NCBI GenBank assembly: GCA_900163555.1 | Contig: FUHX01000041.1 | Span: forward strand, 1-64,000 | Reading direction: 5' to 3' | DNA from: Actinomycetales bacterium JB111 | Lineage (GTDB): Bacteria; Actinomycetota; Actinomycetes; Actinomycetales; Actinomycetaceae | Length of the DNA: 64,000 nucleotides | Shown here: positions 1-64,000 of the stretch, in pieces | Numbering within the stretch: position 1 is the stretch's first letter | How the letters are laid out: each line of letters opens with the position of its first letter | Position numbers and translations under genes: made by a program | Notes under the pieces: model-generated | What the model was told of the DNA's origin: nothing | Databases searched by the model: none | What the model saw: the letters and a program-made list of their open reading frames with translations, nothing else

Positions 1-36
1 CCACCCGCCCCACCCCGTGCACCACAGGAGTCTCCG

Positions 37-453
37 ATGAGCGCACAGCCCCTGCCCGCGCGGACGACCGCGCCCCGGCGGACCACCGGCGCCACCCCCG
101 AGCGCCGGAACCGGGTGCGACTGACCGTCATCCCGTCGCCGGTCCCGGCCCGCTCCAGGGCGCCGTTCGTCACGCTGCTGGCCACGATCCTGCTGGCCGC
201 CCTCGCCGCCGTGCTCATGCTCAACATCCGCATGACCGAGACGGCCTACGCGCTGCACGACGTGCAGATGGACCTCGCGCTCGTCGAGGAGTCGATCAAC
301 GACCTCCAGATCCAGGTCGACGCCGAGTCCGCCCCGGCGCTCCTCGACCACCGCGCGCAGGAGCTCGGGATGACCCGTCCGGAGACGTCCTACTACATCT
401 CGCTCGAGGACCGGTCGGTCACGAGCACCGAGATCTCGGGGGAGACCAACTGA
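37..453 (+). CDS. ftsL: FtsL-like septum formation protein
   Basis: Small bitopic division protein of 138 residues. It has a basic, proline/arginine-rich cytoplasmic tail (about 1-40), one membrane segment (about 43-63) and a short extracellular helical stretch (about 66-105), the usual FtsL/DivIC layout. Members of this family hold FtsQ and FtsI/FtsW together at the septum. The ATG follows a CAGGAG ribosome-binding site at a normal distance. Its TGA overlaps the ATG of ftsI by one base, so the two are probably translationally coupled. The family is poorly conserved in sequence, so the call rests on topology and on position immediately before ftsI. Confidence 0.85.
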   Translation: MSAQPLPARTTAPRRTTGATPERRNRVRLTVIPSPVPARSRAPFVTLLATILLAALAAVLMLNIRMTETAYALHDVQMDLALVEESINDLQIQVDAESAPALLDHRAQELGMTRPETSYYISLEDRSVTSTEISGETN

Positions 454-2255
454 TGGAGCGCTCACCACTCGTCGGCACCAACCCGCGGGCATGGGTCCGG
501 CGGACGCGCCTCCTGCTCGTCGCCCTGCTGGCCGCGGTCCTCCTCGTGACCGGCCGCCTCATCTGGGTCCAGGCGCTCGAGGGCCCGCAGCTGTCCGAGG
601 CGGCGCGCAACAACCGCATCCGTACATACGAGGTGCAGGCGGAGCGGGGCGACATCCTCGACGCGAACGGCGACATCCTCGCGACGTCGGTCCCCACGTA
701 CAACGTGGGCGTCAACCAGCAGCTGATCACGGGCTACGAGGTCCGCGACGACTCCGGCGAGGTTGTCGACGGCGGCATATCGGCGGCCGCGGAGCGGCTC
801 GCCCCGATCCTCGACCAGGACCCCGCCGAGCTCGGGGCGGCCATGGTCGGCGACTCGACGTTCGCCTACATCGCGCGCGACATCAGCCCGGCCCAGTGGC
901 GGCAGATCCGCGAGCTCGGCATCCGCGGCATCGAGCCGGAGCAGAGCGTCGACCGCCTGTACCCCAACGGCACGACCGGCGGGAACGTCATCGGCTTCGT
1001 CGGCGCAGACAACACCGGACTCGCGGGGCTCGAGCAGTCCTACGAGGAGGTACTGTCCGGCGAGGACGGGTCCACCACGGTGGAGATCGGCCGCGACGGT
1101 CAGGTCATCCCCGGTGCGACCCGCGAGGAGGTCGAGGCCCAGGACGGCCGCGACGTCCAGACGACGATCGACCGCAACCTGCAGTACTACTGCCAGCAGG
1201 CGCTCGACGAGGCGGTCGCCCGGCACGGGGCCCAGTGGGGCGCCGTCGAGATCGAGGAGATCGGCACGGGCCGGATCCTCGCGCTGTGCGACTCGAACAC
1301 GGTCGACCCGGGGAACTACCAGGACTGGGCCCCCGAGGACCGCGGCGCGCGGTCGATCTCCGCGCCCTACGAGCCGGGCTCGACGGGCAAGGTCCCGACC
1401 TTCGCGGGCGCCCTCGACTACGGACTCGTCGACGTCGACTCCGAGTGGTACGTCCCGGACACCTGGACGGTCGACAACGGTCAGACGTTCAGCGACAACG
1501 ACAACCACGCGCCGATGACTCTCACCACGGCCGGCGTGCTCGCGAACTCGTACAACACGGGTCTCGTCCAGATCGGCGAGACCATCCCGGACGAGCGCCG
1601 GTACGAATACTTCACGGACTTCGGCTTCGGCCAGCGCACGGGTATCGAGCTCCCGGGCGAGTCCAGCGGCATCTACCGCTCCACGGACCAGTGGGACGAC
1701 CGCTCGCGGTACACCACGATGTTCGGGCAGGGGCTCGCTGTCACGCTGCTGCAGTCGACCTCCACTGCCGCGACCGTCGGCAACGGCGGCGTCCGCGTCG
1801 ACCCGCACATCGTCGAGGCGGTCGAGGCGGAGGACGGCACGATGGTGCCGACCACGCTCCTCGAAGGCACCCGCGTGGTCTCGGAGGAGGCCGCCGCGAA
1901 CACCATCGCGATGATGGAGGGCGCAGTCTCCGACCGCGGCACCGCCCAGCTCGCCGACGTCCCCGGCTACCGGGTCGCCGGCAAGACCGGCACCGCCCAG
2001 GTCCCGAACGAGAACGGACCCCTCGCCGGTCGGGTCGGAACGTTCCTCGGCGTCATCCCGGCCGAGGACCCGCAGGTCGCGATCGGCGTCGTCATGTACG
2101 GCGCGAACGGACCGTCCTACGGCTCGATCGTCGCCGCCCCCGTCTTCTCGGACGTCGCGGAGTTCACGATGGACTACCTCGGCGTTCCGCCGTCGACCAC
2201 CCCGGACCCGTACCTGCCGCTCGTCCCGGGCGAGGAATGGGGAGACGACCAGTGA
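453..2255 (+). CDS. ftsI: Penicillin-binding protein 2/3, septal transpeptidase (FtsI)
   Basis: Monofunctional class B penicillin-binding protein of 600 residues that cross-links septal peptidoglycan outside the membrane. One N-terminal membrane anchor (about 19-40) is followed by the PBP dimerisation domain and the transpeptidase domain. The catalytic triad motifs are visible: SxxK as S310-T-G-K, SxN as S366-Y-N, and KTG at K511. No PASTA repeats are seen at the C-terminus. It overlaps ftsL upstream and its TGA overlaps the GTG of murE. Length and motifs fit actinobacterial FtsI. Confidence 0.95.
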   Translation: MERSPLVGTNPRAWVRRTRLLLVALLAAVLLVTGRLIWVQALEGPQLSEAARNNRIRTYEVQAERGDILDANGDILATSVPTYNVGVNQQLITGYEVRDDSGEVVDGGISAAAERLAPILDQDPAELGAAMVGDSTFAYIARDISPAQWRQIRELGIRGIEPEQSVDRLYPNGTTGGNVIGFVGADNTGLAGLEQSYEEVLSGEDGSTTVEIGRDGQVIPGATREEVEAQDGRDVQTTIDRNLQYYCQQALDEAVARHGAQWGAVEIEEIGTGRILALCDSNTVDPGNYQDWAPEDRGARSISAPYEPGSTGKVPTFAGALDYGLVDVDSEWYVPDTWTVDNGQTFSDNDNHAPMTLTTAGVLANSYNTGLVQIGETIPDERRYEYFTDFGFGQRTGIELPGESSGIYRSTDQWDDRSRYTTMFGQGLAVTLLQSTSTAATVGNGGVRVDPHIVEAVEAEDGTMVPTTLLEGTRVVSEEAAANTIAMMEGAVSDRGTAQLADVPGYRVAGKTGTAQVPNENGPLAGRVGTFLGVIPAEDPQVAIGVVMYGANGPSYGSIVAAPVFSDVAEFTMDYLGVPPSTTPDPYLPLVPGEEWGDDQ

Positions 2256-3796
2256 GCGGCCTGCCGCGCCCCGCGCGCACGGCACCGGTCGCGCTCGGTG
2301 ACATCGTCGCCGCGGCCGGGGACCACGCCGACCTCGTGGCCACGGGCGACCTGCCCCGCGAGGCGGTCGTCGCCGGCGCGGTCGCGGACAACCGGCGGGT
2401 GACGGGCGGGGAGCTGTTCCTCGCCCGCCCCGGCGAGCAGCACCACGCCGCGCGGTTCGCCACCGACGCGATCGACCGCGGCGCGGCCGCGGTGCTCACG
2501 GACCACGCGGGCCGGGACCTGCTCGCCGGCGCCGGTGAGACCCGGGTGCCGGTCGTCGTCGTGCACGACGTCGCCCGCGCCGTCGGGGCGGTCTCCGCCC
2601 TGGCCTGGGGGCGGCCCGCCGAGCGCCTGCGGACCTTCGCGGTCACCGGCACCAACGGCAAGACGACGACCGCCTACATGGTCGACCACCTCCTGCGGGC
2701 GCTCGGTAGACGGACCGGCCTCATCGGCACCGTGCAGATCCGCATCGGCGAGACCGCCGTGTCCTCCGCGCTGACCACCCCGCAGGCCGACGAGCTGCAC
2801 GCCGTGCTGGCCGCGATGGTCGAGGACGGCGTGACCGACGTCGTGCTCGAGGCCTCCTCGCACGCGCTGCAGCTCGGCCGCCTGGATGCGGTGACGTTCG
2901 ACGTCGCCGGCTTCACGCACCTCACCCCGGACCATCTCGATCTTCACGGCACCCTGGAGGAGTACTTCCGGGTGAAGTCCACGCTGTTCACGCCCGCCCG
3001 GTCCCGGGCGGGCGTCGTCACGGTCGACGACGAGTGGGGCCGCCGTCTCGCGGCGGACGCCGCCGCGAGCCGTCCCGGCGACGTCTGGTCGCTCGGCCGG
3101 TCGGACGGGGACGTCGTGCTCACGCCCGACGGCGGCACGGGCCGCTTCGGGCTGTCGAGCCCGGTCGGCGACGTGCTCGCCTCGACCGCCATGCCCGGGT
3201 CCTTCAACGTCTCCAACGCCGCCCTGGCGGCCGCCATGGTGCTCCGCTCGGGCGTCGGCGCGGACGACCTGACCGCGGCTGCCGCCGCCGGCATCACGCC
3301 GGAGGTGCCCGGGCGGATGCAGGTGCTCGCCGAGTCGCCGCGCGTCGTCGTGGACTTCGCCCACAACACCGAGGCCCTCGCCTCCATCCTCAACGAGCTG
3401 CGGCCCACCACGCGGGGGCGGCTGTGGTGCGTGACCGGCTCCGCCGGCGACCGCGACCGCGGCAAGCGCCCGCTCATGGGCGAGGTCAGCGCGCGGCTCG
3501 CCGACGAGGTCGTCGTCACCGACGACGACCCGCACGGCGAGGACCCCGCCGCGATCCGCGCGCAGGTGCTCGCCGGCGCCGTCGCGGTCGAGGGCGCGAG
3601 CGTCGTCGAGATCGGGGACCGCCGGGAGGCCATCGCCCACGCGATCCTCGCCGCGGACGCGGAGGACACGGTGCTCCTGGCGGGTCGCGGGCACGAGACG
3701 GAGCAGGAGGTCGGCGACGTCGTCCACCACCTCGACGACCGCGAGGAGGCGCTCAGCGCGCTCGAGCGCCGCAGGGTGAGGGATGATGAGACGTGA
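2252..3796 (+). CDS. murE: UDP-MurNAc-tripeptide synthetase (MurE)
   Basis: Cytoplasmic ATP-dependent ligase (514 residues) that adds the third amino acid to UDP-MurNAc-L-Ala-D-Glu. A GTG start at 2252 overlaps the ftsI stop; an open frame continues upstream in the same register but lies inside ftsI. The ATP loop GTNGKTTT starts near residue 133. Where meso-diaminopimelate enzymes carry DNPR, this protein has D-D-P-H (about 425-428) followed by G-E-D-P. From what is known of the family, loss of that arginine suggests a substrate such as L-lysine or L-ornithine rather than meso-DAP; this is inference. The stop overlaps the GTG of murF by 4 bases. Confidence 0.93.
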   Translation: MSGLPRPARTAPVALGDIVAAAGDHADLVATGDLPREAVVAGAVADNRRVTGGELFLARPGEQHHAARFATDAIDRGAAAVLTDHAGRDLLAGAGETRVPVVVVHDVARAVGAVSALAWGRPAERLRTFAVTGTNGKTTTAYMVDHLLRALGRRTGLIGTVQIRIGETAVSSALTTPQADELHAVLAAMVEDGVTDVVLEASSHALQLGRLDAVTFDVAGFTHLTPDHLDLHGTLEEYFRVKSTLFTPARSRAGVVTVDDEWGRRLAADAAASRPGDVWSLGRSDGDVVLTPDGGTGRFGLSSPVGDVLASTAMPGSFNVSNAALAAAMVLRSGVGADDLTAAAAAGITPEVPGRMQVLAESPRVVVDFAHNTEALASILNELRPTTRGRLWCVTGSAGDRDRGKRPLMGEVSARLADEVVVTDDDPHGEDPAAIRAQVLAGAVAVEGASVVEIGDRREAIAHAILAADAEDTVLLAGRGHETEQEVGDVVHHLDDREEALSALERRRVRDDET

Positions 3797-5250
3797 TCAC
3801 CCTCAGCCTCACTGAGATCGCCGGGTCGACGCACGCGTCGAGCTCGCCGGCCGACGTCCCCGTCACCGGGAACGTCGTGCAGGACTCCCGCCTCGTCGGC
3901 GCGGGCGATCTCTTCGTCGCGATCGCGGGGGAGCGGACCGACGGCCACCGGCACGTCGCAGCCGCGCTCGCCGCCGGCGCCGCAGGTGCCCTGGTCCAGG
4001 ACGCGTCGGTCCCCGTGGCTGACGGCGCTGACCCGAGCCGCCTCGTCGTCGTCCCGGACACGGTCGCCGCGCTCGGCGACCTCGCGCGCCACTCCCTGGC
4101 CGCCCTGCGGGACCGCCGGCGCACGGACGTCGTCGCGGTCACCGGCTCGGTCGGCAAGACGACGACCAAGGACCTGCTCATCGACATGCTGTCGGCGCGC
4201 GGCGAGCTGGTCGCCCCGCCCGGGTCGCTCAACAACGAGGTCGGCCTGCCGCTGACCGTCCTGCGTGCCGGGGAGCAGACGGCGACCCTCGTCCTCGAGA
4301 TGGGCGCCGACCGGGTCGGCAACCTCACCTACCTCACGAGCGTCGCCCCGCCCGACGTCGCGATCGTCCTCGCCGTCGGACGCGCCCACCTCGGCCACTT
4401 CGGCGGTATCGACAACGTCGCCCGCACGAAGTCCGAGCTCGTGACCGGGCTCCGGGAGAGCGGGGTCGCCGTGCTCAACCTCGACGACCCCCGGGTCGCC
4501 GCCATGGCGTCGCTCGCCCCGGGGCGGGTGCTCACCTTCTCCGCCTCGGGCGACGAGTCCGCCGACCTGTACGCGACGGGCGTCGACCTCGATGCCGCCG
4601 GCCGGGCGTCGTTCACGCTCCACGCACCCGGCGGGCGGGCCGAGGTCAGCCTCGCGCTCGTCGGTCGCCACCACGTGGCCAACGCGCTCGCCGCCGCGGG
4701 CGCCGCTCTCGCCCTCGGCGAGGACGTGGACGCGGTCGCGACCGCCCTGGCGACCGCCGGCCCGCGCAGCGAGCACCGCACGGCCGTCACCGAGCTGTCC
4801 GGGGACGTCCTGCTCCTCGACGACTCCTACAACGCCAACCCGGACTCCATGCGCGCGGGCCTCGCCGCGCTGGAGTCGATCGCGCCGAGGCGGCGCCGGC
4901 TGGCTGTCCTCGGTCAGATGCTCGAGCTCGGCGACGACTCGGCCGCCGAGCACGCCGGCCTGGTCCCGGAGCTTCTCGACCGCCAGGTCGTGGAGATCGT
5001 CGTCGTCGGCGAGGAGGCGGCGCCGCTCGCGGCGGCCGCGGCGGACGCGGGAATCAGGACCCATGACCTGACCGGTCGGCCCGCGGCAGAGATCGCGGAC
5101 GCCGTGCGGGCGCTGCTCGTGCCCGGCGACGCGCTCCTGCTCAAGGGGTCGAAGGGCTCCGGTGTGTGGGAGGTCGCGGACCTTCTCACATCCGACACGG
5201 CGGCCACCTCGCTGCCTGGGACGCCGGGGGACGGGATGATGCCCGCATGA
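3793..5250 (+). CDS. murF: UDP-MurNAc-pentapeptide synthetase (MurF)
   Basis: Adds D-Ala-D-Ala to the UDP-MurNAc-tripeptide, the last cytoplasmic step of precursor synthesis. The 485-residue protein has the Mur ligase N-terminal domain, the ATP loop GSVGKTTTK near residue 118, and the MurF motif around LLLDDSYNANPDSM. It starts at a GTG that overlaps the murE stop, and its own TGA overlaps the ATG of mraY. Length is normal for the family. Confidence 0.94.
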   Translation: MITLSLTEIAGSTHASSSPADVPVTGNVVQDSRLVGAGDLFVAIAGERTDGHRHVAAALAAGAAGALVQDASVPVADGADPSRLVVVPDTVAALGDLARHSLAALRDRRRTDVVAVTGSVGKTTTKDLLIDMLSARGELVAPPGSLNNEVGLPLTVLRAGEQTATLVLEMGADRVGNLTYLTSVAPPDVAIVLAVGRAHLGHFGGIDNVARTKSELVTGLRESGVAVLNLDDPRVAAMASLAPGRVLTFSASGDESADLYATGVDLDAAGRASFTLHAPGGRAEVSLALVGRHHVANALAAAGAALALGEDVDAVATALATAGPRSEHRTAVTELSGDVLLLDDSYNANPDSMRAGLAALESIAPRRRRLAVLGQMLELGDDSAAEHAGLVPELLDRQVVEIVVVGEEAAPLAAAAADAGIRTHDLTGRPAAEIADAVRALLVPGDALLLKGSKGSGVWEVADLLTSDTAATSLPGTPGDGMMPA

Positions 5251-6332
5251 CCGCCGTCCTCGTCGGTGCCGGCGTGGCCCTCGTGATCACGCTCTTCGGC
5301 ACGCCCGTCCTCATTCGCCTGCTCGTGCGACGCGAGTACGGCCAGTTCATCCGTCAGGACGGACCGACGAGCCACCAGACCAAGCGCGGCACCCCCACCA
5401 TGGGCGGCGTCATCATCATCCTCGCGACCGTCGTCGGGTACGGGGTCGCGAACATCGCCGGCGCCCGGCTCCCGCACGTCTCGGGGCTGCTGCTCATCTA
5501 CCTGATGGTCGGCATGGGCCTCGTCGGCTTCCTCGACGACTTCATCAAGATCTCCCGCGCCCGGTCGCTCGGGCTGGACGCGCGGGCGAAGATCATCCTG
5601 CAGGCGTTCTTCGGCATCTCCTTCGCCGTGCTCGCGCTGCAGTTCCCCTCGGAGAACAACCGACGCCCCGCGTCCACCGCACTGTCCTGGGTGCGCGACA
5701 TGCCGATCGACCTCGCGTACTGGGGCGCCGGGATCGGCCTCGTGCTGTTCATCATCTGGGCGAACTTCCTCATCACCGCCTGGACGAACGCCGTCAACCT
5801 CACCGACGGCCTCGACGGCCTGGCCACAGGCACGTCCGCGATCGTGTTCGCCGCCTACGCCGGCATCGCCTTCTGGCAGTCGAACCAGTCCTGCCAGGTC
5901 CTCGCCGCGCCCGGCGCCGGGTGCTACGAGGTCCGCGACCCGCGCGACCTCACGATCATCGCGGCCTGCATCGTCGGCGCCTGCCTCGGCTTCCTCTGGC
6001 ACAACACGAACCCCGCCAAGATCTTCATGGGCGACACCGGCTCCCTCGCCCTCGGCGGCGCGCTGGCCGGGCTCACGATCCTTACCCGCACCGAGTTCGT
6101 CGGCGTCATCATCGGCGGCCTGTTCGTCGCCGTCGTCATCTCGGACGTCATCCAGATCGGCGTCTTCAAGGCCACGGGCAAGCGCGTGTTCAAGATGGCC
6201 CCGCTGCATCACCACTTCGAGCTGTCCGGCTGGGGCGAGGTCACGATCGTCGTGCGGTTCTGGCTCGTCGCGCTGCTGTGCGCGGCCGCCGGGCTGGCGA
6301 TCTTCTACGGCGAGTGGGTCACCGCGTCATGA
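5247..6332 (+). CDS. mraY: Phospho-N-acetylmuramoyl-pentapeptide transferase (MraY)
   Basis: Integral membrane enzyme of 361 residues that transfers phospho-MurNAc-pentapeptide to undecaprenyl phosphate, giving lipid I. Multiple hydrophobic helices alternate with the family's conserved cytoplasmic motifs, including the region near KRGTPTMGG, the aspartates in FLDDFIK, NLTDGLDGLA, and the histidine-rich PLHHHFE near the C-terminus. The ATG at 5247 overlaps the murF stop in an ATGA arrangement; the in-frame extension upstream lies within murF and is rejected. It overlaps murD in the same way downstream. Confidence 0.95.
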   Translation: MTAVLVGAGVALVITLFGTPVLIRLLVRREYGQFIRQDGPTSHQTKRGTPTMGGVIIILATVVGYGVANIAGARLPHVSGLLLIYLMVGMGLVGFLDDFIKISRARSLGLDARAKIILQAFFGISFAVLALQFPSENNRRPASTALSWVRDMPIDLAYWGAGIGLVLFIIWANFLITAWTNAVNLTDGLDGLATGTSAIVFAAYAGIAFWQSNQSCQVLAAPGAGCYEVRDPRDLTIIAACIVGACLGFLWHNTNPAKIFMGDTGSLALGGALAGLTILTRTEFVGVIIGGLFVAVVISDVIQIGVFKATGKRVFKMAPLHHHFELSGWGEVTIVVRFWLVALLCAAAGLAIFYGEWVTAS

Positions 6333-7873
6333 TCCTGCCGGGTGACGCGCGCCCGGCCGACGCCGTCCGCTCGGCCTGGGCAGCGAAGGAGGCGGAGGCC
6401 CTCGCGACGGCGCGGGTCGTCGTCGTCGGGCTCGGGACCTCCGGACTGGCCGCGCTGAGGGCCCTCGACGGACGCGTGGGCGCGCTGGGTGCGACCGACG
6501 GCCGCGAGGCCGCCCTCGAGCCGGCGGCTGAGGCCGCCCCGCGCGCCACCCTCACGGCGGGCGACGGGCCGGACGCGCTCGCCGAGGCCACGCTCGCGAT
6601 GGAGCCCGACGTCCTCGTCGTCTCGCCGGGCGTGCCCGCGACCTCCCCGCTCATGCGGCGCGCATCCGCGGCCGGGATCCCGGTCTGGAGCGAGATCGAG
6701 CTCGCGTGGCGCCTCCAGCGCCCGCGCCCCGACGGCGGCTACGCCCCGTGGCTCGCGATCACCGGGACGAACGGCAAGACCACGACCGTCACGATGACCG
6801 AGGCGATCCTGCGCCAGGCCGGGCTGGACGCGATCGCGGTCGGCAACGTCGGCACGCCCCCCGTCGAGCTCGTCACCGCCGACGGCGCGGGGCCCGACGT
6901 CCTGCCCGCCGAGCTGTCGAGCTTCCAGCTGCACTCCACGACCTCGCTCGCGCCGCTGGCCGCCGTCTGCCTCAACCTCGCCCCCGACCACCTCGACTGG
7001 CACGGCGGGTACGAGGCCTACCGCGCGGACAAGGCGCGCGTCTACCGCGGCACGACCGGCCTGTGCGTGTACTCCGAGGCCGACGCGGCCACCCGCCGCA
7101 TGGTCGAGGAGGCCGACGTCGCCGACGGCGCGCGGGCGGTCGGCCTCACGCTGGATCCGCCGGCGGTCTCGCAGGTCGGCGTCGTCGAGGGGATCCTCGC
7201 CGAGCGCGTGGGCACGGACCGGTGGACCTCCGCCGTCGAGCTCGGGCAGGTCTCGGACCTGGCCCACCTCGTCTCGCCGACCGCCACGGCCGATGACGTC
7301 CCCGACCACCTGCTGCTCGACGCCCTCGCGGCCGCCACGCTCGCGCGCGCGGCCGGCGTGGAGCCCGTCCACGTCCGCGACGCCCTGCGCGCGTACAGCC
7401 CGGGCGCGCACCGGTCCGCGCTCGTGCGGACCGTCGACGGCGTCCGCTACGTCGACGACTCGAAGGCCACCAACGCGCATGCCGCGTCCGCCGCGCTCGC
7501 GGGCTACGGGAGCGGTCAGGTCGTGTGGATCGCCGGGGGACTGGCCAAGGGTGCGTCCTTCGACGACCTCGTGCGCGAGCACGCCGACAGGCTCGACAGG
7601 GTCGTCCTCATCGGCCGCGACCGCGCGCCGATGCTCGACGCACTTCGGCGACACGCGCCCCTCATCCCCGTCATCGAGGTCACCCGGGACGACGATGAAG
7701 GCGTGATGGATCGCGCCGTGGAACTCGCCGCCCGGGCCGCCCGCCCCGGCCAGACCGTGCTGCTCGCCCCCGCGAGCGCGTCGATGGACCAGTTCCGCAG
7801 CTACGCGCACCGCGGCGACGCGTTCGCCGACGCCGTGCGGTCGCTGACCGGGAACGGCGGTGAGCCGGCATGA
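6329..7873 (+). CDS. murD: UDP-MurNAc-L-alanine:D-glutamate ligase (MurD)
   Basis: Cytoplasmic ligase (514 residues) that adds D-glutamate to UDP-MurNAc-L-Ala. The N-terminal Rossmann-like domain has VVVGLGTSGLAAL. The central ATP loop is ITGTNGKTTT, the conserved NLAPDHLDWHG follows, and the C-terminal domain has YVDDSKATNAHA. The ATG at 6329 overlaps the mraY stop by 4 bases; the longer upstream frame is inside mraY. Its stop overlaps the ftsW start. Confidence 0.93.
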   Translation: MILPGDARPADAVRSAWAAKEAEALATARVVVVGLGTSGLAALRALDGRVGALGATDGREAALEPAAEAAPRATLTAGDGPDALAEATLAMEPDVLVVSPGVPATSPLMRRASAAGIPVWSEIELAWRLQRPRPDGGYAPWLAITGTNGKTTTVTMTEAILRQAGLDAIAVGNVGTPPVELVTADGAGPDVLPAELSSFQLHSTTSLAPLAAVCLNLAPDHLDWHGGYEAYRADKARVYRGTTGLCVYSEADAATRRMVEEADVADGARAVGLTLDPPAVSQVGVVEGILAERVGTDRWTSAVELGQVSDLAHLVSPTATADDVPDHLLLDALAAATLARAAGVEPVHVRDALRAYSPGAHRSALVRTVDGVRYVDDSKATNAHAASAALAGYGSGQVVWIAGGLAKGASFDDLVREHADRLDRVVLIGRDRAPMLDALRRHAPLIPVIEVTRDDDEGVMDRAVELAARAARPGQTVLLAPASASMDQFRSYAHRGDAFADAVRSLTGNGGEPA

Positions 7874-9102
7874 GCGTCCGCAGCGGGGTCACCCTCACCG
7901 AGCGGCAGCGCACCCGCGAGGAGAACCCGGCGCTGAGCTTCTACCTCATCGCCGCCTCCTCGGCGCTCCTCGTGGCGTTCGGCGCCGTCATGCGCCTGTC
8001 CGCCTCCACCGTCACGGCCATCTCCGACACGGGCTCCCCGTACGCGGCGTGGTTCGGCGAGCTGCTGTTCGTCGGCGTCGGCGTCGCCGGCGCGGTCGTG
8101 TGCGCGTTCATCCCGCACACGTTCTACCGCCGGTCCGCCTGGCTGCTCCTCGGGGGCGGACTCCTGCTGCAGTGTCTGATCTTCACGCCGTTCGCCCGCG
8201 GGCAGGGCGGAAACCTCAACTGGGTCGTCATCCCCGGCACGAGTCAGGTCGTCCAACCGAGCGAGTTCCTCAAGCTCGCGCTCGCGATCTGGCTCGGCGC
8301 CGTCCTCGCGCGCAAGGTGCGCGTCATGGACAACATCCTGCACGCCGCCATCCCCGGGGTCATCGGCGCCGGCGTGGCGATCATGCTCGTCCTCGCGGGC
8401 CACGACATGGGGACGGCCGCGATCATGGTCATCCTCATCGTGGGGGCCTACTACGTGGCGGGCCTCGGGCTGAAGTGGTTCGCGGGCGTGGGCATCGTGG
8501 GCGCGGGCGTCGGCGCGTTCCTCGTCATGTCCTCCGCCTCCCGGCGCGCCCGCGTCGGCCAGTTCTTCGGCCTCACCGACGCCGACCCGCTCGGCGCCGG
8601 CCTCCAGCCGCTGCACGGGCTGTGGGCGCTCGGATCCGGCGGGATCTCCGGCGTCGGCCTCGGCGCCTCCCGCGAGAAGTGGGAGTACCTGCCCGAGGCG
8701 CACAACGACTTCATCTTCGCGATCATCGGCGAGGAGCTCGGCCTCATCGGGACCCTCACCGTCCTCGCCCTGTTCGTGGTGCTCGCGATCGGCATCTACC
8801 GGACCGTCCGCCGCCACACCGACCCCTTCGCCCAGATCACCGCCGGCGCGCTCGGCGCGTGGATCTTCGGCCAGGCGATCGTCAACATCCTCGTGGTCAT
8901 CGGGTTCCTCCCGGTCCTCGGCGTCCCGCTGCCGCTGGTCTCGGCGGGCGGTTCCGCGCTCATCGCCACCCTGCTCGGCATCGGCGTGCTGCTGTCCGTC
9001 GCGCGTTCCGAGCCGGGCGCCCGCGACGCGCTGCGCATCCGCGGAAGGTCCGCCCGGCGCACGGGCTCCGTCACCACGTCGCGCAGGAGGAAGCGTGGCT
9101 GA
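7870..9102 (+). CDS. ftsW: Septal peptidoglycan glycosyltransferase (FtsW, SEDS family)
   Basis: Polytopic SEDS-family protein of 410 residues with about ten hydrophobic segments. It polymerises lipid II at the septum together with FtsI. Visible family landmarks include the QPSEFLKLA motif and the segment GLGASREKWEYLPEAHNDF. The C-terminal tail is basic and cytoplasmic. Start and stop both overlap neighbouring genes (murD and murG), consistent with one polycistronic message. Confidence 0.94.
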   Translation: MSVRSGVTLTERQRTREENPALSFYLIAASSALLVAFGAVMRLSASTVTAISDTGSPYAAWFGELLFVGVGVAGAVVCAFIPHTFYRRSAWLLLGGGLLLQCLIFTPFARGQGGNLNWVVIPGTSQVVQPSEFLKLALAIWLGAVLARKVRVMDNILHAAIPGVIGAGVAIMLVLAGHDMGTAAIMVILIVGAYYVAGLGLKWFAGVGIVGAGVGAFLVMSSASRRARVGQFFGLTDADPLGAGLQPLHGLWALGSGGISGVGLGASREKWEYLPEAHNDFIFAIIGEELGLIGTLTVLALFVVLAIGIYRTVRRHTDPFAQITAGALGAWIFGQAIVNILVVIGFLPVLGVPLPLVSAGGSALIATLLGIGVLLSVARSEPGARDALRIRGRSARRTGSVTTSRRRKRG

Positions 9103-10222
9103 GCCGCTGCGCGTGCTCCTGGCCGGGGGAGGGACGGCCGGCCACGTGAACCCCCTGCTCGCGACCGCGGCGGCACTCGCCGCCCACGAGGACGGCGCCG
9201 ACTGCTCGGCGCTCGGCACCTCCGGCGGGCTCGAGTCGACCCTGGTCCCGGCCGCCGGCCTCACCCTGCACGACGTGCCCCGCGTCCCGCTGCCGCGCCG
9301 CCCCTCCGGCGAGCTGCTCCGCCTGCCCGGCAACCTCCGGCGGGCCGTGGCCGCCGCCGGACGCGCCATCGACGCCTCGCGCGCGGACGTCGTCGTCGGG
9401 TTCGGCGGTTTCGTGGCGACACCCGCCTACCTCGCCGCGCGTCGACGTCGCGTGCCCGTCGTCGTGCACGAGCAGAACGCGCGACCGGGACTCGCGAACA
9501 AGGTGGGCGCCCGCAGGGCGGCCGCCGTCGCGCTCACGTTCTCCTCCACCCCACTGCGCGCGGCGCACGGCCTCACGGAGACCACCGGGCTCCCGCTCCG
9601 GCCAGCCGTCGCGGGGCTCGTCGCCCGGCGCGCCGCCGCGGACGGTCGGGCGGCCGCACGCGCGGAGGCCGCCGCGCGGCTCGGGCTCGACCCGGGCCGG
9701 CCGACGCTGCTCGTCACGGGCGGCTCGCTCGGCGCCCAGCGCCTGAACGACTCCGCGGCCGCAGCCGCCCGCGACCTCACCGCGACCGGCCAGGTCCTCC
9801 ACCTCACCGGCCGCGGCAAGGACGAGCCGGTCAGGGCCGCGGTGGCGGGCGACGAGAACTACCACGTGCTCGACTACCTCGCCGAGATGGAGCTCGCCCT
9901 CGCCGCGGCGGACCTCGTGGTCTGCCGCTCCGGCGCGGGGACGGTCGCGGAGATGTCCGCGCTCGGACTGCCCGCCGTCTACGTCCCGCTGCCGCACGGG
10001 AACGGCGAACAGCGGCTCAACGCGGCGGACGTCGTGGCCGCGGGCGGCGGCGTGATCGTCGAGGACGCCTCCTTCACGCCGCGGGCGGTGCGCGAGGACG
10101 TCGCCCCGCTGCTCCATGCGCCCGAGCGCCTTCGGACCATGGGCGCGGCGGCCGCCTCGTCCGGCCCGGGCGACGGCGCCGGTCCGCTCGCCGACCTCGT
10201 GCGGAGGGTCGCCCGTGGCTGA
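9095..10222 (+). CDS. murG: UDP-GlcNAc:lipid I GlcNAc transferase (MurG)
   Basis: Membrane-associated GT-B glycosyltransferase (375 residues) that converts lipid I to lipid II. The N-terminal glycine-rich loop LLAGGGTAGHVNPLL, the LVTGGSLGAQRLN motif and the C-terminal donor-site segment VCRSGAGTVAEMSALG are all present. It starts at GTG, overlapping ftsW by 8 bases. Its last codons overlap the start of murC. Confidence 0.94.
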   Translation: MAEPLRVLLAGGGTAGHVNPLLATAAALAAHEDGADCSALGTSGGLESTLVPAAGLTLHDVPRVPLPRRPSGELLRLPGNLRRAVAAAGRAIDASRADVVVGFGGFVATPAYLAARRRRVPVVVHEQNARPGLANKVGARRAAAVALTFSSTPLRAAHGLTETTGLPLRPAVAGLVARRAAADGRAAARAEAAARLGLDPGRPTLLVTGGSLGAQRLNDSAAAAARDLTATGQVLHLTGRGKDEPVRAAVAGDENYHVLDYLAEMELALAAADLVVCRSGAGTVAEMSALGLPAVYVPLPHGNGEQRLNAADVVAAGGGVIVEDASFTPRAVREDVAPLLHAPERLRTMGAAAASSGPGDGAGPLADLVRRVARG

Positions 10223-11666
10223 GTCCTCCTTCCACCTCATCGGGGCGGGGGGCGCGGGCATGTCCGTCGTCGCCCACCTGCTGCTCGCCCGTGGCGCCGC
10301 CGTCTCCGGCTCGGACGCGCGGGCGTCCGCGGCCCTGGACGCCCTCGCGGCGGCCGGCGCGGACGTCCACGTGGGGCACGACCCCGCCCACGTCCCCGCC
10401 TCGGCGACGGTCGTCGTCTCGACGGCGGTGCGCGAGTCCAACCCGGAGCTCGCCCTCGCCCGCGCCCGGGGGCAGCGGGTGATCCACCGCAGCCAGGCTC
10501 TCGCGCTGGTGGGCGAGGGGCTGGACTTCGTGGCCGTCGCGGGGGCGCACGGCAAGACCACGACGTCCGCGATGATCGCCACCACCCTCATCGAGGCCGG
10601 CCTCGATCCCAGCTACGCGATCGGCGGCTCGGTGCTCGGCGTGGGCTCCGGCGGCCACCTTGGGTCCGGGACCGTCCTCGTGGCCGAGGCGGACGAGTCG
10701 GACGGCTCCTTCCTCAACTACTCCCCGTCGATCGCGGTCGTGACGAACATCGAGGTCGACCACATCGACCACTGGGGCACGCCCGAGGCGTTCCACCGCG
10801 CGTTCGAGGACTTCGCCGGACGCATCGTCCCGGGCGGGCTGCTCGTCGCCTGCGCCGACGACCCCGGCGCCGCCGCCCTCGCCGGCGCGGCAGCCGCGCG
10901 CGGGATCCGCGTCGTCACCTACGGCACCGGCGACGGCATCGGGGCCGGGGCGGGCAGCGGGACCAACGCGGGCACCGGGACCGGCGCCCCCGACGGCGGA
11001 CACGCGGCGACGGTTGCACCCGTCGCCCACGCGCGGCTCACCATCGGTGGGCCGGACGCGGCCGGGGGCCGCGGGACGCTCGCCGTCGACGGCGAGGAGG
11101 CGGAGCTGCGCCTCGGGGTCGGGGGCGACCACAACCTGCTGAACGCCGCCGCGGCCGTGGTGGTTGCGTGCGAGCTCGGCGTGCCGCTGTCCGCCGCGGC
11201 CGCGGGCGTCGGCGCCTTCCGCGGGACCGGGCGACGCTTCGAGGCCCGGGGCGAGCGGGCCGGGGTGCGCGTGGTCGACGACTACGCCCATCACCCGACC
11301 GAGGTGGCCGCGACGCTGCGCGCCGCCCGGGTGAGCGCCGGTGGCGGCCGCGTGCTCGTCCTGTTCCAGCCGCACCTCTTCTCGCGCACGCGCGCCTTCG
11401 CCGAGCAGTTCGCCGCGGCGCTGGACCTGGCGGACGTCGCGGTCGTCTCGGACATCTACGCGGCCCGCGAGGACCCCGAGCCCGGTGTCGACTCCTCGCT
11501 CATCACCGCGCGCATGGACTCGGGAGAGTGGGTCCCGGACCGCTTCGACGCCGCGCGACGCATCGCCGACCTCGCACGCGACGGCGACCTCGTCATCACC
11601 ATGGGCGCCGGCGACGTCACCGAGCTGCCCGAGACGATCCTCGAGCGGCTGGGCGCCGCCTCGTGA
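10215..11666 (+). CDS. murC: UDP-MurNAc:L-alanine ligase (MurC)
   Basis: Adds the first amino acid, L-alanine, to UDP-MurNAc. The protein has 483 residues from the GTG at 10215, which overlaps the murG stop; a longer in-frame extension lies inside murG and is rejected. The N-terminal FHLIGAGGAGMS loop and the ATP site AGAHGKTTTS are clear. A glycine/alanine/threonine-rich stretch (encoded near 10940-11020) looks like a flexible insertion. Its TGA overlaps the GTG of ftsQ. Confidence 0.93.
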   Translation: MAESSFHLIGAGGAGMSVVAHLLLARGAAVSGSDARASAALDALAAAGADVHVGHDPAHVPASATVVVSTAVRESNPELALARARGQRVIHRSQALALVGEGLDFVAVAGAHGKTTTSAMIATTLIEAGLDPSYAIGGSVLGVGSGGHLGSGTVLVAEADESDGSFLNYSPSIAVVTNIEVDHIDHWGTPEAFHRAFEDFAGRIVPGGLLVACADDPGAAALAGAAAARGIRVVTYGTGDGIGAGAGSGTNAGTGTGAPDGGHAATVAPVAHARLTIGGPDAAGGRGTLAVDGEEAELRLGVGGDHNLLNAAAAVVVACELGVPLSAAAAGVGAFRGTGRRFEARGERAGVRVVDDYAHHPTEVAATLRAARVSAGGGRVLVLFQPHLFSRTRAFAEQFAAALDLADVAVVSDIYAAREDPEPGVDSSLITARMDSGEWVPDRFDAARRIADLARDGDLVITMGAGDVTELPETILERLGAAS

Positions 11667-13051
11667 GGGCGCCACGCCCACCGAGGCGCGGCGACGACTC
11701 GCAGCCCCGGAACCCCGCCGCGCGTCCTGACACCGAGCGGGGAGCGGACCCGGACGCGGGTGTGGATCGATCAGGACGTTCGGGCTCGGGTCGATCCGGT
11801 TCGGGTCGATCCGATTCGGGTCGGTCAGACTCCGGTCGCTCGGACTCCGGTCGGTCGGGTGCGGGCGCGAGGTCCGGCTCCGGCCGCTCCGGGTCGGACG
11901 GGTCGGGGTCCGGCAGGTCTCGTTCCGGCAGATCTGCGTCCGGCCAGTCCGGCACGGGGACCCGCTCGGGTGGCGGATCCGGCGCGGGCTCGGCCGCGTC
12001 GTCGGGCACGACGTCGAGGCCGACCACGTCCGGGAAGGCGCGCCCTGCGTCCGGTCGTACGCATCCCACGTCCGGGAAGACAGGCGCCGCCTCCGGGAAG
12101 ACGGGTCGCGCGTCCGACGCGAGCTCCGGACGGTCCGGCGGCAGGGCGACGGGGTCCGCCGGGCGGCGGACCGGCGCCGCTCGCGACACGAACCGTGCCA
12201 CGGGCACGGCCCTGTCGCGTCCGACGACGTCCACGCCGGCGTCGCGGCCGAGCGCGCCGAAGCCGTCGTCGTCGGGCACGCCGCCCGTGCACGACCGCGG
12301 TGTCGCGCGGCCGAGCAACCGGGCCACGGTCTCGCTGGAGGAGCGCCGCAAGGAGCGCACGGGCGCGATCCGGCGCCTCGGTCGGCGTCGCCTGCTCGTA
12401 GCCCTCGGCGTCCTCGTCCTGCTCGCCGGCGCGGTGTGGGCCGTCGCGTTCTCCCCGCTGACCGGGCTGGACACGGTCACCGCCACGGTGGACTCCGAGT
12501 CGGAGTACGTCGACGTTGCCGAGGTCGAGGCCGCCGCGGACGCCCAGCTCGGCACGCCGCTCGTCCGCCTGGACGTGGCCGCGATCGAGGCGGCGGCTGA
12601 GTCCCTGCCCGGGGTCGCCGACGCGACCGTGGAGCGCAGCTGGCCGAGCGGCGTCGACATCAGCGTGACGCCGCGCGTCCCCGTCGCGAACGCGCAGTCG
12701 GGGGAGAGGTGGCAGCTGCTGGACGCCGACGGCGCCACGATCGCCGAGGTCGACGAGCCGGTCGCGCAGCTCCCCGTGGTCGACGTGCCGGACTCCGAGG
12801 ACTCCGAGCGCGTGCTCGACGCGATCCTCTCGGCGATCGGTCAGATGCCGCCCGAGCTCAGCTCGCAGGTGACCTCCGCGGCCGCCCAGTCGCCCGGCGC
12901 GATCACGTTCACGCTCGCGGACGGCGCCGCCGTGCTGTGGGGGAGCGCGGAGGAGTCGGACCTGAAGTCGCAGGTCCTGCTCGTCCTGCTCGAGCAGGCG
13001 CCGGCGTCGACCTACGACGTCTCGGTGCCCCGCTCGCCCACCACGGGCTGA
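11663..13051 (+). CDS. ftsQ: Division protein FtsQ with a very long disordered cytoplasmic tail
   Basis: Bitopic divisome protein of 462 residues. The conserved part is at the C-terminus: one membrane segment (about 243-265) followed by a POTRA-type extracellular domain. About 240 residues precede the membrane. They begin with Gly-Arg-Ser-Gly/Asp-Ser pentapeptide-like repeats (encoded near 11770-11960) and continue as Thr/Ser/Lys-rich sequence with repeated S-G-K. FtsQ tails are usually tens of residues, so this one is unusual. The GTG at 11663 overlaps the murC stop; internal starts nearer the membrane segment cannot be excluded. The call is sure for the C-terminal part and less so for the tail. 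Confidence 0.85.
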   Translation: MRAPRPPRRGDDSQPRNPAARPDTERGADPDAGVDRSGRSGSGRSGSGRSDSGRSDSGRSDSGRSGAGARSGSGRSGSDGSGSGRSRSGRSASGQSGTGTRSGGGSGAGSAASSGTTSRPTTSGKARPASGRTHPTSGKTGAASGKTGRASDASSGRSGGRATGSAGRRTGAARDTNRATGTALSRPTTSTPASRPSAPKPSSSGTPPVHDRGVARPSNRATVSLEERRKERTGAIRRLGRRRLLVALGVLVLLAGAVWAVAFSPLTGLDTVTATVDSESEYVDVAEVEAAADAQLGTPLVRLDVAAIEAAAESLPGVADATVERSWPSGVDISVTPRVPVANAQSGERWQLLDADGATIAEVDEPVAQLPVVDVPDSEDSERVLDAILSAIGQMPPELSSQVTSAAAQSPGAITFTLADGAAVLWGSAEESDLKSQVLLVLLEQAPASTYDVSVPRSPTTG

Positions 13052-13204
13052 GCTCTGGTCGGTGATCCGTCCGACACGCCGGACTTCCGGCGCGTCGGTC
13101 CCACACCTTTGCTCATCGGTCACTACCTTCCTCGCGCCAGCACAGCACAGAAGTCTCACCTTCAAGTCGAGGTTGAAGGTTGAGCGACGACGAGGGGAAC
13201 TCAC
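13052..13204 (+). promoter_or_regulatory. ftsZ leader with perfect inverted repeat
   Basis: This 153-base gap separates ftsQ from ftsZ, the first real break in the dcw cluster. A -10-like TACCTT lies at 13124-13129. An inverted repeat with arms ACCTTCAA (13158-13165) and TTGAAGGT (13173-13180) and a 7-base spacer sits about 25 bases before the start codon. It could be a repressor site or an RNA hairpin in the ftsZ leader. The repeat is seen directly; its role is inference. Confidence 0.5.
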
Positions 13205-14608
13205 GTGGCAGCACCGCAGAACTACCTGGCGGTCATCAAGGTCGTCGGCATCGGCGGCGGTGGCGTCAATGCCGTCAACCGGATGATCGACGTGGGCCTC
13301 AAGGGCGTCGAGTTCATCGCCATCAACACGGACGCGCAGGCCCTGCTCATGTCCGACGCCGACGTCAAGCTCGACGTCGGCCGCGACCTCACCCGGGGCC
13401 TCGGCGCCGGTGCCGACCCGGAGGTCGGCAAGAAGGCCGCGGAGGACCACGAGGCGGAGATCGAGGAGGTCCTGCGGGGCGCCGACATGGTCTTCGTCAC
13501 CGCCGGCGAGGGTGGTGGCACCGGAACGGGTGGTGCCCCGGTCGTCGCACGGATCGCCCGCTCGCTGGGCGCCCTGACGATCGGTGTCGTCACCCGGCCC
13601 TTCGGGTTCGAGGGGCGTCGCCGCGGTCTCCAGGCCGAGACCGGGATCGACGGGCTCCGTAACGAGGTCGACACCCTCATCGTCATCCCGAACGACCGAC
13701 TGCTGTCGATCTCGGACAAGAACGTCTCGATCCTCGACGCCTTCCAGGCCGCGGACGAGGTGCTCCTCTCCGGCGTCCAGGGCATCACGGACCTCATCAC
13801 CACGCCGGGCCTGATCAACCTCGACTTCGCGGACGTCAAGTCCGTCATGCAGGGCGCGGGATCCGCGCTCATGGGCATCGGGTCCGCGCGCGGGGAGGAC
13901 CGGGCGGTCGAGGCCGCCGAGGCGGCCATCTCCTCGCCGCTGCTCGAGGCGTCGATCGACGGCGCGCACGGCGTGCTGTTCTCCATCCAGGGTGGTTCGG
14001 ACCTCGGCCTGTTCGAGGCACACGAGGCCGCGCGACTGGTGCAGGAGGCGGCGCACCCGGAGGCGAACGTCATCTTCGGAACCGTCATCGACGACGCCCT
14101 CGGCGACGAGGTCCGGGTCACCGTCATCGCGGCCGGCTTCGACGAGGGGGAGGGGCCCTCCGGCGCGCAGAGCACGGTCGGGCGCCGACCGATCGCACCG
14201 GTGCGCAGCGTGCCCACGCAGAGCCAGACCGCGCAGGTCGGCGCCGGCAACGGCGGGGTGGCACAGGGCGGATCGGCCCAGGGCGGGGGGCAGGCCGAGT
14301 CCGCCCCGAGCCCCGCGCGTCCGAGCTTCGACCGGCCTGACGCCGGCCAGGGCGCGCCCGCCCAGCAGCCGGCCCCGGCCGTCCAGGCGCCCGCGCCCGT
14401 CGCCCAGCAGGACGCCCCCGCGCAGGCGGGCGCCTACGGCAACGGGGTCGCCGGCAACCAGCCCGGGTACGGCAACCAGCCCGGGTACGGCAACCAGGCC
14501 GCCGACGACGGCCGGCGCACCCCGGGGACGGGAGCCCGCGTCCCGCGCGTGTTCCCCGAGACCGAGGCCGGCGAGGACGACCTCGACATCCCGGACTTCC
14601 TCAAGTAG
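13205..14608 (+). CDS. ftsZ: Cell division GTPase FtsZ
   Basis: Tubulin-like GTPase (467 residues) that forms the Z ring. The GTP-binding signature GGGTGTG is present in the N-terminal domain, preceded by [14 protein letters not shown]. After the core (about 1-320) comes a Gln/Ala/Pro/Gly-rich linker with a tandem NQPGYG repeat, and then the conserved C-terminal peptide [10 protein letters not shown], which binds partners such as SepF. It starts at GTG behind a purine-rich site (GAGGGGAA). Confidence 0.97.
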
Positions 14609-14618
14609 GACGGTCCCC

Positions 14619-15437
14619 GTGTCGCTCCCGCACCGTGTCGCCGACCTCGGCCCGGCGGCACGCGGCGTGTTCACCACGGCCCACGGCGGTGTCTCCGACC
14701 CGCCGTGGGCCGCGGCCGTTCCCGCGCCGTCCGACGACGCCGACCGCGGGGGACTCAACCTGGGCACCCACGTCGGGGACCGGCCCGGCGCCGTGGCGGA
14801 GAACCGTCTGCGGCTGGCCTCCCGCGTCGGCTCGCCGATCGGCTGGATGACCCAGGTGCACGGCAACGGCGTCCGGGTCGTCGACGCGGCGACGATCGAC
14901 GAGGCCGGCGACTCCCTGGGCGAGTACGACGCCGTCGTCGTCACGCGTGACGACGACCGTCCGGTCTCCGCGGCCGTCATGGTCGCGGACTGCGTGCCGG
15001 TCCTCCTCGCCGACGCCTCGGGCGCCGCGGCGGCGGCCGTCCACGTCGGGCGCGGCGGCCTCATGGCCGACGTGCTCGGCGAGACCCTCGCGGTGCTGGC
15101 CGGACTCGGCGTCCCGCCGGAGCGCCTCGTCGCCCACGTCGGGCCGTCGATCTGCCCGAGCTGCTACGAGGTTCCCCCCGCGATGCAGGCCGACGTCGTC
15201 GCCGCGCACCCGGCCGCGGAGGGGACCACCGCGGCCGGGACCCCCGCGCTCGACCTGGCCTCCGGCGTCGGGGCGAGGCTCCAGGCCGCGGGGGTGGCGC
15301 GTGTGCGCCGCGAGGCGGCGTGCACGTACGAGCGCACCGACCTGTTCTCGTACCGGCGCGCCACGCACGAGGGCGACGGGCGGACGGGGCGCTTCGCAGG
15401 TGTCGTGACGATCGGCGGGACCTTCGGCGCGTCGTGA
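14619..15437 (+). CDS. pgeF: Peptidoglycan editing factor / multicopper-type laccase-domain protein
   Basis: A 272-residue member of the YfiH/YlmD family (PgeF, formerly polyphenol oxidase). The family hydrolyses misincorporated L-Ser from peptidoglycan precursors in E. coli, and several members show purine-nucleoside activity. The metal-binding residues are in the TQVHGN, VADCVPVLL and SICPSCYEV segments. The GTG at 14619 lies 10 bases after ftsZ; the longer frame upstream runs inside ftsZ. In many relatives a yggS gene follows; here sepF comes next directly. Confidence 0.88.
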   Translation: MSLPHRVADLGPAARGVFTTAHGGVSDPPWAAAVPAPSDDADRGGLNLGTHVGDRPGAVAENRLRLASRVGSPIGWMTQVHGNGVRVVDAATIDEAGDSLGEYDAVVVTRDDDRPVSAAVMVADCVPVLLADASGAAAAAVHVGRGGLMADVLGETLAVLAGLGVPPERLVAHVGPSICPSCYEVPPAMQADVVAAHPAAEGTTAAGTPALDLASGVGARLQAAGVARVRREAACTYERTDLFSYRRATHEGDGRTGRFAGVVTIGGTFGAS

Positions 15438-15521
15438 CGCGACGGCGGGGCGGATGCGGATACCGTCAAGACCTGAGCCCGCCCAGGGTCAGCCGCACCG
15501 CCACGATCGAGGAGTCATCCA

Positions 15522-16034
15522 ATGCCCGGCACCATGCGCAAGTTCATGGAGTACCTCTCCTTCGCCGAGCCGCAGGACGACCTGTACGAGACCGACGGTT
15601 ACGACGAGCCGGAGCCCCGTCGCGGGGACGACCGGTCCGAGGACCGGTCCGCGCACGAGCCGGCCGGCCGCACGGAGCCGCGCGAGCGGCACGCCGAGGT
15701 CACCCACATCAACCGTCTCGCACCCGCCCGCCAGGAGGCACCTGTGGACGCTGAGCTCTCCCGCATCGTCACCATGCGTCCGACGAGCTACAACGACGCC
15801 CCTGCCGTGGGCGACGCCTACCGCTCGGGCACGCCCGTCATCCTCAACATGGACGGGATCTCCGAGGCCGACGCACGCCGCCTGATCGACTTCTCGGCCG
15901 GCCTCGCGATGGCTCTCGGCGGAGTCCTGGAGAAGGTGGCGCCGGGCGCGTTCATCCTGGCCCCGCGCAGCGTCGCGGTCTCGCACCAGCAGGAGGAGTC
16001 CGGCCGTTCGGGGTTCGACTTCCCCCGAGCCTGA
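15522..16034 (+). CDS. sepF: Cell division protein SepF
   Basis: SepF (170 residues) anchors FtsZ to the membrane in bacteria without FtsA. The N-terminal amphipathic stretch, an acidic and arginine-rich linker (about 25-70) and the C-terminal SepF domain with VILNMDG and RLIDFSAGL are visible. The ATG follows GAGGAG. A -10-like TACCGT lies about 60 bases upstream, so it may have its own promoter. Confidence 0.95.
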   Translation: MPGTMRKFMEYLSFAEPQDDLYETDGYDEPEPRRGDDRSEDRSAHEPAGRTEPRERHAEVTHINRLAPARQEAPVDAELSRIVTMRPTSYNDAPAVGDAYRSGTPVILNMDGISEADARRLIDFSAGLAMALGGVLEKVAPGAFILAPRSVAVSHQQEESGRSGFDFPRA

Positions 16035-16042
16035 GGGAATCG

Positions 16043-16345
16043 ATGCTTGTTCTCTTCCGGACGCTCGACCTTCTTCTCTGGCTGTACGTCCTCATCCTGC
16101 TCGCGCGGGTGGTCATCGACCTCGTCCAGATCTTCTCGCGCGAGTGGCGGCCGCAGGGAGCCATGCTCGTCGTGGCGAACGTGGTCTACGGCCTCACCGA
16201 TCCGCCGCTGCGGTTCATCCGGCGGTTCGTCCCGCCGCTGCGGCTCGGGCAGGTGCAGCTCGATCTCGGGTTCCTCATCCTGTTCTTCGCGGTGCAGCTG
16301 GTGCGAGGATTCATCCTTCCGATGATCTTCCGGGCGCTCATCTAG
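16043..16345 (+). CDS. YggT family membrane protein
   Basis: A 100-residue protein with two hydrophobic segments (about 3-25 and 72-95), typical of the YggT family found between sepF and divIVA in Gram-positive bacteria. The molecular role is not settled; context suggests envelope or division work. It starts 9 bases after sepF and is probably cotranscribed with it. Confidence 0.88.
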   Translation: MLVLFRTLDLLLWLYVLILLARVVIDLVQIFSREWRPQGAMLVVANVVYGLTDPPLRFIRRFVPPLRLGQVQLDLGFLILFFAVQLVRGFILPMIFRALI

Positions 16346-16488
16346 ATCGGCCGTCGGGCGGTACCGTCACGCATGTGGTGCGGCACGCCCCGCGTCGCTA
16401 CCGGCCTGATCGCCGGGCACTCAAGTAATCTGGCCGCCAGGACGCGCGTGGCGTCCAGCCACGACGGACCACTACCGAGGGAGACGAC
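16346..16488 (+). promoter_or_regulatory. Probable divIVA promoter region
   Basis: Gap of 143 bases between yggT and divIVA. The hexamer TAATCT (16425-16430) is a good actinobacterial -10 match about 60 bases before the ATG. A purine-rich GAGGGAGA lies just upstream of the start. No clear terminator is seen after yggT. Confidence 0.45.
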
Positions 16489-17208
16489 ATGGCTCTGCTG
16501 AGTGCAGACGACGTTCTCAACAAGAAGTTCGAGACGACCAAGTTTCGCGAGGGATACGACAAGGACGAGGTCGACGACTACCTCGACGAGGTCGTCGACA
16601 CCCTGCGCGCGGTCTACGCCGAGAACGAGGAGCTGAAGGCCAAGCTGGAGGCCTCCGAGGCCCGCGTGTCCGAGCTGGGCTCCGGCTCCGCCGCCCCGGT
16701 GGCCGAGCAGGCCGATCAGGCCGAGAAGCAGCAGGAGGCGCCCGAGGAGTCCTCGCCGGAGGAGACCGCCGTGACGCCGGCCGTGGGTTCGGCGCCGAAC
16801 CGCCGGTCCCTGCACGAGGCCCAGGTCGCCCAGCAGCCCGCCGCCCCGGTGGCGGAGCCGGTCGCGCCCGCTGCCACAGCTGCTCCCGCCGCCGGCGCCC
16901 CGGAGGGCGCCGCCGGCATGCTCGCCATGGCCCAGCGCGTCCACGACGAGTACGTGGCCGACGGTCAGGCCGAGGCCTCCCGCCTGGTGGCGGAGGCCAC
17001 CTCCGAGTCCGAGCGCATCGTCGCCGAGGCCGAGGCGCACTCCAACCGGACGCTCTCCCAGCTCGAGCAGGAGCGTTCGCTCCTCGAGCGCAAGATCGAC
17101 GAGCTGCGCACCTTCGAGCGGGACTACCGCACGCGCCTGAAGAGCTACCTGAACCAGCTCCTCACGACCGTCGAGGGCGGGACCGGAAACCGCGAGAGCG
17201 GGATCTGA
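16489..17208 (+). CDS. divIVA: DivIVA/Wag31 polar growth and division protein
   Basis: Coiled-coil scaffold (239 residues) that marks poles and septa in actinobacteria. The N-terminal membrane-binding DivIVA domain (about 1-65, with LLSADDVLNKKF and GYDKDEVDDYLDEVV) is followed by an Ala/Pro/Glu-rich linker and a second coiled coil (about 150-225) rich in Glu, Ala and Leu. It sits in its usual place after yggT, with lspA 8 bases downstream. Confidence 0.94.
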   Translation: MALLSADDVLNKKFETTKFREGYDKDEVDDYLDEVVDTLRAVYAENEELKAKLEASEARVSELGSGSAAPVAEQADQAEKQQEAPEESSPEETAVTPAVGSAPNRRSLHEAQVAQQPAAPVAEPVAPAATAAPAAGAPEGAAGMLAMAQRVHDEYVADGQAEASRLVAEATSESERIVAEAEAHSNRTLSQLEQERSLLERKIDELRTFERDYRTRLKSYLNQLLTTVEGGTGNRESGI

Positions 17209-17215
17209 TTCCTCG

Positions 17216-18271
17216 ATGAACCCCGCCGCAACCGGCACATCACGGCGGCTGCTGGTCCTCCTCGTGGGGCTGGCGGCCGCCGTCGCTGTCATCGACCAGG
17301 TCACCAAGCAGATCGCCCTCGGGGCGCTCGACCGGCACACGTACGTGCCGCTGATCGGCGAGTACCTCGGCTTCCGCCTCGTCTTCAACCCGGGCGCCGC
17401 CTTCTCGATGGCCACGGGATCGACCTGGCTGTTCACCGTCATCACGGTCATCGTCGTCGTGGTGATCCTGCGATACGCGCGTCGACTGAACTCGCTGCCC
17501 TGGGCGATCGCGCTCGGCATGCTGCTCGGGGGCGCGCTCGGCAACCTCACCGACCGGTTCTTCCGCGACCCCGGGCCCTTCCGGGGGCACGTCGTCGACT
17601 TCATCAGCTACTACGACTGGTTCGTCGGCAACGTCGCCGACATCGGCATCGTGGTGGCCGCACTCATGATCTGCGTGCTCGCGCTCACCGGCCGGGAGAT
17701 CGACGGCACGAGGCTCGGGCGGCAGGCGGAGGACGCGGACGAGGCGGAGGACGCGACGTCCGAGGATCCGGACGCTGCCGCGGATGCGGATGCGGACGAG
17801 GCCGACGTCGCGGACGGTGCGACCAGGGCGGAGGGCGCGAGCGAGGCGGACGTAGCCACGGACGCGGATGGTGACGGCGCTGCCGAGACCCACGGCGCGC
17901 TCGAGGCCGGCTCGTCGACCGATGTCGCCGCCGGCGGCCCGGCGGAGAACTCCGACGATAGGGCGGAGAACCCCGATGACCCGGCGGCGCGGACCGACGC
18001 ATCGACGGCCGGGGACGACATCACCGAGCCGGAGCCTGCCGTCGGCGACGGCACGGACGGCCGCGCGGAGGCGCCCGCGGCCGGGCCGTCCACCGACGGG
18101 CCCATGAGCGGCGACGACGACCCGTTCGCGTCCGGCGACGCGACCGAGGCTCCCTCTGGGGCCGCGTCGGCGTCCGGGTCGGCGAGCCCCGCCAGTGGCG
18201 AGCGGCTGACGCGACGCGAGCTGCGCCGTCGTCGGGCGGAGGCCGAGGGGAGAGCCGGGTCCGATGGCTGA
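17216..18271 (+). CDS. lspA: Lipoprotein signal peptidase with a long acidic C-terminal extension
   Basis: LspA cleaves the signal peptide of prolipoproteins inside the membrane. The first 165 or so residues are the enzyme, with four membrane helices and the catalytic aspartates D113 (in NLTDR) and D142 (in NVADIG). The protein is 351 residues long because an extension of about 185 residues follows, dominated by Asp, Glu, Ala, Gly and Thr, ending in an arginine-rich segment. Such a tail is not part of the standard enzyme, and I see no domain in it. Its end overlaps the start of rluD by 8 bases. Confidence 0.9.
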
Positions 18272-19196
18272 GGTGCGCCGCCTGCCGGTCCCGGACGGAC
18301 TCGCGGGCGAACGGGTCGACGCCGGCCTGTCACGGCTGCTGGGACTGTCGCGCACGCGCGCGGCCGACATCGCGGCCGACGGCGGGGTCCTGCTCGACGG
18401 CGCGCCGGTCGGCAAGTCCGACCGCCTGCACGCGGGCGCGTGGCTCGAGATCACGCTGCCCGAGCCGGAACGCCCGGCCGGCCCGGCGGAGCCCACTCCG
18501 GTCCCCGGGATGGCGATCGCGTACGAGGACGACGACATCGTCGTCGTGAACAAGCCCGTGGGGATCGCCGCGCACCCGTCGCCGGGCTGGGAGGGGCCGA
18601 CCGTCGTCGGCGCGCTCGCCGCGACCGGACGCCGCATCTCGACCTCGGGCGCCGCGGAGCGCCAGGGCGTCGTCCACCGGCTCGACGTCGGCACGTCCGG
18701 ACTCATGGTCGTCGCCAAGTCCGAGATCGCCTACAGCGTGCTCAAGCGGGCGTTCAAGGAGCGGACGGTCGACAAGACGTACCACGCCCTCGTGCAGGGC
18801 CAGATGGATCCCAGCGCCGGCACGATCGAGGCGCCCGTGGGCCGGGACCCGAGGTACAGCTACAAGATGGCCGTGGTGACCGACGGCAAGCACGCCGTCA
18901 CGCACTACGAGACGCTGGAGTCCATGCGTGGCGCGTCGCTCCTGCAGATCCATCTCGAGACCGGCCGCACCCACCAGATCCGCGTCCACGTCTCCGCCAT
19001 GCGCCACCCGTGCGTGGGGGACACGACGTACGGCGCGGACCCGACCCTCGGCGCCGAGCTGGGGCTGACCCGCCAGTGGCTGCACGCCGTGCACCTCGGC
19101 TTCGACCACCCGGTGACCGGCAGGCGGCTCGACGTCGAGTCCGAGTACCCCGACGACCTGCAGGCCGCGCTGGATCGGATGCGGGGCGAGTCGTGA
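18264..19196 (+). CDS. rluD: RluA-family 23S rRNA pseudouridine synthase
   Basis: A 310-residue pseudouridine synthase acting on RNA. The N-terminal S4 RNA-binding domain (about 15-70) is followed by the catalytic domain, with the active-site aspartate in [11 protein letters not shown] and the conserved GRTHQIRVH. It lies directly after lspA as in many bacteria. The family call is firm; the exact target uridines are assumed from RluD-type relatives. Confidence 0.88.
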
Positions 19197-19672
19197 CCGG
19201 ACCCGGCGCGGACGGACTGTCCGTGACGGTCGTGACGAGCCGCGTCGAGCTCGAGGAGTGCTGGCGGATCCGGTTCGCCGTGTTCGTCGACGAGCAGGAC
19301 GTGCCCGCCGAGATGGAGGTCGACGACCTCGACACCGCCGTGACGACCACGCACGTCCTCGCCACCGTCGCGGGCTCGGCGGTGGCAACGGCACGCCTGC
19401 TGCCCGTCGAACCGGGGGTGGTCCGGATCGGCCGTGTCGCCGTGGCCCGCGAGGCGCGGGGGACCGGCGCGGGACGCGCCGTGATGGAGGCGCTGCACGA
19501 CGTGGCACTCGCCACGCACGCGGGTCCCGACGGCGGCGTGCGCGTCGACATCGAGGCTCAGGAGCACGCCATCCCGTTCTACTCGCGCCTCGGCTACGCG
19601 CTCGTCGACGACCGGCGCTACCTGGACGCCGGCATCTGGCACCGGGACATGGCCCTCGATCTTCCTCGCTGA
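19193..19672 (+). CDS. GNAT family N-acetyltransferase
   Basis: A 159-residue acetyltransferase from the GTG at 19193, which overlaps the rluD stop; the longer frame upstream is inside rluD. The GNAT fold is recognisable from [12 protein letters not shown], the acetyl-CoA loop [18 protein letters not shown], and the C-terminal PFYSRLGY. The substrate cannot be told from sequence. Its stop codon lies at the edge of a repeat array that follows. Confidence 0.85.
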
Positions 19673-19794
19673 CCGCTGACGGCGGGTGTCGCTGACGGCC
19701 GGCCCGCTGACGGCCGGCCCGCTGACGGCGGACCCGCGGCACCGAACCCCGCGGCACCGAACCCCGCTGCACCGAACACCGCGACACGCCCGAC
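19667..19794. repeat. 15-bp periodic repeat array after the GNAT gene
   Basis: Starting over the GNAT stop codon, the heptamer CGCTGAC occurs at 19667 and 19674. A strict 15-base period follows: three units of the form CGCTGACGGCCGGCC (19690, 19705, 19720), then, in the same register, units of a second form CGCGGCACCGAACCC (19735, 19750, with degenerate copies at 19765 and 19780). The array fills most of the gap before dnaE. No gene is seen in it. Confidence 0.8.
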
Positions 19795-19851
19795 ACGCCG
19801 GGACCTGCTGCGCGGTGCTGGTCGGGGTCGGCGAGTGTCGGCGGAGGGACC

Positions 19852-19857
19852 TAGCCT
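19852..19857 (+). promoter_or_regulatory. -10 box (TAGCCT) for leaderless dnaE
   Basis: TAGCCT ends 6 bases before the dnaE ATG, and no Shine-Dalgarno sequence fits. Transcription would start at or next to the A of the start codon. Confidence 0.6.
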
Positions 19858-19863
19858 GGGGGC

Positions 19864-22800
19864 ATGGCTCCGTCAGTGAACCCCGAGGATTTCGTCCACC
19901 TCCACGTCCACACGGACTACTCGATGCTCGACGGGGCGGCGAAGATCAGCCAGCTCGTCGACGAGGCGGCGGACAAGGGGCAGAAGGCCGTCGCGATCAC
20001 GGACCACGGCTACGTCTTCGGCGCCTACGAGCTCTACGCGGCCGCCAAGAAGCGCGGGATCAAGCCGATCATCGGCGTCGAGGCGTACGTGACGCCCGGG
20101 ACCTCCCGCTTCGACAAGAAGACGCGCGTGCGGTGGGGCGAGGAGTGGCAGAAGTCCGACGACGTCTCCGCCTCCGGCGCGTACACGCACCTGACGATGC
20201 TCGCGCGGTCGACCGAGGGCATGCACAACCTCTTCCGGATGGCCTCGCACGCCTCCCTCGACGGGCAGATGGGCAAGTGGCCGCGGATGGACCGCGACCT
20301 GCTGCAGCAGTACTCGACCGGGCTCATCGCCTCCACGGGCTGCCCCTCCGGCGAGGTCCAGACCCGCCTGCGCCTGGGCCAGGTGGACGAGGCGGTCAAG
20401 GCCGCCGGCGAGCTGCAGGAGATCTTCGGCCGGGAGAACTTCTACGTCGAGATCATGGATCACGGCAACGAGTTCGAGAAGAAGACGATGCCGATGCTCT
20501 TCGACCTCGCCAAGCGCATCGACGCGCCGCTGCTCGCGACGAACGACTCGCACTACGTGACCGCCGACCAGCGCGCCGTGCAGGACGCCATGCTGTGCAT
20601 CAACAGCGGCAGCACGATGGACGACCCGAACCGCTTCAAGTTCGACGGCACGGGCTACTACCTGCGCTCCGCCCAGGAGATGTGGGACCTGTTCGCCGAC
20701 CACCCGGACGCCGTCCGGAACACGCTGCTCGTCGCCGAGCAGTGCGACGTCCAGTTCCACACGGCCGCGGACGGCGCGAACTTCATGCCGAGGTTCGACG
20801 TGCCGCCCGGCGAGGACGAGCACTCCTGGTTCATCAAGGAGGTCGAGAAGGGCCTGGAGTACCGGTACCCCGACGGCATCCCGGACCACGTGCGCAAGCA
20901 GGCCGAGTACGAGGTCGGCGTCATCACCCAGATGGGCTTCCCCGGCTACTTCCTCGTCGTCGCGGACTTCATCAACTGGGCCAAGGAGAACGGCATCCGC
21001 GTGGGTCCGGGCCGTGGGTCCGGCGCGGGATCGATGGTCGCGTACGCGCTGCGGATCACGGACCTCGACCCGCTCGTGCACGGGCTCATCTTCGAGCGGT
21101 TCCTGAACCCGGACCGCGTCTCCATGCCCGACTTCGACGTGGACTTCGACGAGCGCCGGCGTGGCGAGGTCATCGACTACGTCGTGCGCAAGTACGGCGA
21201 CGACCGTGTCGCCCAGGTCGTCACCTACGGCGTCATCAAGTCCAAGCAGGCACTCAAGGACTCCGCCCGCGTACTCGGCTACCCGTTCGCGATGGGGGAG
21301 AAGCTGACCAAGGCGATGCCCCCCGCCATCATGGCCAAGGACATCCCACTCGGCGACATCGAGAACCCGAGCTCCAAGCGGTACGCCGAGGCGGGGGAGT
21401 TCCGCTCGGTCGTCGCCGCGGACCCGGACGCCAAGCGCGTGTTCGAGATGGCGCAGGGCCTCGAGGGGCTGACCCGTCAGTGGGGCGTGCACGCCTGCGC
21501 GGTCATCATGTCCAGCGCGCCGCTGACAGACGTCATCCCGGTCATGCGGCACCCGCGCGACGAGTACATCCTCACGCAGTTCGACTACCCCACGTGCGAG
21601 GGGCTCGGCCTGCTGAAGATGGACTTCCTCGGCCTGCGCAACCTCACGGTGCTCGACGACGCGATCCGGAACATCGAGCGCAACGGCAAGGAGCCGGTCG
21701 ATCTCGAGCACCTCGAGCTCGACGACAGGAGGACGTACGAGCTGCTCGCCCGCGGCGACTCCCTCGGCGTGTTCCAGCTCGACGGTGGCGGCATGCGCAC
21801 CCTGCTGCGGCAGATGAAGCCGGACAACTTCGAGGACATCTCCGCCGTCGGCGCGCTGTACCGGCCCGGCCCGATGGGCGCGAACTCGCACACGAACTAC
21901 GCGCTGCGCAAGAACGGCCTGCAGAAGGTTGAGCCGATCCACCCTGAGCTGGAGGAGCCGCTCGCCGACATCCTCGACACGACCTACGGCCTGATCGTCT
22001 ACCAGGAGCAGGTCATGGCCATCGCCCAGAAGGTCGCCGGGTACACGCTCGGCCAGGCGGACCTGCTCCGCCGCGCGATGGGCAAGAAGAAGAAGGCGGA
22101 GCTGGACAAGCAGTTCGCCGCCTTCGAGGCCGGGATGCTCGAGCGCGGCTACAGCAAGACCGCGGTCGACACCCTGTGGGGCATCCTCCTGCCGTTCTCC
22201 GACTACGCGTTCAACAAGGCGCACTCCGCCGCCTACGGGCTCGTCTCGTACTGGACCGCATACCTCAAGGCCCACTACCCGGTCGAGTACATGGCCGCGC
22301 TGCTCACAAACTCCCAGGAGAACAAGGACCGCCTCGGCCTGTACCTCGCGGAGTGCCGGCACATGGGCATCACCGTCCAGGCGCCGGACGTCAGCACGTC
22401 GGCCGCCGACTTCACGCCGGTCGGCGAGGAGATCAAGGTCGGGCTCGGCGCCGTCCGCAACGTCGGCGCGAACGTCGTCGCCGGGATCATCAGCGCGCGC
22501 GAGGGGAAGGGCGAGTTCACGTCCTTCCAGGACTTCCTCGACAAGGTGCCGGCCGTCGTCTGCAACAAGCGGACGATCGAGTCGCTCATCAAGGCCGGGG
22601 CGTTCGACACGCTCGGTCACACGCGGCGCGCCCTTGTGGCGCGGCACGAGGAGGCCGTGGACGCGGTCGTCGACGTCAAGCGCAACGAGGCGCACGGCCA
22701 GTTCGACCTCTTCGCGGCGGTCGGTGGGGACGAGGCGTCCTTCGACATCGAGATCCCGGACCTGCCCGAGTGGGACAAGCGGGAGAAGCTCGCCTTCGAG

Positions 22801-23424
22801 CGGCACATGCTCGGCCTGTACGTCTCCGACCACCCGCTCGCGGGGCTCGAGGGCTCGCTCGGGCAGCACGCCGATACGCAGATCACCGACCTCACCGGCG
22901 CGAACGAGGAGGGAAACGTGGACGGGCGCCGGTGCACGATCGCGGGCCTGGTGACCTCCGTGCAGCGCAAGCTCACCAAGCAGGGCAACCCGTGGGCGAT
23001 CGCCACCGTCGAGGACCTCGGCGGCTCGATCGAGGTCATGTTCTTCCCGCAGTCGTACGTGGGGATCTCCCACGCGCTCGCGGAGGACACGATCGTGGCG
23101 GTCAAGGGGCGGGCGTCGGTGCGGGACGACCAGGTCCAGATCGTCGCGGACTCGATGTCGATGCCGAACCTCCAGGACGCCTCCGGCCCGCTCACCCTTC
23201 ACCTGCCCGCGCACCGGGTGAGACCGCCGCTCATCGAGCGGCTCCGCTCGGTGCTCAGCGAGCACCCGGGAACGTCCGAGGTGCGCATGGTGGTCGAGGA
23301 GTCGGCCGTGCACACGGTCCTGTCGCTGGCCGACAAGTTCCGGGTCGAGCCGTCGCCCGCGCTGTTCGGCGACCTCAAGGCTCTCCTCGGTCCGGGATGC
23401 CTCGGTCCGGTGGTCGCGGCATGA
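19864..23424 (+). CDS. dnaE: DNA polymerase III alpha subunit (DnaE)
   Basis: Replicative polymerase of 1186 residues. The N-terminal PHP domain keeps its histidine-rich metal site (HLHVHTDYSMLDG), which in actinobacterial DnaE1 is a proofreading exonuclease. The polymerase core has the catalytic aspartates in PDFDVDFDERRR. A helix-hairpin-helix region and an OB domain follow (about 1000-1090), then the tau-binding tail. The start lies directly behind a -10 box. Its TGA overlaps the ATG of the next gene. Confidence 0.96.
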   Translation: MAPSVNPEDFVHLHVHTDYSMLDGAAKISQLVDEAADKGQKAVAITDHGYVFGAYELYAAAKKRGIKPIIGVEAYVTPGTSRFDKKTRVRWGEEWQKSDDVSASGAYTHLTMLARSTEGMHNLFRMASHASLDGQMGKWPRMDRDLLQQYSTGLIASTGCPSGEVQTRLRLGQVDEAVKAAGELQEIFGRENFYVEIMDHGNEFEKKTMPMLFDLAKRIDAPLLATNDSHYVTADQRAVQDAMLCINSGSTMDDPNRFKFDGTGYYLRSAQEMWDLFADHPDAVRNTLLVAEQCDVQFHTAADGANFMPRFDVPPGEDEHSWFIKEVEKGLEYRYPDGIPDHVRKQAEYEVGVITQMGFPGYFLVVADFINWAKENGIRVGPGRGSGAGSMVAYALRITDLDPLVHGLIFERFLNPDRVSMPDFDVDFDERRRGEVIDYVVRKYGDDRVAQVVTYGVIKSKQALKDSARVLGYPFAMGEKLTKAMPPAIMAKDIPLGDIENPSSKRYAEAGEFRSVVAADPDAKRVFEMAQGLEGLTRQWGVHACAVIMSSAPLTDVIPVMRHPRDEYILTQFDYPTCEGLGLLKMDFLGLRNLTVLDDAIRNIERNGKEPVDLEHLELDDRRTYELLARGDSLGVFQLDGGGMRTLLRQMKPDNFEDISAVGALYRPGPMGANSHTNYALRKNGLQKVEPIHPELEEPLADILDTTYGLIVYQEQVMAIAQKVAGYTLGQADLLRRAMGKKKKAELDKQFAAFEAGMLERGYSKTAVDTLWGILLPFSDYAFNKAHSAAYGLVSYWTAYLKAHYPVEYMAALLTNSQENKDRLGLYLAECRHMGITVQAPDVSTSAADFTPVGEEIKVGLGAVRNVGANVVAGIISAREGKGEFTSFQDFLDKVPAVVCNKRTIESLIKAGAFDTLGHTRRALVARHEEAVDAVVDVKRNEAHGQFDLFAAVGGDEASFDIEIPDLPEWDKREKLAFERHMLGLYVSDHPLAGLEGSLGQHADTQITDLTGANEEGNVDGRRCTIAGLVTSVQRKLTKQGNPWAIATVEDLGGSIEVMFFPQSYVGISHALAEDTIVAVKGRASVRDDQVQIVADSMSMPNLQDASGPLTLHLPAHRVRPPLIERLRSVLSEHPGTSEVRMVVEESAVHTVLSLADKFRVEPSPALFGDLKALLGPGCLGPVVAA

Positions 23425-24005
23425 GCGAGGAGTCCTCGCCCGCGACCGACGCGTCACGGGCGTGGCACGCCCTCGTCGATCCCGACGAGCTCGGTTCGCT
23501 GCATCGGACGGCCGAGTTGATCACCCTCGTCCAGCAGCGGGACTGGCCGATCGATCCGGCCGTGCTGTGGGTAGCGCTCACCAGGGCGGAGCCGCTGGCC
23601 GCGTGGCTCGGCAGGCCCGACGCCGACCTCGGCCCGGGCGCGAAGGTCGCGATCGCCCAGAGCGAGGACGCGTCGGTGGGTGCCCAGGTCGTCGAGTGGC
23701 AGCCCGGCGGGAGGATCCTGCTCGAGTGGCGCGCTCCGGGGGAGGACGTCGCGTGGGTCGACCTCGCGATGGAGCCCGTGGTCGCCGCAGACTCACCGCG
23801 CACGCGGCTGCGGCTGTCCTACGTCGCGGCGGACGAGGCGCAGGTGCGCTCGGCCGCGGTCGCGTGGCTGTCGTTCCTCGACGTGCTCGGCGAGATCACG
23901 GGTGCCGTGCCGGTGCCCCCGGACTCGACCCCGGCGCTGCGTTCGATCGAGCGGATGGCGATCGCCGCCCAGGTCATCGAGAGCGTACCGATCCAGGAAC
24001 GGTGA
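23421..24005 (+). CDS. Unrecognised SRPBCC-like (AHSA1-type) protein
   Basis: A 194-residue acidic protein whose ATG overlaps the dnaE stop in an ATGA arrangement. It has no signal peptide or membrane segment. The pattern of WxxLT...PLAxWLG, then a strand-rich middle (GGRILLEWRAPGED), then a C-terminal helix, resembles START/SRPBCC proteins such as the AHSA1 family; this is a weak structural guess. Coupling to dnaE suggests shared expression, not necessarily shared function. Confidence 0.6.
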   Translation: MSEESSPATDASRAWHALVDPDELGSLHRTAELITLVQQRDWPIDPAVLWVALTRAEPLAAWLGRPDADLGPGAKVAIAQSEDASVGAQVVEWQPGGRILLEWRAPGEDVAWVDLAMEPVVAADSPRTRLRLSYVAADEAQVRSAAVAWLSFLDVLGEITGAVPVPPDSTPALRSIERMAIAAQVIESVPIQER

Positions 24006-24019
24006 CGATCGAGGCGTGA

Positions 24020-24142
24020 CGTCGGAGCGGTGCCGACTGGGTGGTGACCCGGGAGCAGTGCGTCGGAGCGGTGCCGACCGTGTGGTGACCCGGGAGCAGT
24101 GCGTCGGAGCGGTGCCGACCGGGTGGTGACCCGGGAGCAGTG
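24020..24142. repeat. Three tandem copies of a 41-bp unit
   Basis: Perfectly phased units begin at 24020, 24061 and 24102, each opening with CGTCGGAGCGGTGCCGAC and ending in CCCGGGAGCAGTG. They differ only at one or two positions near base 20 of the unit. The array starts 15 bases after the stop codon of the preceding gene. It contains no open frame worth calling. Confidence 0.9.
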
Positions 24143-24222
24143 ACGTCCCAGGCGCGACGAACGCCGTGGCTGACGTCGCGTCGCGCGGGCGCGACGGGCC
24201 CGTCGCCCGACGGCCCGCTGAC

Positions 24223-24468
24223 CTACGCCGCGCCGCCCTCGGCCTCGACGCGGACGGACTCCACGCCGGAGGCGGTGCGCACGGAGATGACCTCGCCGCC
24301 GTGCAGCTGACGGCCGCGGCGCGTGTCGACCTCCCCGTCGACCGTGACGTCCTCGGCCGCGAGCAGGTCGCGGGCGTCGGCACCGGTGTCCGCGATGCCG
24401 GTGATCTGGAGCAGCTGTCCGAGCCGGACGGGCACGCGGACGGTCACAGGGGTGGGTTGAGCGGTCAT
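24223..24468 (-). CDS. S4-domain RNA-binding protein (YbcJ/YaaA type)
   Basis: An 81-residue protein that is almost entirely one S4 RNA-binding fold: [10 protein letters not shown], then [18 protein letters not shown], the usual signature of the small YaaA/YbcJ group. Such proteins are thought to bind structured RNA or ribosomal particles. The start ATG follows GGAGG on the minus strand; the longer open frame behind it spans hisD and is rejected. It is divergent from hisD across 81 bases. Confidence 0.85.
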
Positions 24469-24536
24469 GCGCCCATCCTCCCATCCGCGCGATCTCATCC
24501 CGCCGGGGCCCCGCACGCCGCCGCGGGTGCGCGCCG

Positions 24537-24542
24537 TACGCT
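24537..24542 (+). promoter_or_regulatory. -10 box (TACGCT) for leaderless hisD
   Basis: TACGCT ends 7 bases before the hisD ATG and there is no ribosome-binding site. This predicts a leaderless message. Confidence 0.6.
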
Positions 24543-24549
24543 GGGCGCC

Positions 24550-25887
24550 ATGCTGCGTCGGATTGACCTGAGGGGCCGTGACCTGAGCCGCGCCGAGCTC
24601 GCGGATACGCTTCCGCGCGCCGAGGTGGACGTCGCGTCCGCCGCGGAGGTCGTGCGCCCGATCCTCGACGACGTCAGGGACCGCGGAGCGGTCGCCGTCC
24701 GCGACGCCGCCGAGCGCCTCGACGGCATCCGCCCGGAGCACCTGCGGGTGCCTGCGGAGGCCCTGACCTCGGCCCTCGAGGGGCTCGATCCGTCGGTCCG
24801 CGCGGCACTGAGCCGCGCGGCGGAGCACCTGCGCGCCGGCCACGCCGCCCAGGTTCCCGCGGACAGGTCCACCGAGATCACGCCCGGCGGCGTCGTGCAC
24901 CAGCGGTGGCTCCCGGTGCGCCGCGTGGGCCTGTACGCGCCGGGCGGCCTGGCCGTGTACCCCTCGAGCGTGATGATGAACGTCGTCGCCGCACAGTCGG
25001 CGGGCGTCGAGGAGCTCGCCGTCGTCTCTCCGCCGCAGGCGGCGTTCGACGGGCTGCCGCACCCGACGATCCTCGCGGCCTGCGCCCTGCTCGGCGTGAC
25101 CGAGGTGTACGCCGCCGGCGGCGCCCAGGCCATCGGTCTGCTCGCCTACGGCGCTGCGGGCGAGGAGGGCACCCCCGACGACGCCGTGCTCGCCGAGCCG
25201 GTCGACGTCGTCACCGGACCGGGCAACGTCTACGTGGCGGCCGCCAAGCGCCTCGTGCACGGACTGGTCGGGATCGACGCCGAGGCGGGGACCACCGAGA
25301 TCGCCGTCCTCGCGGACGCGAGCGCGGACCCGCTGCACGTCGCGGCGGACCTGCTCAGCCAGGCCGAGCACGACCCGGCCGCGGCCAGCGTGCTCATCAC
25401 GGCGGACGAGGACTTCGCGAACGAGGTCGACGCCCAGCTCGAGGGCCTGGCCGCCTCCACGCGCCACGCCGAGCGCGTGGCGACGGCCCTCGGTGGCCGG
25501 CAGTCCGCGATCGTGCTCGTCGACGACCTCGACGCCGGCGTGCGCGTGGCCGACGCCTACGCGGCCGAGCACCTCGAGGTGCAGACCGAGGACGCCGCGG
25601 CCGTCGCCGGGCGGATCCGCAGCGCGGGCGCGATCTTCGTGGGCGGCTACTCGCCGGTCCCGTTGGGCGACTACCTGGCCGGGTCGAACCACGTGCTCCC
25701 CACCGCCGGGACCGCCCGCTTCGCCTCGGGGCTGTCGGTGATGGCTTACCTCAAGCCGGTCCAGGTCATCGAGTACACGAAGGACGCGCTTGCCGCCGAG
25801 GCGCCGTACGTGCGCGCGTTCGCCGAGGCAGAGGATCTGCCCGCGCACGCGGACGCGGTCAACGTCCGCCGGTTCTCCAGCAGGTAG
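24550..25887 (+). CDS. hisD: Histidinol dehydrogenase
   Basis: Zn-dependent enzyme (445 residues) that carries out the last two oxidations of histidine synthesis. Family landmarks include [17 protein letters not shown], the NAD loop [25 protein letters not shown], and the C-terminal [10 protein letters not shown] and GSNHVLPT segments. The ATG at 24550 is chosen because a -10 box lies just before it. In most relatives hisC follows at once; here a 6.5-kb block of other genes separates them. Confidence 0.96.
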
Positions 25888-26023
25888 ACCGGCCGCCGCC
25901 GTGGGGCGCGCACACGCGCGCCCCGGGCGGGTGCGGACCAGCCCCCGCCGGGCGGGCGCCTGGCCCCGCGCGGCCCGCGGCATGCCCGTCCGCCAAGCGG
26001 CGTACTGCGGGCCTGCGGGCCCT

Positions 26024-26131
26024 CCCTCCCTCCGCTCCGCGCACGGCAGGCCCTCCCTCCGCTCTGCGCACGGCAGGCCCTCCCTCCGCTCTGCGCACGG
26101 CGGGCCCTCCCTCCGCTCAGCGCACGGCGAG
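26024..26131. repeat. Four tandem 27-bp units ending over the recQ stop codon
   Basis: Units begin at 26024, 26051, 26078 and 26105, each starting CCCTCCCTCCGCTC and containing GCGCACGGC. The last unit overlaps the recQ stop codon (26117-26119) and its final codons, so the array looks like repeated duplication of the gene's 3' end. Period 27 is a multiple of three, so the minus strand stays open in another frame, but that is a by-product. The rest of the 25888-26023 gap holds nothing I recognise. Confidence 0.85.
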
Positions 26132-28282
26132 CACGAGGGGGACGACGCCGGCCGCGCCCGCGAGCCGCAGGTGCCGCGCGGCGATCGTGAGCGTCCAGCC
26201 GGAGTCCGTGTACTCGTCCACGAGCATGACCCGCCGGCCCGGCAGTCCCTCGAGCGCGGCCTGGCCGAGCCCGAGCGTGAGCCTTCCGTGGACGTCCGCG
26301 AGCCTGCTGGCCGAGTTGACGTCGTAGCGCCCGGGCGGCACGCCCTCGGCCGGGTAGAACGCGCCGACGACCGGCGCACCCAAGTGCCGCGCCACCCGGG
26401 CGGCGAGGTCCCGCATGAGGGTGGGGCGCGTGGCGGAGTCGATCGCGACGACGCCGTCGATGCCCGCCAGCGGACCGGTGCGTCCGTCCGACCCCTCCCA
26501 GGCCGCGAGCGCGACGTCGAGGGCGCGGGCTGCGTCGACCGGCAGCGGACCGTCCTCGGCGGACGCTCCGACCGCTGCCCGCAGCGCCCCGGCGAGCCCG
26601 ATGCCGTCAAGCCGACCGACGGCGAGGCCGGACTCGGCCCGCTCGCCCTCGGGGATCTTGCCGGCCAGGTCGACACCGAGGCGGGCCATCCCGCTCGGCC
26701 ACTGCCGTCGGGGCTCGATCTCGATGCCGGGCCGATCCAGCCCTGCGCGGGCCTGCTCGGTGGCCGCGGCGTCGACGGCCGTGCCCAGGTCGATGCCGCC
26801 GCACAGGTCGCAGCGGCCGCAGCGCCAGGCGTCCTCGAGGTCGGGGTCGTCGAGGTGTGCCCGCAGGACGGCCATCCGGCAGGCCGGCGCCTCGAGCCTC
26901 GCGTACTCGAGCATCGCCTCGGCCTCCGCCCGGCGGGCGGCCTCCACGCGCTCGTAGCGTTCGGCGTCGTACGACCACGGACGCCCCGTCGACTCCCATC
27001 CGCCGCGCACGCGGCGGACCACGCCGTCGACGTCGAGCACCTTGAGCATCGTCTCCAGCCGGGCGCGCCGCAGGTCGACCGCGGTCTCGAGCCGGGGCGT
27101 GGACAGCACGCCGCCCTCCTCGAGAGCCGCGAGCACGTGCCGCACGGTGTCCTCCGGCGGGAAGGCCAGGGAGGCGAAGTACTCCCAGATCGCCCGGTCC
27201 TCACGGCCGGGCAGCAGGACGACGTCGGCGCGGTCGACGCCGCGCCCCGCGCGACCGACCTGCTGGTAGTAGGCCACCGGCGACGACGGCGAGCCGAGGT
27301 GCACGATGAAGCGGAGGTCGGGCTTGTCGAAGCCCATGCCGAGCGCGGAGGTCGCGACGAGGGCCTTCACGCGGTTGTGGCGCAGGTCCTCCTCGAGCTG
27401 TTCGCGCTCGGCCGGCTCGGTGCGCCCCGTGTAGGCGCGCACCTCTTGGCCGGCCGCACGCAGCTGCTCGGCGACCGCGTGGGCGGCGGAGACCGTCAGC
27501 GTGTAGACGATGCCGGAGCCTTCCCAGGCCGCGAGGGCCTGGGCGAGCCAGGCCACCCGCTCGGCGTCGTCGTCGAGCCGGATCGAGGCGAGGTGGAGGG
27601 CCGGCCGGTCGAGGCTGCCGCGCAGGACGAGGACTTCATCGGCCCCCGGTCCTCCGCCCAGCTGCTCCGCGACGTCGCGGGTCACGCGGGCGTTCGCGGT
27701 CGCGGTCGTCGCCAGCACGGGCACGCCCGTGGGGAGGTCCCCGAGCAGGGTCCGGATGCGGCGGTAGTCGGGGCGGAAGTCGTGCCCCCAGTCGGAGATG
27801 CAGTGCGCCTCGTCGATGACGACGAGGCCGGCGTCCGCGGCGAGCCGGGGGAGCACCTCGTCGCGGAACGCGGGGTTGTTGAGGCGTTCGGGGCTGACGA
27901 GAAGGACGTCGACGTCTCCGGCGGCGATCGCGGCGTGGACCTCGTCCCACTGCTGCACGTTGGTCGAGTTGAGCGTGACCGCGCGGATGCCCGCGCGACC
28001 TGCCGCCGCGATCTGGTCGCGCATGAGCGCGAGCAGGGGGGAGACGATGACCGTGGGGCCAGCGCCCTCGGCGCGGCGCAGGGCGGTGGCGACGAAGTAG
28101 ACCGCCGACTTCCCCCAGCCGGTGCGCTGGACGACCAGGACGCGCCGGGACTCCACCACGAGCGCCTCGATCGCCCGCCACTGGTCGGCGCGGAGAGAGG
28201 CGTCCTCGCGGCCGACGAGCCGGCGCAGCGCCTCCTCGGCGCGCTGGCGGAGGGCTGGTGCGGGGGAGTGCGTGGCGGTCAC
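26117..28282 (-). CDS. recQ: RecQ-like DNA helicase with C-terminal phosphoribosyltransferase-like domain
   Basis: A 721-residue superfamily 2 helicase. The N-terminal half has the Q motif, Walker A in QRTGWGKSAVYF (about 50-65), the DEAH-type box IDEAHCISDWGHDFRPDY and the motif VI region QQVGRAGRG. Zinc-binding cysteines follow in RCGRCDLCGG. Instead of RQC or HRDC domains, the C-terminal 110 or so residues look like a type I phosphoribosyltransferase, with VMLVDEYTDSGWTL (685-698) resembling the PRPP loop. The GTG start lies 6 bases after a TAGCGT -10 box. It probably acts in DNA repair; what the tail binds is unknown. Confidence 0.87.
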   Translation of the reverse strand: MTATHSPAPALRQRAEEALRRLVGREDASLRADQWRAIEALVVESRRVLVVQRTGWGKSAVYFVATALRRAEGAGPTVIVSPLLALMRDQIAAAGRAGIRAVTLNSTNVQQWDEVHAAIAAGDVDVLLVSPERLNNPAFRDEVLPRLAADAGLVVIDEAHCISDWGHDFRPDYRRIRTLLGDLPTGVPVLATTATANARVTRDVAEQLGGGPGADEVLVLRGSLDRPALHLASIRLDDDAERVAWLAQALAAWEGSGIVYTLTVSAAHAVAEQLRAAGQEVRAYTGRTEPAEREQLEEDLRHNRVKALVATSALGMGFDKPDLRFIVHLGSPSSPVAYYQQVGRAGRGVDRADVVLLPGREDRAIWEYFASLAFPPEDTVRHVLAALEEGGVLSTPRLETAVDLRRARLETMLKVLDVDGVVRRVRGGWESTGRPWSYDAERYERVEAARRAEAEAMLEYARLEAPACRMAVLRAHLDDPDLEDAWRCGRCDLCGGIDLGTAVDAAATEQARAGLDRPGIEIEPRRQWPSGMARLGVDLAGKIPEGERAESGLAVGRLDGIGLAGALRAAVGASAEDGPLPVDAARALDVALAAWEGSDGRTGPLAGIDGVVAIDSATRPTLMRDLAARVARHLGAPVVGAFYPAEGVPPGRYDVNSASRLADVHGRLTLGLGQAALEGLPGRRVMLVDEYTDSGWTLTIAARHLRLAGAAGVVPLVLAVR

Positions 28283-28288
28283 GACCCC

Positions 28289-28294
28289 ACGCTA
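28289..28294 (-). promoter_or_regulatory. -10 box (TAGCGT) for leaderless recQ
   Basis: On the minus strand TAGCGT ends 6 bases before the recQ GTG, with no ribosome-binding site between. Confidence 0.5.
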
Positions 28295-28366
28295 CGCAGG
28301 GTCGGGGACATCCCGCCGACGAGGGGAGGCCGCCTGTGGAGCGCGGCAGATGGACGGGCCCCTGTG

Positions 28367-28490
28367 GATCAGGCCGGAGGGATCAGCTGCGCGCGATCAG
28401 GCCGGAGGGATCAGCTCCGTGGCATCAGCGCGGCGCGATCAGTCCGGAGAGGTCAGCGCCGCGGATATCGGTGCCGCGGGATCAGGCCGG
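28367..28490. repeat. Dispersed repeats of GATCAGGCCGGAGG
   Basis: Copies begin at 28367, 28395, 28437 (GATCAGTCCGGAGA) and 28480 (GATCAGGCCGG). The first two are 28 bases apart and the rest 42-43. Shorter ATCAG fragments lie between them. The last copy covers the stop codon of the minus-strand DUF952 gene at 28482-28484. The 28295-28366 stretch before them shows nothing else. Confidence 0.75.
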
Positions 28491-28850
28491 CGGGCCGACG
28501 ACGAACTCGCCGTCGACAAAGCCGGCGGGCCGGACCGCGACGACCGCGTCCATCGGGATGGGCCCGTACACGTGGGGGTAGACCTCGCCGCCGGCGGAGG
28601 AGGACTCGGCCTCGTCCCGGATGGTCAGCCCGCAGGAGCGGAGGACGTCGGGGTCGAGGACGAGGACGACCAGGCCGTCTGAGTCCTCGGCGAACAGTGC
28701 CTTGGCGACGTCCTCGACCTGGTGGTCGTAGGAGCAGTGGACGAATCCGGCCGACTCCAGCGTCACGCCGCGCGTCGACATCCGGTACATCCCCGTCTCG
28801 CGTGCGACCGCCAGGTCGGCGTCGTCCGCAATGTGCCAGATCTTTTCCAC
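28482..28850 (-). CDS. DUF952 family protein
   Basis: A 122-residue soluble protein. The DUF952 pattern is clear: IWHIADD near the start, GFVHCSYDHQV in the middle, VLVLDPDVL, and VYPHVYGPIPMDAVV near the end. The function of this family is not established. The GTG start lies 6 bases after a TAGCCT -10 box on the minus strand, so it is probably a leaderless monocistron. Confidence 0.85.
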   Translation of the reverse strand: MEKIWHIADDADLAVARETGMYRMSTRGVTLESAGFVHCSYDHQVEDVAKALFAEDSDGLVVLVLDPDVLRSCGLTIRDEAESSSAGGEVYPHVYGPIPMDAVVAVRPAGFVDGEFVVGPPA

Positions 28851-28856
28851 GGGGCC

Positions 28857-28862
28857 AGGCTA
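28857..28862 (-). promoter_or_regulatory. -10 box (TAGCCT) for leaderless DUF952 gene
   Basis: The same hexamer and 6-base spacing as at dnaE, on the minus strand before the GTG at 28850. Confidence 0.55.
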
Positions 28863-29085
28863 ACCGTGGAATGCCGCGGAAAATAAGGGTTTCACGGCCC
28901 CAGTCTCGTGAGACCTGACATAGGCGGACGCCCGAAGATGCGCCAGGTCATGATCCAGGCGTGGCGCCGCCCACCCGCGCCGGGAGTCAGTGGCTCAGAG
29001 CACGTCTCCTCGCGCGCGTCTGACCCGTTGGTGGGCCGCAGCGAGTGCGATCGAATCGTTGACCCCACCAGTGGGCGTCTGTATA
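28863..29085. other. Intergenic stretch without a gene
   Basis: Part of the 379-base gap between the DUF952 gene and the dehydrogenase/kinase operon. Short open frames occur on both strands, but their composition is unlike neighbouring proteins and they show no family pattern. I see no RNA gene or mobile element. The stretch is less GC-rich near its right end, where the operators lie. Confidence 0.5.
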
Positions 29086-29115
29086 TTCCAAATCTGGAGT
29101 ATTCCAAAGTCGGAA
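29086..29115 (+). promoter_or_regulatory. Two tandem palindromic operators (TTCC-N6-GGAA)
   Basis: TTCCAAATCTGGAG (29086-29099) and TTCCAAAGTCGGAA (29102-29115) are two copies of a TTCC-N6-GGA(A/G) palindrome spaced 16 bases apart, centre to centre. They lie in an unusually A/T-rich patch about 115 bases before the dehydrogenase gene. A dimeric repressor or activator of the operon could bind here. No regulator gene is adjacent. The sequence is seen; the function is inferred. Confidence 0.55.
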
Positions 29116-29229
29116 CAAGGAGGTCGGTGTGTGGCTCGACGACGAGCAGAGCGTGGGGAACGGTGATGGGGGCCCTCGGCGGGGATCGAGCTCAGCACTG
29201 AACCGTCCGGCTGCCCGGGGAGACGTTCG

Positions 29230-30675
29230 ATGAGCGGCTCGGTCGATCTCCAGATCGGCGTGGGACCGCTCGAGCACTTCTACCGTGAGGCTGGCCGGCG
29301 ATCCGGCTCGGACAGGTCGCTGAGGCTGGACCGGATCTCGGCCGGGCCGCACGCCCTGGACACCGTCGTCGACCTCGCGGCCGGTGGCCGCGAAGGGCGG
29401 GCCGTCGTGGTCGGGGACCGCACGGAGATCCTGCGTGACGGCGTCGCGGTCAAGCGATGGGTCGCTCAAGCGTTCAGGGATGCCGGGTTCGACGTCGAGC
29501 TTGTGGTGATCGGCGGTGAGGACGAGCTTCATACGACTCCCGAGCACGTCACCGAGGTACGCACTCGGCTCCGCCATGACGACACGGTCGTCGTGGTCGG
29601 CTCGGGCACCATCGTCGACATCACGAAGCATGCGGTCCTCGCGCTCGAGGAGAGCGGGCCGTCGTCGGACGTCGTCCTGACGGCGGTGCAGACCGCGAAC
29701 TCCGTGTGCGCCTTCACCTCGGGGCTCACGGTGCTCACGAGCGACGGAGTCAAGCGCACGGTGCCCTCCCGGCTGGTCGACCGTCTCCTCCTCGACACGA
29801 CGCTCCTCTCCCAGGCGCCGAGGGACTACACGCTCGGCGGCATCGGTGACGCCGCGGTCTCCGCCTCGTCGATAGCGGACTACAGACTGGCGCACCTGCT
29901 CGGTCAGGGACGTTGGGAGCCACTGGCCTGGGACGTTGTCGAGCCGGGGCGTGAGCTCTTCCTCGGAGGGGCCCCTGCGTGGGCGGACCCGGGTGTTGCA
30001 GGAGCGGAGCGGCTCGGACTCGATCTCGCCGCGTGCGGCCTCGCGATGACGTTCGCCGGGGAGTCGGCCCCGCTGTCCGGTCTGGAGCACGTCACGAGCC
30101 ACATGCTCGACATGGCGGCCGGGTATCGCGGACGCCTGGTCGGGAACCACGGTTCGCAGTGCGGCCTGGCGACGGCCCTGGTGCTGATCGCCTTCGAGGT
30201 CCTGCTCGACGAGGTAGACCTTCAGTCGGTGGATCTGGACGCCCGGGCCGTCGACCGCGACGCCGAGGAGCTGAGCGTGCGCACGGCGTTCGAGCACCTG
30301 GATGCGGACGGTGCCACGTGGCGGGAGTGCTGGTCGGACTACTCCACCAAGCTCGACGCGTGGCGGGCCGGCGCATCGACGATCCGAGACTTCCAGGCGA
30401 GCTGGCCTGCGCACCGCGACGACCTCCGCCGCTACCTCGTTCCGGCGGACGAGTACATGCGGGCGCTCGCGGTCGCGGGGCATCCGCTGTCGTGGTCCGA
30501 CGTGCCGCCGGGGATCGGGGAGGACGAGGCGCGCTGGGCCTTCGAGAACGCGCGACTCATGCGCAAGCGGGTCTCCGTCGCCGATGTCCTGTACTTCGCC
30601 GGCGTGTGGTCGACGTCCTTCGTCGACCGGATCTTCGACCGGTTCCACGAGATTTGCGACGAGATCGCCGCCTGA
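29230..30675 (+). CDS. sn-Glycerol-1-phosphate dehydrogenase-like protein (AraM/EgsA family)
   Basis: A 481-residue metal-dependent NAD(P) dehydrogenase related to AraM and archaeal G1P dehydrogenase. The nucleotide loop VVVGSGTIVD (121-130) is followed by metal ligands in SGLEHVTSHMLDM and GNHGSQCG (about 280-310). Family members reduce dihydroxyacetone phosphate to glycerol-1-phosphate. A C-terminal extension of about 100 residues is longer than in the archaeal enzymes. It is followed by a FGGY kinase, as often seen for sugar-alcohol pathways, so the true substrate may be a different polyol phosphate. The start is the ATG behind GGGGAGA. Confidence 0.8.
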   Translation: MSGSVDLQIGVGPLEHFYREAGRRSGSDRSLRLDRISAGPHALDTVVDLAAGGREGRAVVVGDRTEILRDGVAVKRWVAQAFRDAGFDVELVVIGGEDELHTTPEHVTEVRTRLRHDDTVVVVGSGTIVDITKHAVLALEESGPSSDVVLTAVQTANSVCAFTSGLTVLTSDGVKRTVPSRLVDRLLLDTTLLSQAPRDYTLGGIGDAAVSASSIADYRLAHLLGQGRWEPLAWDVVEPGRELFLGGAPAWADPGVAGAERLGLDLAACGLAMTFAGESAPLSGLEHVTSHMLDMAAGYRGRLVGNHGSQCGLATALVLIAFEVLLDEVDLQSVDLDARAVDRDAEELSVRTAFEHLDADGATWRECWSDYSTKLDAWRAGASTIRDFQASWPAHRDDLRRYLVPADEYMRALAVAGHPLSWSDVPPGIGEDEARWAFENARLMRKRVSVADVLYFAGVWSTSFVDRIFDRFHEICDEIAA

Positions 30676-30737
30676 ACGGTCACAGGACCTCAGGCATTTA
30701 ACCCATGCATCACCCCGACGAGAGCAAGGAAGCTCAT

Positions 30738-32291
30738 ATGCAATACGTCATCGGCATCGACACGGGAACGACCGGCGTCAAGGCGAAGATCTACGACCTC
30801 GAGGGTCGCATCCACGGTGAGTCATACCGCGAGTACGGTTGCGAGTACCCCCGACCGGGGTGGATCGACCAGGACATCACCATGCTCGACCGCGCCAACG
30901 ACCAGGTCCTCTCCGAGGTCATTGCCAGGTCCCCCGTGGATCCCGCCGACATCGTCTCCATCGCGGTCTCGACCCAGCGTGCGCTCCACCTGTACCTGGA
31001 TGCCGAGGGCAACATCCTGCGGGACGGCAAGGGAATCTCTTGGCAGGACTCCCGCTGCGAGGAGCAGGTGCAGTGGATCCGCGAGACGCTCGGCGACCGC
31101 TTCTACGACCTGACGGGCCTGCCGCCGAGCACCGTGTGGGTCGCGCCCGAGATCCTGTGGGTCCAGCGACACGAGCCGGACGTCTACGCGCGGACGGCCA
31201 AGATCGTGACCACGCAGGAGTACTTCCTCCACCGACTCGGAGCCTCGGACGCGTGGCGGGTCGACTACTCCAACGGCTCACTGTTCGGCCTGATGAACAT
31301 CGAGACGTTCGAGTGGGACGACGAGCTGCTCGACGCGTTCGGCATCGACGTCGGTCTGCTGCCCGAGCTCGTGCCGTCCGGTGTCGCCGTGGGGTCCGTC
31401 GACGAGGCCGCCGCGGCCCGGACCGGGCTGAGAGCGGGGACCCCCATCGTCACCGGTGGCGGGGACCAGCAGTGCGCTGCCGTGGGTGCGGGCGTCATCG
31501 CCGAGGGCCTCGCCGAGGTGACCCTCGGCACGGCCGGCGTGAGCATCGCGCACCTCGACAGCCCCAGGTTCGACCCGGACCGCAAGATCGCGTGCTCCGC
31601 CTCGGCCATCGCGGGCGAGCGCCGCTGGATCTCCGAGGGGCTCCAGGCCGCCGCGGCCAGCTCGTACCGGTGGTACCGGGACACGATCGGCTACATCGGA
31701 CGAGAGGTCGAGAACCTCGGGGGCGCGAACGCGTACGACGTCCTGAACGAGATGGTGCTCAACACGGCGCCCGGGAGCTCGGGCCTGCTCTTCATGCCGT
31801 ACCTCGCGGGTTCGGTCGCACCGAACTTCGACTCGCAGGCTCGGGGGGCGTTCCTCGGTCTCACGATCAGTCATGACACGGGAACGATGGCGCGTTCCGT
31901 GATGGAAGGCGTGGCATTCGAGACGCGCGACATCCTCGAGGCGTTCACGCGGATGGGCAGCGAGCTGCGGGAGATCCGGCTCTCGGGCGGGGCGACGAAG
32001 AGCGAGGCGTGGTGCCAGATCCAGACCGACGTCTACAAGCGACCGACCGTCGCGCTGGAGGAGGGCGAGTGTGCGGTGCTCGGCTCTGCGATCCTCGCGG
32101 CCGTCGGCGCCGGGGCCTTCGACACGATGGCCGACGCGGTAGCCGCCATGGTCCGGGTCAAGCGCACGTTCGAGCCGGATGCGTCGAACGGTGACGTCTA
32201 CGACGCGGGCTTCCGCGCCTTCCGCGCGAGCTACGAGGCGCTGTCCGGCGGCGGAGCGTACGCGGCGCTCGCCGACTATCAGAACCGGTAG
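30738..32291 (+). CDS. FGGY-family carbohydrate kinase (xylulokinase/ribulokinase-like)
   Basis: A 517-residue sugar kinase. The N-terminal ATP/phosphate loop is IGIDTGTTGVKAKIYD, and the catalytic region has GWIDQD and ISWQDSR. The FGGY signature region is around FMPYLAGSVAPNFDSQARG, and the adenosine site is IRLSGGATKSEAW. The ATG at 30738 has a good AAGGAAG site 9 bases upstream, better than the upstream in-frame ATG at 30705. It is 62 bases after the dehydrogenase and likely in the same operon. The substrate cannot be told; no transporter is adjacent. Confidence 0.85.
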   Translation: MQYVIGIDTGTTGVKAKIYDLEGRIHGESYREYGCEYPRPGWIDQDITMLDRANDQVLSEVIARSPVDPADIVSIAVSTQRALHLYLDAEGNILRDGKGISWQDSRCEEQVQWIRETLGDRFYDLTGLPPSTVWVAPEILWVQRHEPDVYARTAKIVTTQEYFLHRLGASDAWRVDYSNGSLFGLMNIETFEWDDELLDAFGIDVGLLPELVPSGVAVGSVDEAAAARTGLRAGTPIVTGGGDQQCAAVGAGVIAEGLAEVTLGTAGVSIAHLDSPRFDPDRKIACSASAIAGERRWISEGLQAAAASSYRWYRDTIGYIGREVENLGGANAYDVLNEMVLNTAPGSSGLLFMPYLAGSVAPNFDSQARGAFLGLTISHDTGTMARSVMEGVAFETRDILEAFTRMGSELREIRLSGGATKSEAWCQIQTDVYKRPTVALEEGECAVLGSAILAAVGAGAFDTMADAVAAMVRVKRTFEPDASNGDVYDAGFRAFRASYEALSGGGAYAALADYQNR

Positions 32292-32306
32292 GTCGCACCC
32301 TGCCCT

Positions 32307-32357
32307 GCCGAGGGGAGGAGGTCTTCCCTCGGCCGAGCAGCCGGGGGCACCGCCCCC
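32307..32357 (+). terminator. Two consecutive hairpins after the kinase gene
   Basis: GCCGAGGG (32307-32314) pairs with CCCTCGGC (32326-32333), and GGGGGC (32343-32348) pairs with GCCCCC (32352-32357) across three bases. No T run follows, so this is a weak or Rho-assisted terminator at best. Confidence 0.5.
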
Positions 32358-32399
32358 ACCGTCCCTGAGACCGGGTGACACCCCGCCGCCGCGACTTCC

Positions 32400-32405
32400 T
32401 ACGAT
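32400..32405 (+). promoter_or_regulatory. -10 box (TACGAT) for leaderless hisC
   Basis: TACGAT ends 7 bases before the GTG at 32413 and overlaps the ATG at 32404, so the GTG is the likelier true start of hisC and the message is likely leaderless. Confidence 0.55.
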
Positions 32406-32412
32406 GGGACCC

Positions 32413-33549
32413 GTGAACGACAGCCGACCGCCCGCCGCCCTGCCCCTGCGCGCCGACCTCGCCGGCCTGCACCCGTACGGCGCGCCCCGCATCGACGTGC
32501 CGGTCGTCCTCAACGTCAACGAGAACCCGTACGCTCCGTCGCCCGAGGTCGTCCGCGACATCGCGGACGCGGTGGCCCGCGCGGCCGCCGGCGCGAACCG
32601 CTACCCGGACCGTGACGCCCTCGCCCTGCGCGGCGAGCTGGCCGACTACCTGCGGGCCGAGACCGGCGTCGAGCTGACCGCCGACCAGGTGTGGGCGGGC
32701 AACGGCTCGAACGAGGTCCTCCTGCACGTCCTGCAGGCGTACGGCGGTGTCGGCCGCACCATGCTCACCGCCGCGCCGAGCTACTCGATGTACCCGGAGT
32801 ACGCCCGCGACACCCAGACGGCGTTCGTCACGGTGCCCCGGACCGAGGACTTCCGTGTCGACGTCGACGCCACCCTCGCCGCGATGGCCGAGCACCGCCC
32901 GTCGGTCCTCGTCCTCGCGAGCCCGAACAACCCGACCGGTACGGCGCTCACCGCGGACGAGCTGACCCGGCTGCTCGCGGTGGCCGCGACGTCGGGCCCC
33001 GCGGGGCCGGACGAGGAGAGCCTGGCGACCGTCGTCGTCGTGGACGAGGCGTACGCCGAGTTCCGGCGGGCGGGGACGCCCGCCGCCCACGAGCTGCTCG
33101 CGGACCACCCGCACCTCGTGGTCGCCCGCACGATGTCGAAGGCCTTCGGCATGGCCGGGCTGCGCCTGGGCTACCTCGCCGCCTCGAAGGAGATCGTCGA
33201 CCACCTGCAGGTCGTGCGGCTGCCGTACCACCTGTCCGACATCACGCAGGCCGCGGCGCTCGCCGCCCTCGGCCACCGTGAGAGCCTCATGTCCCAGGTG
33301 GCCGAGCTGCGGGCCGAGCGCGACGCGCTGGCCGAGCACCTGACGTCGGTCGGGCTCACGGTCGCGGAGTCCGACGCGAACTTCGTCTTCTTCGGCCGGT
33401 TCGAGGACCGGCACGCGGTGTGGGAGTCTCTGGTGGGGCGCGGGGTGCTCATCCGCGAGACCGGCCCCGACGGATGGCTACGGGTGTCGGTCGGCACGCC
33501 CGAGGAGAACGCCCGGTTCCGGGCCGCATTGAATGAGGTGCTTTCATGA
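32413..33549 (+). CDS. hisC: Histidinol-phosphate aminotransferase
   Basis: PLP-dependent class I/II aminotransferase (378 residues) that converts imidazole acetol phosphate to histidinol phosphate. Landmarks: [13 protein letters not shown] near the start, [17 protein letters not shown], and the PLP lysine in [14 protein letters not shown]. The GTG at 32413 is preferred over the ATG at 32404 because the -10 box overlaps the ATG and predicts transcription from the GTG. Its stop overlaps the hisB start. Confidence 0.94.
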
Positions 33550-34145
33550 GCAGGATCGGTCGCGTCGAACGAGAGACGTCCGAGTCGAAGGTGTTCGTCG
33601 AGCTCGATCTCGACGGCACGGGCAAGACGGACATCTCCACGTCCGTGCCCTTCTACGACCACATGCTGCACGCGCTCGGCAAGCACGGGGGCCTCGACCT
33701 CACGGTCCGCGCCACCGGCGACACGCACATCGACGTCCACCACACGGTGGAGGACACGGCGATCAGCTTCGGTCAGGCGCTGCGCCAGGCGCTCGGCGAC
33801 AAGGTCGGGCTCACCCGCTTCGCGGACGCCATGGTCCCGTTGGACGAGGCGCTCGCGCAGGTCGTCGTCGACGTGTCGGGGCGGCCGTACTGCGTGCACT
33901 CCGGCGAGTCCGAGGCGCACATCCACCACCTCATCGGCGGCCACTACACGGGCTCGCTGACCCGCCACGTGTTCGAGTCGATCGCGCACCACGCCGCGAT
34001 CTGCATGCACGTGCGCGTCCTCGCCGGCCGCGACCCGCACCACATCGTCGAGGCCCAGTTCAAGGCGTTCGCCCGCGCGCTGAAGTCGGCGGTCACGATC
34101 GACCCGCGCGTGGAGGGTGTGCCCTCCACCAAGGGGGCGCTGTGA
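33546..34145 (+). CDS. hisB: Imidazoleglycerol-phosphate dehydratase
   Basis: A 199-residue monofunctional dehydratase of histidine synthesis, without the phosphatase domain found in enteric HisB. The manganese-binding histidine motifs are in [19 protein letters not shown] and [11 protein letters not shown]. It overlaps hisC upstream and the next gene downstream by 4 bases each. Confidence 0.96.
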
Positions 34146-34792
34146 CCGAGGCCGGCCCCCCGGCCCGGCTCGCCATCGTGGTGACGCCGTTCGCGCGCGC
34201 AGACGTCGTCGCCGCGGCGTGCGCCCAGCTCGGCATGCGCGACGCCATCGCGGTTCCCGCGAAGACCGGCGTCATCGTCACGCGGCCGCTGCCCGCGAAG
34301 GTCGCGCACACCGACTGGGACATCTCCGAGCTGTTCGGCGAGGCCCCTTCCACGTCCCCCGACGACGACGCCCGGCCAGGTGCACCGGCCGCGGGCGGCG
34401 TGGACTCGGGCCAGGCAGCGGTCGGGGATTCGGACGCGTCCGGCGCCGGGGACGGCGCGTCCGGGCCGTCGGCCCGGGCCGGCGAGGAGCTCGCCACCGC
34501 GATGTCGACGATCACCAAGCGCGGGATCGTGCTCGTGACCGCCGACCTCGGTGTGGACACCGGACCCGAGACCGGCCTCGCCGGTCACATCACGGCCCGC
34601 GAGTGGTACGCGGGGAAGCCCGGCGACGACGTCCCCCCGGGTCTCCTGCTCGCCAACGCCGACGAGGTGCTCGAGGACATCGTGCTCGGCCGCCGCGCGC
34701 CCGACGAGATCGCGGGCGCGATCCGGGCGTCGGACGTCACCGGGCGCGGGAAGAAGCGCCGCCTGTTCGGCAAGGAGAAGGAGGGGCCGTGA
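34142..34792 (+). CDS. Conserved hypothetical protein between hisB and hisH
   Basis: A 216-residue soluble protein, GTG start overlapping hisB, stop overlapping hisH. The N-terminal part (about 1-75) is compact and hydrophobic with A-I-V-V-T-P-F-A-R. An Ala/Gly/Ser/Asp-rich linker (about 77-118) precedes a second conserved part with [17 protein letters not shown] and [15 protein letters not shown], and the C-terminus is basic. I know of uncharacterised genes in this spot in related actinobacteria but no function. Tight coupling on both sides argues for a role linked to the pathway or its control. Confidence 0.7.
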
Positions 34793-35430
34793 GCGCATCG
34801 CCCTCGGTCGTCGTCCTCGACTACGGCTCCGGCAACGTCCGGTCGGCCGTCCGCGCGCTCGAGCGTGCCGGCGCCGACGTCTCGCTGACGAAGGACAAGC
34901 GAGCCGTCGAGAGCTGCGACGGCCTGGTGGTCCCGGGCGTCGGCGCGTTCGCCGCCGTCATGGACCAGCTCAAGTCCGCCGACGCGCCCCGGCTCATCGA
35001 CCGCCGGCTCGCCGGTGGCCGCCCCGTGCTCGGCATCTGCGTCGGCCTGCAGGTCATGTTCGAGTCCGGGACGGAGCACGGCGTGCGCGCCGAGGGGCTC
35101 GGCCAGTGGCCCGGCGAGGTCACGCGGCTCACGGCGCCGGTGGTGCCCCACATGGGCTGGTCGACGGTCCGCCCGCCGGAAGGCAGCGTGCTGTTCGACG
35201 GCATCGAGGACGAGCGGTTCTACTTCGTCCACTCCTACGGGGTCCAGACCGATCCCGCGGCGAGCTTCGACGACGGTCGCACCGTGCCGCCGGCCGTGAC
35301 GTGGGCCGAGCACGGCTCGCCGTTCGTTGCGGCGGTCGAGAACGGGCCGCTCGCGGCCACCCAGTTCCACCCCGAGAAGTCGGGCGACGCGGGCGCGCAC
35401 CTGCTGCGCTCGTGGGTCAGCAACCTGTAA
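34789..35430 (+). CDS. hisH: Imidazole glycerol phosphate synthase, glutaminase subunit
   Basis: Class I glutamine amidotransferase (213 residues) that supplies ammonia to HisF. The nucleophile is C84 in [11 protein letters not shown], and the His/Glu pair is in FHPEKSGD near the C-terminus. GTG start overlapping the previous gene. hisF is not in this window. Confidence 0.95.
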
Positions 35431-35441
35431 GGACGACGCCT

Positions 35442-36191
35442 GTGACGACCACCCCCGCCGGTACGCCGGCGCTCACCCTCCTGCCCGCCGTCGACATCGT
35501 CGACGGCAGCGCCGTGCGCCTCGTCCAGGGCGAGGCCGGCTCCGAGACCGGGTACGGCGACCCGGTCGAGGTCGCCGCACGCTGGGCCGACGACGGCGCG
35601 GAGTGGATCCACGTCGTCGACCTCGACGCGGCGTTCGGCAGGGGATCGAACCACGAGCTCCTCACCCGCATCGCGGGGGAGGCGCGGATCAACGTGGAGC
35701 TGTCCGGCGGCATCCGCGACGACGCGAGCCTGAACCGGGCGCTCGACGCCGGCGCCGCACGCGTCAACCTCGGCACCGCCGCGCTGGAGAACCCCGCGTG
35801 GACCGCCCGTGTCATCGCCGAGCACGGCGAGCGCATCGCGGTCGGGCTCGACGTGCGGGGCGAGACCCTCGCCTCCCGGGGGTGGACCGAGGATGCCGGC
35901 AACCTGTGGGACGTCCTCGCCCGTCTCGACGCCGACGGCTGCGCCCGGTACGTCGTCACCGACGTGACCAAGGACGGCATGCTGTCCGGCCCGAACGTCG
36001 ACCTGCTGCGCGAGATGACGCGGCGGACGAGCGCCCCCGTCATCGCCTCGGGCGGGATCTCCTCGCTCGCCGACCTCACCGCGCTGCGCGCGCTCGTACC
36101 CGACGGCGTCGAGGGCGCGATCGTCGGCAAGGCCCTGTACGCGGGCGCCTTCACGCTGCCTGAGGCCCTCGAGGTGGCCGGGCGCTCATGA
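35442..36191 (+). CDS. priA: HisA/PriA isomerase
   Basis: A 249-residue (beta/alpha)8-barrel isomerase for ProFAR in histidine synthesis. The N-terminal [15 protein letters not shown] and the phosphate-binding [10 protein letters not shown] and VIASGGISS are clear. Actinobacterial members (PriA) often also do the TrpF reaction; no trp genes are in the window, so that is inference. GTG start, 11 bases after hisH. The stop overlaps sseB. Confidence 0.92.
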
Positions 36192-37015
36192 CTTCTCCGA
36201 GATCGGACGACGGGACCGAGATCGTCCCGGGCTCGGGGCGCGCCCCGAGCCCGAGGGCGGACTCCGCGGGCCAGGCGTGGGCGGGGCGGATGCTGAAGCC
36301 GAACCCGTTCGCCGGCGACGACGGCTCGCTCCTGCCGTCCATGGCGACGGCACTCGCCACGGCGGACCCGGGCGAGCGGCTCGTCGCGGTCGTTCAGGAG
36401 CTGCGGACGGGTCGGGTGCTCGTGCCCGTCGTCGCGCACTCCCACCCCGGGACCGACGGCGGCGAGGTCGCTGCGCACGAGAAGCAGATCTCCGGCGACG
36501 CGCAGGCGGACGCCACGTCGTCGGCCGCGTCCGCCCTCCTGCGCACGGAGGACGGCCGCGCCGCCCTGCCCGTGTTCTCCAGCTACGACCAGCTGCGCGC
36601 GTGGCGGGCCGACGCCCGCCCCGTACCGGTCGAGGGGCAGCGCGCGGCCATGTCGGCCGCGGCCGAGGAGGACCAGCTCATGGTGCTCGACCCCGCCGGT
36701 GAGGCCCCCGTCCTCGTCGGCCGGGTCGCGGTCGGGGCGCTCGCGACGGACTCCGACTGGACGCCGCCCTGGGTCGACCAGGACCTGCCCGTCCTCATCA
36801 CGCGGTCGTTGCGCGGCGCGAAGCACCTCATCGGGGTCGCCCTCGAGCCCGGACGGAAGGCGGAGCTGAAGGTCGTCCTCGCCGTGCGCGCCGGCTTCGA
36901 CCGACAGGGGCTGGAGGAGGAGCTCGCGCGGGTCTCGACCCGGCTGGGCGAGATCGAGGAGCTGCGCACCCGCGTCGACTCGATCGAGCTCTTCCCGACC
37001 CTCGTGGCCGAGTAG
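36188..37015 (+). CDS. SseB family protein
   Basis: A 275-residue soluble protein with the SseB N-terminal-type domain, seen as [18 protein letters not shown] and [13 protein letters not shown]. The family is named after a Salmonella protein and has no settled function here; in actinobacteria it is often found between hisA/priA and infC. ATG overlaps the priA stop. The C-terminus ends in a short coiled coil. Confidence 0.8.
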
Positions 37016-37070
37016 CGTGACGAGACGCAGCGCACGCTCCGCACCCTCCTCCGGCGCGGGGCATCGCTGC

Positions 37071-37296
37071 TAGACTGTTCCTCGACCAGTCGGCGCACTC
37101 GTGGTGCCGGCGAGCAAGCGGAGAGATCCCACCTTGGCACCCGTCATCGGGGGCCGGGTCCTGGTCGGACGCACCACCCAGCGTGCGTCCGCGTGCGCAA
37201 CCGCGTACCCAGGCCTCCGCGCTCGAGCGTCGGAGGCCTTTGTTGTTGCCGCTGCCGCTCGGGATGACCCAGCCCGAGATTCACAAGGAGTGCAGC
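37071..37296 (+). promoter_or_regulatory. infC leader with promoter and attenuator
   Basis: The hexamer TAGACT (37071-37076) is a good -10 box. The transcript would have a leader of about 215 bases before infC. It contains a strong hairpin (37211-37239) followed by a T-rich run, so expression of infC-rpmI-rplT is probably set by termination inside the leader. L20- or IF3-dependent leaders are known in other bacteria; the ligand here is inference. Confidence 0.7.
37211..37250 (+). terminator. Intrinsic terminator / attenuator in the infC leader
   Basis: AGGCCTCCG (37211-37219) pairs with CGGAGGCCT (37231-37239), with an inner CGC/GCG extension around a TCGA loop, and is followed by TTGTTGTTG. 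This is the only hairpin I found in the window that has a T-rich tail. Confidence 0.8.
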
Positions 37297-38385
37297 ATCA
37301 GCGAGCCCCGCATCAACGACCGCATCCGTGTCCCCGAGGTCCGACTCGTAGGCCCGGGAGGAGAGCAGGTCGGCGTCGTCCGCGTGGAGGACGCACTTCG
37401 TCTTGCGCAGGAGGCGGATCTCGACCTCGTCGAGGTCGCCCCCGATGCGCGACCCCCGGTCGCGAAGCTCATGGACTTCGGCAAGTTCAAGTACGAGTCC
37501 GACGTCAAGGCGCGCGACACCCGCCGCAAGCAGGCGAACACGGCTCTCAAGGAGATCCGGTTCCGCCTGAAGATCGACGCCCACGACTACGCGACCAAGA
37601 AGGGTCACGTCGTGCGGTTCCTCGAGGGCGGCGACAAGGTCAAGGTGATGATCATGTTCCGCGGCCGCGAGCAGTCGCGCCCGGAGATGGGCATCCGTCT
37701 CCTGCAGCGCCTCGCGGAGGACGTCTCGGACCTCGGTTCGGTCGAGTCCTCGCCGCGCCAGGACGGACGCAACATGACCATGGTCATCGGCCCGCACCGC
37801 AAGAAGTCCGATGCGCGCAACGAGCAGCTGACGAAGCGTGCCGCCGAGAAGGAGGCGCGCCGGGCCTCGCAGGCCGACAAGCCGGCGACCAAGGCGCAGC
37901 CCGAGCCGAAGACCGACACCTCCGAGCCGGCGCCGAACGCCCCGGTGATCGAGGCCCCGGTGTTCGAGAGGGCCCCGCGCAGCGCGACGACCACCGAGAC
38001 GCGCCCGGCGAGCACGCCCCGTCCGGCCTCCTCCGGCCGTTCGTCGTCGTCCTCCCGTCCGGCGTCGTCGTCGAGTCGCACCGCTCCCCGGTCCGGCTCG
38101 TCCGCTCCGCGGTCCGGCTCGTCTGCCCCGCGCTCGACCTCGTCCGCTCCGCGGTCCGGCTCGCCCCGTCCCTCGGGTTCGGGGACGTCGACCCCGCGCC
38201 CCGCGTCGAGCCCGAGCAGCCAGACCACCACCGGCGGCACGGCCGCCGGTGCGTCCAAGCCGGCCGCCACGCCGAAGCCCGCCTCGGGCTCGTCGTCGGC
38301 CGCACCGAAGCCTGGAGCGCCGAAGCCGTCGGCGACGCCCAAGCCCGCAGCGCCGAAGCCCTCGAGCAAGGGCGCGTCGGCCTAG
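37297..38385 (+). CDS. infC: Translation initiation factor IF-3 with a long Ser/Pro/Ala-rich tail
   Basis: IF-3 binds the 30S subunit and checks start-codon pairing. Residues 1 to about 175 form the standard two domains: [17 protein letters not shown], then [18 protein letters not shown], then the C-domain. A tail of about 185 residues rich in Ser, Pro, Ala and Thr, with repeated PRSGSSA, follows. AAGGAG at 37285-37290 sits 6 bases before ATC (37297), so a non-standard AUC start is likely, as E. coli infC uses AUU. An in-frame ATG at 37264 is the alternative; it has no good ribosome-binding site. Confidence 0.85.
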
Positions 38386-38467
38386 AGCCACACCGTACGT
38401 CCGCCGGTCGTCAGGTCCGGTGGAGCAGCACGACTCGCGCCCGAAGGGGCGCGACCGAGAGGGAATC

Positions 38468-38662
38468 ATGCCGAAGAACAAGACGCACTCCGGTGCGAAG
38501 AAGCGGTTCCGGGTCACCGGCACCGGCAAGATCAGGCACGAGCGCACGCGCAAGGTGCACAAGTTCGCCGAGCGTTCGCGCCGCCAGGTGCGCCGCCTGT
38601 CCAACGACGGTGAGATCACCGGCGCCGACGCCCGCAACGTGAAGAAGATGCTCGGCCTCTGA
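38468..38662 (+). CDS. rpmI: Ribosomal protein bL35
   Basis: 64-residue, strongly basic large-subunit protein. The canonical start MPKNKTHSGAKKRFRVTGTG is complete. GAGAGGGA precedes the ATG at 38468. It sits in the universal infC-rpmI-rplT order. Confidence 0.97.
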   Translation: MPKNKTHSGAKKRFRVTGTGKIRHERTRKVHKFAERSRRQVRRLSNDGEITGADARNVKKMLGL

Positions 38663-38688
38663 GGCCGGGTCTGTAAGGAGCACCTGAC

Positions 38689-39069
38689 ATGGCACGTGTG
38701 AAGAGGGCCGTCAACGCCCAGAAGAAGCGCCGGAGCACGCTCGAGAAGGCCGCCGGCTACCGCGGTCAGCGTTCGCGCCTGTACCGCAAGGCGAAGGAGC
38801 AGGTCCTCCACTCGGAGACCTACGCCTTCCGCGACCGCAAGGCTCGCAAGGGCGACTTCCGTCGCCTGTGGATCCAGCGCATCAACGCCGCTGTCCGCGC
38901 CGACGGCCTGACCTACAACCGCTTCATCCAGGGTCTCAAGATCGCCGAGGTCGAGGTGGACCGCCGCATGCTCGCCGAGCTCGCCGTGAGCGACCCGGCC
39001 GCGTTCTCCGCCCTCGTCGAGGTCGCGAAGAAGGCTCTGCCGACCGACGTCAACGCCCCCGCGGCCTGA
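38689..39069 (+). CDS. rplT: Ribosomal protein bL20
   Basis: 126-residue basic protein of the large subunit, needed early in 50S assembly, and the autoregulator of this operon in several bacteria. The start [15 protein letters not shown] and the segment [13 protein letters not shown] are typical. AAGGAG precedes the ATG. It ends the translation operon. Confidence 0.97.
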
Positions 39070-39085
39070 CGCGACACGCCACCCC

Positions 39086-40006
39086 GTGCCCCGCATGGGA
39101 TCGACCGGGCGCCCGGAAGCCCCGCTGACCAACCCCCGCTCCGAGCGGGTGAAGAAGGTCGCGGCGCTTGCCGGGCGCTCGGCGCGTTCACGCCACGGAC
39201 GGTTCCTCGTCGAGGGCCCGCAGGCCGTCCGCGAGATCGTCGCCCACGCGCCGGACCACGTGCGCGACCTCTACCTGGCCGAGGCCATGGTCCTGCGCCA
39301 CCACGACATCGTCGAGGTCGCCGCCGAGGCGGGCATCCATCTCCACGAGGCCGACGAGCGCGTCATGCGCGCCATGAGTCCCGACTGCCAGGGCGTCCTC
39401 GCGGTCGCCGACCTGAGCGCAGTAGCCGCGCCGCCTCTGGATGATCTGCTCGCGGAAGCCCCGAGGCTCGTCGTCCTGCTCGCGGCCGCGAACGACCCGG
39501 GCAACGCCGGGACCGTCCTGCGCACGGCCGACGCCGCCGGAGCCGACGCCGTGCTGCTCGGCACCGGCTCCGTCGAGGTGACGAACCCGAAGGTCGTCCG
39601 ATCGACGGCCGGCTCCCTCTTCCACCTCCCCGTCCTCGGGGACCTCGACGTGGCGGACGCCGTCCACGACGCACGCGCCGCCGGGCTGCAGGTGCTCGCC
39701 GCGGACGGGGCCGGCGACTGGGACGTCGACGAGCTCGCCGACCGCACCTTCGCCCGCGCCCACGGGCTCGGGCTCGCGACGTCGGACGAGCTGAGCGCCA
39801 CCTCCCTCGTCGCCCCCGACCTCGCGGCGCCCACGCTCTGGCTCGTCGGGAACGAGGCCCACGGACTGTCCCGCGCCGAGCGCGACCTGGCCGACGCCGT
39901 CGTGAAGGTCCCGATCCACGGGGCCGCCGAGTCGCTCAACCTCGCGGTCGCGACCGCGCTGTGCCTGTATGCCTCCGCCCGCGCGCAGCGGCGCGAGGTC
40001 GGGTAG
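39086..40006 (+). CDS. TrmH/SpoU family RNA 2'-O-methyltransferase
   Basis: A 306-residue SPOUT methyltransferase with an N-terminal substrate-binding domain and a C-terminal knotted domain. The three SpoU motifs are visible: NDPGNAGTVLRTADA, LVGNEAHGLS and IHGAAESLNLAVATAL. The target is probably rRNA, as the gene follows rplT. GTG at 39086 and ATG at 39095 are both possible starts. Confidence 0.9.
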   Translation: MPRMGSTGRPEAPLTNPRSERVKKVAALAGRSARSRHGRFLVEGPQAVREIVAHAPDHVRDLYLAEAMVLRHHDIVEVAAEAGIHLHEADERVMRAMSPDCQGVLAVADLSAVAAPPLDDLLAEAPRLVVLLAAANDPGNAGTVLRTADAAGADAVLLGTGSVEVTNPKVVRSTAGSLFHLPVLGDLDVADAVHDARAAGLQVLAADGAGDWDVDELADRTFARAHGLGLATSDELSATSLVAPDLAAPTLWLVGNEAHGLSRAERDLADAVVKVPIHGAAESLNLAVATALCLYASARAQRREVG

Positions 40007-40026
40007 GGCCCCACTCACCGACCGAC

Positions 40027-41760
40027 CTACCGCGCGCGGACGACCCGCTCCTCCGTCCACGTCGGCTCGGCGCTCTCCCGCACGGACCCGTCGGAGCCGA
40101 GGATCAGGAACCGGTCGAAGTCGCGGGCGAACCAGCGGTCGTGCGTGACCGCGAGGACCGTCCCCTCGAACTGACGCAGCGCCTCCTGCAACGCCTCGGC
40201 GGAGTGCAGGTCGAGGTTGTCGGTCGGCTCGTCCAGGAGCAGCAGCGTCGCGCCGGACAGCTCGAGCAGGAGGATCTGCATCCGGGCCTGCTGCCCGCCG
40301 GACAGCGTCTCGAAGCGCTGGTCCGCGGCGCCGGCCAGGCCGTAGCGGTCCAGGGCGCGCGCGGCGAGGTCGCGGGGACGGCCGTCACGGTGGTCGTCAC
40401 CCCGGTGCAGGATCTCGAGCAGGGTACGGCCGGCCAGCCCCTCGTGGTCGTGCATCTGCTGGAACCACCCCGGCCGCACGCGGCTGCCGAGCTGCGCGAG
40501 ACCCGTGTGGGGGACCGGTTCCACGCCGACGTCCCCGACCGGCTCGTGCTCCTTCTCGGGCGTCGTCCCGCCCGCGGCCAGGAGCCGCAGCAGGTGGGAC
40601 TTCCCCGAGCCGTTGGCGCCGAGGACCGCGACCCGCTCGCCGAAGAAGATCTCGGCGCTGAAAGCCTCCATCAGCCGGCGCGCCCGGTCCTCCGGAGCGC
40701 CGGGATCGAGGAGCACGACGTCGGTGAGCGTGACCGCCCGCTTGGCCGTCCTGCCCCCGGTGAGGTTCATCCGCACCGACTGCGCGGAGGAGACCTTCTC
40801 GGGCGGCCCCGCGTCCTCGAAGCGAGCCAGTCGGGTCCGCGCGGCCGAGTACCTGGACGACATGTCCGAGTTGTAGGCGGCCTTCTGCTTGTACATGGCG
40901 ACGAGCGCGCGCAGCTTCTTGCGCTCCTCCGTCCACCGGCGCAGGCGCTCGTCCAGGTCCGCGTTGCGAGCCTCGCGCGCCTCGTGCCAGGTGGCGAACG
41001 ACCCCGGATGCGTCCACGCCGAGGCGCCGGCCGCGCCCGGCTCGAGCGTGACGACCGAGGTCGACACCGCGGACAGCAGCTCCCGGTCGTGGCTGACGAG
41101 CAGGATCGACTTCTCCGACGCGGTCAGCCGTTCCTCGAGCCACAGCTTCGCCGGGACGTCGAGGAAGTTGTCGGGCTCGTCGAGCAGCAGCAGGTCGGCG
41201 GGACCGCTCAGCAGGGCCTCGAGGACGAGCCGCTTCTGCTCGCCGCCGGACAGGGTCGACGCGTGCCGCCATCGCGCGCGCTCGTAGCCGACGCCGAGCG
41301 CGGCCGCGCACACGGTGTCCCAGACGGTCCCCTCGAACTCGTAACCGCCGATCTCCGCCCAGTCGGCGAGAGCCTGCGCGTACGCGAGCTGGGCGGGCTC
41401 GTCATCGCGCTCCATGACGTCCAGCTCGGCGCGGTCGAGCGCGCGGGCGGCCAGGGCGATGCGGTGCGGGGCGACGTCGACGAGGAGGTCGTGCACCGTG
41501 AGCGGCTCGCCGCCACCCGGCCCGTCCGTCACCCGCCCGACCAGCTGGCTCATGTACTGCCACGTCCCCTGGATGGTGACGGCGCCGTCGTCGGGCTTCG
41601 CCCGCCCCGTGATCATGCGGACGAGCGTGGTCTTGCCCGCGCCGTTGGGGCCGACGAGCGCGACCCGCCCGCCCTCGGGCACGCGGAAGGAGACAGAGTC
41701 GAGGAGGGGCCGACCGTCCGGGAGCGCGAAGGAGACACCGGAGACGTCGAGGAAGGCCAT
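40027..41760 (-). CDS. ABC-F family ATPase
   Basis: A 577-residue protein with two ATP-binding cassettes and no membrane segments, the ABC-F layout of ribosome-associated translation factors and antibiotic-resistance proteins. Walker A motifs are GPNGAGKTT (about 37) and GANGSGKSH (about 380), and signatures are LSGGEQKRL and LSGGQQARMQ. The linker between cassettes is charged. I cannot say whether it is a housekeeping or a resistance member. It is convergent with the methyltransferase, only 20 bases apart. Confidence 0.88.
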   Translation of the reverse strand: MAFLDVSGVSFALPDGRPLLDSVSFRVPEGGRVALVGPNGAGKTTLVRMITGRAKPDDGAVTIQGTWQYMSQLVGRVTDGPGGGEPLTVHDLLVDVAPHRIALAARALDRAELDVMERDDEPAQLAYAQALADWAEIGGYEFEGTVWDTVCAAALGVGYERARWRHASTLSGGEQKRLVLEALLSGPADLLLLDEPDNFLDVPAKLWLEERLTASEKSILLVSHDRELLSAVSTSVVTLEPGAAGASAWTHPGSFATWHEAREARNADLDERLRRWTEERKKLRALVAMYKQKAAYNSDMSSRYSAARTRLARFEDAGPPEKVSSAQSVRMNLTGGRTAKRAVTLTDVVLLDPGAPEDRARRLMEAFSAEIFFGERVAVLGANGSGKSHLLRLLAAGGTTPEKEHEPVGDVGVEPVPHTGLAQLGSRVRPGWFQQMHDHEGLAGRTLLEILHRGDDHRDGRPRDLAARALDRYGLAGAADQRFETLSGGQQARMQILLLELSGATLLLLDEPTDNLDLHSAEALQEALRQFEGTVLAVTHDRWFARDFDRFLILGSDGSVRESAEPTWTEERVVRAR

Positions 41761-41828
41761 GGGCCCATCGTCGGCCGTCGGCGCGCCTGGGGACAGCGAA
41801 TATCCGGCCGACGGGGCCGGGAGCGGGC

Positions 41829-42251
41829 TCAGCCGTGGACGTACGAGGCGAGCTGGTCCCGTTCGGCCTGGAGCTCGTCGAGGCGGTGCTTGACGACGTC
41901 GCCGATGGAGACGATCGCGACCATCGCGCCGTCCTCGACCACGGGGATGTGCCGCACGCGGCGCTCGGTCATCGTGCGGGCGAGCGCCTCCAGGTCGTCG
42001 GCGGGGGTGCAGGTGACGACGTCGCGCACCATGACGTCCCTGACAAGCCGTCCCGCCGAGTCCTGGCCCTCGACGAGCGGGATGAGGTCGCGCTCGGAGA
42101 CGATGCCGTCGACGCGGCCCTCGCCGTCGGAGACGACCACCGCGCCGATCCTGTGCCGCGTGAGGAGCGCGATGAGCTCACCGACCGTGGAGTCGGAACC
42201 GATCGTGACCACCTGCTGGCCCTTCCTGCGGACCACATCCTCGATACGCAT
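41829..42251 (-). CDS. Tandem CBS-domain protein
   Basis: A 140-residue protein made almost only of two CBS domains (about 8-62 and 72-128), with VGELIALLTRHRIGAVVVSD and MTERRVRHIPVVEDG. Such stand-alone CBS pairs bind adenine nucleotides or act as sensors. The ATG lies 5 bases after a TAGGAT -10 box, so the message is probably leaderless. Confidence 0.9.
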   Translation of the reverse strand: MRIEDVVRRKGQQVVTIGSDSTVGELIALLTRHRIGAVVVSDGEGRVDGIVSERDLIPLVEGQDSAGRLVRDVMVRDVVTCTPADDLEALARTMTERRVRHIPVVEDGAMVAIVSIGDVVKHRLDELQAERDQLASYVHG

Positions 42252-42256
42252 GCCGC

Positions 42257-42262
42257 ATCCTA
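42257..42262 (-). promoter_or_regulatory. -10 box (TAGGAT) for leaderless CBS gene
   Basis: Minus-strand TAGGAT ends 5 bases before the ATG at 42251. Confidence 0.55.
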
Positions 42263-42288
42263 CGTCCGGAGTATGGCGCGTGTCACTG

Positions 42289-43107
42289 TCAGGCGTCGCC
42301 GGCGGGCGCGTCGGGACCGCCGCCGGTGTACCCGTAGAGGTCGCGCATGGTCTCGTTCACCCAGATCTCCGCCCCGCCGTCGGGGTCGTCGATCCGCAGC
42401 GAGCGGCCGTACGACTCGTCGATGACGCGGGAGCCGACGCCCGCGCGCCGCAGGTGCTCGGCGAGCGCGTCGACGTCGGGGTGCTCGAGGCCCGGGACCG
42501 CCGACGGCTCCGTGGGCACGCCTGCTCCGTTCGCGTGGACGGCGTGCAGCCCGTCGGCGGCCACGAGGTCGACCCAGTTCCCCGAGTGCGAGGCGTTCCG
42601 GCGGGCGAGGCCGAGCGCCTCGAGGAGCGCGGCCGCGCCCTCGACCTCGTCGGTCATCCACAGCGGGGCGACCGCGAGATCGGCGCCGGCGCCGAACGCG
42701 GGCGTGGGGGAGTACTCCACCTGGGGCGCGGGCGCGTGCTCGCCCGGGGCGTCGGGCTCGTCGATCCCGAACGTGAGCCCGTCCGGCCCGGTGACCCGCA
42801 GCTGCCGCCCGTGGTCGACCGGGACGACGTCGAACGACCCGCCCGCGTGCTCGACGCCCTCGCGCGTCGCGGCGACGAACGCGTCCAGGTCCGGCGTCTC
42901 GAAGCCGAGGGCCCACCGGGCGACGGGGCCGTGGCTCGAGGCGTCCGGGGCCCCCGGGTGGACGCCGACGCGTCCGGACCCCAGGGCGACGACGGACCAG
43001 CCGTCGTGGTCGACGACGAGGCGGCCGCCCGCGGCGGTGAGCAGGTCCCGCCACCGGCCGGTGTGCGGGGTGAAGACGATCGGGCGGACGGTCAGGGGCG
43101 GGATCAT
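42289..43107 (-). CDS. Two-domain VOC (glyoxalase/dioxygenase-fold) protein
   Basis: A 272-residue protein with two vicinal-oxygen-chelate domains (about 1-125 and 140-265), seen in VGFETPDLDAF-like and DPDGGAEIWVNE segments. Members include glyoxalases, dioxygenases and antibiotic-binding proteins; the metal ligands are not clear enough to choose. The start MIPPLTV at 43107 is behind GGAGGC; the longer frame upstream is low-complexity and runs through the RHH gene. It lies downstream of the RHH gene on the same strand. Confidence 0.75.
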   Translation of the reverse strand: MIPPLTVRPIVFTPHTGRWRDLLTAAGGRLVVDHDGWSVVALGSGRVGVHPGAPDASSHGPVARWALGFETPDLDAFVAATREGVEHAGGSFDVVPVDHGRQLRVTGPDGLTFGIDEPDAPGEHAPAPQVEYSPTPAFGAGADLAVAPLWMTDEVEGAAALLEALGLARRNASHSGNWVDLVAADGLHAVHANGAGVPTEPSAVPGLEHPDVDALAEHLRRAGVGSRVIDESYGRSLRIDDPDGGAEIWVNETMRDLYGYTGGGPDAPAGDA

Positions 43108-43186
43108 CGGGAGGCCTCCAGGGGGTGTCGTGCGGTCGAGCGGTCCCGGGGACGAGCGGTCGTGCCCGGCCGGCTCTCGGCGGCTC

Positions 43187-43231
43187 GGGGTGACGTCGGT
43201 CGGGGTGGCGTGGGTCGAGGTGACGTCATGA
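43187..43231. repeat. Three 15-bp units covering the RHH stop codon
   Basis: GGGGTGACGTCGGTC (43187), GGGGTGGCGTGGGTC (43202) and GAGGTGACGTCATGA (43217) repeat with a 15-base period. The last unit contains the stop codon of the ribbon-helix-helix gene at 43226-43228. The remaining 43108-43186 stretch holds shorter imperfect repeats of GAGCGGTC but no gene. Confidence 0.7.
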
Positions 43232-43420
43232 GGATGCCGAGGCGCCGGGGGTGGGTGCATCGCCGTCGGGGCCTGTGTCCTCCAGCCGGTCGCGCAGCGC
43301 GGCCTCGACGAACGCGGACAGCGACAGCTCCGCGTCGATGGCGCGGTGCTTGACCTCACGTATGAGGTCCCGTGGGAGGTACACGTTGAACTGGGCCTTC
43401 GACACGCCGCTCGCCTGCAT
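43226..43420 (-). CDS. Ribbon-helix-helix (CopG-like) DNA-binding protein
   Basis: A 64-residue protein. The RHH fold is plain: a strand [10 protein letters not shown], then helices [20 protein letters not shown]. The tail is Asp/Pro/Ala-rich. It is likely to be a transcription factor for itself, the VOC gene behind it and perhaps the divergent MFS gene, with which it shares a 56-base gap. The ATG lies 6 bases after a TACCGT -10 box. Confidence 0.85.
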
Positions 43421-43426
43421 GCCTCG

Positions 43427-43470
43427 ACGGTAGGCGACCAGGGATCGTTACGTCAATAGGTTGCTAGCAT
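43427..43470. promoter_or_regulatory. Divergent leaderless promoters of RHH and MFS genes
   Basis: Minus-strand TACCGT (43427-43432) serves the RHH gene, and plus-strand TAGCAT (43465-43470) serves the MFS gene; both end 6 bases before their start codons. The A/T-richer core between (GTTACGTCAATAGGTTGC) is a plausible operator for the RHH protein. Confidence 0.55.
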
Positions 43471-43476
43471 GCGACC

Positions 43477-44841
43477 ATGCAAGTCCACAAACGTCCTCGT
43501 CCAGTGGTGCTGGCCGTCGCCCTGCTCGCGGTCGAGCTCATCGCCGGCATGCAGACCTACCTGTCGCAGACGGTCCTCCCACTGGTGGCCCTCGAGCTCG
43601 ACGGCGCGGGCCTGTACGGGGTGCTGTCGTCGGCCGCGAGCGCGTCCGGCTTCCTCATGATGCCGATCGGCACCTGGCTGCTCGGTCGCTTCCGGGTCGC
43701 TCCGGTCATGCTCGTTGCCACCGCCGTCACGTGCGCCGGTGCGGTGCTGTGCGCGCTGGCCTGGTCGATGCCCGCCTTCATCGCGGGCACGGCGGTCCGG
43801 GGGATGGCCGGGGGAACGCTCGCCACCGTGTCGATGGGCGCGGTCGTGCGTGGGCTCCCGGCCCGCCACCGCCACCTGGTGCTCGCCGGGATGTCCGGGG
43901 TGTGGGTCATCTCGTCGCTCGTCGGCCCCACGTATGCGGCGCTCGTCGCCTCGTGGCTCTCCTGGCGCTGGGCGATGATTGCCTACCTCCCGGTCCTGCT
44001 GCTCGCGCGCGGGGTCGTGGCCGCGTCCATGCCCGCGGAGCCGTCGCGGCACGGCCGCGGGTCGGCGCCGTGGGGCTGGTCCGCGATCCTCGCCGTCGGC
44101 GCCGCCGTGCTCGCACTTCCGGTCGGCCCCCTCTCGGCGGCCGCCGTCGTCGTCGGCGCCGTGGTCGTCCTGCGGGCGGCTCGCGCGCTCCTGCCGGACG
44201 GGGCGCTCGGCGCCACGCGCGGAAGGCGGGCGGGACTGCCCGCGCTGATGATCGTCACCGGTGTGTACTTCGGCGCCACCGGCACGATCTCGGTCGTCGC
44301 CCACGACGCCTACGGACTCGGCCCCGCGCGGTTCGGCCCCATCCTCGCGGCGTCGGGCCTGGCCTGGGCCGTCACCGGGCTGGTGACCGGGGCCCGCCCC
44401 CGGGCGGGCGGGGCGCTCCGGCGTCGCGTCCTGCTCGGGGCGGCCCTCCTGACGGTGGGGATCGCCGCCCTCGTCGCGGTCGCGGCGCGCGGGGTGGCCG
44501 GCGCGCCGGTCGGCGAGACCCATCTCGGGCTGCTGGCCGCGGGCGTCGTCCTCGGGCTGGGCATGGGCACGATCTACCCGAGCCTCCTCGGCGCCCTGAT
44601 CGACGACGCCCCACGGGAGGGCGAGGCCGACGCCACCGGCGAGGCCGAGGCCATGGCCGGCGGGCTCGTCCTCGCAGAGGCCGTCGGCACGACGATCGCC
44701 ACCACCGCGGCGTTCAGCTGGCTCGGCACGGGCTTCGGCCTCGACGCCTCGATGCCCGTCCGCGCCCTCGCGCTCTACCTGGTGCTCGCCGCAGCGACGC
44801 CGTGGATGATCCGCCGGCTCGGGCGAGCGACGTCGGCGTAG
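43477..44841 (+). CDS. MFS transporter
   Basis: A 454-residue major facilitator with about twelve to fourteen hydrophobic segments. The N-terminal half has the loop motif region GRFRVAPVML and the stretch AGTAVRGMAGGTLATVSMG. The layout fits drug/proton antiporters, but the substrate is unknown. Its start follows a -10 box at 6 bases. Its stop TAG is also the start of the -10 box for the next gene. Confidence 0.85.
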   Translation: MQVHKRPRPVVLAVALLAVELIAGMQTYLSQTVLPLVALELDGAGLYGVLSSAASASGFLMMPIGTWLLGRFRVAPVMLVATAVTCAGAVLCALAWSMPAFIAGTAVRGMAGGTLATVSMGAVVRGLPARHRHLVLAGMSGVWVISSLVGPTYAALVASWLSWRWAMIAYLPVLLLARGVVAASMPAEPSRHGRGSAPWGWSAILAVGAAVLALPVGPLSAAAVVVGAVVVLRAARALLPDGALGATRGRRAGLPALMIVTGVYFGATGTISVVAHDAYGLGPARFGPILAASGLAWAVTGLVTGARPRAGGALRRRVLLGAALLTVGIAALVAVAARGVAGAPVGETHLGLLAAGVVLGLGMGTIYPSLLGALIDDAPREGEADATGEAEAMAGGLVLAEAVGTTIATTAAFSWLGTGFGLDASMPVRALALYLVLAAATPWMIRRLGRATSA

Positions 44842-44844
44842 TCT
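44839..44844 (+). promoter_or_regulatory. -10 box (TAGTCT) overlapping the MFS stop codon
   Basis: TAGTCT ends 6 bases before the GTG of the YbaK gene, and its first three bases are the MFS stop codon. Confidence 0.5.
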
Positions 44845-44850
44845 CGTCCC

Positions 44851-45381
44851 GTGCCGGCCTCCCACCCTCCCTCCGACCCACCGAATCCGCCCGACGACGG
44901 CGCGACGCCGGCGGACGGGGACGTCACCCCGGCCGTCGCGGCCGCCCGGGCCGCGGGCATCGACCACGTCGTCACCCGGCACGGGCGGGTGGGGTCGCTC
45001 GCCGAGGCCGCGGCAGCGCGGGGGATCGCGCCGCGGGACCTGGTGAAGTCCATGGTCGTGCGCATCGACGACGAGCACTACCTGTTCGTCCTCGTCCCCG
45101 GCGACCGCCAGATCGCGTGGCCGAGGCTGCGCGAGCTGCTCGGCGTCTCGCGGCTCTCGATGCCGGATGCCGCCAGGGCGCGGGAGGTCACCGGCTACGA
45201 GCGGGGGACGATCACGCCGCTCGGCTCGAGCACGGCGTGGCCGGTCGTCGCCGACTCGCGCATCGTCGGCCGGCAGATCTCCGTCGGTGCCGGCGCCCAC
45301 GGGGTCGGGCTCACGCTCGCCGCCGACGACCTCGTCGCGCACCTGGGTGCGCGGCTCGCGGACATCAGCGACCCGGAGTAG
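44851..45381 (+). CDS. YbaK/EbsC-type aminoacyl-tRNA deacylase
   Basis: A 176-residue protein. After a Pro/Asp-rich N-terminus (about 1-25) comes a YbaK domain: LVKSMVVRIDDEHYLFVLVPGDRQIAW, then TGYERGTITPLGS near residue 120. Members hydrolyse mischarged tRNAs such as Cys-tRNA(Pro). GTG start, probably leaderless, 9 bases after the MFS stop. Confidence 0.88.
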   Translation: MPASHPPSDPPNPPDDGATPADGDVTPAVAAARAAGIDHVVTRHGRVGSLAEAAAARGIAPRDLVKSMVVRIDDEHYLFVLVPGDRQIAWPRLRELLGVSRLSMPDAARAREVTGYERGTITPLGSSTAWPVVADSRIVGRQISVGAGAHGVGLTLAADDLVAHLGARLADISDPE

Positions 45382-45440
45382 GGAGCACGGAGGTCGGGTC
45401 GGCCCCGGGTGCAGGACTTCGCCCCGGAACCGCACGGACG

Positions 45441-45480
45441 AACGGGCGGGCCCGGGCCGAAGCCCGGGCCCGCCCGTTCG
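45441..45480. terminator. 18-bp perfect hairpin between convergent genes
   Basis: The arms 45441-45458 (GAACGGGCGGGCCCGGGC) and 45463-45480 are perfectly complementary around a CGAA loop. It sits between the convergent YbaK and NDH-2 genes and can work in both directions, though no T run is present. Confidence 0.75.
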
Positions 45481-45523
45481 TGCCGGCGTCGCGTGACGCC
45501 GAGGGTGTCCGTCGTCGCGGGGG

Positions 45524-46912
45524 TCAGCGGCTGCCCGCGCCCGCCTTCGCCTCGGCGGCCTTGGCCTGCTGGGCCTTGATCTCCGACGGCGGGAGCGCGG
45601 TGGGCGGGGTGTCGCCGACGATGACGTTGTGGCCGCCGCGCCAGGTGAGGTAGCGCGAGCCCAGGTTCACCATGGACGCGAGGCGGTTACGGTTCGAGAG
45701 CAGCGTGACGAGGTGGACGCCGGTCCAGATCGCCATGGCCGGGAAGCCGGTGAGGTTCGGGATGCCCTCGACCTCGGCGACCGCCGAGTTACGACCGATC
45801 GTCGCGAGGATGCCCTTGTCGTTGTACGCGAAGGGCTCGTGGGCCGGCAGCGGCTGGTGGGCGTGCTTGGCGCGCGACTCGGCGGCGATGAGCTTGCCGA
45901 CGTACTTGCCGCCCTGGAGGGCCGGCTGCGCGAGCTGGGGGAGGGCGTCGTCGCCGACCGACGCGTCGCCGACCGCGAAGATGTCCTCGACGCCCTTGAC
46001 GCGGAGGTACTCGTCGGTCTCGATCCGGCCGCCGCGACCCTGGGGGATGCCCCATGTGCCGACCCGCCTGTAGGAGGTCACGCCCGCGGCCCACACGGTG
46101 ATCATCGACGGGAGCTCGGTGCCGTCCTCGAGGGTGACCGAGTCCGGTCCGACCTCCTTGACGCCCAGGCCGAGGCGCAGGTCCACACCGCGCTCGCGCA
46201 GGGCGGAGGCGGTGTAGTCGCGGCTGCCCTCGGAGAACGGCATGAGGACGTTCGGCGCCATGTCGACGAGCGTGACGTGCATCCGGGAGCGGTCGATGTC
46301 CGGGTAGATGACCGGGAAGTCCTTGTCGCGCTGCTCGGCGAGGGCTCCGGCGGTCTCGACGCCGGTCGGGCCGGCGCCGATGACGACGACGCGGACGTCT
46401 CCGGTGGAGCTCGACTGGGCGGCGGTCTCGAGGCGGCCGAACAGGGTGTCGCGCAGCTTGATGGCCTGCGAGCGCGTGTACAGCGGGAAGGCGTGCTCCT
46501 CGGCGCCGGGGGTGCCGAAGAAGTTCGCGGTCACGCCGACCGCGAGGACGAGGCGGTGGTAGCGCATGCGGCGGCCGTCGGCCAGCTCGATGCGGTGGCC
46601 CTCGGCGTCGACGCCCGTGACCTCGCCGCGCACGACGCGCAGGTTCTTCTGCTTGGCGCGTGCCGAGCGGAGGAAGTACGAGATGTCGCCGGGGTTCAGC
46701 GTGGCGGTCGCGACCTGGTAGAGCAGCGGCTGGAACGTGTTGTAGAGGTTCTTGTCGATGAGGGTGACGTCGACCTCCGCGTCCTTCAGCGCGCGCGCTG
46801 CGGACAGACCGGCGAATCCACCGCCCACGATGACGACGTGCTCGCGGACGCTGCGACGCGGTTCCGCGGTGCGCTCCTGCTGTGCGGTGGACGGTGAGTT
46901 GAAGTCGGTCAT
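45524..46912 (-). CDS. ndh: Type II NADH dehydrogenase (NDH-2)
   Basis: A 462-residue single-subunit flavoprotein that passes electrons from NADH to quinone at the membrane without pumping protons. The FAD loop is VIVGGGFAGLSAARAL and the NADH loop VVVIGAGPTGVETAGALAE; the FAD-site TFQPLLYQVATATLNPGDI and a C-terminal amphipathic region are present. Its ATG lies 6 bases after a TACCGT -10 box, predicting a leaderless message. Confidence 0.92.
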   Translation of the reverse strand: MTDFNSPSTAQQERTAEPRRSVREHVVIVGGGFAGLSAARALKDAEVDVTLIDKNLYNTFQPLLYQVATATLNPGDISYFLRSARAKQKNLRVVRGEVTGVDAEGHRIELADGRRMRYHRLVLAVGVTANFFGTPGAEEHAFPLYTRSQAIKLRDTLFGRLETAAQSSSTGDVRVVVIGAGPTGVETAGALAEQRDKDFPVIYPDIDRSRMHVTLVDMAPNVLMPFSEGSRDYTASALRERGVDLRLGLGVKEVGPDSVTLEDGTELPSMITVWAAGVTSYRRVGTWGIPQGRGGRIETDEYLRVKGVEDIFAVGDASVGDDALPQLAQPALQGGKYVGKLIAAESRAKHAHQPLPAHEPFAYNDKGILATIGRNSAVAEVEGIPNLTGFPAMAIWTGVHLVTLLSNRNRLASMVNLGSRYLTWRGGHNVIVGDTPPTALPPSEIKAQQAKAAEAKAGAGSR

Positions 46913-46918
46913 GACTCA

Positions 46919-46924
46919 ACGGTA
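46919..46924 (-). promoter_or_regulatory. -10 box (TACCGT) for leaderless ndh
   Basis: Minus-strand TACCGT ends 6 bases before the ATG at 46912. The rest of the gap up to 47035 has a short hairpin around ACACCTTCGGTGT (near 46982) but no gene. Confidence 0.55.
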
Positions 46925-47035
46925 GGCCGGTCGATCGGTGTGATGCGAGCGTGTTTGTCGTCCGTCACGGTCTTCTTCACCACACCTTCGGTGTGCCTGC
47001 GCCACAGTGGCCCGACCGTGTGATGTGCACCTCTT

Positions 47036-47078
47036 CGTCCGCCGCGCGCCCCGACGACGGCGGGGCGCGCGACGGACG
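47036..47078. terminator. Hairpin after the TPP enzyme gene
   Basis: CGTCCG plus CGCGCGCCCCG on the left arm pairs with CGGGGCGCGCG plus CGGACG on the right, with one mismatch and a 7-base loop. It lies 8 bases beyond the stop of the minus-strand TPP gene. Confidence 0.65.
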
Positions 47079-47085
47079 CGGGCGG

Positions 47086-48714
47086 CTACTTGTCGCCCTG
47101 GAACACGTGCTCCTCCACCCAGGACCGGAACTCGGTGATCTTCGCGTCCACCACGATCGGGCGGTCGGTCACGGTGGGGACGAGCTCGGCCAGGGCGTCG
47201 AGGTCGGCGCGCGTGCGCACCGTGAAGCCCTCGCACCCGAACCCGCGGGCGATCGCCGCCAGGTCGGTGTCGGGGAATCGGACGGTCTGCATGTCGTCGC
47301 CGTCGAAGTGGTGGACCTCGGCGCCGTAGGCGGAGTCGTTGTACACGACGATGACCGGGTTGACCCGCTCCCGGACGGCCGTGTCGAGCTCGACGAGGCT
47401 CATCATGAACCCGCCGTCGCCGATGCCGGCGACGACCCGTCGGTCCGGACGGGCGATCGCGGCGCCGACGGCGCTGCCGAGCCCGAGGCCGACGGACTGG
47501 AAGGCGAGGGGGAGGATGAAGCCCTTCTCGTCGGGCACGGACAGGAAGTTGGCGGGGTAGCCGGTCGCGTTGCCGGCGTCGGTGACGACAACCCGCTCGC
47601 GCGGGATCATCCGCTCGAGCGCGAGGGTGAGCGTCCGGGGGTCGATGCGCTCGTCCGTGCTCGTGTCCTCGTACTCGACGTCGGGCCAGAAGGCGCCGGA
47701 GTCCAGCAGGCGCCGGACCTCGGGCGTGCGGTAGCCGGTGCGGGGGGCCACGAGCTCGGCGGCGGCTGCGGCGGCGAGGCCGGCGTCGGACACGATGCCG
47801 AGCGCGACGGGACGGTGCTTGCCGATGGCGGCCGGGTCGATGTCGACGTGCACGAGTCGCGTGCCGTCCGTGAACTCGCCGTTGCGGGAGGTCCAGCGGT
47901 TGAAGGCGAGCCCGAACCCCACGACGAGGTCGGCGTCCAGGACCAGGTCCGCCACCGTCGGCGAGGAGAACCCGCCCATGACGTCCAGGCTCCAGTCGTT
48001 GCCGGCGAACAGTCCGCGCGCGACGGCGGAGGTCGCCACGAGTGCGCCGCTCACCTCGGCGAGGCGTTCGATCTGCTCGCGCGCGCCGCGCGCGCCGCGG
48101 CCCGCGACGATCACCGGTCGCTCCGCCTCGGACAGGAGGCGGGCGAGCTCGGCGAGCCCGTCCGCGGCCGGCGCCGGGGGAGTGGGCAGGGCGATCGGCC
48201 GCGCGAGCGCGCGGTCGACGTCGACGTCCTCCTCCTGCACGTCGAGCGGCATGTTGAGGACGACCGCCGTGCGCTCGACGACGGCCAGGCGGACCGCCGC
48301 CGCCGTGTCCTCGACGGCGGTGGCCGCCGAGTGGATCCGCGCGACCGGGACGCCGAGGGCCTCGAGCGCCCCGGTCTGGTCGATCCAGAAGTTCGACGTG
48401 TGCCGCGCCGAGGGGGGAGTGTCCCCCGCGAAGGCGACGAGCGGCGTCCCGCTCTTCGCGGCCTCGGTGAGCGCGGTCATGGCGTTCGTCAGCCCGCAGC
48501 CCTGGTGCAGGCTCACGGCCGGCACCTCGCCGGTGACCCGGCCGTAGGCGTCGGCCATGATCCCGGCGCCGGCCTCGTGCCGGGTCGCCACGAAGCGGGC
48601 GCCGGCGGAGATCATGGCGTTGGTGGTGTGGAAGTTGCCGCTACCGACGACGCCGAACATCTGGGTCACGCCGAGCGCGACGAGGGTGCGGCCGATGACG
48701 TCTGCCACGCGCAT
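47086..48714 (-). CDS. Thiamine-pyrophosphate-dependent enzyme (acetolactate synthase-like)
   Basis: A 542-residue TPP enzyme of the acetolactate synthase/decarboxylase superfamily. The catalytic glutamate is E47 in RHEAGAG. The TPP site is GDGGFMMSLVELD to VVYND (about 417-450). Domains follow the usual Pyr-central-PP order. No ilvN-type regulatory subunit is adjacent, so true acetolactate synthase is unlikely. Alternatives in the family include 2-oxo acid decarboxylases and sulfoacetaldehyde acetyltransferase. It lies downstream of the binding-protein gene on the same strand. Confidence 0.78.
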   Translation of the reverse strand: MRVADVIGRTLVALGVTQMFGVVGSGNFHTTNAMISAGARFVATRHEAGAGIMADAYGRVTGEVPAVSLHQGCGLTNAMTALTEAAKSGTPLVAFAGDTPPSARHTSNFWIDQTGALEALGVPVARIHSAATAVEDTAAAVRLAVVERTAVVLNMPLDVQEEDVDVDRALARPIALPTPPAPAADGLAELARLLSEAERPVIVAGRGARGAREQIERLAEVSGALVATSAVARGLFAGNDWSLDVMGGFSSPTVADLVLDADLVVGFGLAFNRWTSRNGEFTDGTRLVHVDIDPAAIGKHRPVALGIVSDAGLAAAAAAELVAPRTGYRTPEVRRLLDSGAFWPDVEYEDTSTDERIDPRTLTLALERMIPRERVVVTDAGNATGYPANFLSVPDEKGFILPLAFQSVGLGLGSAVGAAIARPDRRVVAGIGDGGFMMSLVELDTAVRERVNPVIVVYNDSAYGAEVHHFDGDDMQTVRFPDTDLAAIARGFGCEGFTVRTRADLDALAELVPTVTDRPIVVDAKITEFRSWVEEHVFQGDK

Positions 48715-48780
48715 GGGTGGGGCTCCTCATTCGTGAAGGGGTGGGATCTGGTGCGGGGCGCGCGTGCGCGCGCCACGCGC

Positions 48781-48815
48781 CGCGCCCGCGGACGGGCAGT
48801 CCGCCCGCGGGCGCG
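48781..48815. terminator. Hairpin between the binding-protein and TPP genes
   Basis: CGCGCCCGCGG (48781-48791) pairs with CCGCGGGCGCG (48805-48815). It lies in the 157-base gap between the two genes and could reduce read-through or protect the upstream message. Confidence 0.55.
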
Positions 48816-48871
48816 TGGGTGGTTCAGGGGTGGGTCCGGGCCGTCGACCGTTCGACGGGCCGGTCTGCCGA

Positions 48872-49852
48872 CTACTCGACGGGGAGAAGGGCGTCGAGGT
48901 CGACCGGCTCGGAGACCACGCCGTACTCGAGCGTGGCGTCCGCCAGCTCCTGCAGCGACTCGCGGTTCCACTCCACCCGGTAGTTCGGCAGCGCGATGCG
49001 GGCGAGCATCTCCTCGGGGATCTCCGTGTAGGTGGCGATGATCCGGCGCACCTCGTCCGGGTTCTCCTCGGAGTACTCGAGCGAGCGGTGCATCGCGGTC
49101 GTGAACGCCTCGGTGAGCTCCGGGTCGTCCTCGATCTGCGCGTTCGTCGCGAAGTAGCCCGCGATGTCGAGGTTCTCGATGTCCTGGAACGGCCAGGCGA
49201 TGACCCGGTTGCCGGCGTCGACGGCCTGGGTGACGAACGGCTCCACGATCATGGCCGCGTCGATCTCGCCCTGCTCGAGGGCGGCCGGGGCGTCGGGGAA
49301 CGGGATCTCGACCCACTCGATGAGGCTCTGGTCGCCGCCGGCCTGGTCGACCGAGTACTGGGCCGTCACGGCCACGATGTTGGAGAAGTTGTTGACCGAG
49401 ACGAGGCCGCCCTCGAGGTCGGCCGGGGACTCGACGTCGGAGTCCGCCGGGACGACCAGGGCGCCGAAGCCACCCTCCGTGCCGGAGGCCGAGGTGCCGT
49501 TGGAGACGTAGCGGACGTCCAGGCCCTGCTCGATCGCGATCATCACGGAGATGACGTTGCCGAAGGCGAACTCCACGTCGCCGGAGACGACGTTGGCCAT
49601 GGCCTCGGCGCCGCCGCCGGTCGTGGTGATCTCGACGTCCAGGCCCTCCTCCTCGAAGAAGCCCTGCTCGACGCCGAGCCAGATCGCCGCGGTGTCGGCG
49701 ATCGGGATGGCGGAGACGGTGATCTCGCGCAGGGCGCCGTCGTCGCCGCCGTCGGTGGAGGATCCGGAGTCGTCGTCGTCCCCTCCGCCGCAGCCGGCGA
49801 GGACGAGGGTGGCGGCCGCCACAGTTGCGAACGTACGAATAGTGGTCTTCAT
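48872..49852 (-). CDS. NMT1/THI5-like (NitT/TauT type) substrate-binding lipoprotein
   Basis: A 326-residue binding protein with a lipoprotein signal and lipobox VLAGC (C21), then a short Asp/Gly/Ser linker, then an SsuA/THI5-like domain: AIWLGVEQGFFEEEGLDVEI, DVEFAFGNVISVMI and ALEQGEIDAAMIVEPF. No permease or ATPase gene is adjacent. The ligand is unknown; the superfamily binds pyrimidines, nitrate, sulfonates or aromatic acids. The ATG at 49852 follows GAAGGAG; the longer frame upstream lacks a signal peptide at its start. Confidence 0.85.
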   Translation of the reverse strand: MKTTIRTFATVAAATLVLAGCGGGDDDDSGSSTDGGDDGALREITVSAIPIADTAAIWLGVEQGFFEEEGLDVEITTTGGGAEAMANVVSGDVEFAFGNVISVMIAIEQGLDVRYVSNGTSASGTEGGFGALVVPADSDVESPADLEGGLVSVNNFSNIVAVTAQYSVDQAGGDQSLIEWVEIPFPDAPAALEQGEIDAAMIVEPFVTQAVDAGNRVIAWPFQDIENLDIAGYFATNAQIEDDPELTEAFTTAMHRSLEYSEENPDEVRRIIATYTEIPEEMLARIALPNYRVEWNRESLQELADATLEYGVVSEPVDLDALLPVE

Positions 49853-49966
49853 CTGCACTCCTTCGTGCAACGGGGTGAGCGATCCGCGGTGGGGGTGACG
49901 CGGGGCGTGTGGCCCCACAGTAGGGGGCAAGCGTCATGCACGCTAATGAAGAAACTTCGGGGCGGT

Positions 49967-49983
49967 CATAGATGACATCTATG
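49967..49983. promoter_or_regulatory. 17-bp perfect palindrome, probable LysR site
   Basis: CATAGATG and CATCTATG flank a single A. The palindrome overlaps the -10 box TATGGT (49980-49985) of the LysR gene. This fits autorepression with activation of the divergent binding-protein gene, as is usual for LysR regulators. Confidence 0.65.
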
Positions 49984-49985
49984 GT
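49980..49985 (+). promoter_or_regulatory. -10 box (TATGGT) for leaderless LysR gene
   Basis: TATGGT ends 6 bases before the ATG at 49992 and lies partly inside the palindrome. Confidence 0.5.
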
Positions 49986-49991
49986 GGGTGG

Positions 49992-50915
49992 ATGTCCGAC
50001 GTCGACCTCCAGCTCCTCACCACGTTCGTGCGCGTCTACGAGGCCCGGAACGTCACGCGTGCCGCCGAGGATCTCGGTCTCTCCCAGCCGACCGTGTCCC
50101 ACGCGCTGGCCCGCCTGCGTCGGCAGGTCGGCGACGAGCTGTTCGTCCGGGCCCCGGGCGGCGTGCGCCCGACCGACCACGCCGACGCCCTGTACCGGGA
50201 CGCCGCGCCGGCGCTCGCGACCCTCCGGGGTGCGGTCGAGCACGCGCGCGGTTTCGACCCGGCGACCGCGCGACGCCTCTTCCGGATCTGCCTCACCGAC
50301 CTGGGTGAGACCGCGATCCTTCCCGCGGTGCTCACCGAGATCACCCGGCGGGCGCCGAACGTCGAGATCGAGGTCGTCCCCATGAACGTGGACCGTGCCG
50401 CGTCCTGGTTGCAGACGGGCGAGATCGACCTCGCCGTCGCCACCATGGACCTCGGCCCCTCCCTGAGGACCGAGGTGCTGTTCGCTGACGGCTACGTCCT
50501 CGCGATGCGCCGCGGGCACCCGCTGGCCGAGGGCGCGCTGACGACCCGAGACTTCGAGGCCGCCCGCCACGCCGTCGTCACGGACGTCGCCGGGCACCGG
50601 ATGCCCGTGGAGGCGATGGCCGCGCTCGGCATCGAACGCCGCATCGCCCTGCGGGTGCCGAACTTCGCGACCATCCCGCCGGCCCTCGCGCGCACGGACC
50701 TGGTCGCGGTCGTCCCGTGGGGCGCGGTCCGCATGCGTCCGGTCCACGGGGACCTCGTCAGCCGGCCGCTGCCGTTCGAGGTGCGGCCGGTCGACGTGCG
50801 CCTGTGGCGCCGCCCGGGCACGGGGTCGCCCGCCGTCAGGTGGCTGCGCTCCACCATCGTCGAGGCCTCCGCGCGGCCGGACGACTGGGCCTACCCGCAC
50901 CCGGCCACCACGTAG
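49992..50915 (+). CDS. LysR family transcriptional regulator
   Basis: A 307-residue regulator. The N-terminal helix-turn-helix (about 1-60) shows LTTFVRVYEARNVTRAAEDL and LSQPTVSHALARLRRQ, and the C-terminal part is the ligand-binding domain, with VEIEVVPMNVDRAASWLQTG. It is divergent from the binding-protein and TPP genes across 139 bases and probably controls them. Confidence 0.9.
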   Translation: MSDVDLQLLTTFVRVYEARNVTRAAEDLGLSQPTVSHALARLRRQVGDELFVRAPGGVRPTDHADALYRDAAPALATLRGAVEHARGFDPATARRLFRICLTDLGETAILPAVLTEITRRAPNVEIEVVPMNVDRAASWLQTGEIDLAVATMDLGPSLRTEVLFADGYVLAMRRGHPLAEGALTTRDFEAARHAVVTDVAGHRMPVEAMAALGIERRIALRVPNFATIPPALARTDLVAVVPWGAVRMRPVHGDLVSRPLPFEVRPVDVRLWRRPGTGSPAVRWLRSTIVEASARPDDWAYPHPATT

Positions 50916-50949
50916 GTGAACCACCCGGCGGCCGCCCGCCGTCGATCGG

Positions 50950-50955
50950 TAGGAT
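50950..50955 (+). promoter_or_regulatory. -10 box (TAGGAT) for leaderless pheS
   Basis: TAGGAT ends 8 bases before the GTG at 50964. No T box is visible in the 48-base gap. Confidence 0.5.
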
Positions 50956-50963
50956 CGGGCCTC

Positions 50964-52055
50964 GTGCCTACCGATGTTCCGCCCCTGAGCCCACTCGACG
51001 ACGACGGCGTCGATCGCGCCGTCACCGCGGCCGCCGACGCGTTCGCCGCCGCGACCTCACTGCAGGAGCTGAAGGACGCCAGGCTCGCCCACGTCGGCGA
51101 CGCCTCGCCGATCTCGCAGGCGAACCAGGCGATCCGCTCGCTCGACAAGGCCGACAAGCCCACCGCCGGCACGATCATGGGCTCGGCCCGCGGGCGGGTG
51201 CAGAAGGCGCTCGCCGCCCGGCAGGCCGAGCTAGAGGCCGCCGAGGCCGAGCGCGTGCTGAACGAGGAGCGCGTCGACGTGACGGTCTCCCGCCCGCGGC
51301 CGGCCGGCTCGCGCCACCCGCTGTCCGCGCTCGTCGACGACGTCTCGGACCACTTCGTCTCGCTCGGCTGGCAGATCGCCGAGGGCCCCGAGCTCGAGCA
51401 CGAGTGGTTCAACTTCGACGCCCTCAACTTCGGGGTCGACCACCCCGCACGGCAGATGCAGGACACGTTCTACGTGGGCGAGATCGACCTGCCCGACGGC
51501 ACGCCGGTCGAGGGCGCGGCCGACGGCCTCGTGCTGCGCACCCACACCTCCCCGGTGCAGGCGCGCACCATGCTCGACCGCACGCCGCCGATCTACATCG
51601 CGTGCCCCGGGAAGGTCTTCCGCACGGACGCCCTCGACGCGACGCACACGCCCGTCTTCCACCAGGTCGAGGGCCTCGCGGTCGACGAGGGGCTGACCAT
51701 GGCGCACCTCAAGGGCACGATCGACCACTTCGCGCGGGCGATGTTCGGGCCGGAGGCGAAGACGCGCCTGCGCCCGAGCTTCTTCCCGTTCACCGAGCCG
51801 AGCGCCGAGATGGACCTGTGGTTCCCGCAGAAGAAGGGCGGGGCCGGCTGGATCGAGTGGGGCGGCTGCGGGATGGTGAATCCCAACGTCCTGCGCGCCG
51901 TCGGCATCGACCCCGACCGCTACACGGGATTCGCCTTCGGCATGGGGCTCGAGCGCACGCTCATGCTCCGCAACGGCATCGCCGACATGCACGACATCGT
52001 CGAGGGCGACGTCCGCTTCTCCACGCAGTTCGGTACCACCGGAAGGGGCAACTGA
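50964..52055 (+). CDS. pheS: Phenylalanyl-tRNA synthetase alpha subunit
   Basis: A 363-residue class II synthetase subunit. The N-terminal coiled coil binds tRNA, and the catalytic part has motif 2 region [11 protein letters not shown], then [10 protein letters not shown], and motif 3 [15 protein letters not shown]. The GTG at 50964 is chosen over an upstream ATG because a -10 box lies just before it. It is two bases from pheT. Confidence 0.95.
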
Positions 52056-52056
52056 C

Positions 52057-54651
52057 ATGCCGTACGTCCCGCTGACCTGGCTCGCGGACCACGTCGAGGT
52101 CCCCGCCGGACACACCGCCGAGCAGCTCGCCGCCGACCTCGTGCGGGTCGGGCTCGAGGAGGAGGACATCGTCCCCGCGGCCGTGACCGGCCCGCTCGTC
52201 GTCGGCCGCGTGCTCACCCGCGTCGCCGAGACCCACTCCAACGGCAAGACGATCGGCTACTGCCGCGTCGACGTCGGGGAGCACAACGACGCCCCGGGCG
52301 TCGGCAAGGAGCCCGCCGACGTCGCCTCGCGCGGCATCGTCTGCGGCGCGCCGAACGTGTACGAGGGCCAGCTCGTCGTCGTCGCTCTCCCGGGCGCCGT
52401 GCTGCCGGGCGACTTCGCGATCGCGGCGCGGAAGACGTACGGGCACGTCTCGAACGGCATGATCTGCTCCGCCCGCGAGCTCGGGCTCGGCGAGGACCAC
52501 TCCGGAATCATCGACCTCGGCGACCTCCTGGGTGACGACACTCCCGAGGTGGGGGCCGACGTCGGGGCCCTCCTCGGACTGAAGGAGGACGTGCTCGAGA
52601 TCAACGTGACCCCCGACCGGGGCTACTGCTTCTCGATGCGCGGGGTCGCCCGCGAGTTCCACCACTCCACCGGCGCGGCCTTCACGGACCGCGGCCTCGC
52701 CGCCTCGCTGGACGCGCCGACCCCCCCGACGACGGACACGGCCTTCGTGGTCGAGCTCGTCGACGAGGCGCCCGTCCACGGCGTGCCGGGCTGCGACCGG
52801 TTCGTCACCCGCGTGGTGCGCGGGATCGACCCCGCCGCGCCCAGCCCGCTGTGGCTGCAGACCCGCCTGCGGCAGGCCGGCATGCGCCCGATCTCGCTGA
52901 CGGTCGACGTGACGAACTACGTGATGCTCGAGCTCGGCCAGCCGCTGCACGCCTACGACCTGGGCGCGCTCACGGCCCCGATCGTCGTCCGGCGGGCGAA
53001 GCCGGGGGAGAGGCTGACGACCCTCGACGACGCCGAGCGCACCCTCGACGTCGGCGACCTCCTCATCACGGACTCCGCCGGCGGCCACGGCGCGCGTCCG
53101 CTCGGCCTCGCCGGGGTCATGGGCGGCGCCGAGACGGAGGTCGGCGCATCGACGACCGACGTCCTTCTCGAGGCCGCGCACTTCGACCCGGTCTCGATCG
53201 CGCGCACCGCGCGCCGGCACCGGCTGCCCTCCGAGGCGGCGAAGCGCTTCGAGCGCGGCGTCGACCCGCTCCTCGCCGCGGTCGCCGCGCAGCGGGCCGT
53301 CGACCTGCTCGTCGAGCTCGGCGACGGCACGGCGGACGACTCGGCGGTCGGCGACGTCGGGGCGCCTGCCCTCCCCGCGCAGATCGCCTTCGACCCCGCC
53401 GAGGCAGCCCGGCTCACGGGCGTGGACCACCCGCGCGAGCGCGTGGTCGAGCTCCTGCAGGCCGTCGGTTGCGACGTGACCGACGGCCTCACGCCCGACA
53501 CCCTGTCGGTCGCCCCGCCGAGCTGGCGCGCCGACCTCACCGGCCCGGCGCACCTCGTGGAGGAGATCGCCCGCCTCGACGGGTACGACGAGATCCCGTC
53601 GATCCTCCCGGCGGCCGTCGGGGGCGGCGGTCTCACCGTGGCCCAGCGGCGGCGTCGCGACATCGCCCGCACCCTCGCCGAGGCGGGCCTGAACGAGGTG
53701 CTCACCTACCCGTTCGTCGGGGACGTGCACGACACGCTCGGCTACGCCCCGGACGACGTGCGCCGTGCGGTCGTGCGGCTGAAGAACCCCCTGGCCGAGG
53801 ACGCCGGCGCGATGCGCACGTCGCTGCTGGACTCTCTGCTGGACGTGGCGCGCCGCAACGTCGCCCGCGGCTCGGGCGCACTCGCGCTGCTCGAGATCGG
53901 CATGGTCACCCGGCCCGGCGCCGTCGTCGGCACGCCGACGCCGAGCGCCGACGAGCGGCCGTCGGCGGACGAGCTGGACGCGCTCGCGGGCGCGGTGCCC
54001 GCGCAGCCGCGGCACGTCGCCGGCGTCGTCGGCGGCACCCAGGTGCCGGCCGGGCCGCTCGCCGCGGCCGTCGGCGCCGACTGGGCGGACGCGATCGAGC
54101 TGGCGCGGCTCGCCGCGCGGGTCGTCGGCGTGAGCGTGCGGGTCGAGGCCGCCGTGCTGGCCCCGTTCCACCCCGGACGCTGCGCCCGGATCGTCGGCGT
54201 CGGAGCGGGCGCGGACGGCGGCGACGTCGAGCTGGGGCACGCGGGCGAGCTGCACCCGAAGGTCGTGCGGGCCTTCGCCCTGCCGACCCGGACCGCCGCG
54301 TTCGAGCTCGACCTCGACCTGCTCACCGCGGCGCCGTCGGACCCGATCCAGGTGTCCCCGGTCTCCACGTTCCCGAGCGCGAAGGAGGACTTCGCGTTCG
54401 TCGTCGACGCCACGATCCCGGCCGAGTCGGTCGTCGAGACGGTGCGCGACGCCGCCGGCGAGGTCGTCGAGGAGGCCCGCCTGTTCGACGTCTACTCGGG
54501 CGAGCAGGTCGCCGACGGGAAGGCGTCCTACGCCGTGGCCGTCCGGCTGCGCGCCGCCGACCGCACCCTGACCGCGGAGGACATCGCGGGCGTGCGCGAG
54601 CAGATCGTCTCGGCCGTGACCGCGGCCCACGGGGCGAGCCTGCGCGCCTGA
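52057..54651 (+). CDS. pheT: Phenylalanyl-tRNA synthetase beta subunit
   Basis: An 864-residue partner of PheS. Domains in order: EMAP-type tRNA-binding OB fold (about 40-160), B3/B4 editing domain, B5, the class II-like core, and the C-terminal anticodon-binding FDX-ACB domain (about 765-860, with FPSAKEDFAFVVD). Length is normal for the family. A strong hairpin follows. Confidence 0.96.
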   Translation: MPYVPLTWLADHVEVPAGHTAEQLAADLVRVGLEEEDIVPAAVTGPLVVGRVLTRVAETHSNGKTIGYCRVDVGEHNDAPGVGKEPADVASRGIVCGAPNVYEGQLVVVALPGAVLPGDFAIAARKTYGHVSNGMICSARELGLGEDHSGIIDLGDLLGDDTPEVGADVGALLGLKEDVLEINVTPDRGYCFSMRGVAREFHHSTGAAFTDRGLAASLDAPTPPTTDTAFVVELVDEAPVHGVPGCDRFVTRVVRGIDPAAPSPLWLQTRLRQAGMRPISLTVDVTNYVMLELGQPLHAYDLGALTAPIVVRRAKPGERLTTLDDAERTLDVGDLLITDSAGGHGARPLGLAGVMGGAETEVGASTTDVLLEAAHFDPVSIARTARRHRLPSEAAKRFERGVDPLLAAVAAQRAVDLLVELGDGTADDSAVGDVGAPALPAQIAFDPAEAARLTGVDHPRERVVELLQAVGCDVTDGLTPDTLSVAPPSWRADLTGPAHLVEEIARLDGYDEIPSILPAAVGGGGLTVAQRRRRDIARTLAEAGLNEVLTYPFVGDVHDTLGYAPDDVRRAVVRLKNPLAEDAGAMRTSLLDSLLDVARRNVARGSGALALLEIGMVTRPGAVVGTPTPSADERPSADELDALAGAVPAQPRHVAGVVGGTQVPAGPLAAAVGADWADAIELARLAARVVGVSVRVEAAVLAPFHPGRCARIVGVGAGADGGDVELGHAGELHPKVVRAFALPTRTAAFELDLDLLTAAPSDPIQVSPVSTFPSAKEDFAFVVDATIPAESVVETVRDAAGEVVEEARLFDVYSGEQVADGKASYAVAVRLRAADRTLTAEDIAGVREQIVSAVTAAHGASLRA

Positions 54652-54660
54652 CCCGCACCG

Positions 54661-54700
54661 ACGCCGAGGGCCCCGCGAGCGATCGCGGGGCCCTCGGCGT
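54661..54700. terminator. 18-bp perfect hairpin after pheT
   Basis: The arms 54661-54678 and 54683-54700 are fully complementary around a GCGA loop. It separates pheT from the convergent membrane-protein gene. Confidence 0.75.
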
Positions 54701-54721
54701 CGAAGCGGCCGGTGCGGACGG

Positions 54722-55636
54722 TCAGTCCGCCGACAGGTCGGCCACGGCCTGTCCGGGGTCCTCGGCCGCCAGCGCGCGGCCGGCCGCCGTCGGGTCCTTC
54801 GCGACCGCGCGCAGGATCGCGAGGAGGACGGCGGGGTCGCCGCCGTACGCACCGAGCGCGAACGTCTCGCTGAGCTGCGGGGTCTCCTCGACCTGCGTGA
54901 CGCGTCCGCGGCCCGAGCTCCCGCGGCGCGTCCGCTCGATCGGCGAGGCGCTGCGGATCGACACCCGCGCCCCCGCGCCGGGCAGGGGCTCGAGCTGCCG
55001 AACGCGGTCCCAGCGCACGGTCCGCGTGGTCGTGAGGACGTCGACGGTCAGGGTCTTCGCCGAGAGCGTCATCGTTGCGGTGCGGACGCGGCCCTTGCCG
55101 AGCTCCCACGCGCCCGGCAGCGCGAGGAGCGTGATCGTGAACAGCACGAGCGTGGTCGCGATCGGCGGGTAGGTCGCGTCGGGCCCCGCGAGCAGGGCGT
55201 CGACGGCGTAGGCCGGCCCCGCGAACCCGGCGGCGAGCAGGCCCGCCATCGCGAGGCGCCGCGTCCAGACCGACGGGAGGAGCTCGAGCGTGCGCGAGCG
55301 GGTCGGGGCCGCCGCGTCGACCGGGCCACCGGTCCCGTCCCGGTCAGCTCCCTGGTCGTCGTCGCCCTCGACGAAGGCCACGAGGGTGCCCTTCTTGCGC
55401 GCGAGGCGCGGGACGACGATCGCGGCGAGGCCGAGGACCGGTCCGAGGACCAGCAGGACCGCGCCGAGGAGCGCGAACGGCGTGCCGTTGCCCGGGGTGA
55501 CGATCCCGTGGACGACGCACGCGATCGCGAGAACCACGAAGGTCAGCTCGGGCCAGTGTGCCCGCAGCAGGCCGCCCCACTGCTCGGGCCGGGGCGCGGC
55601 CGTGCTGGACCGCCAGTAGATCCGCTCGTCGCTCAC
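54722..55636 (-). CDS. Integral membrane protein with PH-like C-terminal part
   Basis: A 304-residue protein with four hydrophobic segments (about 31-49, 53-77, 129-150, 158-176). The soluble C-terminal part starts with a TLSAKTLTVDVLTTTRTVRW strand pattern that resembles bacterial PH domains; this is a weak guess. The function is not recognised. The GTG at 55636 lies 6 bases after a TACCCT -10 box, so the longer upstream frame is not used. Confidence 0.7.
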   Translation of the reverse strand: MSDERIYWRSSTAAPRPEQWGGLLRAHWPELTFVVLAIACVVHGIVTPGNGTPFALLGAVLLVLGPVLGLAAIVVPRLARKKGTLVAFVEGDDDQGADRDGTGGPVDAAAPTRSRTLELLPSVWTRRLAMAGLLAAGFAGPAYAVDALLAGPDATYPPIATTLVLFTITLLALPGAWELGKGRVRTATMTLSAKTLTVDVLTTTRTVRWDRVRQLEPLPGAGARVSIRSASPIERTRRGSSGRGRVTQVEETPQLSETFALGAYGGDPAVLLAILRAVAKDPTAAGRALAAEDPGQAVADLSAD

Positions 55637-55642
55637 CGCCTC

Positions 55643-55648
55643 AGGGTA
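55643..55648 (-). promoter_or_regulatory. -10 box (TACCCT) for leaderless membrane protein gene
   Basis: Minus-strand TACCCT ends 6 bases before the GTG at 55636. Confidence 0.5.
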
Positions 55649-55756
55649 GGCGGGCGGCACGCCGCCCACCGTCGCGGTCCGGCGGCGCGCGTGCGCACCG
55701 CCGCCGACGACACCCGCGGCCGACGTCGGCACCCGCCGCCGGCGCCCGCCCCACCA

Positions 55757-55799
55757 CCATCCGTTCCGCGGATGGACCCCATCCGGTTGTCGCTATGTT
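55757..55799 (+). promoter_or_regulatory. Candidate operator and promoter of the transporter-aldolase operon
   Basis: CCATCCG (55757-55763) and CGGATGG (55769-55775) form a palindrome with a 5-base centre, and a third half-site CCATCCG follows at 55779-55785. A -10-like TATGTT lies at 55794-55799. The remaining leader up to the first gene is about 110 bases, C-rich, without a gene. The LysR protein encoded at the far end of the operon is one candidate to bind here. Confidence 0.45.
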
Positions 55800-55908
55800 C
55801 GCCCGCCGCGCCCCCGCATACGGTCGAGACACAGATCGACGCGCCCCCGCCCCGGCCCCCGCCCGGGCCGCGCGGACCCTGCTCACGACGATGTGAAAGG
55901 TGCTCACC

Positions 55909-57057
55909 ATGACACGAACGATGCGAAGACTCGCCCCCGCGGCCGCCCTGCTGCTCGCCGGCACGCTCGGCCTCGCGGCCTGCGGCTCCGACCCCAGCCC
56001 CGCCGACCCGGAGGACTCCGGCTCGGAGTCCGGATCCGAGGACGGCGGCGCGCAGTCCGTCTCCGCGGGCTGGGTCAGCGCGATCGACCAGGTCGGCCTC
56101 CCGGCGGCCCTGGACCGCGGCTACTTCGAGGACGCCGGGCTGGACGTGACGGTCGAGGAGCCGTTCGCGTCCGGCGTCGACATGCTCAACGCCTTGGAGA
56201 CCGACCAGATCCAGTTCGCCCAGGTCGGCGCGCCCTTCATCGGCGCCTACCTCGCGGGCGCCGACTACGTCATCGTCGGCAACTACACCGGCAGCGCGGT
56301 GACCACCGGCATCGACGAGACGATGGCCGTCGTCGCGTCCGAGAGCTCCGGCATCACCGAGGGCGACTTCTCCTCGCTCGCCGGCACGCGCATCGGCGTC
56401 ACCGTCGGCTCCATCAACCACCTCTACCTGCTGGCCGCCCTCGAGGACGAGGGGATGAGCCCCGACGACGTCGAGATCGTCAACACGGCCGCCCCGGACA
56501 TGGCGGTGGCCCTGCAGACGGACGGCGTGGACGCCGTCGTCATCTGGGACCCGTGGCCGTTCACGATCGAGGACCAGGTCGAGGGTGCCTACACGGTCCA
56601 GCGCGGCGGCGGACACATCGCCTTCATCGGCTACGTGGTGGCCCGTAGGGACTTCGTCGAGGAGAACCCCGAGACGGTCGAGTCCTTCCTCACCGCCCGC
56701 GCCGAGGCCGACCAGTGGATGCGGGAGAACCCCGACGAGGCCGGCGAGCTCGCCTCGCGGTGGCTGACCTCGCTGGACGAGCAGGTGGCGGCCGACGCCA
56801 TGCAGTTCAACATCCAGCAGCTCGACCCGCGCCTGTCCGCCTGCAACTACGCGGCGCTGGACACCGCGCAGGCCACGCTGTTCGAGCTCGACGCGACCGA
56901 GGGTACGTTCGACGTCAACGACGTCTTCGTCCCCGACCCCATGCTCGCGGTCGCCGAGGCGAACCCCGACCTGTTCTCCGACCTCGACCCGATCCCGGAC
57001 TCCGCCGTCATCGGTACGGACTTCGCCTTCGACCCGGCGGGGGACCAGTGCCCGTGA
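55909..57057 (+). CDS. NMT1/THI5-like ABC transporter substrate-binding lipoprotein
   Basis: A 382-residue binding protein with a lipoprotein signal peptide, lipobox GLAAC (C25), and a Ser/Gly/Asp/Glu linker. The ligand domain follows, with GWVSAIDQVGLPAALDRGYF, FAQVGAPFIGAYLAG and AVALQTDGVDAVVIWDPW. It is the first gene of an eight-gene operon. The ATG at 55909 follows GAAAGG; a GTG at 55900 is possible. The ligand is unknown; it is longer than the related protein at 48872. Confidence 0.88.
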   Translation: MTRTMRRLAPAAALLLAGTLGLAACGSDPSPADPEDSGSESGSEDGGAQSVSAGWVSAIDQVGLPAALDRGYFEDAGLDVTVEEPFASGVDMLNALETDQIQFAQVGAPFIGAYLAGADYVIVGNYTGSAVTTGIDETMAVVASESSGITEGDFSSLAGTRIGVTVGSINHLYLLAALEDEGMSPDDVEIVNTAAPDMAVALQTDGVDAVVIWDPWPFTIEDQVEGAYTVQRGGGHIAFIGYVVARRDFVEENPETVESFLTARAEADQWMRENPDEAGELASRWLTSLDEQVAADAMQFNIQQLDPRLSACNYAALDTAQATLFELDATEGTFDVNDVFVPDPMLAVAEANPDLFSDLDPIPDSAVIGTDFAFDPAGDQCP

Positions 57058-57899
57058 CGACCACCGCCCGGCCGGGCCGCCTCAGTCGGCCGGGCGCGCC
57101 CGCCCGGCTGCGTCGGCCCGACCGGGCCCGGTCCCGCCTCGGCGAGATCGCCTGGTTCCTCAGCCCCTTCGTGGTGCTCGCCGCGATCTGGCTGATCGTC
57201 GTGCCGGCCGCCGACGTCTCCTCCCGCGTCTTCCCGTCGCTCCCGGCGGTGGGCCGGGCGCTCGGCGAGATGCTTGCCGACGGGACGCTGTGGACCCACC
57301 TCGGCGCCAGCCTCTACCGGGTGGCGGTCGGGGCCGGCCTCGCGGTCGCGATCGGCGTCCCGTTCGGCATCCTCATGGGGACGAGCCGCGCGATCTCCGG
57401 CTTCTTCTCGCCGCTGCTGCGGTTCTCGGTGGCGCTCGCCGGCATCGCCTGGATCCCGCTCGCGACCCTCTGGTTCGGCTACGGCAACAACGCGGTCGTC
57501 TTCGTCGTGTTCAACGCCGTGTTCTTCGCGATCGTCTACAACTCGATGCTCGGCACCCGCCAGGTCGCAACGAGCCTTCTGCGCGCCGGCCGCTCGCTCG
57601 GCGCCGGCCGGTGGCAGATGTTCTGGCAGGTCTACCTGCCGGGGGCGGCGCCCTCGATCGCCACCGGCCTGCGGGTCGGCATGGGCTTCGCCTGGCGCGG
57701 CCTCGTGGCGGCGGAGATCATCGCGACCTCCGCCGGCCTCGGCTACAGCCTGTTCCTCGCGCGGCAGTACTACCAGACCGACGTCATCATCCTCATGATG
57801 ATCATCATCGGGGTCCTCTGGCTGCTCATGGACCGCCTCGTGCTCGCGCCGGTCGAGCGCCGCACCGTCGAGCGCTGGTCGGGGGTGCGGACCGCATGA
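57054..57899 (+). CDS. ABC transporter permease (NitT/TauT type)
   Basis: A 281-residue permease with about six membrane helices and the EAA loop region SLGAGRWQMFWQVYLPGAAP. The GTG at 57054 overlaps the binding-protein stop; another GTG lies 6 bases upstream. It is paired with a second permease gene, so the two probably form a heterodimer. Confidence 0.9.
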   Translation: MTTTARPGRLSRPGAPARLRRPDRARSRLGEIAWFLSPFVVLAAIWLIVVPAADVSSRVFPSLPAVGRALGEMLADGTLWTHLGASLYRVAVGAGLAVAIGVPFGILMGTSRAISGFFSPLLRFSVALAGIAWIPLATLWFGYGNNAVVFVVFNAVFFAIVYNSMLGTRQVATSLLRAGRSLGAGRWQMFWQVYLPGAAPSIATGLRVGMGFAWRGLVAAEIIATSAGLGYSLFLARQYYQTDVIILMMIIIGVLWLLMDRLVLAPVERRTVERWSGVRTA

Positions 57900-58753
57900 G
57901 TGTCACCGAGACCCCGGTCGCCACGCCCGCCCCGACGACGACGCCCGCCCGCCGGGCGGGACGCCCGGCCACGACCTGGCTGCTGCGCGTGCCGGGCATC
58001 AAGGTCTGGGGACCGTTCGCCGTCGTGCTGCTCGTGTGGGAGCTCGTCGCCCGGCTGGGCGTCTTCCCGGAGGCCTTCTTCGTGGGGCCGGGTGCGGTCC
58101 TCGAGCGGACCGTGCACTCGATACGCGTGGGCATCCTGCCCTCCTACATCGCCGCCTCGCTCGAGCGGCTGGCGGTGGGGGCGGCCTGGGGCCTGCTCAT
58201 CGGCATCGTGCTCGGCTTCCTCGTGGGCCTGAACCGGTACGTGCGGAAGTTCTTCTGGCCGCTGCTGCTGTTCTTCCAGGCGATCGGCGACATCGCCTGG
58301 CTGCCGATCCTCATCATCTGGTTCGGCTTCTCCCTGACCTCGGTCACGATCGTCATCGTCTACACGGTCGTGTTCCCGCTGATCATCTCGATCGTCGCCG
58401 CGATCGACCGCATCCCGACCAACCTGCGCCGCGCCGCAGGCAGCCTCGGCGCCGGCCGGTGGCAGCGCATCGTCCACGTCGTGCTCCCGGCCGCCCTGCC
58501 CGGGGTCTCCTCCGGGGTGCGCACCGGGCTCGGCTACGGCTGGCGGGCCCTCATCGCCGCGGAGATCATCATCGGCACGTCCGGCGTCGGATTCATGATG
58601 TTCGACGGCCGACGGGGCGGCGACGTCACGCTCGTCTTCGTCGGGATGATCGTCCTCGGCGTCCTGTGGTACCTGACCGACGCCCTCGTCCTCGCGCCCT
58701 TCGAGAGGGCGACCATCGAGCGATGGGGCCTGGTGGAAAGGGTGGGCCGATGA
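57896..58753 (+). CDS. ABC transporter permease (NitT/TauT type), second
   Basis: A 285-residue permease with the same topology as the preceding one and an EAA loop SLGAGRWQRIVHVVLPAALP. The two share much of the loop, suggesting an old duplication. Its ATG overlaps the previous stop (ATGA), and its stop overlaps the ATPase start. Confidence 0.9.
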   Translation: MSVTETPVATPAPTTTPARRAGRPATTWLLRVPGIKVWGPFAVVLLVWELVARLGVFPEAFFVGPGAVLERTVHSIRVGILPSYIAASLERLAVGAAWGLLIGIVLGFLVGLNRYVRKFFWPLLLFFQAIGDIAWLPILIIWFGFSLTSVTIVIVYTVVFPLIISIVAAIDRIPTNLRRAAGSLGAGRWQRIVHVVLPAALPGVSSGVRTGLGYGWRALIAAEIIIGTSGVGFMMFDGRRGGDVTLVFVGMIVLGVLWYLTDALVLAPFERATIERWGLVERVGR

Positions 58754-59517
58754 GCCTGCTGACAATCGATTCCCTCACCCAGTCCTACGTGGACCCGTAC
58801 ACCGGCGGCGTCACCGAGGCCATCGGCGACGTCACCCTCGAGATCGCCGACGGCGAGTTCGTCGCGCTGCTCGGCCCGAGCGGCTGCGGCAAGACGACCG
58901 TCCTCAACATCGTGGCCGGCTTCATCGAGGCCAGCGGGGGAACGGTCGCCGTCGGCGGCACGACCGTGCACGGCCCGGGGCCGGACCGCGGCGTCGTCTT
59001 CCAGGACTTCGCGCTCTTCCCGTGGCTCACGGTGGAGTCGAACGTGGCGTTCGGGCTGAAGATGCAGGGCGTGCCGAAGGCCGAGCGCCGGGAGCGCGCC
59101 GGGAAGATGCTCGAGCTGGTCGGCCTCGACGGCTTCGGCGCCAAGTACCCGCACGAGCTCTCCGGCGGGATGCGCCAGCGCGCCGGCGTGGCCCGCGTGC
59201 TCGTGACGGACCCGGCGATGATGCTCATGGACGAGCCCTTCGCAAGCATCGACGCCCAGACCCGGCGCCAGCTCCAGCAGGAGGTCCTGCGCATCTGGGA
59301 CGCGAGCCGGCCCACCGTCCTGTTCGTCACCCACGACGTCGACGAGGCCATCTTCATGGCCGACCGCGTCGTCGTCCTGTCCGGCCGCCCGTCGACCGTG
59401 GCGGCAGACATCCGCGTGCCGCTCGAGCGGCCGCGGACGTGGCGGGACGTCCAGTCCGACCCGGCTTTCATCTCCATGCGGGACGAGCTGCTCACGATGC
59501 TCGGGGTGGAGACATGA
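58750..59517 (+). CDS. ABC transporter ATP-binding protein (NitT/TauT type)
   Basis: A 255-residue ATPase. Walker A is GPSGCGKTT, the signature LSGGMRQRAGVARVL, and Walker B LMDEPFASID, followed by the switch histidine in FVTHDVDEA. It resembles the SsuB/TauB/NrtD group. ATGA overlaps join it to both neighbours. Confidence 0.93.
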   Translation: MSLLTIDSLTQSYVDPYTGGVTEAIGDVTLEIADGEFVALLGPSGCGKTTVLNIVAGFIEASGGTVAVGGTTVHGPGPDRGVVFQDFALFPWLTVESNVAFGLKMQGVPKAERRERAGKMLELVGLDGFGAKYPHELSGGMRQRAGVARVLVTDPAMMLMDEPFASIDAQTRRQLQQEVLRIWDASRPTVLFVTHDVDEAIFMADRVVVLSGRPSTVAADIRVPLERPRTWRDVQSDPAFISMRDELLTMLGVET

Positions 59518-59861
59518 GGCGGCTGCTCAGCGCGTTCCTGAGGTCCACGCCGGGCCGGACGATCGTCGTCGTGCTCGTCGCGGCGCTCGCCTGGCAGGGC
59601 TACCTGTACGCGGCGGCCGGGTCGAAGATCGACCCCGAGGTCGCCTCCGAGGTGGAGGCGGGCGAGCCGGTCCGGGTGACCGTGGTCCTCGGCTTCACGC
59701 CGGAGCGCTTCCACACCCTGTACCTGCAGGACTACGGGCGGGTCATGGGCATCGACGGCAACGAGATCCACCTGCGCGCCGTCCGCCCCGAGAACATCGC
59801 GCGCCTCGCGCGCGTCTACTGGATCGACCGGCTGGAGCCGGTCGCGGAGGAGGACCGATGA
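59514..59861 (+). CDS. Unrecognised 115-residue membrane-anchored protein
   Basis: I do not recognise this protein. It has a basic N-terminus, one membrane segment (about 14-33, TIVVVLVAALAWQGYLYAA) and an extracytoplasmic part of about 80 residues. That part holds a VRVTVVLGFTPERFHTLYLQ strand-helix pattern and an arginine-rich end. Its ATG overlaps the ATPase stop and its stop overlaps the aldolase start, so it is a fixed operon member. A role as a transporter accessory or membrane-tethered factor is inference from position. Confidence 0.75.
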   Translation: MRRLLSAFLRSTPGRTIVVVLVAALAWQGYLYAAAGSKIDPEVASEVEAGEPVRVTVVLGFTPERFHTLYLQDYGRVMGIDGNEIHLRAVRPENIARLARVYWIDRLEPVAEEDR

Positions 59862-60595
59862 GCCCGACGACGACCGGGAGCCCCGTGGGCGCGGGCCCCG
59901 CGCCCGGGCCGGGCGCCGTGGGCGTGCTGGCCGCCATGGAGCGTGAGCGGCTCGTCCACGTGGTCCGCGGGGACAGCGCGCGCGACGCGGCCGCCACGAT
60001 CGAGGCCGCCGTCGCCGGCGGCGTGCGCATCGTCGAGGTCACCTACACGGTGCCGGGGGCGAGCGACCTCATCTCCTCGCTCGCCGGCCGGGACGGCATC
60101 ACGCTCGGCGCGGGAACGGTCCGCACGCCGGCCGAGGCCGAGGCCGCGCTCGCCGCGGGCGCCCGGTTCCTCGTCAGCCCGAACCTCGACCTCGACGTGG
60201 TCCGCCTCGCCGTGACCTCCGACGTCCTCGTCGTCCCCGGCATCCTCACCGCCACCGAGGCGCAGTCGGCACTCGGTGCGGGGGCGCCCGCGGTCAAGCT
60301 GTTCCCGGCCTCCGCGGTCGGCCCCGACTACATCCGGGCCCTGCACGGCCCCATGCCCGAGCTCAGGGTCATGCCGTCCGGCGGCATCGGACCGACGAAC
60401 GTCGCGGCGTGGCTCGACGCCGGGGCCTTCGCCGTCGGCATGGGCGGGGGCCTGAGCCCCGCCGGCCCGATCGACGACGCCGCGCGCGCCGCCATCACCG
60501 AGGCGGCCACGGCCGCGCTCGGCGCCATCTCGTCCGCCACCCAGACTGTCCACCGCACTGCACCACGCACTGCCAACCGAGGAGCACGTTCATGA
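59858..60595 (+). CDS. KHG/KDPG aldolase family protein
   Basis: A 245-residue class I aldolase that splits 2-keto-3-deoxy acids (or their 6-phosphates) or 4-hydroxy-2-oxoglutarate to pyruvate and an aldehyde. After a disordered N-terminal stretch of about 25 residues, the catalytic E60 (in RIVEVTY) and the Schiff-base lysine K147 (in AVKLFPAS) are in place, with GGIGPTN near the C-terminus. The C-terminal 30 residues are Thr/Ala-rich. ATG overlaps the previous stop. The natural substrate is not certain. Confidence 0.88.
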   Translation: MSPTTTGSPVGAGPAPGPGAVGVLAAMERERLVHVVRGDSARDAAATIEAAVAGGVRIVEVTYTVPGASDLISSLAGRDGITLGAGTVRTPAEAEAALAAGARFLVSPNLDLDVVRLAVTSDVLVVPGILTATEAQSALGAGAPAVKLFPASAVGPDYIRALHGPMPELRVMPSGGIGPTNVAAWLDAGAFAVGMGGGLSPAGPIDDAARAAITEAATAALGAISSATQTVHRTAPRTANRGARS

Positions 60596-61245
60596 CCACC
60601 TACCCGGCCGCCACCATCGAGGCGTTCCGATCCATCAGCACGGCCTCCGTCTCCGACGCGCTGCAGGCGCTCGGCGTGCACGGCCACGTGCCCTCGACGA
60701 TCCGCCTGCTGGCGGGCGAGAAGGTCGTCGGCCCCGCCCTGACCGTCAAGGAGGGGCCGTCGACCGAGTCGGTCCCGCCGAGCCACGCCCTCGACGCCAT
60801 CGAGGGCGCCGAGCCGGGAGGAGTCATGGTCATCGACCTCGGTGGCGAGCCCGACGTCGCCGCCTGGGGCGGGCTCATGACCGCCGGCGCGGTCGCGAAG
60901 GGACTCGAGGGGGTCGTGCTCGACACGTGTGCGCGGGACCTCACCGAGATCCGGCGGGACTTCCCGGGCTTCACCGTGTTCGCCCGGGGCACGTCCCCGG
61001 CGACGACGGTCGGACGGTTCGCGACGATCTCGGCCGGCGAGCCGGTCGAGCTCGACGGCGTCGAGGTCCGCCAGGGCGACCTCGTCGTCGCCGACGCGGA
61101 CGGGGTCGTCGTCATCCCGGCCGAGCACGTGGACGCCACCCTCGCCGGGGCGCTCGAGATCGAGGAGCGCGAGCGGGAGCAGACCCGGCTCATCCTCTCC
61201 TCGGGCTCGCTCGCCGAGGGCCTGGCCGCGTACAACCGGATCTGA
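60592..61245 (+). CDS. RraA-like / HMG aldolase-type protein
   Basis: A 217-residue RraA-fold protein. Members are divalent-metal class II aldolases for 4-hydroxy-4-methyl-2-oxoglutarate, oxaloacetate decarboxylases or RNase E inhibitors. The active-site pattern is present: GGLMTAGAVAKGLEGVVLD followed by R115-D116. The usual glycine after the aspartate of the DG pair is replaced (D-T-C-A-R-D), which may change the substrate. It overlaps the aldolase gene by 4 bases. Confidence 0.8.
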   Translation: MTTYPAATIEAFRSISTASVSDALQALGVHGHVPSTIRLLAGEKVVGPALTVKEGPSTESVPPSHALDAIEGAEPGGVMVIDLGGEPDVAAWGGLMTAGAVAKGLEGVVLDTCARDLTEIRRDFPGFTVFARGTSPATTVGRFATISAGEPVELDGVEVRQGDLVVADADGVVVIPAEHVDATLAGALEIEEREREQTRLILSSGSLAEGLAAYNRI

Positions 61246-61247
61246 CC

Positions 61248-62201
61248 ATGGCAGACACAGTCAGCTTCGGCGAGCCGATGGTGGAGTTCAACTCCGAGTC
61301 CGTCGGCGGCCCGCGATCGGGCTCCCTGTTCTCCACCGGATTCGGCGGCGACTCCTCGAACTTCGCGGTCGCGGCGAGCCGCCTCGGCGCGCGGTCGGGC
61401 TACCTGACGAAGGTCGGCTCGGACGTCTTCGGCGCGCTGCTGCAGCAGATGTGGCACGACGAGGGCGTGGACGCCTCCGAGGTCATCGTCGACGACGCAC
61501 GGCCGACGGGCCTGTACTACATCATGCGGTACGGGGCGACGAGCGAGTTCGTGTACCGCCGCTCCGGCTCCGCCGCCTCCACGCTCACGCCGGACGACAT
61601 CCCGGAGGGCTGGATCGAGAAGGCCAAGGTCCTGCACGTCACCGGCATCACGCAGGCGATCAGCCCCAGCGCGTCGGACACGGTGTTCGCCGCGATCGAC
61701 CGGGCGCGGGCCGCGCGGGTGAAGATCGCCTACGACCCGAACATCCGCCCCGCGATCTGGCCGCTGCACACGGCGCGGGCGGTCGCCAGGTACACGATCT
61801 CGATGGTCGACGTCGCCCTGCCGAACCTCGAGGAGGGCCGGATGCTCACCGGCTACGAGGACCCGCGCGCGATCACCGAGGAGCTCCTCGCCCTCGGCGT
61901 CCCGCTCGTCGTCCTCAAGATGGGCGGCGCCGGCGCGATCGTGGCGACGCCGGACAGCTACGTGCCGGTCGAGTCCGTCCCCGTGCGGGCCGTCGACCCG
62001 ACGGGCGCCGGCGACACGTTCGACGCGGCGTTCGCGGTGTCGATGGTCGAGGGCCGGGACCCGGTCGAGGGCGCCCGCTTCGCGGCCGCGGCGGCCTCCG
62101 AGGTGGTCCGCTCCCTCGGCGCGGTCACGCCGATCCCCACGCGGCGGCGTGCCGACGAGCTCTACGCGGAGCTCGCAGGAGCCGCGGCGGAGGCCGGCTG
62201 A
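61248..62201 (+). CDS. PfkB family sugar kinase (2-keto-3-deoxygluconate kinase-like)
   Basis: A 317-residue ribokinase-family enzyme. The N-terminal GGDSSNFAVAASRLG site and the C-terminal signature D250-PTGAGDTF with catalytic D256 are present. Together with a KDPG-type aldolase next door it may phosphorylate a 2-keto-3-deoxy sugar acid before cleavage. It is the last gene of the operon, 2 bases after the RraA-like gene, and is convergent with the LysR gene. Confidence 0.85.
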   Translation: MADTVSFGEPMVEFNSESVGGPRSGSLFSTGFGGDSSNFAVAASRLGARSGYLTKVGSDVFGALLQQMWHDEGVDASEVIVDDARPTGLYYIMRYGATSEFVYRRSGSAASTLTPDDIPEGWIEKAKVLHVTGITQAISPSASDTVFAAIDRARAARVKIAYDPNIRPAIWPLHTARAVARYTISMVDVALPNLEEGRMLTGYEDPRAITEELLALGVPLVVLKMGGAGAIVATPDSYVPVESVPVRAVDPTGAGDTFDAAFAVSMVEGRDPVEGARFAAAAASEVVRSLGAVTPIPTRRRADELYAELAGAAAEAG

Positions 62202-62226
62202 GGGCCGGTCGACGGGCCGGGCGCGC

Positions 62227-63228
62227 TCACGCCCGGCGCTGGTAGCGCTGCACGGCCCGCGGCACGGGCATCTGGGAGACGAGGTCGACCAGGGCCCGCG
62301 CCGCGGGCTGCTGCGGTGCGGAGGAGTCCCAGAACACGCAGACCTGACGCCGGCTCCCGGCGTCCTTCACGGGCACGACGACGTCGGCCGGCGTGGCAGC
62401 GACGTCGGCCGCTAGGAGGTTCGTCAGACCCACGCCGAGGCCGGCCCGGGCGAGGCTGACGAGCGTGCCCGGGTCGTTCGTGCGCAGGGCGATCGCGGGC
62501 GTGAGCCCGGCGGAGAGGAAGGCGCGGTCGACCTCGTTCGGGCCGTGCGACTCGTAGTCGGAGCCGTTGGTGATGATCCGGTGCTCGGCCAGCTCGGCGA
62601 GGGCCACGTAGTCCCGTCCCGCGAGGGCGTGACCGGTGGGGACGACCGCGACGAGCGGCTCCTCCCACAGCACGTGGTGCTGCAGGGTCGGCTCGGCCAC
62701 CACGGGGAGCAGCGGGCGGAGCGCGAGGTCGGCGTCGCCCTCGCGCAGCGCGGTCGCAAGGAACGGCGCCGCCGTCTCCACGAGCTCGACCGACACGCCG
62801 GGGTACAGCTCGCCGAACTTCACCAGGAGGTCGGGGCCGAAGGCCGCGCCGACCGACGGGTACCAACCGAGCCGCACCCGACCGCGCAGGTGACCGATCA
62901 CGTGCTGGACCGATGTGGTGCCCGCCTCGAGGTCCTGGACTACCCGCCGCGCGTGCTCGAGGTAGGCGACGCCCGCGTCCGTGAGCCGCACCGGACGCGC
63001 CTTGCGGTCGAAGAGCTGGGCGCCCAGGTGCCGCTCGAGGTCCGCGATGTGGCTGCTGATGCGGGGCTGGCTGCGGAACGTGTGCTCGGCGGCCGCCGCG
63101 AACCCGCCGAAGTCGACAACGCTCAGGTAGCTCGTGAGCCACTCGAACCGGTAGTTGTCGATCCCGCTGGCCTGGGTGTCCATGGAGGTGGTCGAACCGT
63201 CCTTGCTCGTCGTCGAGGGTGGAATCAT
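62227..63228 (-). CDS. LysR family transcriptional regulator
   Basis: A 333-residue regulator (from ATG 63228). The helix-turn-helix has TSYLSVVDFGGFAAAAEHTF and SQPRISSHIADLERHLG, and a ligand-binding domain follows. Two starts are possible: ATG 63228, behind a TACACT -10-like box at 10 bases, and ATG 63183 (318 residues). A still longer frame reaches 63336 but runs into the argC promoter. It is the nearest regulator of the transporter-aldolase operon and lies convergent with it. Confidence 0.82.
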   Translation of the reverse strand: MIPPSTTSKDGSTTSMDTQASGIDNYRFEWLTSYLSVVDFGGFAAAAEHTFRSQPRISSHIADLERHLGAQLFDRKARPVRLTDAGVAYLEHARRVVQDLEAGTTSVQHVIGHLRGRVRLGWYPSVGAAFGPDLLVKFGELYPGVSVELVETAAPFLATALREGDADLALRPLLPVVAEPTLQHHVLWEEPLVAVVPTGHALAGRDYVALAELAEHRIITNGSDYESHGPNEVDRAFLSAGLTPAIALRTNDPGTLVSLARAGLGVGLTNLLAADVAATPADVVVPVKDAGSRRQVCVFWDSSAPQQPAARALVDLVSQMPVPRAVQRYQRRA

Positions 63229-63292
63229 CCGCGCCGCCAGTGTAGGAACTTGGTCGGGGAAGCGGCCCCGGTGCCCGCGACCGCATGGTTCG

Positions 63293-63329
63293 ATGCATGT
63301 CTGCATAGAAATGCGAGCGGGTGTACGAT
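63293..63329 (+). promoter_or_regulatory. argC promoter with probable ARG boxes
   Basis: TGCATAGAAATGC (63302-63314) resembles an ArgR operator, and ATGCATGTCTGCAT (63293-63306) overlaps it. A TACGAT -10 box (63324-63329) ends 6 bases before the argC ATG. This fits arginine repression of a leaderless argC message. The ArgR assignment is inference. Confidence 0.6.
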
Positions 63330-63335
63330 CATGCA

Positions 63336-64000
63336 ATGTCGTTCTCCATCGCCGTCGCCGGCGCCTCCGGGTACGCCGGGGGAGAGGTGCTGCGCCTCGC
63401 GCTCGCCCACCCCGAGCTGACCGTCGGCGCCCTGACCGCCAACTCCTCCGCGGGCGACCCGCTCGGCCGTCACCAGCCGCACCTCGCCCCGCTCGCCGAC
63501 CGCGAGCTCGAGGCGACGAGCGCCGAGCGCCTCGCCGAGCACGACGTCGTCGTCCTCGGCCTGCCGCACGGCGCCTCCGGTGCCGTCACCGCGGAGCTGG
63601 AGGCCCTCGGGTACGACGGGATCGTCGTCGATCTCGGCGCCGACCACCGCCTGACCGACCCCGCGGCGTGGACCGACTTCTACGGGTCCGAGCACGCGGG
63701 CGCCTGGCCGTACGGCATGCCGGAGCTCCTGCACGCGGGCGAATCGGCCGCCGTCGCCCAGCGCGCGGAGCTGTCCGCCGCCCGCCGGATCGCCGTCCCC
63801 GGCTGCAACGTCACGGCGGTCACGCTCGCGATGCAGGCCGGGATCTCGGCCGGGGTCGTGGACGCGTCCGACGTCGTCGCGGTCCTCGCGGTCGGGTACT
63901 CCGGCGCGGGGAAGTCGCGGGGGCCGCACCTCACGGCCGCCGAGGCTGCCGGGAACCTCCAGCCGTACGGCGTGGGCGGCGTGCACCGGCACGTCCCCGA
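63336..64000 (+). CDS. argC: N-acetyl-gamma-glutamyl-phosphate reductase (partial)
   Basis: The window ends inside this gene, which is open for 221 codons. ArgC reduces N-acetylglutamyl phosphate in arginine synthesis. The NADP loop [21 protein letters not shown] and the catalytic cysteine in [12 protein letters not shown] are visible. The ATG at 63336 is supported by the -10 box and ARG-like boxes upstream. It is divergent from the LysR gene. Confidence 0.93.

Follow-up and report, generated by a model that had tools for sequence, protein, structure and literature searches.

Within a 64-kb window of an actinobacterial genome (the window being the whole stretch of DNA analysed), short tandem repeat arrays lie at gene ends at five separate loci. 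The question they raise is whether repeats placed on stop codons have a function there, or whether duplications have merely been left in place. All five arrays proposed by the first-pass annotation exist: each was recovered by Tandem Repeats Finder (TRF), which strongly decayed arrays escape, and across five stretches none of the 300 dinucleotide-preserving shuffles per stretch matched the real score, the best score of stretch 19667-19794 included (0/300). As proposed, all five are located at or just past gene 3′ ends (Table 1).

Table 1. Repeat arrays and associated genes in the window.
Feature	Coordinates	Strand	Position relative to gene	Basis
15-bp tandem array ×4.3, unit CCGCTGACGGCCGGC	19673..19737	+	adjoins GNAT stop	TRF
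Second 15-bp array ×3.7, other unit CCCGCGGCACCGAAC	19733..19787	+	between GNAT and dnaE-like gene	TRF
41-bp tandem array ×3.1, 95% match	24020..24147	+		TRF, shuffles
27-bp tandem array ×3.9, 96% match	26024..26128	-	covers recQ stop	TRF
Degenerate array, about nine 14-bp units, CTGAtc core	28366..28494	-	covers DUF952 stop	TRF, shuffles
15-bp array ×2.9	43185..43227	-	touches RHH stop (43226-43228)	TRF, sequence, shuffles
GNAT acetyltransferase gene	19193..19672	+		Pfam PF13673/PF00583; start per gene caller
RecQ-type helicase gene	26117..28282	-		Pfam DEAD and Helicase_C; 98 orthologues
DUF952 gene	28482..28850	-		Pfam PF06108
Ribbon-helix-helix (RHH) gene	43226..43420	-		Pfam PF01402 (RHH_1)

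The gene names GNAT, AHSA1, recQ, DUF952 and RHH_1 are borne out by Pfam, which also identifies S4_2 and Histidinol_dh among the neighbours. The AHSA1 gene (stop 24003-24005) had earlier been labelled 'SRPBCC-like'. Its array occupies the convergent gap shared with an S4-domain gene (24226-24468, minus strand) and starts 14 bases past the stop. The DUF952 array is reported by TRF both as 14 bp × 9.1 and as 42 bp × 3.0, with a period of 28 over part of its length. A neighbouring gene of 1186 aa presumably resembles dnaE. The neighbours had been described as accessory or less conserved; this was not confirmed, as hisD is among them by Pfam, recQ has its 98 orthologues in the fetched loci, and the dnaE-like gene, if we have placed it correctly, is a further case.

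The stop codon had been said to be covered by a repeat unit at four of the five loci. Strictly, this is true of two, recQ and DUF952, where the entire stop codon lies within the array. Two loci are borderline: at RHH, two of the three stop bases are inside the array, and at GNAT the stop (19670-19672) abuts the array, while a looser CGCTGAC copy, read from the sequence, overlies it. At the fifth, AHSA1, the stop is not covered. The idea that the GNAT array supplies in-frame backup stops was considered and rejected, the TGAs 7, 23, 38 and 53 bases past the gene's stop being all out of frame. The five loci are moreover a selection from the window's arrays. The contig holds 24 arrays (score ≥ 60, period 10-150), 19 of which fall inside the window; six of these rows make up the five loci, three are intergenic, nine fall entirely within coding sequence and one spans a start. 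The three intergenic arrays, at 11785-12116, have no called gene end within 60 bp.

Stop-codon enrichment was tested in 1.40 of the 3.26 Mb of the genome, with gene ends from a codon-usage gene caller run without annotation, which missed the S4-domain gene and extended hisD upstream. Arrays with a score of at least 60 cover 28 of 1177 stop codons versus 2 of 1174 start codons. Wide windows shrink this contrast (an array of score ≥ 50 in 170/1177 stop windows and 114/1174 start windows). In the same genome, array coverage past stops is 5.9% at 0-20 bp and rises to as much as 11.8% at 80-100 bp, versus 0.3-1.6% within 80 bp of starts; farther than 150 bp from genes, coverage on the start side (5.9%) is no lower than on the stop side (4.4%). 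Convergent gaps are covered most (9.4%), followed by tandem (4.0%) and divergent gaps (2.8%), an order that also holds in three other sets. Intergenic arrays scoring at least 80 number 53, where five dinucleotide shuffles averaged 0.2. The notion that arrays are no commoner at stops than in other intergenic DNA is therefore only half borne out, since they are commoner after stops than before starts.

Density, coverage and placement were compared across 69 of 80 named loci (the other 11 were omitted as mixed or short), with density taken in four groups: it is similar in G002, in Georgenia/Cellulomonas-type loci (5 arrays) and in Streptomyces, and lower in Demequina (1 array). The 3′ preference is also present in other Actinobacteria. 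It is not to be generalised beyond them, because in Burkholderia pseudomallei arrays are reported as mostly intergenic, with about one third within or just upstream of genes (PMC1853098).

The units do not share one common sequence, as the first-pass annotation had observed: at E ≤ 0.01 the six sub-arrays match nothing off-site in 1.397 Mb of their own genome, and the stretch 23990-24170, searched against the whole of that genome, recovered itself alone at E ≤ 0.001. A derivation of all the arrays from one dispersed mobile or repetitive element, resembling the MIRUs that likewise occupy gene junctions in an actinobacterium (Mycobacterium), is very improbable. A 13-mer common to the GNAT and DUF952 arrays might hint at such an element, but it occurs only three times in the 1.397 Mb, always in these two arrays, and the units are otherwise unrelated. 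MIRUs are described as a single repetitive, apparently mobile family inserting at start codons (PMC12548453), whereas here the units differ, no dispersed family appears in the 1.397 Mb and starts are avoided, as the stop and start counts above attest.

Whether arrays peak on the stop itself, as opposed to the rest of the 3′ flank, depends on the gap type. In distance profiles of array starts, which took in all 80 named loci, the rate in convergent gaps stays even between -15 and +75 (P = 0.83 over all sets and 0.89 in the own genome), in bins picked after the data were seen. In tandem gaps, array starts are uneven (P = 0.028) and densest near the stop, with 21, 29, 18, 13, 13 and 4 per 1000 in successive bins between -15 and +75 and then 20 at 75-90; because the rate returns to 20, it does not simply taper off as the next gene is approached. 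When stops with 100 bp or more of space were pooled, 24, 33 and 21 starts fell in the bins from -15 to +30, versus 12-19 per bin at 30-90. Over all gap types and sets, starts are highest at -15 to +15 (35/1545 and 42/1400 available stops) and mostly lower past +60.

Placement was compared with a simple model whose null presumes uniform tolerance inside gaps. In the own genome, 21 of 87 arrays with score ≥ 60 cover a stop, where the model's six settings predict 9.1-13.8 (P 0.0001-0.03), an excess of 1.5-2.3-fold that is not fully accounted for. The corresponding values are 27/129 versus 11.6-17.9 at score ≥ 50 (P below 0.0001 to 0.018) and 14/49 versus 6.2-9.2 at score ≥ 80 (P 0.003-0.07). Elsewhere, stop-covering arrays are 7/30 in G002 (3.0-3.3 expected), 8/27 in other Actinobacteria (3.6-4.4) and 7/63 in Streptomyces (4.2-5.4; P 0.12-0.30). 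Convergent gaps thus show no peak at the stop; a modest excess is left in tandem gaps and in the model comparison, and the arrays are not clearly homing on the stop.

The stop-covering excess, the pooled maximum around the stop and the departure of tandem gaps from flatness would suit a mechanism at gene ends (ribosome release, transcription termination, R-loops or replisome-polymerase conflict) that makes duplications preferentially at stop codons. We consider such a mechanism unlikely: the profile of convergent gaps, which is free of confounding start sites, is flat in those post hoc bins, and own-genome coverage climbs out to 100 bp. It is also improbable, in our judgement, that actinobacterial gene ends are a weak duplication hot spot, within some 15-30 bp of the stop, over and above relaxed selection; if they were, events at the stop of translation or transcription, or polymerases meeting, would raise duplication. 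We tentatively ascribe the stop-proximal excess to constraint that may be hidden in other parts of the intergenic DNA.

The proposal of repeated local duplication of gene ends, by comparison, proved right in substance. The arrays are local and unrelated, and among the 26 arrays (score ≥ 60) that hold a whole stop, counted without a filter on coding content, the stop falls within the first unit of 25; the sole exception has an in-frame unit of 18 bp. In the list of 21 stop-containing arrays, restricted to those less than 60% coding, 15 have a later unit with a stop triplet in phase, and six have none. Both features follow if the extra copies fall downstream of an intact first one. The recQ array has TGA in the unit at the stop and AGA, AGA and GGA in later units. 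Of the 17 orthologues read on the correct strand, 16 stop where recQ does and one ends a residue later; because these ends coincide, the TGA is ancestral and the downstream AGA and GGA are decayed copies.

Unit length is divisible by three in 182/188 coding arrays, 29/73 intergenic arrays and 12/23 stop-straddling arrays. The last fraction is slightly above one third (P = 0.048), insufficient to claim the backup-stop function in general that was considered and rejected here. Sixteen of 31 near-perfect two-copy arrays, counted without a formal null, extend at least 3 bases past two units, as expected from microhomology-primed slippage.

Taken with their placement, these features make it probable that the arrays are ordinary minisatellite-type arrays, produced by recurrent local duplication and kept where harmless, with no stop-codon function needed. 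Repeated, independent tandem duplication of roughly 10-60 bp would create them, likely through slipped-strand replication at short microhomologies, and they would then grow, mutate and turn over. Judging from the pattern, array position would mainly reflect what selection tolerates: within genes nearly only multiples of three are seen, few arrays lie near starts, and they are common in 3′ flanks and convergent gaps. A duplication that includes the stop is as harmless as one confined to the flank, as the first copy retains the original C-terminus and the stop while the extras land downstream.

Mismatch repair deals poorly with loops of array-unit size anyway, so an argument for this origin from NucS is weak. 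NucS is present in the genome and is described as leaving indels uncorrected (PMC8228993). MutS, searched for by its MutS_V domain, was found in 0/1 genome searched, with the control positive in 11/14.

The other reading in the first-pass annotation, a function in termination or message stability, was not supported. Arrays might act as transcription terminators or message-stabilising 3′ elements built from a repeated unit, and their position after genes, the GC-rich palindromes in some units (e.g. GGCCGGCC in the GNAT array) and a slight excess of C over G on the sense strand (skew 0.132 in arrays versus 0.051 in control flanks, P = 0.087), in the direction expected for Rho loading, could be read this way. 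However, tandem-gap arrays (n = 33) fold no better than control 3′ flanks (n = 80; median z -1.23 versus -1.10, P = 0.55), and strong folds (z < -2) are rarer in arrays (4/33 versus 25/80, P = 0.036). Two terminator-like sites were detected in a scan of 15-30 kb, where 1.8 were expected, neither of them on an array, and an Rfam search of the window returned no family at gathering thresholds.

Arrays are also not kept at the recQ end in relatives. With all 80 named loci taken in, an array lies near the stop in 10 of 98 recQ orthologues versus 119 of 1246 background genes (P = 0.86), and the arrays that do occur are built of unrelated units; a conserved array at this gene end was thus rejected. 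The orthologues with an array at GNAT (1/4), dnaE (2/13) and S4 (2/7) are samples too small to use, and no usable orthologue ends were obtained for the SRPBCC-like, DUF952 and RHH genes or, in the frame translated, for hisD. On this evidence, a terminator or stabilising role is quite unlikely.

The earlier statement that no named class fits was too strong. Like bacterial minisatellites of the VNTR type (e.g. in Mycobacterium), the arrays are intergenic, head-to-tail direct repeats, with units of tens of bp (within the range of about 10-100 bp) that are locus-specific and unrelated, and they exceed chance. The rnc-fpg1 intergenic region is reported to measure 279-358 bp and to be filled with repeats in the tuberculosis complex, versus at most 54 bp in the other mycobacteria tabled; unlike the arrays here, that array extends to the start codon of the following gene, whose expression is reported to correlate with array length, so such intergenic arrays can matter (PMC2734929). 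The tandem repeats of Borgs are reported to arise independently, as those here probably do, and their units as divisible by three in all ORF cases and in only 14-38% of intergenic ones (PMC9879509). Borg units are, however, described as perfect and A-rich and belong to another domain of life, whereas those here are rich in GC and in many cases decayed. Bacillus and other bacteria have species-specific tandem repeats of 20-21 nt, mostly non-coding and said to reach Actinobacteria (PMC8161180); their unit size is constant according to that account, whereas sizes here vary widely.

The TAACTGA repeats of marine Beggiatoaceae are mostly intergenic, as here, but consist of one fixed heptamer mostly facing downstream start codons; our arrays have periods of 14-41 and unrelated units. 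REP/BIME families share the extragenic location of the arrays. REPs are described as dispersed palindromic families (PMC3733652), whereas the arrays here are not dispersed in the 1.397 Mb, and the hairpins above ordinary 3′ flanks that mark REP/BIME elements or tandem intrinsic terminators are not seen in the folding comparison (4/33 versus 25/80). Among the papers listed by searches of the open-licence PMC literature, no title or abstract opening announced that enrichment of tandem arrays at the stop codons of bacteria had been tested.

A seemingly designed pattern, repeats that start on stop codons, is explained by the invisibility to the protein of a duplication that includes the stop. Stop-centred repeats should accordingly be given no regulatory reading without further evidence. 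Actinobacterial 3′ flanks are, in turn, a promising place to search for strain-typing markers and to measure duplication rates.

Tandem Repeats Finder (TRF) and the sequence confirmed the five arrays that the first-pass annotation had reported at gene 3' ends, with small corrections to their positions, and the gene names are backed by Pfam. In shuffled sequence, the best score of each real stretch was never matched (0/300 per stretch). The 13-mer CCCGCGGCACCGA occurs three times in 1.397 Mb of the genome, each time with the same orientation with respect to the gene, and its sharing between the GNAT and DUF952 arrays is possibly due to chance. Elsewhere in the window, three in-frame arrays encode a low-complexity tail rich in Ser/Pro/Arg and Lys/Pro/Ala, and three degenerate arrays lie within a long gap.

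Repeat arrays and related features of the window
Feature	Positions	Repeat	Location
GNAT, two adjoining arrays	19673-19737 and 19733-19787	15 bp; units differ	3' end of gene
AHSA1/SRPBCC-like array	24020-24147	41 bp x 3.1	starts 14 bases past stop; convergent gap ahead of S4-domain gene
recQ array	26024-26128	27 bp x 3.9	covers recQ stop; convergent gap with hisD
DUF952 array	28366-28494	degenerate 14 bp, about nine units	covers stop
RHH array	43185-43227	15 bp x 2.9	extends over two of three stop bases
CCCGCGGCACCGA, two copies	19733-19760	13-mer	second GNAT array
CCCGCGGCACCGA, one copy	28468-28480, minus	13-mer	DUF952 array
Three degenerate arrays	11785-12116	periods 30, 15, 21	620-bp gap (11666 to 12286) flanked by plus-strand genes, >60 bp away from both gene ends
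Three in-frame arrays	38018-38364	18, 21, 33 bp	near 3' end of gene 37264-38385
RecQ-type protein	26117-28282		

Such arrays are not special to the window. The genome sample comprised 1,397,186 of 3,260,975 bases (46 of 85 contigs, whole or partial; 1206 genes called) and contained 53 intergenic arrays at a TRF score of at least 80, as compared to 0.2 on average over five dinucleotide-preserving shuffles. Intergenic density per 10 kb was 3.3 in this genome and 4.0 in G002, which represents another genus of the same family; Georgenia/Cellulomonas-type loci reached 4.8 (based on 5 arrays), other Actinobacteria 3.0, Streptomyces 2.0 and Demequina 0.8 (based on a single array). A tandem array lay within the last 150 bp of 10/68 contig ends in the sample (C2, C13, C17, C27, C29, C30, both ends of C36, C40 and C79), as compared to 85/2000 random 150-mers (P = 0.0008). 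The arrays may break the assembly, in which case both their number and their copy counts could be underestimated.

The arrays sit mainly 3' of genes. Past stops in this genome, they cover 5.9% of the first 20 bp, 11.8% at 80-100 bp and 4.4% at 150-250 bp, while ahead of starts the coverage is 0.3% at 0-20, 1.6% at 60-80 and 5.9% at 150-250 bp; the two sides are thus alike far from genes. Coverage decreases from convergent (9.4%) to tandem (4.0%) to divergent gaps (2.8%), and three other actinobacterial sets preserve both this order and the depletion near starts. In symmetric windows, 28/1177 stop codons but only 2/1174 start codons fall inside arrays scoring at least 60 (Fisher P = 8e-7). The contrast is smaller when any array scoring at least 50 in the whole 240-bp window is counted (170/1177 stops versus 114/1174 starts).

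Since start sites are absent nearby, convergent gaps provide the cleanest test of whether the stop itself is the target. Across all sets, array starts per 1000 available stops in 15-bp bins from -15 (inside the gene) to +75 were 24, 32, 22, 19, 27 and 23, a flat profile (chi-square P = 0.83; P = 0.89 in this genome alone); starts occurred at 3/734 between -30 and -15, and the bins beyond +75 were noisy (9, 10, 35, 28, 10). In tandem gaps the rates over the same bins were not flat (21, 29, 18, 13, 13, 4; P = 0.028) and returned to 20 at 75-90, and the low values may reflect the control region of the next gene. In this genome 21/87 arrays covered a stop, where a simple placement model predicts 9.1-13.8 (P 0.0001-0.03 across six settings). 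The ratio of observed to expected was comparable in G002 and in other Actinobacteria, and it was smaller and without significance in Streptomyces. Pooling the stops that had 100 bp or more available gave a mild concentration, with 24, 33 and 21 starts at -15 to +30 versus 12-19 per bin at 30-90. The proposed enrichment at stop codons thus holds in that stops far exceed starts within arrays, but the convergent profile is flat and the excess elsewhere is modest. We read the remaining excess as unmodelled constraint within intergenic DNA. It is also the basis for supposing that gene ends are a weak hot spot for the birth of tandem duplications, beyond relaxed selection, which we consider very improbable.

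Among all arrays scoring at least 60 that contain a whole stop, the stop lies in the first unit in 25 and deeper in one, which has an 18-bp in-frame unit. Tandem duplication of any stop-containing stretch would produce exactly this arrangement and leave the protein unaltered. A later unit carries an in-phase stop triplet in 15 of the 21 listed stop-containing arrays and lacks it in 6. Among 17 recQ orthologues read on the right strand, 16 share one end position and the remaining one extends a residue further; 12 of them terminate as PFVLxxR. This indicates that the TGA is old and that the AGA, AGA and GGA found further along the array are decayed copies. Unit length is a multiple of three in 182/188 coding, 29/73 intergenic and 12/23 straddling arrays, so that outside genes the reading frame is of little or no consequence. 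In the recQ product itself, the RecQ-type helicase domains lie within the N-terminal half, and its C-terminal part, without a Pfam match, aligns in relatives from many Actinobacteria and includes the stretch VMLVDEYTDSGWT, which we take to resemble a phosphoribosyltransferase motif.

The arrays are of local origin, with independent units and a pattern of tolerance. They probably arose by slipped-strand duplication at microhomologies; the repeat ran at least 3 bases beyond two units in 16/31 near-perfect two-copy arrays, counted without a formal null. The units exceed the loop sizes usually handled by mismatch repair, so the lack of a MutS_V match and the presence of NucS in this genome count for little. 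NucS is described in one report as not correcting indels (PMC8228993), and for the repeat variants of one tuberculosis outbreak, strand slippage was cited as one of the mechanisms (PMC12046097).

A position-dependent function such as termination or message stability had also been proposed. As hairpins, 33 arrays, all from tandem gaps, fold no better than 80 3' flanks lacking arrays (median z -1.23 versus -1.10, P = 0.55), and strong folding (z < -2) is less common among them (4/33 versus 25/80). C-richness able to load Rho was not significant (P = 0.087). Arrays near the stop occur in 10/98 RecQ orthologues, with unrelated units, and at 119/1246 background stops in the comparison loci. A function tied to the recQ end would predict more. 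This conservation test covers the recQ end, the other four gene ends having too few usable orthologues. One intergenic M. tuberculosis array speaks against a blanket denial of function, its length reportedly correlating with how strongly the following gene is expressed (PMC2734929).

Given their tandem structure and locus-specific units, the arrays are of a known kind, bacterial intergenic minisatellites (VNTR-type), and the phenomenon is ordinary in kind. MIRU, REP/BIME and TAACTGA repeats each misfit on a defining feature tested. The nearest description of arrays starting inside gene ends comes from an account of Borg elements (PMC9879509); sets of direct repeats overlapping stop codons are likewise reported from Beggiatoaceae, in a study arguing that insertions succeeded chiefly at the protein periphery (PMC4679880). 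The original observation was largely correct and its interpretation half so, local duplication being the half retained. What lasts is a modest surplus of arrays at stop codons, as yet unexplained, and that duplications spanning a stop are, as a rule, neutral for the protein.
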